Shown here: piece by piece, positions 1-23,740 of the stretch | Position numbering within the stretch: the stretch's first letter is position 1 | Layout: the number at the start of each line of letters is the position of its first letter | IMG/VR virus record: IMGVR_UViG_3300006334_000027 | Location: 1-23,740 of that record | From: a virus | Length of the DNA: 23,740 nucleotides | Reading direction: 5' to 3' (one strand) | Position numbers and translations under genes: made by a program | The notes under the pieces: model-generated | What the model was told of the DNA's origin: nothing | Databases searched by the model: none | What the model saw: only the letters and a program-made list of their open reading frames with translations

Positions 1-2215
1 CTTGCTTTCTAATAATACGAAGAAGTTTCTGATCTAATACTGTTTGATTGACAACAGAACCATCTAAAATTTTATGTGATGGGAAACTAGAACTAGCAAT
101 ATAATAATACTGATCGTCAGCAAGTATAGCAGATACATTTGTTGATACTTGATCTAATGATGTAGAGACTGCTGGTAATGTGGGAACATTAACTGCAGCA
201 CCAGTTCCTAGTATCCATCTAGTCTGGTTTGTACCTACATTTACAATTTTAGAATCAGAAGTTTCAAAACCAGGATTTGATACTTGTATCTTATCTCCTA
301 TAGCAGAGTATGGATGTGAATCTGATGGTTGTAAATTATATACAATACCCATTGTCAACAATGTGACACCAGAACCACTGATGGTCACTGGTTTGTATAC
401 TGGTGTACCAACATCATGCTGTACAGCAGTCTGTGCTAATCTATTATCAATAATAAATTGACCCACAGTCTTATCACTAAATGTAATTGTCTCATTACCA
501 ATCAATACTGATCCTGTATTATCCCAACCAGTAGTAGAGAATACATCAATCCTATCTCCTTTAGACTTAGTGCCTGTTAATACTTTCTCAAGTTGAGTCT
601 TAGTTGAGACACCAAATACACCATTAACTGTCTCTGGTGCTAAAACTATGTTATAGATTACCTCATCATCTCTAGTTCCATCTGCATATACATTGTCTAC
701 AACAGCATCTGCATAGTCATACTCTTCTGTATCAGGTTGAACTATTTTCTTTCCTACTAAACTTTTTACATCACCAGATAAGACTTTACACTTGAGTGCA
801 TATACATTTATCCAATCTGCATTAGATGCTTTATATGTAAAGTCTCTTGGTTTGTATACCTCAGGTTGTACAATTTTTCTTGGTCTTGTATTAGCAACCA
901 ACTCCATGTAACCTTCATCACCGTCAAGACCTGACATATAACGATGATAAGCACAATAATAATAAATTTTGTTAGACTCATCAACATTCATCATGAATTC
1001 TGGTTGGAACTCATTATCATAGTTTGTCTTAACACCAAGAACAGGTTTGCTATTGTAATATAACTGACCACCAAGTAATGTACCTTCTCTAGTGGTACTA
1101 AACTTCATAGGATGACCATCTGGATGGATAGGCATCGGTAAGTTAGAAGGGTCAGATTGATTCCATATAATTTGCCAGTTTTGAAAGATCCTTATTCCTT
1201 CTGGTGCAAAATAATATTTGCCATACTCAAAATCTCCAAATAATTGTGGTAACTTACCAAAGTTAATATAGAAAATACCATTAGGGAATGTATATACTGT
1301 ACTAGCAGTAAATGTTGATCCTGTAGTACCAGTAACACTATCTCCAAGAGAAAAAGTACTGGATACTTGTCTTAGATATACTCTTGTAATTACATTTTGA
1401 TCATTTCTAACAATCTTAGCAATCTCACCACTAGCAGTAGTAGTTTTGATTACATCACCAACTAAGAATTGACCATTTGGACTTGTAACATCTATAGCAA
1501 TGTTATCAAACTCAGATTTTATAAACCACTCAAACTGTGCTAAGTTAGTACGATCAAGAGGATCAAAGTCCTTATCAATAATACTATTAAAAACAAACTT
1601 AACAGAACTATCAGTTCCCTTTGCTTTATAGAAATTCTGTATGTTCTTTATTAAGGTTCTTTTATCAACACTACCTCTAAGATATTTCTCAGGAAATGAA
1701 CCTAGATACTGCTTCTCAAAATTCTTAACTAATGCATAGAGAAAAAGATTACTAATATTATAAACTGTTTGACCAGAATTATGTGCTGCAGCAGTTGTAC
1801 TTACAAAATTACTTTTACTGTATAGATCACCAATTTTTGTATTACCACTAACACCTCTAGAACAACCTTGTAATGTGGTATCTGTTCTAGTTGCGTAAAA
1901 TATTATCTCGTCATCTATTCTAATATATCCGTCTTTCTCTGGAAAACTCGTTGCATCTTGTAATACAATTGTGTCGCTAGTATTAGTGATACTAACATCC
2001 AAAGTATCATGCTGTCTAAGTAAGTTCTTTTCATAATAGTCAATGTCCGCATATTTTTGAATATTGTTGATAATATCTAAAGTACCACCCTGCACCTCCT
2101 GTGCTTCATAATACTTTGTTACAAACTTACTAAAAAGTTCGTATTCTGTACTAATGAACTCAGGAAGCTGTGTCTCTATCAGAGTAGATATTCTCTTTGT
2201 TTTTACAGCAACCAT
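1..2215 (-). CDS. Large virion structural protein, probably baseplate wedge, with cupredoxin-like motif (C-terminus outside window)
   Basis: The frame is open from ATG at 2215 to the left edge (at least 738 residues), so the 3' end is missing. It begins 4 bases after the gp6 stop, in the place where T4 has wedge gene 7. I infer a baseplate or tail structural role from that position; no T4 gp7 similarity is visible by eye. The N-terminus (MVAVKTKRISTLIETQLPEF) is typical of large cyanophage proteins found beside gp6. Around residues 364-427 it carries HPDGHPMKF followed by YYYCAYHRYMSG, with H368, C421, H424 and M427 in the order and C-x2-H-x2-M spacing of a type 1 copper site. The rest is rich in Thr, Ser, Asn and Val, as in beta-structured tail proteins. 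Confidence 0.8.
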   Translation of the reverse strand, partial: MVAVKTKRISTLIETQLPEFISTEYELFSKFVTKYYEAQEVQGGTLDIINNIQKYADIDYYEKNLLRQHDTLDVSITNTSDTIVLQDATSFPEKDGYIRIDDEIIFYATRTDTTLQGCSRGVSGNTKIGDLYSKSNFVSTTAAAHNSGQTVYNISNLFLYALVKNFEKQYLGSFPEKYLRGSVDKRTLIKNIQNFYKAKGTDSSVKFVFNSIIDKDFDPLDRTNLAQFEWFIKSEFDNIAIDVTSPNGQFLVGDVIKTTTASGEIAKIVRNDQNVITRVYLRQVSSTFSLGDSVTGTTGSTFTASTVYTFPNGIFYINFGKLPQLFGDFEYGKYYFAPEGIRIFQNWQIIWNQSDPSNLPMPIHPDGHPMKFSTTREGTLLGGQLYYNSKPVLGVKTNYDNEFQPEFMMNVDESNKIYYYCAYHRYMSGLDGDEGYMELVANTRPRKIVQPEVYKPRDFTYKASNADWINVYALKCKVLSGDVKSLVGKKIVQPDTEEYDYADAVVDNVYADGTRDDEVIYNIVLAPETVNGVFGVSTKTQLEKVLTGTKSKGDRIDVFSTTGWDNTGSVLIGNETITFSDKTVGQFIIDNRLAQTAVQHDVGTPVYKPVTISGSGVTLLTMGIVYNLQPSDSHPYSAIGDKIQVSNPGFETSDSKIVNVGTNQTRWILGTGAAVNVPTLPAVSTSLDQVSTNVSAILADDQYYYIASSSFPSHKILDGSVVNQTVLDQKLLRIIRKQ

Positions 2216-2219
2216 TTAC

Positions 2220-4016
2220 TTACTCTTTATATGCAGTGAAGGATGAATTTGGAACATCAACGTCAAGGTAAACTTCACGCATTGCCTTGATGTCGTTTGA
2301 TAGTGGTTTTACTCTTAGTGAAATACGATTATCAAAGAAACTACCTTTAATAATTGTTAAAGCATACATCTTCAACTCACCTTTTACATAATCAATGTCA
2401 CCGATATCGCTGTCAAGGACAACCTTCTCACCAGTTACATTATCTAGTCTATATAGGACGATTTTCTTATCTCTATCTTCTACATAAACGTCAAAATTAG
2501 GATACTCAGTTACCCTAAAACCAGTAGATGACAATACAGGATCATCACAGTCCTCATCAAAGGCATTTTGGAAACATACTTCGTAATAAAATGTAGAATT
2601 TAACTGTGGATAGAAGTCCTTTCTCATCATGACACTGGTGAGATTAGAATTGATACTAACATCAGCATCGTCTATCACACCTACCATCTTACTATACCTA
2701 AACTTACCATTAAACTTTTCAGTATCACTTGTATCAAGATAAGACTGTACACTAGAAATTACCTTATCTCTAACTTGTGATGGTCTCTGATCTGTCACAC
2801 CACTGTTGTAGAAGATCTTACTGGTCATCTCAACATACAAAATAGATGGATCTACAATCTCTGGTTCTACAGATGCAACAACATACTTCTTAAGATCATC
2901 AATAATTTGTGATTTGGTTAATGATGTAAGGTAACTTGCGTCATTTGGTTTCAATACAATGAATACTTTTCCATATTGTGGAGGATCCTGATCTTCTCCA
3001 CCAAATATTATGATATCACTTGTTGCTGGATATACTTTTCTTACAATTGCTTCGTAGTCCTGTGCGGTCACTGCACGGTCTTGTGTTCCATATGCCTTAG
3101 GAGCAGTATATTTTATCTTAGAAGTGCTTTCTACTGCTTCACCACCCGAAGAAGCAGTGCTTGATGTAATTGTAGTGGTAAAAGCGTTAGGACTCACACC
3201 ATTTGGATTTTGTACAACACCAGTAAAGACAAATGTCTTAACTCCATTGCTTTCAGCACCTGAGGTTGTAACATATGATACTTCAATACGTGAATTGTTA
3301 TCAACTTGCTTACCTAATACACCATCTCCTAGTAGTATCTCATATCTTTGGTCTTCAATCTCATCTACAAAGAATACTTTTGAGTTACCATCAACACCTA
3401 AAATGTTATCAGCAACTTTATACTCTTCATTAAATGAACCACCGCCAGGATATACCTGTACTCTAATTGTATTAGTATCAATATCTTGATTATCTAAAAT
3501 AAATCTTTGACTCTTAATAGCACTGTTAACAGTAAATGTATTAGTAAGAAGTGTACCTTCTCTAATAGGAACATCAGTAAATGTAGCAACATTATTTGCA
3601 ACTTGTCCTGTAACATCATTAGTTGTGATATAAGAATAGATGTTATTATCATATGAAGAAACAAAACCAGTTCCTGCCTGTAATATTAACTCAGTGTCAG
3701 TTGTTGCATTAGTATAGTTAATATTGAAAGAAACATATGCTGTAGGTGATGTTGCTGACTTAGGTCTATATCCCAACTGCTTTGCTATCGCTACTACATT
3801 GTCTCTCAACGTTGCTGAATCAATGAACATCTCATTGACTACCATATTGGTATTGAACGCTGTGTAGTAAGTGTTATAAGCGAGTGTGTCAATTATAGTT
3901 GCTAATGCACTACCCTCAAAATCATAGTCAGTAAAATCTGACTGCGATCTCATATACTCTTTGAGAGAAACTTTTATCTGTTCAAAATCTAAATTGGATA
4001 CCTGAGTGTATGGCAT
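2220..4016 (-). CDS. gp6: Baseplate wedge protein gp6
   Basis: This 598-residue protein matches T4 gp6 (660 residues), a Baseplate_J-type protein that forms the ring of the baseplate wedge. Recognisable parts are the N-terminal FEGSALATIIDTLAYNTYY stretch (about 34-52), the FIDSATLRDNVVAIAKQLGYRP segment (about 65-86), the YEILLGDGVLGKQ segment (about 225-237) and the AVTAQDYEAIVRKVYP segment (about 317-332) seen in J-like proteins. It is joined to gp25 by a one-base TAATG stop/start overlap, and the next structural gene starts 4 bases after its stop, so the three are probably translated from one late message. gp6 binds gp25 and gp53 in the assembled wedge of T4. Confidence 0.95.
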   Translation of the reverse strand: MPYTQVSNLDFEQIKVSLKEYMRSQSDFTDYDFEGSALATIIDTLAYNTYYTAFNTNMVVNEMFIDSATLRDNVVAIAKQLGYRPKSATSPTAYVSFNINYTNATTDTELILQAGTGFVSSYDNNIYSYITTNDVTGQVANNVATFTDVPIREGTLLTNTFTVNSAIKSQRFILDNQDIDTNTIRVQVYPGGGSFNEEYKVADNILGVDGNSKVFFVDEIEDQRYEILLGDGVLGKQVDNNSRIEVSYVTTSGAESNGVKTFVFTGVVQNPNGVSPNAFTTTITSSTASSGGEAVESTSKIKYTAPKAYGTQDRAVTAQDYEAIVRKVYPATSDIIIFGGEDQDPPQYGKVFIVLKPNDASYLTSLTKSQIIDDLKKYVVASVEPEIVDPSILYVEMTSKIFYNSGVTDQRPSQVRDKVISSVQSYLDTSDTEKFNGKFRYSKMVGVIDDADVSINSNLTSVMMRKDFYPQLNSTFYYEVCFQNAFDEDCDDPVLSSTGFRVTEYPNFDVYVEDRDKKIVLYRLDNVTGEKVVLDSDIGDIDYVKGELKMYALTIIKGSFFDNRISLRVKPLSNDIKAMREVYLDVDVPNSSFTAYKE

Positions 4017-4411
4017 TATCTTGTACGCTCTAGAAAGAAGTCTACCGCCACTGGTCTGTCGTCTCTACCTACAATTTTGTACTGCATTTCAACATTGTAA
4101 CCATTGTTATCAAAATCAACGTTACAATAAATTCTTTGTACTCTTATTCTTGGTTCATACCTACTAATGCATTGAGATATTTCTTGTTTTATCAATGCAG
4201 CAGAACCATAATCTAATGGTTCAAATAATATGTTATCTAAACCAGATCCTAGTGTAGGTTGAAAGGGTCTCTCACCCTTTCTTGTCATTAGTAAGTTTGT
4301 TATAGACTGTGCAATTGCAGACTTATCCTTCACCGTTACTAAATCGTCAGTAACAGGATGTTTTTTGAATGTAATACTCAAATCTTTGAAGGTCTCAAAC
4401 TGAGTCGGCAT
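4016..4411 (-). CDS. gp25: Baseplate wedge protein gp25
   Basis: At 131 residues this is almost the length of T4 gp25 (132). It shows the GPW/gp25 family pattern: KDKSAIAQSITNLLMTRKGERPFQPTLG near residues 29-56 (split here only by description), a LFEP segment, and YEPRI near residue 89, the family's conserved EPR motif. gp25 nucleates sheath polymerisation and contacts gp6. It is the first gene after the late promoter at 4435-4442. No Shine-Dalgarno sequence precedes its ATG; the short leader instead contains a small GCAGC/GCTGT hairpin. Confidence 0.95.
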   Translation of the reverse strand: MPTQFETFKDLSITFKKHPVTDDLVTVKDKSAIAQSITNLLMTRKGERPFQPTLGSGLDNILFEPLDYGSAALIKQEISQCISRYEPRIRVQRIYCNVDFDNNGYNVEMQYKIVGRDDRPVAVDFFLERTR

Positions 4412-4434
4412 TTATAGACAGCATGGGCTGCTTT

Positions 4435-4442
4435 TATTTATC
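4435..4442 (-). promoter_or_regulatory. T4-type late promoter before gp25
   Basis: The minus strand reads GATAAATA, 7 of 8 matches to the T4 late element TATAAATA, 24 bases upstream of the gp25 ATG. It overlaps the stop codon of the preceding small gene (GGA TAA ATA). Late transcription needs the phage sigma factor gp55 in T4; that it does so here is inferred. Confidence 0.75.
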
Positions 4443-4617
4443 CACCTTTTCTGAACTTAGTGCATTCGTCAAGGAATTCCTTCTTTCTCTTCATCTCAAA
4501 CAATTCTCTATCATCATTCTTTTCGAGTTTATCTGTTAGAGGTAGTGCATCGTACTCAGAGATGAGTTTCTTACCACTCTTTACAAATTCCTCACTTTTG
4601 TCTACTTTAATTACCAT
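4438..4617 (-). CDS. Small charged protein, unknown function
   Basis: This is a 59-residue, Lys/Glu-rich protein starting MVIKVDKSEEFVKSG. I chose the ATG at 4617 because AAGGAG lies 8 bases upstream; a longer reading to 4653 is possible but has no such site. The start lies inside the end of the 218-residue gene (11-base overlap). The C-terminal half (ELFEMKRKKEFLDECTKF) is probably helical. No family recognised. Its stop codon is part of the late promoter for gp25. Confidence 0.8.
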   Translation of the reverse strand: MVIKVDKSEEFVKSGKKLISEYDALPLTDKLEKNDDRELFEMKRKKEFLDECTKFRKGG

Positions 4618-5263
4618 TTGTTTTCTCCTTAGGTGTTTCCCAGAAATAATCATCGGTATCTCCTAACCGCCCCCACTCAGTCCCGTTCTCGACTTGATAC
4701 TCTATGGTAGAAACCTTAAAGTCTGGTGTCTTCGGTTCTTGAGGAGTGATAGAGAGGTCATACAAACGCATCCTATTATTAGGATACAACGCATACTGTC
4801 CATTCTCTAGTTGGATACAATTATGACTCTTATGCTCTTGTGGCACTTCGCTTACATTATTATCTATCACATCAGGGTTCGCATGGTAGTTATCAATAGT
4901 AAAGATATATTGCCCTTTCATCAGACCATGGTCTCTTGTCCGTATCTCCGCATCCATAGAAGATATAAAACCTTTATTAATTGCCATCACCCCATAATCC
5001 ATACAATTCCAAAATTGCAGATTCTCTAGACTCATATCGGGCGTCGGCGTTTTCGGTGCTCGGAGAAAGGCACTTATCGGCAACTTATCATACAACGCAC
5101 CATACTCAGGTAAATACGTCTCAAAATAAAAAGCACGACCAGGTATACTCTTACAAGCAACCCAGACGCCCTCGACAAACTCACCAAATCCACTTTGATG
5201 GTCAGTCAAATATTCTTTACGTACCCACACCTTCTCAGAAGGCAAATTACAAATCAGATTCAT
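4607..5263 (-). CDS. Conserved phage protein of unknown function, 218 residues
   Basis: The reading frame is long for this strand and tightly packed: its ATG overlaps the stop of the zinc-ribbon gene (ATGA), and its 3' end overlaps the next small gene. There is no signal peptide or membrane segment. Features seen are a Trp/Tyr-rich N-terminal half (KVWVRKEYLTDHQSGFGEFV), a PKTPTPDMS linker near residue 70, and a mid-region with GQYIFTIDNYHANPD and GQYALYPNNRMRLYDLSITP, which suggest beta structure. I do not recognise the family. Position between virion genes makes a structural or assembly role possible. Confidence 0.85.
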   Translation of the reverse strand: MNLICNLPSEKVWVRKEYLTDHQSGFGEFVEGVWVACKSIPGRAFYFETYLPEYGALYDKLPISAFLRAPKTPTPDMSLENLQFWNCMDYGVMAINKGFISSMDAEIRTRDHGLMKGQYIFTIDNYHANPDVIDNNVSEVPQEHKSHNCIQLENGQYALYPNNRMRLYDLSITPQEPKTPDFKVSTIEYQVENGTEWGRLGDTDDYFWETPKEKTNGN

Positions 5264-5412
5264 TTATGATGAAATACCTCAACGTACGCTTGACATTTTG
5301 GACAAGTGAAGTTAGACCAGAAGTCATACTCAGACTCCTCGTTATCATTCAACTCATCCATGGAGTTATCCCCACCCCATATCAACTCAGTTCCACAGTG
5401 CCAACAGTTCAT
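5260..5412 (-). CDS. Mini zinc-ribbon protein
   Basis: This 50-residue protein starts MNCWHCGTELIWGG and ends FTCPKCQAYVEVFHHK. The two CxxC pairs (C3/C6 and C37/C40) are separated by an acidic loop (MDELNDNEESEYD), the layout of a zinc ribbon. Such mini proteins are common next to tail genes in T4-like cyanophages. Both ends overlap neighbours by ATGA-type junctions (with the membrane protein gene before it and the 218-residue gene after it), which supports translation in series. Function unknown. Confidence 0.85.
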   Translation of the reverse strand: MNCWHCGTELIWGGDNSMDELNDNEESEYDFWSNFTCPKCQAYVEVFHHK

Positions 5413-5660
5413 TGTATTACAGGCATCCTATTATCTTCATAAGGACCCACACTTCTTGGAGGTTGCTGCATTAACCTTTTCTGTATCATAATGCTGATAG
5501 TCTTGTCAAACCATGCATCTAGTGATTTAGACATCTGACGATATCCTGTCCCAACATAAATCTGTCCTGCAACTACTACAAAAGTAGCAGTACCCCAGAA
5601 TACGTAATATGTGGATGACTTGAATTGATTCTTCACTTTCGTAATATAGTTCTCAGTCAC
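5409..5660 (-). CDS. Small single-pass membrane protein
   Basis: This is an 83-residue protein with one clear hydrophobic segment (YYVFWGTATFVVVAGQIYVG, residues 18-37), preceded by a basic stretch (KVKNQFK), so the N-terminus is probably cytoplasmic. The start is GTG at 5660, overlapping the TGA of the upstream basic protein gene (GTGA); there is no better ATG. The C-terminal half is soluble, with Arg/Gln/Pro near the end. Proteins of this type are conserved near tail genes in cyanophages; the function is not known. Confidence 0.85.
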   Translation of the reverse strand: MTENYITKVKNQFKSSTYYVFWGTATFVVVAGQIYVGTGYRQMSKSLDAWFDKTISIMIQKRLMQQPPRSVGPYEDNRMPVIQ

Positions 5661-5803
5661 TTTCCTTGTCCTCTATATCTTTTCCTTGCTTTATTTCGAC
5701 TAGTCGCAGAATACTTAGTATGTGATCCTGTACCTTGTCTTGTTTTCTTTGGTGTTGACTCTATAGAATCAGCAATTCCATATCCACCTTTTGCCTTCGC
5801 CAT
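5657..5803 (-). CDS. Small very basic protein
   Basis: This 48-residue protein starts MAKAKGGYGIADSIESTP and ends RNKARKRYRGQGK. About a third of the residues are Lys or Arg, so binding to nucleic acid or to an acidic partner is possible, but that is only inference. It overlaps the GTG start of the membrane protein by 4 bases and follows the 126-residue gene by 12 bases. Similar short basic proteins recur at this place in cyanophage genomes. Confidence 0.8.
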   Translation of the reverse strand: MAKAKGGYGIADSIESTPKKTRQGTGSHTKYSATSRNKARKRYRGQGK

Positions 5804-5815
5804 AAAATGTTTAAG

Positions 5816-6196
5816 TTAAGTACTAGGAGGACCGCCTCCTCCAATAATTATTTTAGCATGTTGATAAGGTCCTGTCAACGCTCTATTTACTCCTGCTACT
5901 TGTGTAAAACACTGACCATTGTTAATTGCTGGTAAATCCTTATCAAAATAAACTCCAGTATTATTCTGAACTACCATAGTTCTAGGTTGTGGACTCTGAC
6001 AACCAGGTGCACCAGTGCCAGGTACTGCATCGGGTATACCTTTTGATGCAGTATAATACTGTAATGGTTGATTGTCTGGACCTCTAATTACAGGAGATAT
6101 GAAAGGAGTCTGTCCTAATGGTTTCTTAGGATACACACAACCTCCATTAGAAGATTCAAAGTCTTGAGTCTCAGGACCTGCTAAGTTAAATGCCAT
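5816..6196 (-). CDS. Conserved phage protein, Gly/Pro-rich
   Basis: This 126-residue protein has no membrane segment. It is rich in Gly, Pro and Gln and ends with a glycine run (KIIIGGGGPPST). Three or four Cys residues (C20, C65, C95) are scattered, not in CxxC pairs. Its ATG overlaps the stop of the upstream 47-residue gene (TAATG). The composition resembles a minor structural protein, but I do not recognise the family. Confidence 0.8.
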   Translation of the reverse strand: MAFNLAGPETQDFESSNGGCVYPKKPLGQTPFISPVIRGPDNQPLQYYTASKGIPDAVPGTGAPGCQSPQPRTMVVQNNTGVYFDKDLPAINNGQCFTQVAGVNRALTGPYQHAKIIIGGGGPPST

Positions 6197-6339
6197 TATT
6201 GTTGCTGTTGACAGTTACAGATATTTAGATATACTTCCATCTTCTCGTATACCTCTTTGACATTTGCTTCAGACTTTCGAGACTTCCACAACTGTTGTAC
6301 AATAACTTCAAGTTCTTTCTTATCTAAATCAATAAGCAT
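6196..6339 (-). CDS. Small helical protein, unknown
   Basis: This 47-residue protein (MLIDLDKKELEVIVQQLWKS...) is predominantly charged and probably helical, ending in CNCQQQQ. Its ATG at 6339 lies 11 bases inside the end of the 60-residue gene, and its stop overlaps the next ATG as TAATG. Both junctions support it being a real gene in the operon. No family recognised. Confidence 0.75.
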   Translation of the reverse strand: MLIDLDKKELEVIVQQLWKSRKSEANVKEVYEKMEVYLNICNCQQQQ

Positions 6340-6511
6340 TTTCAGATCCACCAATCTTTGCTAACATTCTAGTACAAAATTCATACATCTGTTGATGTAC
6401 CGATATATCGCTAGATGCATATGTAGGTGTGTCGATATATTTTGAATCCTTCAGAGGATTTTCATCAAACCATGCATCATAAGGTAATTTGTCTGGTGCT
6501 TTGAAAGTCAT
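6329..6511 (-). CDS. Small protein, unknown
   Basis: This 60-residue protein begins MTFKAPDKLPYDAWFDENPL and ends KIGGSENAY. It is aromatic-rich at the N-terminus and has no membrane segment. The ATG overlaps the TGA of the upstream gene (ATGA). Similar DKLPYDAWF proteins occur in cyanophage tail regions as far as I recall; function unknown. Confidence 0.78.
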   Translation of the reverse strand: MTFKAPDKLPYDAWFDENPLKDSKYIDTPTYASSDISVHQQMYEFCTRMLAKIGGSENAY

Positions 6512-6672
6512 GTGTTTTCTAATAGTACTTCATCAATATACTGAGGATGATCTTTCAGAAAAGGAACATCTTCCTTAGCATGTTGAATTGCATCAAATGT
6601 GTTATCTGCATACTCGCAGATTTCAAAGTGATGTCTTTGTTGGTCGTGATAACCTATTGTGTAATGTGACAT
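6508..6672 (-). CDS. Small protein, His-rich N-terminus, unknown
   Basis: This 54-residue protein starts MSHYTIGYHDQQRHHFEIC and contains DNTFDAIQHAKEDVPFLKDH. Histidines are frequent (7 of 54). The start overlaps the stop of the coiled-coil gene (TAATG) and the stop overlaps the following ATG (ATGA), which makes it a convincing operon member. No family recognised. Confidence 0.78.
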   Translation of the reverse strand: MSHYTIGYHDQQRHHFEICEYADNTFDAIQHAKEDVPFLKDHPQYIDEVLLENT

Positions 6673-6899
6673 TAAACTGCCCTCGCTACGTTTATTAGAT
6701 CTTTTTTGATACCTTCGACATTATTGTGAAGATAGTCGAGTGTCTGAGCGACAGTCTCGTAATCCTCACTCGTTGGTCGCTTGTACATCAATGATGGGTT
6801 TGCCAATCTCTCCAAAGTCCTCTCTAGGGTGTTTAATTTCTCGGACTGCCATAGGAGTGTCTCCTCCAACTCGTTCAATTTCTTTGATAACTCTTCCAT
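6672..6899 (-). CDS. Small coiled-coil protein
   Basis: This 75-residue protein starts MEELSKKLNELEETLLWQSE and continues with LNTLERTLERL, regular leucine heptads that predict a coiled coil over residues 1-34. I chose the ATG at 6899 because the minus strand reads GGAGGTGATC just before it, nearly a full complement to the 3' end of 16S rRNA. A longer frame reaches 6962 but has no such site. It overlaps the end of the 88-residue gene by 134 bases in another frame, which is unusually long. Function unknown. Confidence 0.8.
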   Translation of the reverse strand: MEELSKKLNELEETLLWQSEKLNTLERTLERLANPSLMYKRPTSEDYETVAQTLDYLHNNVEGIKKDLINVARAV

Positions 6900-7032
6900 T
6901 GTTGGGATCACCTCCATTATATGATTCAGATGCCCTCTTCTCGAACTGATCACAGAAGTCATCGAAGTTACTTAGCATATCTTCGTAATCTAGTCCGTCA
7001 TCTTCAAAGAATTGGTGTGCGACTTTTTTCAT
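6766..7032 (-). CDS. Acidic protein, first gene of a late operon
   Basis: This 88-residue protein starts MKKVAHQFFEDDGLDYEDML. It is acidic in the first half and basic later (MAVREIKHPREDFGEIGKP). It is the first gene after the late promoter at 7092-7099. No strong ribosome binding site precedes it. Its last 44 codons overlap the coiled-coil gene in another frame; the strong ribosome binding site of that gene is encoded inside this one (NGGDPNN). Both proteins look sensible in composition, so I keep both. Function unknown. Confidence 0.72.
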   Translation of the reverse strand: MKKVAHQFFEDDGLDYEDMLSNFDDFCDQFEKRASESYNGGDPNNGRVIKEIERVGGDTPMAVREIKHPREDFGEIGKPIIDVQATNE

Positions 7033-7091
7033 GTTTTTTTACCAGGAAAATTTTTTTAGATTTGAGGTTTTCAAATATCCATTTTCAAATA

Positions 7092-7099
7092 TATTTATC
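7092..7099 (-). promoter_or_regulatory. T4-type late promoter
   Basis: The minus strand reads GATAAATA, identical to the element before gp25, 60 bases upstream of the ATG at 7032. It would drive the tightly coupled block from 7032 leftward. It lies downstream of the terminator at 7168-7194, so the late block is insulated from the small-gene operon before it. Confidence 0.7.
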
Positions 7100-7167
7100 T
7101 GTCGTCTGGATACTTTTGTAGGTTAGAGAATGGTTAGGAGTCCCATCGCTTGGCGACGCTTTACCAT

Positions 7168-7194
7168 ACAAAAAAAGGGCATTTTACTGCCCTT
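7168..7194 (-). terminator. Rho-independent terminator
   Basis: On the minus strand a perfect 7-bp stem AAGGGCA/TGCCCTT closes a 6-base loop (GTAAAA) and runs straight into a T tract. It ends the operon 7923-7317 and separates it from the late promoter at 7092-7099. The 120 bases between the last stop codon (7317) and this hairpin hold no convincing gene. Confidence 0.88.
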
Positions 7195-7316
7195 AGTCTG
7201 TTCTTTCTCTGTGTGGTGGTGCGGTAGAGGTTCGACTTAAAGAGACTAAGACCATTAACTGTGGTAATGCTTCCACAAATGCGTTGCTCACCCATGCCTA
7301 CACACTGCCACGTTCA
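7195..7316. other. Intergenic stretch without a recognised gene
   Basis: This part between the terminator and the 67-residue gene contains a TGTGG/CCACA hairpin (near 7260-7277) and a possible long-range pairing of GTGG..GGTAG near 7216 with CTAC..CCAC near 7300. It may be a structured 3' untranslated region. No tRNA cloverleaf can be drawn. A 44-codon minus-strand frame here runs through the terminator and is not believed. Confidence 0.4.
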
Positions 7317-7520
7317 CTAAAAGGGACAATCCTCTGGGACTACGTACTCAGGTGATTCTCCACTCATCCATGCTGTACGCTGTTCGTCTTGCCATTCCAT
7401 ATACGCTACACGCTTGAGCATCTCATCTGTATGTGTTTTTTCCATCATCTGCTCCCACGTCAGATCATGTTCTAGCATATACTCAGTATATACTATGTCT
7501 CTGTATAGAGTAGTATCCAT
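7317..7520 (-). CDS. Small protein, unknown
   Basis: This 67-residue acidic protein starts MDTTLYRDIVYTEYMLEHD and is probably helical (MMEKTHTDEMLKRVAYMEWQ). Its ATG is preceded by a run of seven G and TTAT; the G run starts in the TAG stop of the upstream gene. It is the last gene before the terminator at 7168-7194. No family recognised. Confidence 0.75.
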   Translation of the reverse strand: MDTTLYRDIVYTEYMLEHDLTWEQMMEKTHTDEMLKRVAYMEWQDEQRTAWMSGESPEYVVPEDCPF

Positions 7521-7533
7521 ATAACCCCCCCTA
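7521..7533 (-). promoter_or_regulatory. Poly-G ribosome binding site
   Basis: The minus strand reads TAG, then a G run, then TTATATG. The G tract overlaps the stop codon of the 61-residue gene and sits at ribosome-binding distance from the next ATG. The same arrangement recurs at 7717-7731. Confidence 0.5.
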
Positions 7534-7716
7534 TGCGAAGAGAGGACGCATCCAGTCCTTAAACTCTTCGCGTCTGTGATCTGCTAGGACTCTCATCTCT
7601 TTCTCTGTGATGACGAGATCATAACCCTCTGCTTTCATTTCATCATAACACGCCTGTGAGATGTCCTTATCTGTTAGGTCGTAGTTGTGAAGTTGTACGT
7701 GCTTAAAGTAACTCAT
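7531..7716 (-). CDS. Small protein, unknown
   Basis: This 61-residue protein starts MSYFKHVQLHNYDLTDKDIS and contains KAEGYDLVITEKEMRVLADH. It is preceded by a nine-G run plus TTAT, the same unusual start context as the next gene. Similar small proteins with ISQACYDEM-like stretches probably occur in related phages, but I do not recognise a named family. Confidence 0.75.
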   Translation of the reverse strand: MSYFKHVQLHNYDLTDKDISQACYDEMKAEGYDLVITEKEMRVLADHRREEFKDWMRPLFA

Positions 7717-7731
7717 ATAACCCCCCCCCTA
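7717..7731 (-). promoter_or_regulatory. Poly-G ribosome binding site
   Basis: The minus strand reads TAG, a continuing G run (nine G in all), then TTATATG. As at 7521-7533, stop codon, G tract and start are fused in one short junction. Confidence 0.5.
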
Positions 7732-7923
7732 GTTGTAGATGCCAACTAGTTTTGGATCTCCGTATGATCCGTAAACTACCCTAGTTCCGTTTAGGGCATA
7801 GGATACGACTTCTGCATATCCATAATCCTCTGAGATGCTTAAGCATAGTTCATCAGCGAACTGACTAGCAAGGACTGGTTCCTGTATGTTTGTGTTTGGA
7901 ACTTCAACGAATTTCTCGAACAT
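7729..7923 (-). CDS. Small protein, unknown
   Basis: This 64-residue protein starts MFEKFVEVPNTNIQEPVLAS and ends YGSYGDPKLVGIYN. It is the first gene of a three-gene operon that ends at the terminator 7168-7194. A TATAAT -10 at 7960-7965 is 37 bases upstream. No family recognised. Confidence 0.75.
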   Translation of the reverse strand: MFEKFVEVPNTNIQEPVLASQFADELCLSISEDYGYAEVVSYALNGTRVVYGSYGDPKLVGIYN

Positions 7924-7959
7924 AATCTAATTTGATGTAAATGTTTTGTGTATATCCTT

Positions 7960-8017
7960 ATTATAAAGGATTGTGTGTGCTAGGTGTGGATATATCTGCA
8001 AATTGAAACAATTAGTC
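7960..8017 (-). promoter_or_regulatory. Promoter: -10 plus weak copy of the 22-bp palindrome
   Basis: TATAAT (minus strand, 7960-7965) precedes the gene at 7923. A degenerate palindrome with the perfect core AATTG-AAA-CAATT (8001-8013) is centred 44-45 bases upstream, the same spacing as the stronger copies elsewhere, but its outer arms are poor. Confidence 0.5.
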
Positions 8018-8209
8018 ATAATACCCTAACTCTTCCTCTTGCTCATGTAACTCTCTTGCTACCATTGTGAAAAAGTCTCTAATTGTCATGTCTGGATAAT
8101 GAAGTTGATGTTCAACTAACGCACCCATTTGCATATGTCTGCTTTCTTGCATTATGAGTTGATCCATAACTGCGTCTGCATCTGCTTCTAGTGATTGTTG
8201 ATCCGTCAT
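8012..8209 (-). CDS. Small acidic helical protein
   Basis: This 65-residue protein starts MTDQQSLEADADAVMDQLIM and ends HEQEEELGYYD. It is acidic, Met/Gln-rich and probably all-helical. I chose the ATG at 8209 because it overlaps the TAA of the preceding gene (TAATG); a longer frame to 8260 overlaps that gene too far. No family recognised. Confidence 0.78.
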   Translation of the reverse strand: MTDQQSLEADADAVMDQLIMQESRHMQMGALVEHQLHYPDMTIRDFFTMVARELHEQEEELGYYD

Positions 8210-8412
8210 TATTTCCACCTCGGATCGTCGATTGCATAGTCCCAAGGTGCGGGTTCGCATATCTTCTCAATGAGTGTGTCGAAGTCTGCCTGTGTGTCGT
8301 CATCTATCCACCCATTGTCTATAAAAAACCTTGCCATAGTGACGAGAGCGGATTCCTCGCCCTCGTTCATTGTGAGTGTTCTTTCCCACTGTGTTCCGTC
8401 TGCTCTAGGCAT
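8209..8412 (-). CDS. Small protein, unknown
   Basis: This 67-residue protein starts MPRADGTQWERTLTMNEGEE and ends PWDYAIDDPRWK. The middle part (ALVTMARFFIDNGWIDDDTQ) is likely helical. It follows the upstream stop directly (TAAATG) and overlaps the next start (TAATG). No family recognised. Confidence 0.78.
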   Translation of the reverse strand: MPRADGTQWERTLTMNEGEESALVTMARFFIDNGWIDDDTQADFDTLIEKICEPAPWDYAIDDPRWK

Positions 8413-8601
8413 TTACTTAACCTCCATCCATTTGAATTCTGAGATGCTACCGACTTTCCAGATGGTAACAGGTTCGCCAAGCAATTCTGCCTGTCTCTCT
8501 GCGTGACGCTTTGCGTCTGCGAAGTGGTCATTGTGGAATACGTCTGCCCATATCTTGACTTCGTTTCCGTAGTGTGAAGGTTGAATTGCCCAAGTAGTCA
8601 T
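8413..8601 (-). CDS. Small protein, unknown
   Basis: This 62-residue protein starts MTTWAIQPSHYGNEVKIWAD; the sequence DAKRHAERQAELLGEPVTIW suggests a compact alpha-beta fold of the kind used to pass through signals or bind partners, but that is speculative. An in-frame ATG at 8697 would add 32 residues, but those codons contain the -10 element at 8636-8641; the ATG at 8601 lies 35 bases from that element, as for the other genes of this class, so I prefer it. Confidence 0.75.
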   Translation of the reverse strand: MTTWAIQPSHYGNEVKIWADVFHNDHFADAKRHAERQAELLGEPVTIWKVGSISEFKWMEVK

Positions 8602-8635
8602 AATGCTTTGAGGTCTGAATGATTTGTATATACTT

Positions 8636-8641
8636 ATTATA
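8636..8641 (-). promoter_or_regulatory. -10 promoter element
   Basis: TATAAT on the minus strand, 35 bases before the ATG at 8601. At the place where the palindrome would be (centre about 8683) only a poor inverted repeat is seen, so this promoter may be differently controlled. Confidence 0.5.
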
Positions 8642-8696
8642 ACAGAGTCGATACTGTTAATAAGTGATTGTTTGTAAATGGATATATTTCGTAACA

Positions 8697-8864
8697 TTAG
8701 TGTCTGTCGCTAATGTACCATACACCGTACTTATTAATACGCTGTGGTTCAAAGTTACGCTTTGACATTTCGAGTAATGCAGACTGGACTATTGGATTGT
8801 CCATTGCTGATTGATTGACTAACACTTTACCGTTGTAGAGTGGTTGTAGTTTGTCGTTGAACAT
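8697..8864 (-). CDS. Small protein, unknown
   Basis: This 55-residue protein starts MFNDKLQPLYNGKVLVNQSA and ends QRINKYGVWYISDRH. Its -10 (TATAAT, 8900-8905) lies 36 bases upstream. It is the minus-strand member of a divergent pair; the other member is the gene at 9022. No family recognised. Confidence 0.75.
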   Translation of the reverse strand: MFNDKLQPLYNGKVLVNQSAMDNPIVQSALLEMSKRNFEPQRINKYGVWYISDRH

Positions 8865-8899
8865 AAGTTTTAAAACCTTGTTTGTTGTCTATACCATGT

Positions 8900-8995
8900 A
8901 TTATAAGGCATAGGCATATAGAATGAAATGCCTATTGTGCCACTAATATTACTGGCACACTAGTTGTTTAAAACGTAGGACCTATGCATTACAAT
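8900..8995. promoter_or_regulatory. Divergent promoters sharing one central 22-bp palindrome
   Basis: The palindrome (8937-8958, arms GTGCCA/TGGCAC) is centred at 8947.5. The minus-strand -10 TATAAT (8900-8905) and the plus-strand -10 TACAAT (8990-8995) are each exactly 45 bases from it, centre to centre. On the minus side the spacer also holds a hairpin, TAGGCAT/ATGCCTA (8911-8934). One bound protein could thus act on both directions. Confidence 0.75.
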
Positions 8996-9021
8996 TAAGA
9001 GGTACTGAAGATTACTGCTTT

Positions 9022-9321
9022 ATGCAAACTCATAGCATCACCCTAGGACTAAACATCGGCACAGAAGGCACAGTTACCACACAAATGTGGGACGCATTCG
9101 TAAATGATACCGTATGTACAATGCTTGAATATGCAACTATTCAAGATTGCCAAGGCATTTACAAAGGCACCGTAGAGTCTAGCAAGGTTATTTCTGTTAA
9201 TACTGACTCACCCGCTATTGTAGCGACACTTTTAAAAGTGGGCGATATCTACAAGAAAGCGTTTCGTCAAGATGCTATAATGTATACAGCGGTAACGCTT
9301 CCAAATTTGGTATTCAAATGA
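9022..9321 (+). CDS. Small conserved phage protein, unknown
   Basis: This 99-residue protein starts MQTHSITLGLNIGTEGTVTT; the pattern of short strands and helices (TVCTMLEYATIQDCQGIYKG, then KVISVNTDSPAIVATLLKVG) suggests an alpha-beta fold. It is the first gene after the plus-strand -10 at 8990-8995. Its stop overlaps the ATG of a 22-residue frame (ATGA). No family recognised. Confidence 0.8.
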   Translation: MQTHSITLGLNIGTEGTVTTQMWDAFVNDTVCTMLEYATIQDCQGIYKGTVESSKVISVNTDSPAIVATLLKVGDIYKKAFRQDAIMYTAVTLPNLVFK

Positions 9322-9386
9322 CCCGCAGACTAACCGAGATGATTTACATCTTTTATCTAACGTTTTTAAAAATCTTTGACTTATGA
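9318..9386 (+). CDS. Tiny hydrophobic peptide
   Basis: This 22-residue frame, MTRRLTEM followed by IYIFYLTFLKIFDL, starts on the stop of the upstream gene (ATGA) and ends on the start of the next (ATGA). It has a basic N-terminus and one short hydrophobic helix, so it would be a membrane peptide. Four-base overlaps at both ends are what a real coupled gene would show, but its length means chance cannot be excluded. Confidence 0.55.
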   Translation: MTRRLTEMIYIFYLTFLKIFDL

Positions 9387-9649
9387 ACACATCCTTTACA
9401 GACTTCATTAATTACTGCTTATCCTTTTATGGATCAGGTGGATTGTATGACCAAGGACGCACAAAGGAACAAGTTGCATATGCGACATGTTTATACCTTG
9501 ACGCGATAGCACATTATGACAGCGAGGTTTTCACGTGGGGAGATGGTGATTCTCTAGACCGTGAGAGAGTCCGCGACATCATGAACAACGTTTATGATGG
9601 CAAATACAACCCCTTTGATTACCTTGAAGAAAAGGAAGTCTATGCCTAG
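9383..9649 (+). CDS. Small protein of the WGDGDSLDRERVRD family, copy 1
   Basis: This 88-residue protein starts MNTSFTDFINYCLSFYGSGG. Near residues 52-66 it has WGDGDSLDRERVRDI, which occurs identically in the 95-residue protein at 19522-19809. The two also share the order N-terminal helix with FYG, a middle helix with a Tyr, then this motif and a Tyr-rich tail. The acidic-basic DGDSLDRERVRD segment is presumably the functional part; what it does is unknown. No Shine-Dalgarno is evident, consistent with coupling to the tiny gene before it. Confidence 0.82.
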   Translation: MNTSFTDFINYCLSFYGSGGLYDQGRTKEQVAYATCLYLDAIAHYDSEVFTWGDGDSLDRERVRDIMNNVYDGKYNPFDYLEEKEVYA

Positions 9650-9659
9650 GCAGCTGCCT

Positions 9660-9718
9660 TGACCAATTAAAAAAGTGGCACACTCAGGCATGGATTTTCG
9701 TGATCCATGCCTTATAAT
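9660..9718 (+). promoter_or_regulatory. Promoter: 22-bp palindrome, hairpin and -10
   Basis: The palindrome half sites are at 9660-9681 (left arm weak, right arm AAGTGGCAC). A 9-bp stem GGCATGGAT/ATCCATGCC with a 7-base loop (9687-9711) fills the spacer, and TATAAT follows at 9713-9718. Centre-to-centre distance is 45. It serves the gene at 9749. A perfect 12-base palindrome AGGCAGCTGCCT lies just before, at 9648-9659. Confidence 0.7.
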
Positions 9719-9748
9719 AAAGTATAACCAAACAAAGGACATTTCAAA

Positions 9749-10006
9749 ATGATTCTCAGACAACTAGGTTCTAACCAAACAGAACTCAGTCTTAATAATG
9801 GTGATTCCATTTTCTTTTCATATGAGACACCTGTAGCAGGTTTCGCATCAGGTGTTGGACACTTCAAAACATCTACATGGTACAGTTCAACAACCAGTAG
9901 GCACATCAACAAGTATTTCAAACACATTGATCCACAAAACATAACAACAGTTGATGACGCTTTTATTGTGTCCAGATGCAATTACGATTTACAGGGGGTG
10001 GGTTAA
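9749..10006 (+). CDS. Small phage protein, DUF8033-like
   Basis: This 85-residue protein starts MILRQLGSNQTELSLNNGDS. The stretch NGDSIFFSYETPVAGF followed by TSTWYSSTTSRHINKYFKHI resembles a widespread small phage domain with the pattern NGDSVLFSYqTPVA .. YytT..ySvTTsrHINkW (DUF8033, named from memory). The Ser/Thr-rich TTSRHINK stretch is the most conserved part in such proteins. Function unknown. An AAAGGA stretch 11 bases upstream may be the ribosome binding site. Its stop overlaps the next ATG (TAATG). Confidence 0.8.
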   Translation: MILRQLGSNQTELSLNNGDSIFFSYETPVAGFASGVGHFKTSTWYSSTTSRHINKYFKHIDPQNITTVDDAFIVSRCNYDLQGVG

Positions 10007-10530
10007 TGCCAAATCATTGCCATAACAGAGTAGAATTTTACTCAGATGATACTACAGCGATCCTAAAACTTCATAAAATCTTTATGAAAGGGATCGAGAC
10101 TGACGACAACACCGAACCAACCGACACAGTGTTTGGATCATTCGTCCCCGAACCAAACTGGGAAGAAATACCCTTGACTTCCGAGACTGTCCAAGAATAC
10201 TCGTGGGATAAACCACGAGGTGAAATAGGTGAAAAACCTGTAATGCTAATTGACGAAGACAAACCATTTAGAAATGGATTGCGTTTCAAGTCCACCGATA
10301 AACACGACGACAGGTGGTATAACTGGCGAGTCCAAAACTGGGGGACTAAGTGGGATTGCTATTCTTTAGAGATCGACGACACAGACATGCCACACGGATT
10401 TCAAGTCACATTCGAGACTGCTTGGTCTCCACCTGAGGAAATCTGTTCAGCGATCCGTGAACAGTTCGACGATCTAAGTATATCATGGTTCTATGATGAA
10501 CCAGGATGCGAAATTGCGGGGTATCTATAA
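10006..10530 (+). CDS. YubB/Api92-like ferredoxin-fold protein
   Basis: This 174-residue protein starts MPNHCHNRVEFYSDD and has the signature motifs of the YubB ferredoxin-like (Api92/DUF1281) family: the MPNHC.N start, NWGTKWD (111-117), F.TAWSPP (136-143) and WFYDEPGCEIAG (161-172). The family occurs in phages and plasmids; its biochemical role is not established. I chose ATG 10006 because it overlaps the previous stop (TAATG), is preceded by AGGGGGTGGG, and gives the family's MPNHC start; an in-frame ATG at 9976 exists but lies inside the previous gene. Confidence 0.88.
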   Translation: MPNHCHNRVEFYSDDTTAILKLHKIFMKGIETDDNTEPTDTVFGSFVPEPNWEEIPLTSETVQEYSWDKPRGEIGEKPVMLIDEDKPFRNGLRFKSTDKHDDRWYNWRVQNWGTKWDCYSLEIDDTDMPHGFQVTFETAWSPPEEICSAIREQFDDLSISWFYDEPGCEIAGYL

Positions 10531-10767
10531 ATGGATCGTGAATTACTAACTGAACTCAAGGCATTCTTAGCAGAGAGGATGGTCGATAATATGACTACCG
10601 AACAACTCGCTGAGTACGTCCAAGATGATCTGTTCACCTATTTTGACAAACAAGGTGAGCATGACTTCTTAGAGGAAGCAGAAAACTACTGGGGTGATTA
10701 CTTCGGTGAAGTTATTGATGAAGTCCAAGACTACATGAAATGTGATTTTAAAAAGTCCAATGTGTAG
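10531..10767 (+). CDS. Small acidic helical protein
   Basis: This 78-residue protein starts MDRELLTELKAFLAERMVDN and is acidic and helical, with MTTEQLAEYVQDDLFTYFDK and YFGEVIDEVQDYMK. It follows the YubB-like gene directly (TAAATG), so the two are probably co-translated. Proteins of this pattern (ELK.FL..RMVD.M....L.EYV.DDL) are common in marine phages as hypothetical proteins. Function unknown. Confidence 0.82.
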   Translation: MDRELLTELKAFLAERMVDNMTTEQLAEYVQDDLFTYFDKQGEHDFLEEAENYWGDYFGEVIDEVQDYMKCDFKKSNV

Positions 10768-10822
10768 ACAATTTACAAACTGTCCAAAAGACCCTAGAAA
10801 TCGTAACTCTAGGGTCTATAAT
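10765..10822 (+). promoter_or_regulatory. Promoter: 22-bp palindrome, hairpin and -10
   Basis: The palindrome (10765-10786, core ACAATTTACAAACTGT) begins in the stop codon of the gene before. A 10-bp perfect stem AGACCCTAGA/TCTAGGGTCT (10789-10817) follows, and its last T is the first base of TATAAT (10817-10822). Centre-to-centre distance 44. It serves the gene at 10854. Confidence 0.72.
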
Positions 10823-10853
10823 ATAAAAGTAAACAAACCAGAGATTAAATCTT

Positions 10854-11303
10854 ATGGCAACTCGTTCAAGAATTGGTTATGTATTATCCGATGATTCCAT
10901 TGTTAGCGTATATCATCATTGGGATGGGTACCCAGAGTGGTTGGGTGTGATCCTAAACAAACATTACAACACGGATGAAGCGGTTCGTGAACTCATAGAC
11001 GGTGGCGATATGTCATCATGTTATTCTGATAACGAATTTGACTATGAGAAACAAGAGTTTATTAAAAGGGATCCAGCTCCCACATATTATTCAGAGCGTG
11101 GTGAAGACTGTCCACCGATCCATCACCAAACCTTAACAGAGGTAGCGGATCATGATTGCGGTGAAGAGTTTCTTTACCTATGGTTTATGAATACTTGGAA
11201 TTGCTATGCATACAAAAAGACATACGACGATGAGTATAACTGCACGTCAACGACACTTTCGCCAGTCATTATTCCAGATGTAGAGACAGCAGATGCCAGT
11301 TGA
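10854..11303 (+). CDS. MATRSRIG-family protein, copy 1
   Basis: This 149-residue protein starts MATRSRIGYVLSDDSIVSVY and continues HHWDGYPEWLGVILNKHY, then ELIDGGDMSSCYSDNEF. A second member lies at 21555-21998 on the other strand; the first 60 residues are alike almost position by position and the C-terminal half is looser. MATRSRIGI....G.I.S.Y.HWDGYP proteins are widespread in T4-like and other phages and also occur in bacteria; no function is established to my knowledge. Its TGA lies in the loop of the palindrome at 11293-11314. Confidence 0.88.
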   Translation: MATRSRIGYVLSDDSIVSVYHHWDGYPEWLGVILNKHYNTDEAVRELIDGGDMSSCYSDNEFDYEKQEFIKRDPAPTYYSERGEDCPPIHHQTLTEVADHDCGEEFLYLWFMNTWNCYAYKKTYDDEYNCTSTTLSPVIIPDVETADAS

Positions 11304-11351
11304 CAAACTGGCACAAGAGGGGTTTAAATTCCCCTCTCTATCGTTTACAAT
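11293..11351 (+). promoter_or_regulatory. Promoter: best copy of the 22-bp palindrome, hairpin and -10
   Basis: Perfect 8-bp arms TGCCAGTT/AACTGGCA (11294-11313) enclose the stop codon of the previous gene. A 7-bp stem AGAGGGG/CCCCTCT (11316-11337) fills the spacer, and TACAAT follows at 11346-11351. Centre-to-centre distance 45. It serves the gene at 11377. Confidence 0.75.
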
Positions 11352-11376
11352 TAAGGAGTAACAAACAAACATTCAA

Positions 11377-11553
11377 ATGTCAGTCTTACATCACGAATCT
11401 ATACTCGAAGATTGTTTCGAGCAAGCGGTAGCAGAATTCTGCGAAGCAAACAAACTTACACCTGATATGTTCGCTCTTATCGAAGATCATCTCGGTGTTC
11501 AAATAGCACTTGATAGAAAAGCAAATCAAATCTTTGAGGGGAGGTGCCAATAA
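11377..11553 (+). CDS. Small protein, unknown
   Basis: This 58-residue protein starts MSVLHHESILEDCFEQAVAE and is helical and acidic. The ATG is 26 bases after the -10; TAAGGAGT lies about 20 bases upstream, too far for a standard ribosome binding site. The 3' end overlaps the next gene as TAATG, and carries the GGGGAGGTG ribosome binding site for it. No family recognised. Confidence 0.78.
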   Translation: MSVLHHESILEDCFEQAVAEFCEANKLTPDMFALIEDHLGVQIALDRKANQIFEGRCQ

Positions 11554-11726
11554 TGGACGACTACACACCTAACGAACTAGCGTACCTAGATCTCATTAAT
11601 GATATCAGTAAAACATTTTGTTTTATTGGCGAACCAGATGAACCCGCTGTATGCGATGGGGACATTAAAAGACTTAACGAAGCGGTTAAACGTTTTAAAC
11701 TTAGAGTATGGGAGAACCAACTGTGA
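11553..11726 (+). CDS. Small protein, unknown
   Basis: This 57-residue protein starts MDDYTPNELAYLDLINDISK and ends RLNEAVKRFKLRVWENQL. The ATG at 11553 is chosen because GGGGAGGTG lies 7 bases upstream and it overlaps the previous stop (TAATG). Acidic N-terminal part, basic C-terminal helix. No family recognised. Confidence 0.78.
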   Translation: MDDYTPNELAYLDLINDISKTFCFIGEPDEPAVCDGDIKRLNEAVKRFKLRVWENQL

Positions 11727-11917
11727 AAACTCAAAAGAAATTAAACCTAGGAATAATCCTAGACAAACTCACAGACCTAGGTTGGGAGTATACTTGCGGG
11801 ACTATGACTCGCTCAGGTATGCAAACCTATGACGAGTTGATGCAATATATCGGAGTTCTAGAACCTACGGAACACTGGAACGAAGATTGCTACACTGATA
11901 AAAATGGGGATTGGTAA
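11723..11917 (+). CDS. Small protein, unknown
   Basis: This 64-residue protein reads (start codon as Met) MKTQKKLNLGIILDKLTDLG, then WEYTCGTMTRSGMQTYDELM. I prefer GTG at 11723, which overlaps the previous TGA (GTGA) and has GGGAG 8 bases upstream; an in-frame ATG at 11708 would add five residues. The stop overlaps the next ATG (TAATG). No family recognised. Confidence 0.75.
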   Translation: MKTQKKLNLGIILDKLTDLGWEYTCGTMTRSGMQTYDELMQYIGVLEPTEHWNEDCYTDKNGDW

Positions 11918-12099
11918 TGAAAGAATATAGTTTTACTGTTCAAAAAACAGGTTGGATTCACGTGGAAGCAGACTCACTTGAAGACGCTGAAGCAAGACTA
12001 CAGGAAAGTTTTGGTCACTACTATGTAATCACTGAAACTGGCGAAGAATTGTCAAACGGTTGGGAAACCACAGGCGAAGTAGAGGAGGATCCAGAGTAA
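11917..12099 (+). CDS. Small protein, unknown
   Basis: This 60-residue protein starts MKEYSFTVQKTGWIHVEADS and continues LEDAEARLQESFGHYYVITE, a beta-strand, helix, strand pattern seen in many small phage proteins with the phrase W.VEADS.EDAEA. The end is acidic (EVEEDPE). It is coupled on both sides by TAATG. Its 3' end carries GAGGAGGA, the ribosome binding site of the next gene. Confidence 0.8.
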   Translation: MKEYSFTVQKTGWIHVEADSLEDAEARLQESFGHYYVITETGEELSNGWETTGEVEEDPE

Positions 12100-12338
12100 T
12101 GGCATATTGTGACGTGTGTGGGAATTTTGACGATTCCCACTATGACGACCTGTTAGAAACCTATCAGGACCTAGACAGAGATTCACATCAACCCGACCTC
12201 TATTATTACTGGGACGCACCCATAGAGGAGAATTACAGCTGGCGAGATGCATTTCCTAAAGTTGATTGTATGTGCGAGATCTGTTTCGATATCGCCAACT
12301 CAGAGAAAAAGATCGACTGGCAAGTTGTATGCTCCTAG
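12099..12338 (+). CDS. Small Cys-rich, probably zinc-binding protein
   Basis: This 79-residue protein starts MAYCDVCGNFDDSHYDDLLE and has a second cysteine cluster (CMCEICFD). Two CxxC pairs about 50 residues apart suggest one zinc site. The rest is acidic and aromatic (LYYYWDAPIEENYSW). I chose ATG 12099 because it overlaps the previous stop and has GAGGAGGA upstream; the longer frame to 12060 lies inside the previous gene. The stop TAG shares the tetranucleotide CTAG with the stop of the convergent gene. Confidence 0.82.
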   Translation: MAYCDVCGNFDDSHYDDLLETYQDLDRDSHQPDLYYYWDAPIEENYSWRDAFPKVDCMCEICFDIANSEKKIDWQVVCS

Positions 12339-12523
12339 GACTCTAATTCCATGTAAGCGTCCCACGCTCCAACATCATATAAACAACCCTCTAGCATCAA
12401 ATAGGTGCAGAGGGTTTCATATTGGGGAAGTACCTGATCCGTATCTAATAGGAACTGACACAATGCAACAGCTGACTCTAATGTCTTATGTGTCTCATAT
12501 GAGTCTATGTAATCATTAATCAT
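12335..12523 (-). CDS. Small protein, unknown
   Basis: This 62-residue protein starts MINDYIDSYETHKTLESAVA and is mostly helical (LESAVALCQFLLDTDQVLPQ). It is the last gene of the minus-strand operon that begins at 12951 and ends tail to tail with the gene at 12099-12338. Its ATG overlaps the stop of the 51-residue gene by 8 bases. No family recognised. Confidence 0.75.
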   Translation of the reverse strand: MINDYIDSYETHKTLESAVALCQFLLDTDQVLPQYETLCTYLMLEGCLYDVGAWDAYMELES

Positions 12524-12671
12524 GATACGTTTCTACTTCTTTTGAGAATAATCTCTGTCTATTAGATAACATGTCTAATAGTCCACTTTCTTCTAATTCT
12601 TCAATTTCTGCCAGTTTCTTCTTTTTTTGTGAAAAGCTGCCACTTTTGCGAGAACTGTAAGATTTAGCCAT
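12516..12671 (-). CDS. Small basic then acidic protein
   Basis: This 51-residue protein starts MAKSYSSRKSGSFSQKKKKL and continues AEIEELEESGLLDMLSNRQR. The Ser/Lys-rich basic head and helical tail might bind nucleic acid; this is inference. It starts 28 bases after the stop of the 83-residue gene. No family recognised. Confidence 0.7.
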   Translation of the reverse strand: MAKSYSSRKSGSFSQKKKKLAEIEELEESGLLDMLSNRQRLFSKEVETYHD

Positions 12672-12699
12672 TTTTGATACCTTTTGTAGTAAGTGTGTA

Positions 12700-12951
12700 C
12701 TATACTGAAATCTGGATCAAATCACCATTTTTGAGTGAATCATTATAAAAACGTCCAAGTGAAAAACTTTCAGGGTTTCTAATAAAACCTTCGAGAGCTG
12801 ACAGAAGTTTCTTGTTTGCAGGTTTCCATTCATACTCATAGGTTTTCTCATTTCCTGAGAAATTTATGAAAACCTTGGAACCCTGCACGTTTATTTGATC
12901 TATAGCAGAACTGAGTTCTTTTATAGCAAATGTATGTTTCTTTGCGGGCAT
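12700..12951 (-). CDS. Small protein, unknown
   Basis: This 83-residue protein starts MPAKKHTFAIKELSSAIDQI and contains VQGSKVFINFSGNEKTYEYEW and RNPESFSLGRFYNDSLKNGD, an alternation that suggests a small beta-rich fold. It is the first gene after the -10 at 12975-12980. No family recognised. Confidence 0.78.
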   Translation of the reverse strand: MPAKKHTFAIKELSSAIDQINVQGSKVFINFSGNEKTYEYEWKPANKKLLSALEGFIRNPESFSLGRFYNDSLKNGDLIQISV

Positions 12952-12974
12952 GTTAAATTGGTTTCTTACACTTA

Positions 12975-13033
12975 ATTATAAGGGATCCTGAGAGAAAATA
13001 CAAGAACCTTTGTGACACTTATAATACTGTCAC
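12975..13033 (-). promoter_or_regulatory. Promoter: 22-bp palindrome and -10
   Basis: The palindrome (13012-13033, arms GTGACA/TGTCAC perfect, extended by one base each side) lies 45 bases, centre to centre, from TATAAT on the minus strand (12975-12980). No spacer hairpin is obvious here. It serves the operon starting at 12951. Confidence 0.72.
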
Positions 13034-13223
13034 ATATCTCCTTGACATCTCGTAGTCCGTCCGCTAAGACCCACTGACTCCAACTAGATTGACCGCCCAC
13101 TTATATTTTTTTAAACATTTCCAAAATACTATGAAAATGCCTATGAATTTCTCCACGTTCTCTGAGTCTGTACGGAGATGTAGGAAATTTGTGAGTAAAT
13201 GGTATACTGTGATACTGAAATAC
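13034..13223. other. Intergenic stretch, no convincing gene
   Basis: Between the promoter and the 75-residue gene no frame has a good start. A 67-codon minus-strand frame (13064-13267) overlaps the end of the neighbouring gene and has no ribosome binding site. A weak GGTAT/ATACC hairpin (near 13199-13224) follows the stop codon at 13224. Nothing else is recognised. Confidence 0.4.
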
Positions 13224-13451
13224 CTATGATTTGACTGCGGAATTATCTGAATCCACTCCGCGTCCATTGAGTTTAGATTCTGGGTAGAGTCCTTGGAGAT
13301 TCAGTAAAAAATTTGCCGTCGCGTCTGCGAGATCTTCTGAGGAACTAGAAAAGACCTCACAAAACTCGTAAACCTCTCTATCTATCCTGTTCAAATCATG
13401 GGAGATTGCCAAAAGACAAGATCTTCTACGTTCTAGTTGTCTATCTTCCAC
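13224..13451 (-). CDS. Small helical protein, unknown
   Basis: This 75-residue protein starts MEDRQLERRRSCLLAISHDL and is helical and charged (NRIDREVYEFCEVFSSSSED). The ATG lies 11 bases inside the end of the upstream gene, typical for this operon. It is the last gene of the block 14086-13224. No family recognised. Confidence 0.75.
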   Translation of the reverse strand: MEDRQLERRRSCLLAISHDLNRIDREVYEFCEVFSSSSEDLADATANFLLNLQGLYPESKLNGRGVDSDNSAVKS

Positions 13452-13665
13452 GACTACCTACCTTTAGAAATACTTTGTTGGTTGTACCATAGGTGCTATA
13501 GAGTTTAGCATCCTCGATTGCCTGTCGTTCGTTCTTGAAAGGACCGTATCGTTGTGGTACTTCATCAAATGACCAATACGCTCCTCTTCGTTTCGTATTG
13601 ACGTCGATTATGATGTCCTTGTTGTGTACACTGAACTGTACTCTTTTTTGAGACTTGGTAGTCAT
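13441..13665 (-). CDS. Small beta-rich protein, unknown
   Basis: This 74-residue protein starts MTTKSQKRVQFSVHNKDIII and contains AYWSFDEVPQRYGPFKNERQ and KVFLKVGSRGR, basic and strand-rich. I chose ATG 13665, which overlaps the TGA of the upstream gene (ATGA); the frame extends to 13692 but overlaps further. The FKNERQAIEDAKLYS stretch resembles short phage proteins that modify a query of the form GPF..E..A..DA. Function unknown. Confidence 0.77.
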   Translation of the reverse strand: MTTKSQKRVQFSVHNKDIIIDVNTKRRGAYWSFDEVPQRYGPFKNERQAIEDAKLYSTYGTTNKVFLKVGSRGR

Positions 13666-13871
13666 TTGTCTAAGGGGGTGATAGTGTGCCAATAATCAGG
13701 TGTTACAACTATATTAACTTGTCTCATCGGGTTTCGTGCACCTTCCTGTTCCTCTTTGGATCTCTCCCACTCTCTTACACATATAGTGACATATGATGTA
13801 GAGATAAAGTTGATCCAACCTTCCATACCATCATAGATGACTGGTTGGCGGTGAGTAAAAGGAACCTTCAT
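13662..13871 (-). CDS. Small protein, unknown
   Basis: This 69-residue protein starts MKVPFTHRQPVIYDGMEGWI and contains FISTSYVTICVREWERSKEE, then NIVVTPDYWHTITPLDK. The strand-turn pattern (VIYDGMEGWINFIS, YVTICV) suggests a small SH3- or OB-like barrel; I cannot name it. Coupled by TAATG before and ATGA after. Confidence 0.77.
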   Translation of the reverse strand: MKVPFTHRQPVIYDGMEGWINFISTSYVTICVREWERSKEEQEGARNPMRQVNIVVTPDYWHTITPLDK

Positions 13872-14086
13872 TAATTACCAAACCCATATCCCTTATTTAA
13901 CGATCTTTTCTCCTCACGTAATTCGGTAAGAGAACGTTTTAGATAACGTATCTCTTCGTCGGTATACAGTTCTGGTTGTTTAAGTGCTTTTTTGATGTGA
14001 TTGATCTGTGTTGAGATCTGTGTGCTGCTTAAACCGACGTTTACGCTTGGTGTGATCATTGAATTTGAGTTAGGATTGATCTTCAC
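13871..14086 (-). CDS. Small helical protein, unknown
   Basis: This 71-residue protein reads (start codon as Met) MKINPNSNSMITPSVNVGLS, then a helical part (ISTQINHIKKALKQPELYTD, EEIRYLKRSLTELREEKRSL). The start is GTG at 14086; an internal ATG at 14059 is the alternative, and a TAG upstream excludes a longer form. It is 63 bases after the -10 at 14149-14154, longer than usual. No family recognised. Confidence 0.7.
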   Translation of the reverse strand: MKINPNSNSMITPSVNVGLSSTQISTQINHIKKALKQPELYTDEEIRYLKRSLTELREEKRSLNKGYGFGN

Positions 14087-14148
14087 GATGGTTATAGGGT
14101 GCGAGAAAACAAACCTAGAGTGTTTCGTCTGGTTGTTTTCCCTCTATT

Positions 14149-14206
14149 ATTATAACGCATCCATATCTCTTTGTCTACCCCCTTGTGACGGTTTCTTGAC
14201 TGTACC
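14149..14206 (-). promoter_or_regulatory. Promoter inside the upstream gene: palindrome and -10
   Basis: TATAAT (minus strand, 14149-14154) overlaps the stop codon of the 94-residue gene. The matching imperfect palindrome (14185-14206, GTGACGGT / ACTGTACC arms) lies in its coding sequence, centre 44 bases away. It would start a separate message for the genes from 14086 on. Confidence 0.6.
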
Positions 14207-14434
14207 TTCATCTATTGCTGCGTGCCACGGATGCTTATATTCTCCTTTGACTGGATGTATTGATATATGTGCTCCCTTAAAACTGTTCATACGTTTGATA
14301 CCACCAAATGACATATCGAGATCCTTATCTGTCCATCCAAGTTCATCTACTAGCTCTTTACGAATGTATACGTGTAGTTCTCCCTCAACGTATTTAAAGT
14401 CAAAGTATTCTTGTATGTCTGGATTTAGTCCCAT
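14150..14434 (-). CDS. Protein of unknown function, 94 residues
   Basis: It starts MGLNPDIQEYFDFKYVEGEL and contains HVYIRKELVDELGWTDKDLD and AHISIHPVKGEYKHPWHAAI. The ELVDELGWTDKDL.. stretch resembles the substrate-binding face of small AbrB/MazE-like proteins by eye, but this is weak. The ATG overlaps the end of the oxygenase-like gene by 10 bases, so the two are co-translated. The tail is basic (KKPSQGGRQR). Confidence 0.75.
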   Translation of the reverse strand: MGLNPDIQEYFDFKYVEGELHVYIRKELVDELGWTDKDLDMSFGGIKRMNSFKGAHISIHPVKGEYKHPWHAAIDEGTVKKPSQGGRQRDMDAL

Positions 14435-14925
14435 GGTTGTCTGTTGTCGTATTCACCCTCGTTATTTAGTGACATATTACCTGACACTGTAATTCTGTTA
14501 TGATTACACGATTGGGGTGGTACATAGTGTATATCATGTGCATCAAAGACTACAAGATTGCCCTTCTTTGGTTTATGCACTTCCAAAGGAGGCATCCAAG
14601 GATGCTCAGGATCAGGAAAAACTAACGGAGAGCAATGAGAACAGGTATCCACAAACCAAACAAAAGAGAAATCAAACCCACTATGATTATGAGTCTGAGC
14701 AAATTCTCCCTGCCGATATGTACATCCCCAGAGTTCTTGGACTTGATGTTTCGGGTAGAGGACATTTAAGTAATTTTCTAGTTGAGGTATTTCTAAATTC
14801 CAATCAGTGACGGTTGCCTTAACTGACGTAGCATATCCCTGCTCGTCACCTACTGATTCTATCATACTTACTATTTTATCACAAGGACGTAGATAAAACG
14901 TCTCTGTCTTAATGTAACGTTGCAT
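14425..14925 (-). CDS. 2OG-Fe(II) oxygenase-like protein
   Basis: This 166-residue protein has the layout of the phage and marine bacterial 2OG-Fe(II) oxygenase family (PF13759-like): NYLNVLYPKHQVQELWGCTYR, then GEFAQTHNHSGFDFSFVWFV, then KKGNLVVFDAHDIHYVPPQ and NRITVSGNMSL. Candidate iron ligands are H79 and/or H81 with D85, and H133; R144 is placed to bind 2-oxoglutarate. Such proteins hydroxylate proteins or small molecules; the substrate here is unknown. Cyanophages carry several of them. It overlaps the metallopeptidase-like gene by 17 bases. Confidence 0.75.
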   Translation of the reverse strand: MQRYIKTETFYLRPCDKIVSMIESVGDEQGYATSVKATVTDWNLEIPQLENYLNVLYPKHQVQELWGCTYRQGEFAQTHNHSGFDFSFVWFVDTCSHCSPLVFPDPEHPWMPPLEVHKPKKGNLVVFDAHDIHYVPPQSCNHNRITVSGNMSLNNEGEYDNRQPWD

Positions 14926-15346
14926 TATACTGTTCTAGAAACACACTTTCCATTGTATGTGCATCTACCTCCCAAGGTTCGTGCTCATATGGTGTATCTA
15001 TATTGACTTCAGTTCCCATCCAACTGTTAATGACTCTTGATGTATATCTTTGTTTATGCATACCACGAAGTCTCTGCTCCACGTGACGTAGTTCGTGAAA
15101 CAGAGTCGTTAAATAATGTTCGTGATTCATACGTTGATCTAATTCTATCTCAAAATATCTTGGACGTGACAGTGTATCAATTGAGTTACAAAATCCATCT
15201 GCCTTCTCGTGCCACGTTCTCCTGTCTATAATATGGATAAACGTGTTGAAGCGATTGAGTTTACGATGTTCCATGAACCATTCGACAGCGTGACGAGCGA
15301 TCCGTTTGCGATTGCGATACCCACCAAACGTAATGTGACAAGACAT
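14909..15346 (-). CDS. HExxH metallopeptidase-like protein
   Basis: This 145-residue protein has the zinc-binding motif FHELRHVEQ (H84, E85, H88) and, downstream, YEHEPWEVDAH, where E126 is a likely third ligand. The order helix, HExxH helix, then E.PWE.DA is that of small gluzincin-like peptidases found in phage and bacterial genomes. The N-terminal third is basic. It overlaps the oxygenase-like gene (17 bases) and the small membrane protein gene (121 bases). Cleavage target unknown. Confidence 0.78.
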   Translation of the reverse strand: MSCHITFGGYRNRKRIARHAVEWFMEHRKLNRFNTFIHIIDRRTWHEKADGFCNSIDTLSRPRYFEIELDQRMNHEHYLTTLFHELRHVEQRLRGMHKQRYTSRVINSWMGTEVNIDTPYEHEPWEVDAHTMESVFLEQYNATLH

Positions 15347-15429
15347 AGTTCTGTTCCCCAGTGTAGAAAATAGATGAAAGATGATATGAAAATAAGCTTT
15401 TCACGTGCTGTGAGTTGTTTAGCGTCCAT
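15226..15429 (-). CDS. Small membrane protein of the EKLIFI.SF...HWGT family, copy 1
   Basis: This 67-residue protein starts MDAKQLTAREKLIFISSFIY and continues FLHWGTELCLVTLRLVG, a hydrophobic helix ending in HWGT. The same pattern (KEKLIFIASFLWMLHWGTN) occurs in the 47-residue protein at 20886-21029, which supports this frame. The ATG overlaps the stop of the 45-residue gene by 11 bases. The last 40 residues overlap the metallopeptidase-like gene in another frame and may not be under strong selection. Confidence 0.65.
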   Translation of the reverse strand: MDAKQLTAREKLIFISSFIYFLHWGTELCLVTLRLVGIAIANGSLVTLSNGSWNIVNSIASTRLSIL

Positions 15430-15556
15430 GTTGTGATAATAATATTTCAAGTTTGGCATAGGTTGCACCTTTGCCTTCTGCTGTGTCATTCTGCATCAAG
15501 CTCATTAAATAACGTAGTTCGTTCTTTGATAGTGGTGATTCGTATCTCTTTGACAT
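15419..15556 (-). CDS. Small protein, unknown
   Basis: This 45-residue protein starts MSKRYESPLSKNELRYLMSL and ends KLEILLSQHGR; it is basic and helical. The ATG is 34 bases after a TATAAT that lies within the end of the methyltransferase gene. It leads the operon 15556-14150. No family recognised. Confidence 0.75.
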   Translation of the reverse strand: MSKRYESPLSKNELRYLMSLMQNDTAEGKGATYAKLEILLSQHGR

Positions 15557-15579
15557 AGTTAAATGATCTGGTGTGATGA

Positions 15580-16671
15580 TTACTTCCATATTATAGCAGG
15601 TAATGGGGTTGGTATGCTATCTATTCGGTCAGTTTGTAAACTGGCATAGTCCTCATTCAATTCGCAACCAATATAGTTACGATTGTTTTTCTTAGCAACC
15701 ATCCCTGTAGTTCCTGATCCCATAAATGGATCGAGAACTATATCTCCTTCCTCGCTTCCTGCTAGTATACAAGGTTCAATGAGATCAGGAGGGAAACAGG
15801 CAAAGTGTGCTCCCTTATATGGTTTATTACTTATACTCCAGACAGATCGTTTATTCTTTGTTGTATATGATTTTGTAAGTCCTGTATGCGGTTGGAGTCC
15901 TGTTCCTTCGTTGTGGTACTTACCTTGATCTCTGTTTCTTGTTCCCCAGTCTTGCTTGACTGGTTCTTTGATTGCTTCGTTGTCATAATAGTATCTCCTG
16001 TTCTTTGACAATAGAAATAAGTATTCGTGTGCTTTTGTACATCTATCTTTTACAGACTCAGGCATAGGATTAGGTTTATGCCATATAATATCCTGACGTA
16101 GATACCATCCGTCTGCTCTCAATGCAAATGCTAACATCCAAGGTATACCTATCAAGTCCTTCTCTTTGAGACCATCTAGTTTGTTACCACGTCTCGCACA
16201 ATTATCAGGTAAGTCTTGTTTAGTGCTTGAGACAGTTTGTTTTGGTAATCCTTGTCCTTTACCAGGTCTATAGTTATAGTAACTATCTCCTATATTTACC
16301 CATAATGTACCATCATCAGTTAATACATCACGTACTGATCTGAATACATCAACTAGATTTTCAATATACTCTTCTGGTGTCTCTTCCAATCCAATTTGAC
16401 TATCAACTCTCACTGCACCACACTTGGGACATACCTTTTTGTATATGTAATCTCCAACTCCACCCATTATATCATGATTTTTATGTCCAGTAATACAATT
16501 TGAACCTTGTTTACCTTTTCTTTTATGATCACAATTGGGATCTCCACCTACCCACGTTGCAGTTCCATAATCCCTTAGACCGTAGTATGGTGGACTTGTG
16601 ATACAAGTGCGTGCTTTCACGTCAATAGTGGGGAGTGTATCTCTACAATCCCCAAATAATACTTTATTCAT
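15580..16671 (-). CDS. DNA methyltransferase, beta-class (N4-cytosine or N6-adenine)
   Basis: This 363-residue protein starts MNKVLFGDCRDTLPTIDVKA and has the catalytic motif IV SPPYYGLRDYG (S26-P27-P28-Y29) first and the AdoMet-binding motif I DPFMGSGTTGMVAKK (from 314) last, followed by NYIGCELN. That order defines the beta class; SPPY fits N4-cytosine, though N6-adenine enzymes can have it. An insertion at 43-90 has CDHK and CPKCGA, a likely zinc site. The IWHKPNPMPESVKDRC stretch (196-211) is typical. Phages use such enzymes to protect their DNA from host restriction. Start ATG at 16671, 15 bases after the upstream stop. No matching nuclease is adjacent. Confidence 0.92.
   Translation of the reverse strand: MNKVLFGDCRDTLPTIDVKARTCITSPPYYGLRDYGTATWVGGDPNCDHKRKGKQGSNCITGHKNHDIMGGVGDYIYKKVCPKCGAVRVDSQIGLEETPEEYIENLVDVFRSVRDVLTDDGTLWVNIGDSYYNYRPGKGQGLPKQTVSSTKQDLPDNCARRGNKLDGLKEKDLIGIPWMLAFALRADGWYLRQDIIWHKPNPMPESVKDRCTKAHEYLFLLSKNRRYYYDNEAIKEPVKQDWGTRNRDQGKYHNEGTGLQPHTGLTKSYTTKNKRSVWSISNKPYKGAHFACFPPDLIEPCILAGSEEGDIVLDPFMGSGTTGMVAKKNNRNYIGCELNEDYASLQTDRIDSIPTPLPAIIWK
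15590..15647 (-). promoter_or_regulatory. Promoter inside the methyltransferase gene: palindrome and -10
   Basis: The palindrome (15626-15647, arms ending GTCAGTTT/AAACTGGC) and TATAAT (minus strand, 15590-15595) both lie in the last 25 codons of the methyltransferase, 44 bases apart centre to centre. It serves the gene at 15556. Confidence 0.7.
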
Positions 16672-16686
16672 CTGTGTATACTGGCA

Positions 16687-17205
16687 TTAGATGTATTTGC
16701 TAGGTAGATGTGATCTATCGTATAGATATCCTCCTGCCCAACAGCAATTGATTGGGTTGAGAACATACTCACGATCTTTGATGATTCTTAAGTCCCATCT
16801 TACTGGATATTTACCTGTAAGAGTTGGTTTTTTATACCCTGCTGGCATATAAACCTGACCTGTTTTTTTATCTATGAAAGCGTGAATGGAACTATCATAG
16901 TATCCTGCTTCCCTTGGATCTATTCTACCATACTTTGAATCATCTTGCCACTCTTGCATAACAATTCTGATATACTTACGTCCTGTATATGTTACAAACT
17001 TGTTTAACTTTGCTGTTCCTGCAGCAATCTCTGCAAGTTGATCAACATGATATGGAGAGTAGTGCATTTCGTCACGTAATGAACTCTCGTGTAGTCTGAT
17101 TGAATCTTTTTTATAATTCTCTGTTACTGCAGATGCCAACTCTTCTGCCCATTGTGCTACTCTTTCTTCTAGTGTTGAAGTGTTGTTCTTTTCGATAGTA
17201 AGCAT
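16687..17205 (-). CDS. HAF-D-KTG-V-Y family phage protein, copy 1
   Basis: This 172-residue protein starts MLTIEKNNTSTLEERVAQWA and ends with SIHAFIDKKTGQVYMPAGYK, a basic stretch and INCCWAGGYLYDRSHLPSKY. The end and middle are shared with the 151-residue protein at 21031-21486 (HAFVDRKTGEVYKPASWK, VGWAGGYLYLR). It probably has a helical N-terminal part (residues 12-70) and a beta-rich C-terminal part. The family is common in marine phages; the role is unknown. It is the first gene after the -10 at 17230-17235 and leads into the methyltransferase. Confidence 0.85.
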   Translation of the reverse strand: MLTIEKNNTSTLEERVAQWAEELASAVTENYKKDSIRLHESSLRDEMHYSPYHVDQLAEIAAGTAKLNKFVTYTGRKYIRIVMQEWQDDSKYGRIDPREAGYYDSSIHAFIDKKTGQVYMPAGYKKPTLTGKYPVRWDLRIIKDREYVLNPINCCWAGGYLYDRSHLPSKYI

Positions 17206-17229
17206 TGGTCTCCTTTGTTTATATACTCT

Positions 17230-17287
17230 ATTATAGAGACAAAACTGCCTGACTAGGGGAGCGTTGTGTAGCTTTCTTTACTGGCAC
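17230..17287 (-). promoter_or_regulatory. Promoter: palindrome (half site strong) and -10
   Basis: TATAAT (minus strand, 17230-17235) precedes the gene at 17205. Palindrome 17266-17287: one arm ACTGGCAC is canonical, the other is degenerate; both lie in the 3' end of the upstream methyltransferase-like gene, whose stop codon (17231) also overlaps the -10. Centre-to-centre distance 44. Confidence 0.62.
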
Positions 17288-17806
17288 ATCTAACTCTTCC
17301 ATTATAATCTGCTTTGGTAACAGATCATAGCAATAGTAACTACTACTGAATGTTATCTTATCGTTCGCTCTACCATCAGGACTAACAAACTTCATTCTCT
17401 TGTCAAACATCAGTAACTGTAGATCTTTATCTTTAAACAGTTGTTTAGGTGCTGAGTCATTTAACCAAGTGTTAGTCATTATCAATGCGAATGGTTTATT
17501 GAATGACAGTGCTCTCTCAAAATACTTTCTCTTGTTAGTGAATGGTGGATTTGATACTATTATATCCCAATATTCTGGTTCAAAGTCAAAGAAGTCAATA
17601 CCCATACTAATATGAGTAGCAATAACTTTATTTTGTTTTGATATTTGTTTAGTAAACTCACTATCAATAGTATCAAAAGGACACCAGACTATAGCATCCT
17701 TTGGAATATACTTCAGTATAGGTTTGACACCATAGTCAGGTGTGTAACACTCATCATTGTTACCCACCGAATACATTAACTTACCACTATCTAATTCTTG
17801 TACCAT
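17231..17806 (-). CDS. DNA adenine methyltransferase-like protein with NPPF motif
   Basis: This 191-residue protein has FEPEYWDIIVSNPPFTNKR (catalytic motif IV, N86-P87-P88-F89) and, before it, ECYTPDYGVKPILKYIP and VWCPFDTIDSEF (41-51), the place where motif I would bind AdoMet. NPPF is a typical N6-adenine motif. It is shorter than full gamma-class enzymes and resembles small phage methyltransferases. It starts 20 bases inside the end of the nuclease-like gene, so the two are translated as a pair. That pairing suggests nuclease plus protection; see the findings. Confidence 0.82.
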   Translation of the reverse strand: MVQELDSGKLMYSVGNNDECYTPDYGVKPILKYIPKDAIVWCPFDTIDSEFTKQISKQNKVIATHISMGIDFFDFEPEYWDIIVSNPPFTNKRKYFERALSFNKPFALIMTNTWLNDSAPKQLFKDKDLQLLMFDKRMKFVSPDGRANDKITFSSSYYCYDLLPKQIIMEELDVPVKKATQRSPSQAVLSL

Positions 17807-18281
17807 ATTCCTTGATTTGTTTTGTACTAATACTTACACCTATTCTAGGGTCTTTCTTGTGTGATGTTCCTTCATCAAACTGTTTCTTAATCTTAGGTAA
17901 CAATATCTTTAATACATTGTTAGCGTCTAACTTCCAAACCTCTGCAACTCTACCACCATCGAATCTTGCATAGTAATGATGTTCATACTTACCAATTTTG
18001 TCCTCTATGATGTATCTACATTGGTCTTCCCAAGTGTCCTGTACACTAATACCATTGTATGTACCATTGACACTCTTCCCTATGGTTGACTTGTATTCGC
18101 AACCACCAAATTCATCTATTGCATCTTCCCCTGCATAGTCATCTGCAACTTTATGACCAAGTAAACCTGCCATATAGATTTCTCTTGACCTTGCATAAGA
18201 GAATGGATCACCCCATCCCTGTTGGTCACATAATTCATACATTTGTTCGTAGAGGTCACGATACTTTTCTTCGGGGGTCAT
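17787..18281 (-). CDS. PD-(D/E)xK nuclease-like protein (possible restriction endonuclease)
   Basis: This 164-residue protein has GEDAIDEFGGCEYKSTIGKS (51-70), fitting the PD-(D/E)xK nuclease core: D53 or D56, then E62-x-K64, with E34 in the preceding helix (SREIYMAGLLGHKVAD). NGTYNGISVQDTWEDQ, then HHYYARFDGGRVAEVWKL and IKKQFDEGTSHKKDPR follow, as in small phage and bacterial homologues of type II endonuclease type. It overlaps the NPPF methyltransferase-like gene by 20 bases. I see the motif and the gene pairing; cleavage activity and specificity are inferred. Confidence 0.68.
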   Translation of the reverse strand: MTPEEKYRDLYEQMYELCDQQGWGDPFSYARSREIYMAGLLGHKVADDYAGEDAIDEFGGCEYKSTIGKSVNGTYNGISVQDTWEDQCRYIIEDKIGKYEHHYYARFDGGRVAEVWKLDANNVLKILLPKIKKQFDEGTSHKKDPRIGVSISTKQIKEYGTRIR

Positions 18282-18302
18282 AATAATTCTGTAATTACTA
18301 TT

Positions 18303-18359
18303 ATTATAGCAAAGATTTAATCATATATCAATGTCTTGTGACACTTCTTTGATTGCCAC
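18303..18359 (-). promoter_or_regulatory. Promoter: palindrome and -10 for the nuclease/methyltransferase pair
   Basis: TATAAT (minus strand, 18303-18308) is 22 bases before the ATG at 18281. Palindrome 18338-18359 (arms GTGACA/TGCCAC, pairing with one G-T) lies in the end of the 49-residue gene, centre 43 bases away. No spacer hairpin. Confidence 0.68.
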
Positions 18360-18470
18360 ATATGGCACGATTGATTTAATCGTGTTATCTTTGTTATATT
18401 CAATCTCCCATAGATGTCTCTTGGGATTTCTCTTTATATCAAAAATGAGTCCTGATTCATTGACTAACAT
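18321..18470 (-). CDS. Small protein, unknown
   Basis: This 49-residue protein starts MLVNESGLIFDIKRNPKRHL and contains WEIEYNKDNTIKSIVPYVAI, then KEVSQDIDI. It is strand-rich. The ATG overlaps the stop of the 56-residue gene (TAATG). The palindrome of the next promoter lies in its last codons. No family recognised. Confidence 0.75.
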   Translation of the reverse strand: MLVNESGLIFDIKRNPKRHLWEIEYNKDNTIKSIVPYVAIKEVSQDIDI

Positions 18471-18640
18471 TATCCACACTCCATATCATATTTTGCTTGA
18501 GATACTATGATACTATCCACTTTCTCTCTTACTAATTTACACCACTCAACATCTTCATCGTCAAGCATTTCATTATGTTCAAGATAATACTTAAGTGTAT
18601 AATCTATAGTTGTTAGTTCGTAATTGTCAAATTGGTTCAT
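18470..18640 (-). CDS. Small acidic helical protein
   Basis: This 56-residue protein starts MNQFDNYELTTIDYTLKYYL and is acidic and helical (DDEDVEWCKLVREKVDSIIV). I chose ATG 18640, which overlaps the TGA of the zinc-ribbon gene (ATGA) and has TGGAGAT upstream; the longer frame to 18703 has no such support. No family recognised. Confidence 0.78.
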   Translation of the reverse strand: MNQFDNYELTTIDYTLKYYLEHNEMLDDEDVEWCKLVREKVDSIIVSQAKYDMECG

Positions 18641-18867
18641 AATAATCTCCATTGATTTTTTTCTACCATAGCACCACACTCTTGACAACTGAGTGCTGAC
18701 CAACTAAAGTGGAATATCGTTTTACCCTGATTACAATGTGGGCAAACGATGAATTTACCTAACTGCCCTGCTCTGGTGTAGCGGTTAACTTTTTTTGTTA
18801 TGGTCAAATCCTTAATAGCACTATTGACTATGTTATCAGACCAATCAATATAACTTGATAAATTCAT
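18637..18867 (-). CDS. Small zinc-ribbon protein
   Basis: This 76-residue protein has CPHCNQGKTIFHFSWSALSC (42-61) followed by QECG: two CxxC pairs (C42/C45 and C61/C64) that make a zinc ribbon. The N-terminal part (MNLSSYIDWSDNIVNSAIKD) is helical and the linker is basic. Binding to nucleic acid or to RNA polymerase is usual for ribbons but not shown here. Coupled by ATGA on both sides. Confidence 0.82.
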   Translation of the reverse strand: MNLSSYIDWSDNIVNSAIKDLTITKKVNRYTRAGQLGKFIVCPHCNQGKTIFHFSWSALSCQECGAMVEKNQWRLL

Positions 18868-19115
18868 TTGTATTTAAAAATCCTATCTTCATTTTTATGT
18901 AAGTCAAAATCGACCTTTGGGTTTATGTGTGCATCCCAACCGATTGTAAATGCCTTTGCATATACAAGATTCAGTAGCACTTCTTCTCTATCTGGTAGTT
19001 CTCTTGGATTGCTACAATTCAATCTACTCTCAACCATCATTTCACTTTGACCCTCTAGGTGTGTAATGAGTGCTGTTAGTTCCAAGTCATCTAACTCAAG
19101 TGTGTGTTTTGCCAT
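18864..19115 (-). CDS. Small acidic helical protein
   Basis: This 83-residue protein starts MAKHTLELDDLELTALITHL and contains REVLLNLVYAKAFTIGWDAH-like helical turns. I chose ATG 19115, which overlaps the previous stop (TAATG). The motif LELDDLELTALITHL is typical of many small phage and bacterial proteins that count to ten residues of alternating Leu; no function is known. Confidence 0.78.
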   Translation of the reverse strand: MAKHTLELDDLELTALITHLEGQSEMMVESRLNCSNPRELPDREEVLLNLVYAKAFTIGWDAHINPKVDFDLHKNEDRIFKYK

Positions 19116-19342
19116 TACCATTCCTCCTCTGGTCTTTTTGCTCTTGCCTTTTCAATCTTATTGTAAAACTTGTCAACAGTTGTCTCCAAGACTTCAAAGA
19201 TTTCGTCTAACTCTTCCACTAATTCAAAATCATCGTTACCCTGTGAGTAACCCTCTAGGCAATAGAGTATGGTGCTTATCTGCTCTTCTCTGAGAGTCAG
19301 ATTAAGTGGTGTCTGTGGAAATTCACATCTAATTTTAGTCAT
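19115..19342 (-). CDS. Small acidic protein, unknown
   Basis: This 75-residue protein starts MTKIRCEFPQTPLNLTLREE and is acidic in the middle (DDFELVEELDEIFEVLETTV) with a basic tail (KARAKRPEEEW). ATG 19342 is used, overlapping the previous stop by 8 bases. No family recognised. Confidence 0.78.
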   Translation of the reverse strand: MTKIRCEFPQTPLNLTLREEQISTILYCLEGYSQGNDDFELVEELDEIFEVLETTVDKFYNKIEKARAKRPEEEW

Positions 19343-19520
19343 TATCAATCTCCATTACTTCACTTGTATCTTGAATAGTAAACTCTACACCCATATCAGG
19401 GTAAAAACCAATGTCCTCTAATTGACAGTTGGTTAGTGTGTCATTCTTTAAGTAGTAGAATGTCACATCATCATCCCTATCGTATTTTGATAGGGTTTTG
19501 ATTAGTTCTTTTACTTTCAT
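19335..19520 (-). CDS. Small protein, unknown
   Basis: This 61-residue protein starts MKVKELIKTLSKYDRDDDVT and ends in an acidic tail. The pattern ..VKELI..L.KYD.D..V.FY is a small alpha-beta unit found often in phage genomes. It starts 1 base after the stop of the WGDGDSLDRERVRD gene. Function unknown. Confidence 0.78.
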   Translation of the reverse strand: MKVKELIKTLSKYDRDDDVTFYYLKNDTLTNCQLEDIGFYPDMGVEFTIQDTSEVMEIDND

Positions 19521-19521
19521 C

Positions 19522-19809
19522 TTACTCTCCTACAAACTTGTAGTTGTACTCTTCGAGTAGAATATCTCTGACTCTTTCTCTGTCAAGTGAGTCTCCATCC
19601 CCCCACACACAATTTGTGACTCTATCATCACTACATTGTGATAAGTAGAACTCTGTAGCTGCGAGAATGTCAATTTTAGATAATGGTTGCTTTGTCTCCA
19701 CATTTATCATAGGGTAAAGTGGGTCATTAACACCGTAGAATGAATCAACATATTTCACAAAGTCTGTGAGCATATCGTTGAGTTCTGTGCTTGAAGTTCC
19801 TGAGTTCAT
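19522..19809 (-). CDS. Small protein of the WGDGDSLDRERVRD family, copy 2
   Basis: This 95-residue protein starts MNSGTSSTELNDMLTDFVKY and contains WGDGDSLDRERVRDI near residues 69-83, identical to the 88-residue protein at 9383-9649 on the other strand. It leads the operon 19809-18321 behind the -10 at 19833-19838. Role unknown. Confidence 0.84.
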   Translation of the reverse strand: MNSGTSSTELNDMLTDFVKYVDSFYGVNDPLYPMINVETKQPLSKIDILAATEFYLSQCSDDRVTNCVWGDGDSLDRERVRDILLEEYNYKFVGE

Positions 19810-19832
19810 AAGGGTTTCTTAGTTATGTACTT

Positions 19833-19890
19833 ATTATAGTCTATTTGATATGGAATACAATACTATGTGTGCCAGTTTATGAACTGACCC
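19833..19890 (-). promoter_or_regulatory. Promoter: palindrome and -10
   Basis: Palindrome 19869-19890 (core CCAGTT/AACTGA) encloses the stop codon of the nucleotidyltransferase-like gene in its loop. TATAAT (minus strand, 19833-19838) follows, centre 44 bases away, 24 bases before the ATG at 19809. Confidence 0.7.
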
Positions 19891-20797
19891 AATTATTGTT
19901 CGTTAGGAAATTTAATCTGCTAAATTGATTTCTATTCACTAATTTGTATATACCCCACCTGTTCCACATTACATAACCCTCGCCATCTATTTCGCCATCA
20001 TCATCAAATGTTGTCCACCATCCATCGTGTTCACATCTTTTAAGTGCATCCATCTTAATTGACTTAACTAACTTCCAAAGTCTCATTAAGTTAGGGTCAA
20101 TATTATGTGAGTGTGAAATTGCATTGACTACATCATCTGTAATTGGTATTCCAGTACGGATACAATGATTAATAGTTTTTTTAATTTGTTGTGCTTTTTT
20201 GTCATCAACAAACTGTACCATAGTTGCCATCTGTTTTGCAAATTGGCATCTATCATATACAAATGATTGAAACTTTGCAATCGCATTACATTGAACATAC
20301 AATACTTTGTCCAAGTCATTCTCAAGTATATGGTCAAGTGGTATTGCGTGAGTATCTACAAGAGAATCTCCTGTAGCGACATACTCTGTGTGTGGTGCGA
20401 TGATAATATTGTGTTCTATCTTGTATGGAAATAGATAACCTATAGTGTTAGGTTGGTAGTAGTCATCGCCACCAATACCTATCAAGTCTCCCTGATAGAT
20501 ATTCTCTGTTCTGACCAAATTATCAAAACATTTGTGTAATTTATTTGCCAAGTCTGGTTTTTCAGCATATAATATATCAATCTCTTCGTGAGAGTGACAT
20601 ATCATCTTCTTGACTTTGTTGAATACAGATTTTGTACCAACAAAAAACTTTTCATTTTCGGGATTAGTTCCCCATACAATAGCAGGGCAACCATCTATTT
20701 TAAGAGATACCTTTCCCTGTAAAGTAAACCAGTTAATTGCTGATAAGTCTCCAGTAAGGATAGTATCTTCGGGGTGTTCAATGTGTTTGAGTTGCAT
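19877..20797 (-). CDS. KxDG nucleotidyltransferase-like protein (DNA/RNA ligase superfamily, DUF6267-like)
   Basis: This 306-residue protein has SLKIDGCPAIVWGTNPENEK (31-50): K33-x-D35-G36 is motif I of ligases and capping enzymes, in which the lysine takes AMP or GMP. It is followed by FFVGTKSVFNK (51-61), then ENIYQGDLIGI (98-108, motif III-like) and, near the end, EGYVMWNRWGIYKLVNRNQF (from 273), like motifs IV and V with K285. No OB-fold or zinc domain is seen. I recall this as a phage family of unknown activity (DUF6267). It could seal nucleic acid or modify a protein. Confidence 0.78.
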   Translation of the reverse strand: MQLKHIEHPEDTILTGDLSAINWFTLQGKVSLKIDGCPAIVWGTNPENEKFFVGTKSVFNKVKKMICHSHEEIDILYAEKPDLANKLHKCFDNLVRTENIYQGDLIGIGGDDYYQPNTIGYLFPYKIEHNIIIAPHTEYVATGDSLVDTHAIPLDHILENDLDKVLYVQCNAIAKFQSFVYDRCQFAKQMATMVQFVDDKKAQQIKKTINHCIRTGIPITDDVVNAISHSHNIDPNLMRLWKLVKSIKMDALKRCEHDGWWTTFDDDGEIDGEGYVMWNRWGIYKLVNRNQFSRLNFLTNNNWVSS

Positions 20798-20870
20798 TTG
20801 TCTGAGTGATAGTAGTTTGCTTTAAACTAATATTTTTCTCTTCTCTCTTTACCTATATTAACACATACGG

Positions 20871-20937
20871 ATTATATAGTAATAATTATAGTCCAAATGG
20901 TAATAATCTGACACCATTTCTTAACAAGAATGTGTCA
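20871..20937 (-). promoter_or_regulatory. Possible promoter with a variant inverted repeat
   Basis: Two TATAAT-like sequences (minus strand, 20871-20876 and 20885-20890) lie upstream of the nucleotidyltransferase-like gene (ATG 20797). A longer inverted repeat TGACACCATT...AATGTGTCA (20909-20937) lies behind them, but its spacing does not match the other sites. The leader would be about 65-80 bases. Confidence 0.35.
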
Positions 20938-21029
20938 ATAATTAGGTTTGCTATATTAGTTCCCCAATGTAGCATCCATAAGAATGAAGCAATAAAGATT
21001 AGTTTTTCTTTTAGTGATATTTTTGTCAT
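20886..21029 (-). CDS. Small membrane protein of the EKLIFI.SF...HWGT family, copy 2
   Basis: This 47-residue protein starts MTKISLKEKLIFIASFLWML and continues HWGTNIANLIIDTFLL. It has one or two hydrophobic helices. It starts 1 base after the stop of the HAF-type protein gene. The similarity to the protein at 15226-15429 (REKLIFISSFIYFLHWGTE) is clear by eye and no function is known. Confidence 0.78.
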   Translation of the reverse strand: MTKISLKEKLIFIASFLWMLHWGTNIANLIIDTFLLRNGVRLLPFGL

Positions 21030-21030
21030 A

Positions 21031-21486
21031 TTATCTCAGATATAAGTATCCACCCGCCCATCCTACACATCTAGGGTCAGTTAGAAATAATAAATCTTTT
21101 TTGTCGCAAAAATTGAATCTAACGTGTTTTGCGGGTGCTTTCCAAGATGCAGGTTTGTAAACTTCCCCTGTTTTTCTATCCACAAATGCGTGAACTGTTG
21201 AATCTCTCCATCTGTCATTTCTTTCGTCATACTCTTCTCTGACTACTTTGTAATACTTCTTACCTTCAATGTATCTGAATTTGTCAAGGTTTGCTTTACC
21301 TTGCATAATCTTGACAAGTTGCTCTGCTGAATAAGAACACTCTGGGTCACGTTGTAGATTATGCTCTAAACTTCTAATTGTGTCTTGCTTGAAATTCTCA
21401 TCAAGTGCTTTACAATAGTCATCAACATATCTTTCTAAAAAGATTTGATTTGTTTTCTGAACTGATTGTCCGATTACTTTTTCCAT
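21031..21486 (-). CDS. HAF-D-KTG-V-Y family phage protein, copy 2
   Basis: This 151-residue protein starts MEKVIGQSVQKTNQIFLERY. The middle has the KIMQGKANLDKFRYIEGKKY stretch, the end HAFVDRKTGEVYKPASWK and CVGWAGGYLYLR, all with counterparts in the protein at 16687-17205. The helical first half pairs with a beta-rich second half. Function unknown. It is the first gene after the -10 at 21512-21517 and is followed by the small membrane protein gene. Confidence 0.85.
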   Translation of the reverse strand: MEKVIGQSVQKTNQIFLERYVDDYCKALDENFKQDTIRSLEHNLQRDPECSYSAEQLVKIMQGKANLDKFRYIEGKKYYKVVREEYDERNDRWRDSTVHAFVDRKTGEVYKPASWKAPAKHVRFNFCDKKDLLFLTDPRCVGWAGGYLYLR

Positions 21487-21511
21487 AGGGGTGTTTCTTT
21501 GTTATACACAT

Positions 21512-21569
21512 ATTATAGCACTAAAAAAGGGGGTTGAACACCCCCTTGTGACACTTATTCAACTGTCTG
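21512..21569 (-). promoter_or_regulatory. Promoter: palindrome, terminator hairpin and -10
   Basis: Palindrome 21548-21569 (GTGACAC.../...CTGTC) encloses the stop codon of the MATRSRIG-family gene. A terminator (21523-21547) fills the spacer, and TATAAT (minus strand, 21512-21517) follows, centre 44 bases from the palindrome, 26 bases before the ATG at 21486. Confidence 0.75.
21523..21547 (-). terminator. Rho-independent terminator
   Basis: On the minus strand a GGGGG/CCCCC stem with a 7-base loop (TGTTCAA) runs into six T. It ends the 147-residue gene and lies directly before the next -10 element. Confidence 0.85.
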
Positions 21570-21998
21570 CTTTTTTGGGATTTCTACCCCCTCAACTGTT
21601 ACACTTACAATCTCCTCATAATTCTCATCATAGTTTTGTTTGATTGCATAACCTACCCATCTATCTGTGACGAAAATATATGAGTACTCTTGCCAACAAT
21701 CTATTCGTGTGAACTCATCAAAGTTCTTACTTAATATAGGTGCTTCATCATCCCCACCATAGTAAGTAGGTTTTGGGTCAGCGATAGGTGTGAACTCTCC
21801 TGTTTCTACATTAAAACTACTGTCAGAATAGCAATTACTCATATTGCCACCATCTATGAGTTCAGATGCTTTCTCATAAGTGTTGTAGTGTTCTACAAGT
21901 TTAACACCTAATCCCTCTGGGTATCCATCAAAATGATGATATACTGAAAGGATTGAATCATCAGGTAATTGAATACCTATTCTTGCTCTGGTTGACAT
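21555..21998 (-). CDS. MATRSRIG-family protein, copy 2
   Basis: This 147-residue protein starts MSTRARIGIQLPDDSILSVY, then HHFDGYPEGLGVKLVEHYNT, then ELIDGGNMSNCYSDSSF, matching the protein at 10854-11303 in order and content. It follows a leader of about 120 bases with several perfect stems (21999-22128). The family is widespread in phages; function unknown. Confidence 0.88.
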   Translation of the reverse strand: MSTRARIGIQLPDDSILSVYHHFDGYPEGLGVKLVEHYNTYEKASELIDGGNMSNCYSDSSFNVETGEFTPIADPKPTYYGGDDEAPILSKNFDEFTRIDCWQEYSYIFVTDRWVGYAIKQNYDENYEEIVSVTVEGVEIPKKQTVE

Positions 21999-22128
21999 AA
22001 GGGTCTAAAATAAATTGACGAGAGGAAACAAAACACGACCAACTGCTTAAGTTCGACTTAAAAACGTATTCCTCTGGGTATCCGTTACCTTGAAAGTCTT
22101 ATGTTGGTGGGTTTGTTTCCCCACTATT
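21999..22128 (-). ncRNA. Structured 5' leader, possible regulatory RNA
   Basis: Between the -10 at 22129-22134 and the ATG at 21998 lies an unusually long leader. Stems seen: GTGGG/CCCAC (22107-22111 with 22120-22124), GGTA/TACC (22077-22080 with 22086-22089), and a long-range AGAGGAA/TTCCTCT (22021-22027 with 22069-22075) that encloses TTAAGT-TCG-ACTTAA (22047-22061). No open frame with ATG exists in it. No riboswitch class is recognised. Confidence 0.4.
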
Positions 22129-22684
22129 AATATAACACATCTGCAAGAGGATTCAACTTCTCTTGTGACACTTCTATTACTGGCATATAAAGGGTTCCAT
22201 ATTTACCGAATATTCGTCTAAACTTACCAAGTCTAGTGCCAAGATAAACTATTGCTGATTGAAATGGAGCTGCACCTTTTCCATTTCCAAATTTTAATCT
22301 TTTATTAATTGCTAAAAATGGATAGGTAGATATTGACTTCCACCATCTTGTCGATACATCCATCTTAATCAGTAAGACTAATTCTTTTGCGTGTCCTAGT
22401 TGATACTGTGATACTGCATAAGGTATCCACTCTTTACTATTACTATATGGATGATTCATGAATACACTATCGGCAACCCAATCTTGTGCGAGTCCATTCA
22501 TTTTCTCGTCAAAAAGTTTTTTAGCGGGTACGTTGGGATTCTCGATGTCATTACAACAGGGGTCTAAATCTAGTTTGTTATCAAAAAATTCTAGTACATC
22601 CCCTACAAACTCTGGTGGGGTGTTCCAACAATCAGTTCTAGTTCCTGTCGTTGCTGTTAAAGCTTTTAATGCTGTTGATGTCAT
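22127..22684 (-). CDS. dam: Phage Dam-type N6-adenine methyltransferase, with an altered catalytic motif
   Basis: This 185-residue protein has CWNTPPEFVGDVLEFF (19-34), LDLDPCCNDIENPNVPAKKL (38-57) and DSVFMNHPYSNSKEWIPYAV (72-91), the layout of the phage Dam family (PF05869): W.TPP, LDpCA, then [DN]PPY. The usual NPPYS is NHPYS here (N77-H78-P79-Y80), one change in a nearly invariant spot. No target-recognition domain is attached. An ATG is used directly after a TATAAT, so the message may be leaderless. In phages such enzymes mark GATC or related sites against restriction. Confidence 0.82.
   Translation of the reverse strand: MTSTALKALTATTGTRTDCWNTPPEFVGDVLEFFDNKLDLDPCCNDIENPNVPAKKLFDEKMNGLAQDWVADSVFMNHPYSNSKEWIPYAVSQYQLGHAKELVLLIKMDVSTRWWKSISTYPFLAINKRLKFGNGKGAAPFQSAIVYLGTRLGKFRRIFGKYGTLYMPVIEVSQEKLNPLADVLY
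22129..22186 (-). promoter_or_regulatory. Promoter: palindrome and -10 inside the Dam-type gene end
   Basis: Palindrome 22165-22186 (arms GTGACACT/TACTGGCA, degenerate) and TATATT (minus strand, 22129-22134) both lie in the last codons of the Dam-type gene, 44 bases apart. A short AAGAG/CTCTT stem fills part of the spacer. It serves the leader and gene at 21998. Confidence 0.58.
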
Positions 22685-22690
22685 ACAAAT

Positions 22691-22714
22691 ATTATATCAC
22701 ACTTTCGGTATAAT
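22691..22714. promoter_or_regulatory. Divergent -10 elements
   Basis: TATAAT on the minus strand (22691-22696) lies 7 bases before the Dam-type ATG, and TATAAT on the plus strand (22709-22714) lies 35 bases before the ATG at 22749. No palindrome of the 22-bp class is seen at the expected distance for either. Confidence 0.55.
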
Positions 22715-22748
22715 GTCCACACTAAATATTAATAGTTCGGTTATCCGT

Positions 22749-22991
22749 ATGAAATTAATAGACGGATGCCACTCTCTCAAACTAGAGTGTGCATTAAGAG
22801 AATTAGGTTTTGTTGACGTTGGTTGGAAATGTGTCGCCAATGCAGGTATATTTCTAGTTCTTCCATTTGGACTACCCGAAAACCCAGACGGAGACTTACT
22901 CGGTTTCCAAGTTGTTAAATCTAGTCGGGTAATCAGGTTATCTGATAGTGCGAAAAAAGCACTTGACTTTGCGATTACAATGTCAGGTTAG
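22749..22991 (+). CDS. Small protein, unknown
   Basis: This 80-residue protein starts MKLIDGCHSLKLECALRELG and contains DVGWKCVANAGIFLVLPFGL, then LLGFQVVKSSRVIRLSDSAK. ATG 22749 is chosen because it is 35 bases after the plus-strand TATAAT; an ATG at 22713 overlaps that -10. The frame continues upstream only over the Dam-type gene in antisense. It ends in overlap with the convergent gene (TTAG). No family recognised. Confidence 0.7.
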   Translation: MKLIDGCHSLKLECALRELGFVDVGWKCVANAGIFLVLPFGLPENPDGDLLGFQVVKSSRVIRLSDSAKKALDFAITMSG

Positions 22992-23215
22992 TCGTCATAG
23001 ACTAAACACTCTGGTTCGTCAGGGTGTAAATCGCAAAATAGTTCTAAGGCATTTGGGTCGTGATGGTCGCCAGCTGCAATCTCTTCTTTATGATGTCCAA
23101 CATATTCCTGTAACTCTTGAAGTTCATCTTTGTAATGTCTTCTCGCTGCTGATGAAACAGTTGGGTCTTCAATCCTTTGCTTATCGAACTCGATGTGGTC
23201 TTCTATTGTTTTCAT
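22988..23215 (-). CDS. Small acidic, His-rich protein
   Basis: This 75-residue protein starts MKTIEDHIEFDKQRIEDPTV and is charged and helical, with a His/Asp/Cys-rich end (HHDPNALELFCDLHPDEPEC). AGAGGA lies 9 bases before the ATG. The end could bind a metal but no motif is certain. It stops in overlap with the plus-strand gene. Confidence 0.75.
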   Translation of the reverse strand: MKTIEDHIEFDKQRIEDPTVSSAARRHYKDELQELQEYVGHHKEEIAAGDHHDPNALELFCDLHPDEPECLVYDD

Positions 23216-23261
23216 AATGTGTTCCTCTTGTTACAATACTATTTAGGTTTTTAAGGTTAAC

Positions 23262-23438
23262 TTAATGTTCGGTCATATCCCAATGCCATCTAATGTGTTT
23301 TATGTAATCGAAAGTACATGATAAATCTGCATCGCAACTTAAATCATATTTTCGGTCACATAAAAAATTTCGTAACTCCTGTACTGATTGAAAAGAACCT
23401 TTGTGAGAATAGTTTTCATCATACAGATGGTACTTCAT
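23262..23438 (-). CDS. Small protein, unknown
   Basis: This 58-residue protein starts MKYHLYDENYSHKGSFQSVQ and has ELRNFLCDRKYDLSCDADLS and a C-terminal IKHIRWHWDMTEH. It is coupled to the next-upstream gene by TAATG. Aromatic and charged; no family recognised. Confidence 0.75.
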   Translation of the reverse strand: MKYHLYDENYSHKGSFQSVQELRNFLCDRKYDLSCDADLSCTFDYIKHIRWHWDMTEH

Positions 23439-23671
23439 TATTTTAAATCCTCATTGAAAAATGTACCAAAGAAACCGCTATCTCCGTCTTTGCGATTTTC
23501 TATTTTTTCTATCATTTCACTTGCATCAATAATGTTATCTATTAATGCTATCATATCAGCAATGTTTTTACTTACAAATGATTTCTCTGTCCTAGCTGCA
23601 TAAGCAAGAGCATTTTTTAAATCTTCTTGTGCATCTTTTAATGATGACTTGACAGTTTCGGATAATGCCAT
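23438..23671 (-). CDS. Small helical conserved phage protein
   Basis: This 77-residue protein starts MALSETVKSSLKDAQEDLKN and continues ALAYAARTEKSFVSKNIADM; it is helical and ends acidic then Phe-rich (DSGFFGTFFNEDLK). ATG 23671 overlaps the stop of the gene that enters from the right (TAATG); the frame to 23686 is not needed. LSETVK.SL..A..DL..ALA.AARTEK proteins are common in T4-like cyanophages; function unknown. Confidence 0.82.
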   Translation of the reverse strand: MALSETVKSSLKDAQEDLKNALAYAARTEKSFVSKNIADMIALIDNIIDASEMIEKIENRKDGDSGFFGTFFNEDLK

Positions 23672-23740
23672 TATATTTTTACCCATCCTGTATCGGTCAA
23701 TTGATAACCTTTTGCTAGTAATTCATCATCTGTAAACATA
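23671..23740 (-). CDS. Small gene at the right edge, possibly only its 3' end
   Basis: The frame reads MFTDDELLAKGYQLTDTG, then WVKI and TAA, from an ATG at 23739. With 22 residues the true start is probably outside the window. Its stop overlaps the next ATG (TAATG). The GYQLTDTGWV phrase is typical of small winged-helix-like or phage proteins; nothing more can be said. Confidence 0.55.
   Translation of the reverse strand, partial: MFTDDELLAKGYQLTDTGWVKI

Follow-up and report, generated by a model that had tools for sequence, protein, structure and literature searches.

In the late promoters of phages P2 and P4, a dyad near −55 stands in place of the −35 box; this Ogr site has the form TGT-N12-ACA, and Ogr/Delta is a small phage activator that contacts RNA polymerase. 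The MotA box of T4 is a single site near −30. Among the T4-like cyanophages themselves, the study of Syn9 and P-TIM40 by Doron et al. in 2016 reportedly describes a 'novel regulatory element', abundant and conserved in this group, that governs the transcription of early genes.

The window analysed here, meaning the whole 23.7-kb stretch of DNA, is a fragment of a T4-like cyanophage and kin of P-HM1 and P-HM2. It carries 12 operators serving 13 promoters, each defined by a match to the operator matrix together with a −10 element at a centre-to-centre distance of 43–45 bp (45 bp in five promoters, 44 bp in seven and 43 bp in one). The refined consensus, tgTGnCAsT-N6-AsTGnCACA, consists of two inverted half-sites, is centred at about −53.5 and spans about −65 to −42. 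A preliminary description had presented it as a 22-bp palindrome. The dyad stood but proved to be imperfect (half-sites TGMCAST, with positions 8 and 17 favouring non-complementary bases), and conservation extends over 24 bp, with CACA at the end and the promoter-proximal half better conserved. At the expected +1, a purine followed by T is conserved in the consensus from 478 promoters. The parts of this cis-code are the 24-bp operator, a spacer of 28–30 bp, the −10 element and the start site.

The arrangement resembles the Ogr/Delta promoters in placing a dyad at about −53.5 with loss of the −35 box (the −55 figure for Ogr being quoted from general knowledge), but its arms are longer and wider apart, the genes served are non-late and no Ogr_Delta zinc-finger protein (PF04606) was detected in any of 12 phage records, with a positive E. 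coli control. As in the T4 middle promoters (MotA/AsiA), a putative phage activator site replaces the −35 box while the −10 is kept; the cyanophage site, however, is a dyad at −53.5 and not a single MotA box, and the MotA profile (PF09158; C-terminal domain) matched T4 only and none of the cyanophages tested. A dimeric sequence-specific activator upstream of the −10, as predicted here, would also recall the CRP/FNR and NtcA promoters of hosts. Yet the operator does not stand at the distances usual for class I and class II promoters of the CRP/FNR type, Crp-type HTH domains (PF13545) were found in 0/12 phage genomes, and the GTA-N8-TAC core of NtcA does not fit the consensus from the 478 promoters.

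All twelve strong sites of the preliminary description were recovered at the positions it gave. Operator 1 (8937..8958, 27.7 bits) serves, as had been proposed, two −10 elements, which belong to divergent promoters, both at distance 45: TATAAT at 8900..8905 (−) serves ORF 8697-8864(−) with a leader of 29 nt, and TACAAT at 8990..8995 (+) serves ORF 9022-9321(+) with a leader of 20 nt. On the plus strand, operators 2 (9660..9681, 20.2 bits), 3 (10765..10786, 16.1 bits) and 4 (11293..11314, 25.4 bits) are followed at 45, 44 and 45 bp by TATAAT (9713..9718), TATAAT (10817..10822) and TACAAT (11346..11351), which precede ORFs 9749-10006(+), 10854-11303(+) and 11377-11553(+), respectively. All three have a hairpin in the spacer, and operator 4 overlaps the stop codon of ORF 10854-11303.

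The remaining operators lie on the minus strand. Operator 5 (13012..13033, 28.2 bits), which has an orthologous site in P-HM1, P-HM2 and MED4-213, stands 45 bp from TATAAT at 12975..12980 and ORF 12700-12951(−). A distance of 44 bp separates operator 6 (14185..14206, 15.7 bits) from TATAAT at 14149..14154, preceding ORF 13871-14086(−); operator 7 (15626..15647, 22.7 bits), located within the 3′ end of the methyltransferase-like ORF 15580-16671(−), from TATAAT at 15590..15595, preceding ORF 15419-15556(−); operator 8 (17266..17287, 19.0 bits) from TATAAT at 17230..17235, preceding ORF 16687-17205(−); and operator 10 (19869..19890, 28.4 bits) from TATAAT at 19833..19838, preceding ORF 19522-19809(−). 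Operator 9 (18338..18359, 21.9 bits) is the one at 43 bp, with TATAAT at 18303..18308 and ORF 17787-18281(−). Operator 11 (21548..21569, 21.1 bits) lies 44 bp from TATAAT at 21512..21517 and serves ORF 21031-21486(−), its spacer containing a terminator-like hairpin and T run. Finally, operator 12 (22165..22186, 25.0 bits), within the 3′ end of ORF 22127-22684(−), lies 44 bp from TATATT at 22129..22134, and ORF 21555-21998(−) follows after a long leader of 124 nt. A fourteenth, weak site that had been proposed at 7996..8017 (−) was rejected with a score of −4.6 bits, although TATAAT and an ORF lie downstream, leaving 13 promoters; the TATAAT at 7960-7965 may belong to another kind of promoter.

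Under the symmetric matrix, the twelve sites score 15.7–28.4 bits (10.3–26.6 when each is left out in turn), and at a threshold of ≥14 bits the window gives 12 matches and its shuffles none. A strict 24-mer, TGTGNCASTN6ASTGNCACA with ≤2 mismatches, matches the window seven times against 0.02 expected from shuffles. The probability of finding such a −10 to one side or the other of a randomly chosen window position is 0.041, giving P ~2.5e-17 for 12/12, but the sites had been chosen partly by their −10, so the fair test of the spacing is in independent genomes. By plain search, cyanophage genomes were not set apart by near-perfect palindromes lying 42–46 bp ahead of any −10; since the arms are not strictly complementary, such a search does not discriminate, and only the sequence matrix does so.

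With the matrix built from the window alone, we detected the element in about 80 IMG/VR loci and in the genomes of eight further marine cyanomyoviruses. The 126 sites in the eight genomes have −10-like hexamers at 43, 44 and 45 bp in 16, 56 and 23 cases, with about 2 at other distances. For IMG/VR sites not matching the retrieval pattern, exact TATAAT occurs at these distances 17, 96 and 36 times, and 28 times in total elsewhere. The spacing of 43–45 bp seen in all 13 window promoters thus recurs in independent genomes, in support of the preliminary view that it is too constant for chance. The compound element (operator plus −10) gave 31 matches in the eight phage genomes and none in the control; in Syn9 and P-TIM40 the operators lie mostly in blocks of hypothetical genes. 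S-TIM5, whose host is marine Synechococcus, has a variant half-site, AGTGGCCCA, at an unchanged position. The element was not found in T4 or in one pelagiphage.

An ATG-initiated ORF follows within 200 nt for 437/482 promoters (91 % of those scorable), as against 196/482 in the opposite direction, and the start site lies a median of 19 nt from the ATG (IQR 17–25). The preliminary description had seen no −35 box at any site. This was borne out for TATAAT promoters with short leaders, where a near-consensus −35 is present in 1/41 operator promoters (2.4 %; shuffled 1.7 %) and in 41/198 operator-less TATAAT promoters of the same genomes (20.7 %; shuffled 1.7 %); in a looser promoter set, however, 13/126 operator promoters have one, against ~1.8 expected. 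Because the promoters with an operator lack the −35 and those without an operator keep it, the operator appears to replace this box. As had also been noted, the sites avoid late structural genes: the late blocks contain 0/11 operators in P-HM2, where they make up 54 % of the genome (P=2e-4), and 0/6 in Syn9 (P=0.03).

We therefore predict, with a probability of roughly 0.7, that each site binds a dimeric activator that replaces the −35 box at promoters read by the host RNA polymerase, in front of non-late and probably early genes. The activator dimer would bind immediately next to the polymerase on its upstream side, the conserved half of the site being promoter-proximal, and would make up for the absent −35. 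A good −10 (TATAAT) and a purine start would then yield short-leader mRNAs beginning ~19 nt before the ATG, and a single operator could serve two divergent promoters.

The dimeric regulator of a non-late regulon originally put forward, acting as either an on or an off switch, is compatible with all of the tests, and the sequence evidence favours an activator over a repressor operator because the −35 is missing and the site lies upstream of the polymerase. Dyad sites with a constant spacing are also compatible with a repressor regulon, in which an early phage protein shuts early genes off or the genes are silenced until an infection event, and operators between divergent promoters, as at 8937, are common for repressors. 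Such a reading is nevertheless quite improbable, as the site at −65 to −42 is clear of the −10, the +1 and the −35, and loss of the −35 where an operator is present, with its retention in operator-less promoters, is what a site required for activity would lead one to expect. It is very unlikely that the inverted repeats act in RNA, as hairpins or as terminators of the preceding gene, and are not protein sites. Several operators do share sequence with the 3′ end of the gene before them, and 101/478 spacers hold a hairpin, where shuffles give 8.5; a T run comes after some of these hairpins. These terminators, however, sit in the spacer, separate from the operator, which has a conserved primary sequence, a fixed distance to the −10 and no T run after it. 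Across the 478 promoters, we found no compensatory pairing between the operator arms: positions 8 and 17 avoid complementary pairs (odds ratio 0.31, P=5e-8) and positions 5 and 20 are near independence, and on this covariation analysis a hairpin or terminator identity for the operator was rejected. Chance palindromes in AT-rich DNA, picked by eye, are scarcely credible as a source; sites and −10s were indeed selected together, and the 7996 site was spurious, but the shuffles hold no match of ≥14 bits, and site, spacing and gene context repeat in independent genomes.

The binder had been left as coming from phage or host. A recruited host transcription factor acting at a host-type regulatory box would be present at once, given that early genes are read by host machinery, and host boxes (NtcA, Pho) have previously been sought in cyanophages (PMC3037559). 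We consider this unlikely: in 18 cyanobacterial genomes, the compound element gave 0 matches against two in the control and the operator alone was about equal to control matches, the operator was absent from the podoviruses P-SSP7 and Syn5, which infect the same host genera, and S-TIM5 shows a variant specificity. On the scans of the 18 genomes a host regulon was rejected, although the binder may be a host protein without a regulon of this kind of its own. Absence from the 18 host genomes and two podoviruses, together with the S-TIM5 variant, favours a phage-supplied binder. If all early genes needed the activator, it would have to arrive with the virion or come from the host; as a phage protein, it would be virion-borne or immediate-early. 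A fuller version, which we advance tentatively, has a dedicated dimeric activator that the phage would supply, perhaps in its virion; it would belong to an undescribed family and replace the −35 from dyads at −53.5 across a non-late regulon, and its specificity would have shifted between lineages, with the S-TIM5 variant as an example.

Two proteins are candidate binders by co-occurrence, a correlation: T4-GC 49/phrog_507 and phrog_516 (48 aa, basic; window 5657-5803), both present in all motif-bearing phages and in S-TIM5. The 460 records of phrog_507 all carry cyanophage-type names; its predicted fold has three helices (mean pLDDT 72) and gave no useful PDB match. Pfam gave no support to the label 'transcriptional regulator' of phrog_385.

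The element had been called undescribed, which is doubtful, as the early-gene element of Doron et al. is probably the same; the operator found here is present in Syn9 and P-TIM40, the two phages studied there. Our literature search, with that study itself outside its coverage, found no description of the motif of that element. We arrived independently at the dyad architecture, −35 loss, divergent use, nested terminators, absence from hosts and S-TIM5 variant.

T4-like cyanophages rank among the most abundant viruses of the ocean and lack the MotA/AsiA switch of T4, which makes the start and order of their transcription a matter of interest. The element described here offers a precise cis-code that can be tested at hundreds of predicted promoters and predicts regulon membership even in metagenomic fragments. 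The operator provides a bait for the missing activator, and the promoter, being phage-specific, a tool for use in marine cyanobacteria.

The window spans an entire IMG/VR virus record, itself a fragment, and contains a junction where late baseplate genes give way to a cluster of small non-structural genes. The baseplate genes (1.6–5.3 kb) are closest to those of other Synechococcus/Prochlorococcus T4-like phages, and the closest relatives over 7.2–16.4 kb are P-HM1, P-HM2 and MED4-213. Between the late and non-late genes lies a gap of ~300 bases with few ORFs (7040–7320), which holds a hairpin followed by A/T runs and no tRNA or Rfam family; in the window as a whole, neither a tRNA nor any Rfam family reaching the gathering score was found. 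The twelve strong operators of the preliminary description, two-armed dyads at 8937, 9660, 10765, 11293, 13012, 14185, 15626, 17266, 18338, 19869, 21548 and 22165, are present exactly there, and a symmetric matrix built from them matched the window 12 times at ≥14 bits, with no matches in shuffled sequence. A weak operator had also been proposed at 7996; it scored −4.6 bits and was rejected.

Across the thirteen window promoters, the centre-to-centre distance to the −10 is 45 bp in five, 44 bp in seven and 43 bp in one. All 13 lead into an ORF, 11 with a leader of 15–29 nt and two with leaders of 56 and 124 nt. The latter (21999–22122, minus strand; ORF 21555–21998) is unusually long compared with the usual ~19 nt and has no Rfam match. 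Two paralogous gene pairs, 16687–17205 with 21031–21486 and 10854–11303 with 21555–21998 (families phrog_818 and phrog_1987), have their own operator promoter before each copy. The methyltransferase-like genes at 17231–17806 and 22127–22684 match just part of longer profiles and are perhaps reduced copies.

Using a matrix built from the window sites only, with the −10 left out, we searched eight further marine cyanomyoviruses (P-HM1, P-HM2, MED4-213, P-SSM2, P-SSM4, S-PM2, P-TIM40 and Syn9) and found 6–18 sites per genome at ≥16 bits, versus 0–0.7 in shuffles. At this threshold, T4 and Ma-LMM01 had none and S-TIM5 one, and the three in HTVC008M lack a −10 in place. Near 126 sites (≥13 bits, eight cyanomyoviruses), −10-like hexamers fell at 43, 44 and 45 bp in 16, 56 and 23 cases, against ~2 per other distance. 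An exact-pattern scan of IMG/VR returned at least 120 matching stretches; among the matches listed, 80/80 loci encode relatives of proteins from these phages and most have multiple operators. TATAAT stood at 43–45 bp in 149 of the 282 sites in these loci that could not have triggered retrieval, versus 28 in total at distances outside 42–46 bp.

The consensus from 478 promoters is TGTGnCAsT-N6-AsTGnCACA, with stronger conservation in the promoter-proximal half AsTGnCACA, and the spacer to the −10 is 29 bases in 290, 30 in 119 and 28 in 69. Downstream of the −10, at hexamer position 13, the expected +1, there is a conserved purine followed by T; a start at this base puts the operator centre at −53.5 and its ends near −65 and −42. 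The bases at positions 8 and 17 tend not to be complementary (odds ratio 0.31, P=5e-8, promoters counted regardless of shared ancestry), suggesting that the arms are half-sites and not an RNA stem. An ATG ORF (≥35 aa) begins within 200 nt downstream in 437 of 482 scorable promoters, with a median distance to the predicted start of 19 nt (IQR 17–25); in the opposite direction, 196 of 482 have one. Orthologues in different phages retain the operator: examples are gene 12700–12951, which has it in P-HM1, P-HM2 and MED4-213, and the peptidase gene, which has it in these phages, P-SSM2 and Syn9. As previously proposed, it avoids late genes: 0/11 operator promoters in P-HM2 and 0/6 in Syn9 lie in late morphogenesis blocks.

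The claim that no −35 accompanies the operator held in part. In the subset of promoters defined by an exact TATAAT and a 10–30 nt leader, a near-consensus −35 occurs in 1/41 with an operator, the shuffled-spacer level, and in 41/198 without, twelve times the shuffled rate, so the operator substitutes for the −35. This replacement is not absolute, since 13/126 operator promoters in a looser set do carry a good −35. Hairpins of ≥6 bp occur in 101/478 operator-to-−10 spacers, where shuffling gives 8.5; of the 101, 35 also have a run of four T. By comparison, 36/476 of the 30-bp stretches preceding the operator and 9/475 leaders contain a hairpin. The terminator of one transcription unit thus seems often to sit inside the next promoter, in the place normally taken by the −35, and this too is consistent with a promoter without need for a −35. 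Such terminator-like hairpins, in some cases with a run of T, occupy the operator-to-−10 spacer of ~100 related-phage promoters; in the window, one lies at 21518–21541.

The regulator had been attributed to either phage or host; the phage is favoured. Eighteen cyanobacterial genomes (Prochlorococcus, marine and other Synechococcus, Cyanobium and Synechocystis) gave no match to the compound element (operator plus −10 at fixed spacing), versus 31 matches and no control matches in eight phage genomes, and in those hosts the operator alone was at control level. The podoviruses P-SSP7 and Syn5 have no operators. In S-TIM5 (JQ245707), about a dozen sites are variants in which the half-site is AGTGGCCCA and a −10 lies 43–46 bp away, mostly in 162–171 kb; absence from hosts and podoviruses, together with this variant, suits a phage-supplied factor that changed along with the lineage. 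In that region, the AGTGGCCCA operators are often followed by a common TAGCCCTGT block, not seen in other phages. As binders, Ogr_Delta, Crp-type HTH and MotA proteins were rejected, being absent from the cyanophages searched. Two small proteins of unassigned function, phrog_507 (T4-GC 49) and phrog_516, co-occur with the operator and are so far only lineage markers rather than established binders. The former (99 aa, highly conserved) is found at L008:25734–26033, in 80 IMG/VR loci and in 460 cyanophage-type records; its N-terminal part is predicted to be three-helix, and the model has no PDB match. The latter, a 48-aa basic protein (window 5657–5803, minus strand), occurs in 396 phage records, all named Synechococcus, Prochlorococcus, cyanophage or marine, often near gene 25.

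A novel regulatory element described by Doron et al. in 2016 reportedly controls early genes in Syn9 and P-TIM40 and is conserved among T4-like cyanophages. It is probably the operator described here. That study is cited by PMC5780444 and PMC5082946. Sullivan et al. 2010 (PMC3037559) sought only sigma-70, T4 late, Pho and NtcA sites in these genomes, and according to PMC5780444, T4-like middle promoters are missing from these phages, as are motA and/or asiA.

From sequence, we conclude that a putative dimer would occupy −65 to −42, provide the contact normally given by the missing −35 and turn on a non-late regulon. We infer the 'early' timing of this regulon; Thompson et al. (PMC5082946) report early, middle and late expression classes in P-HM2. 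If all early promoters need the activator, it would have to enter with the virion or come from activator-independent promoters.
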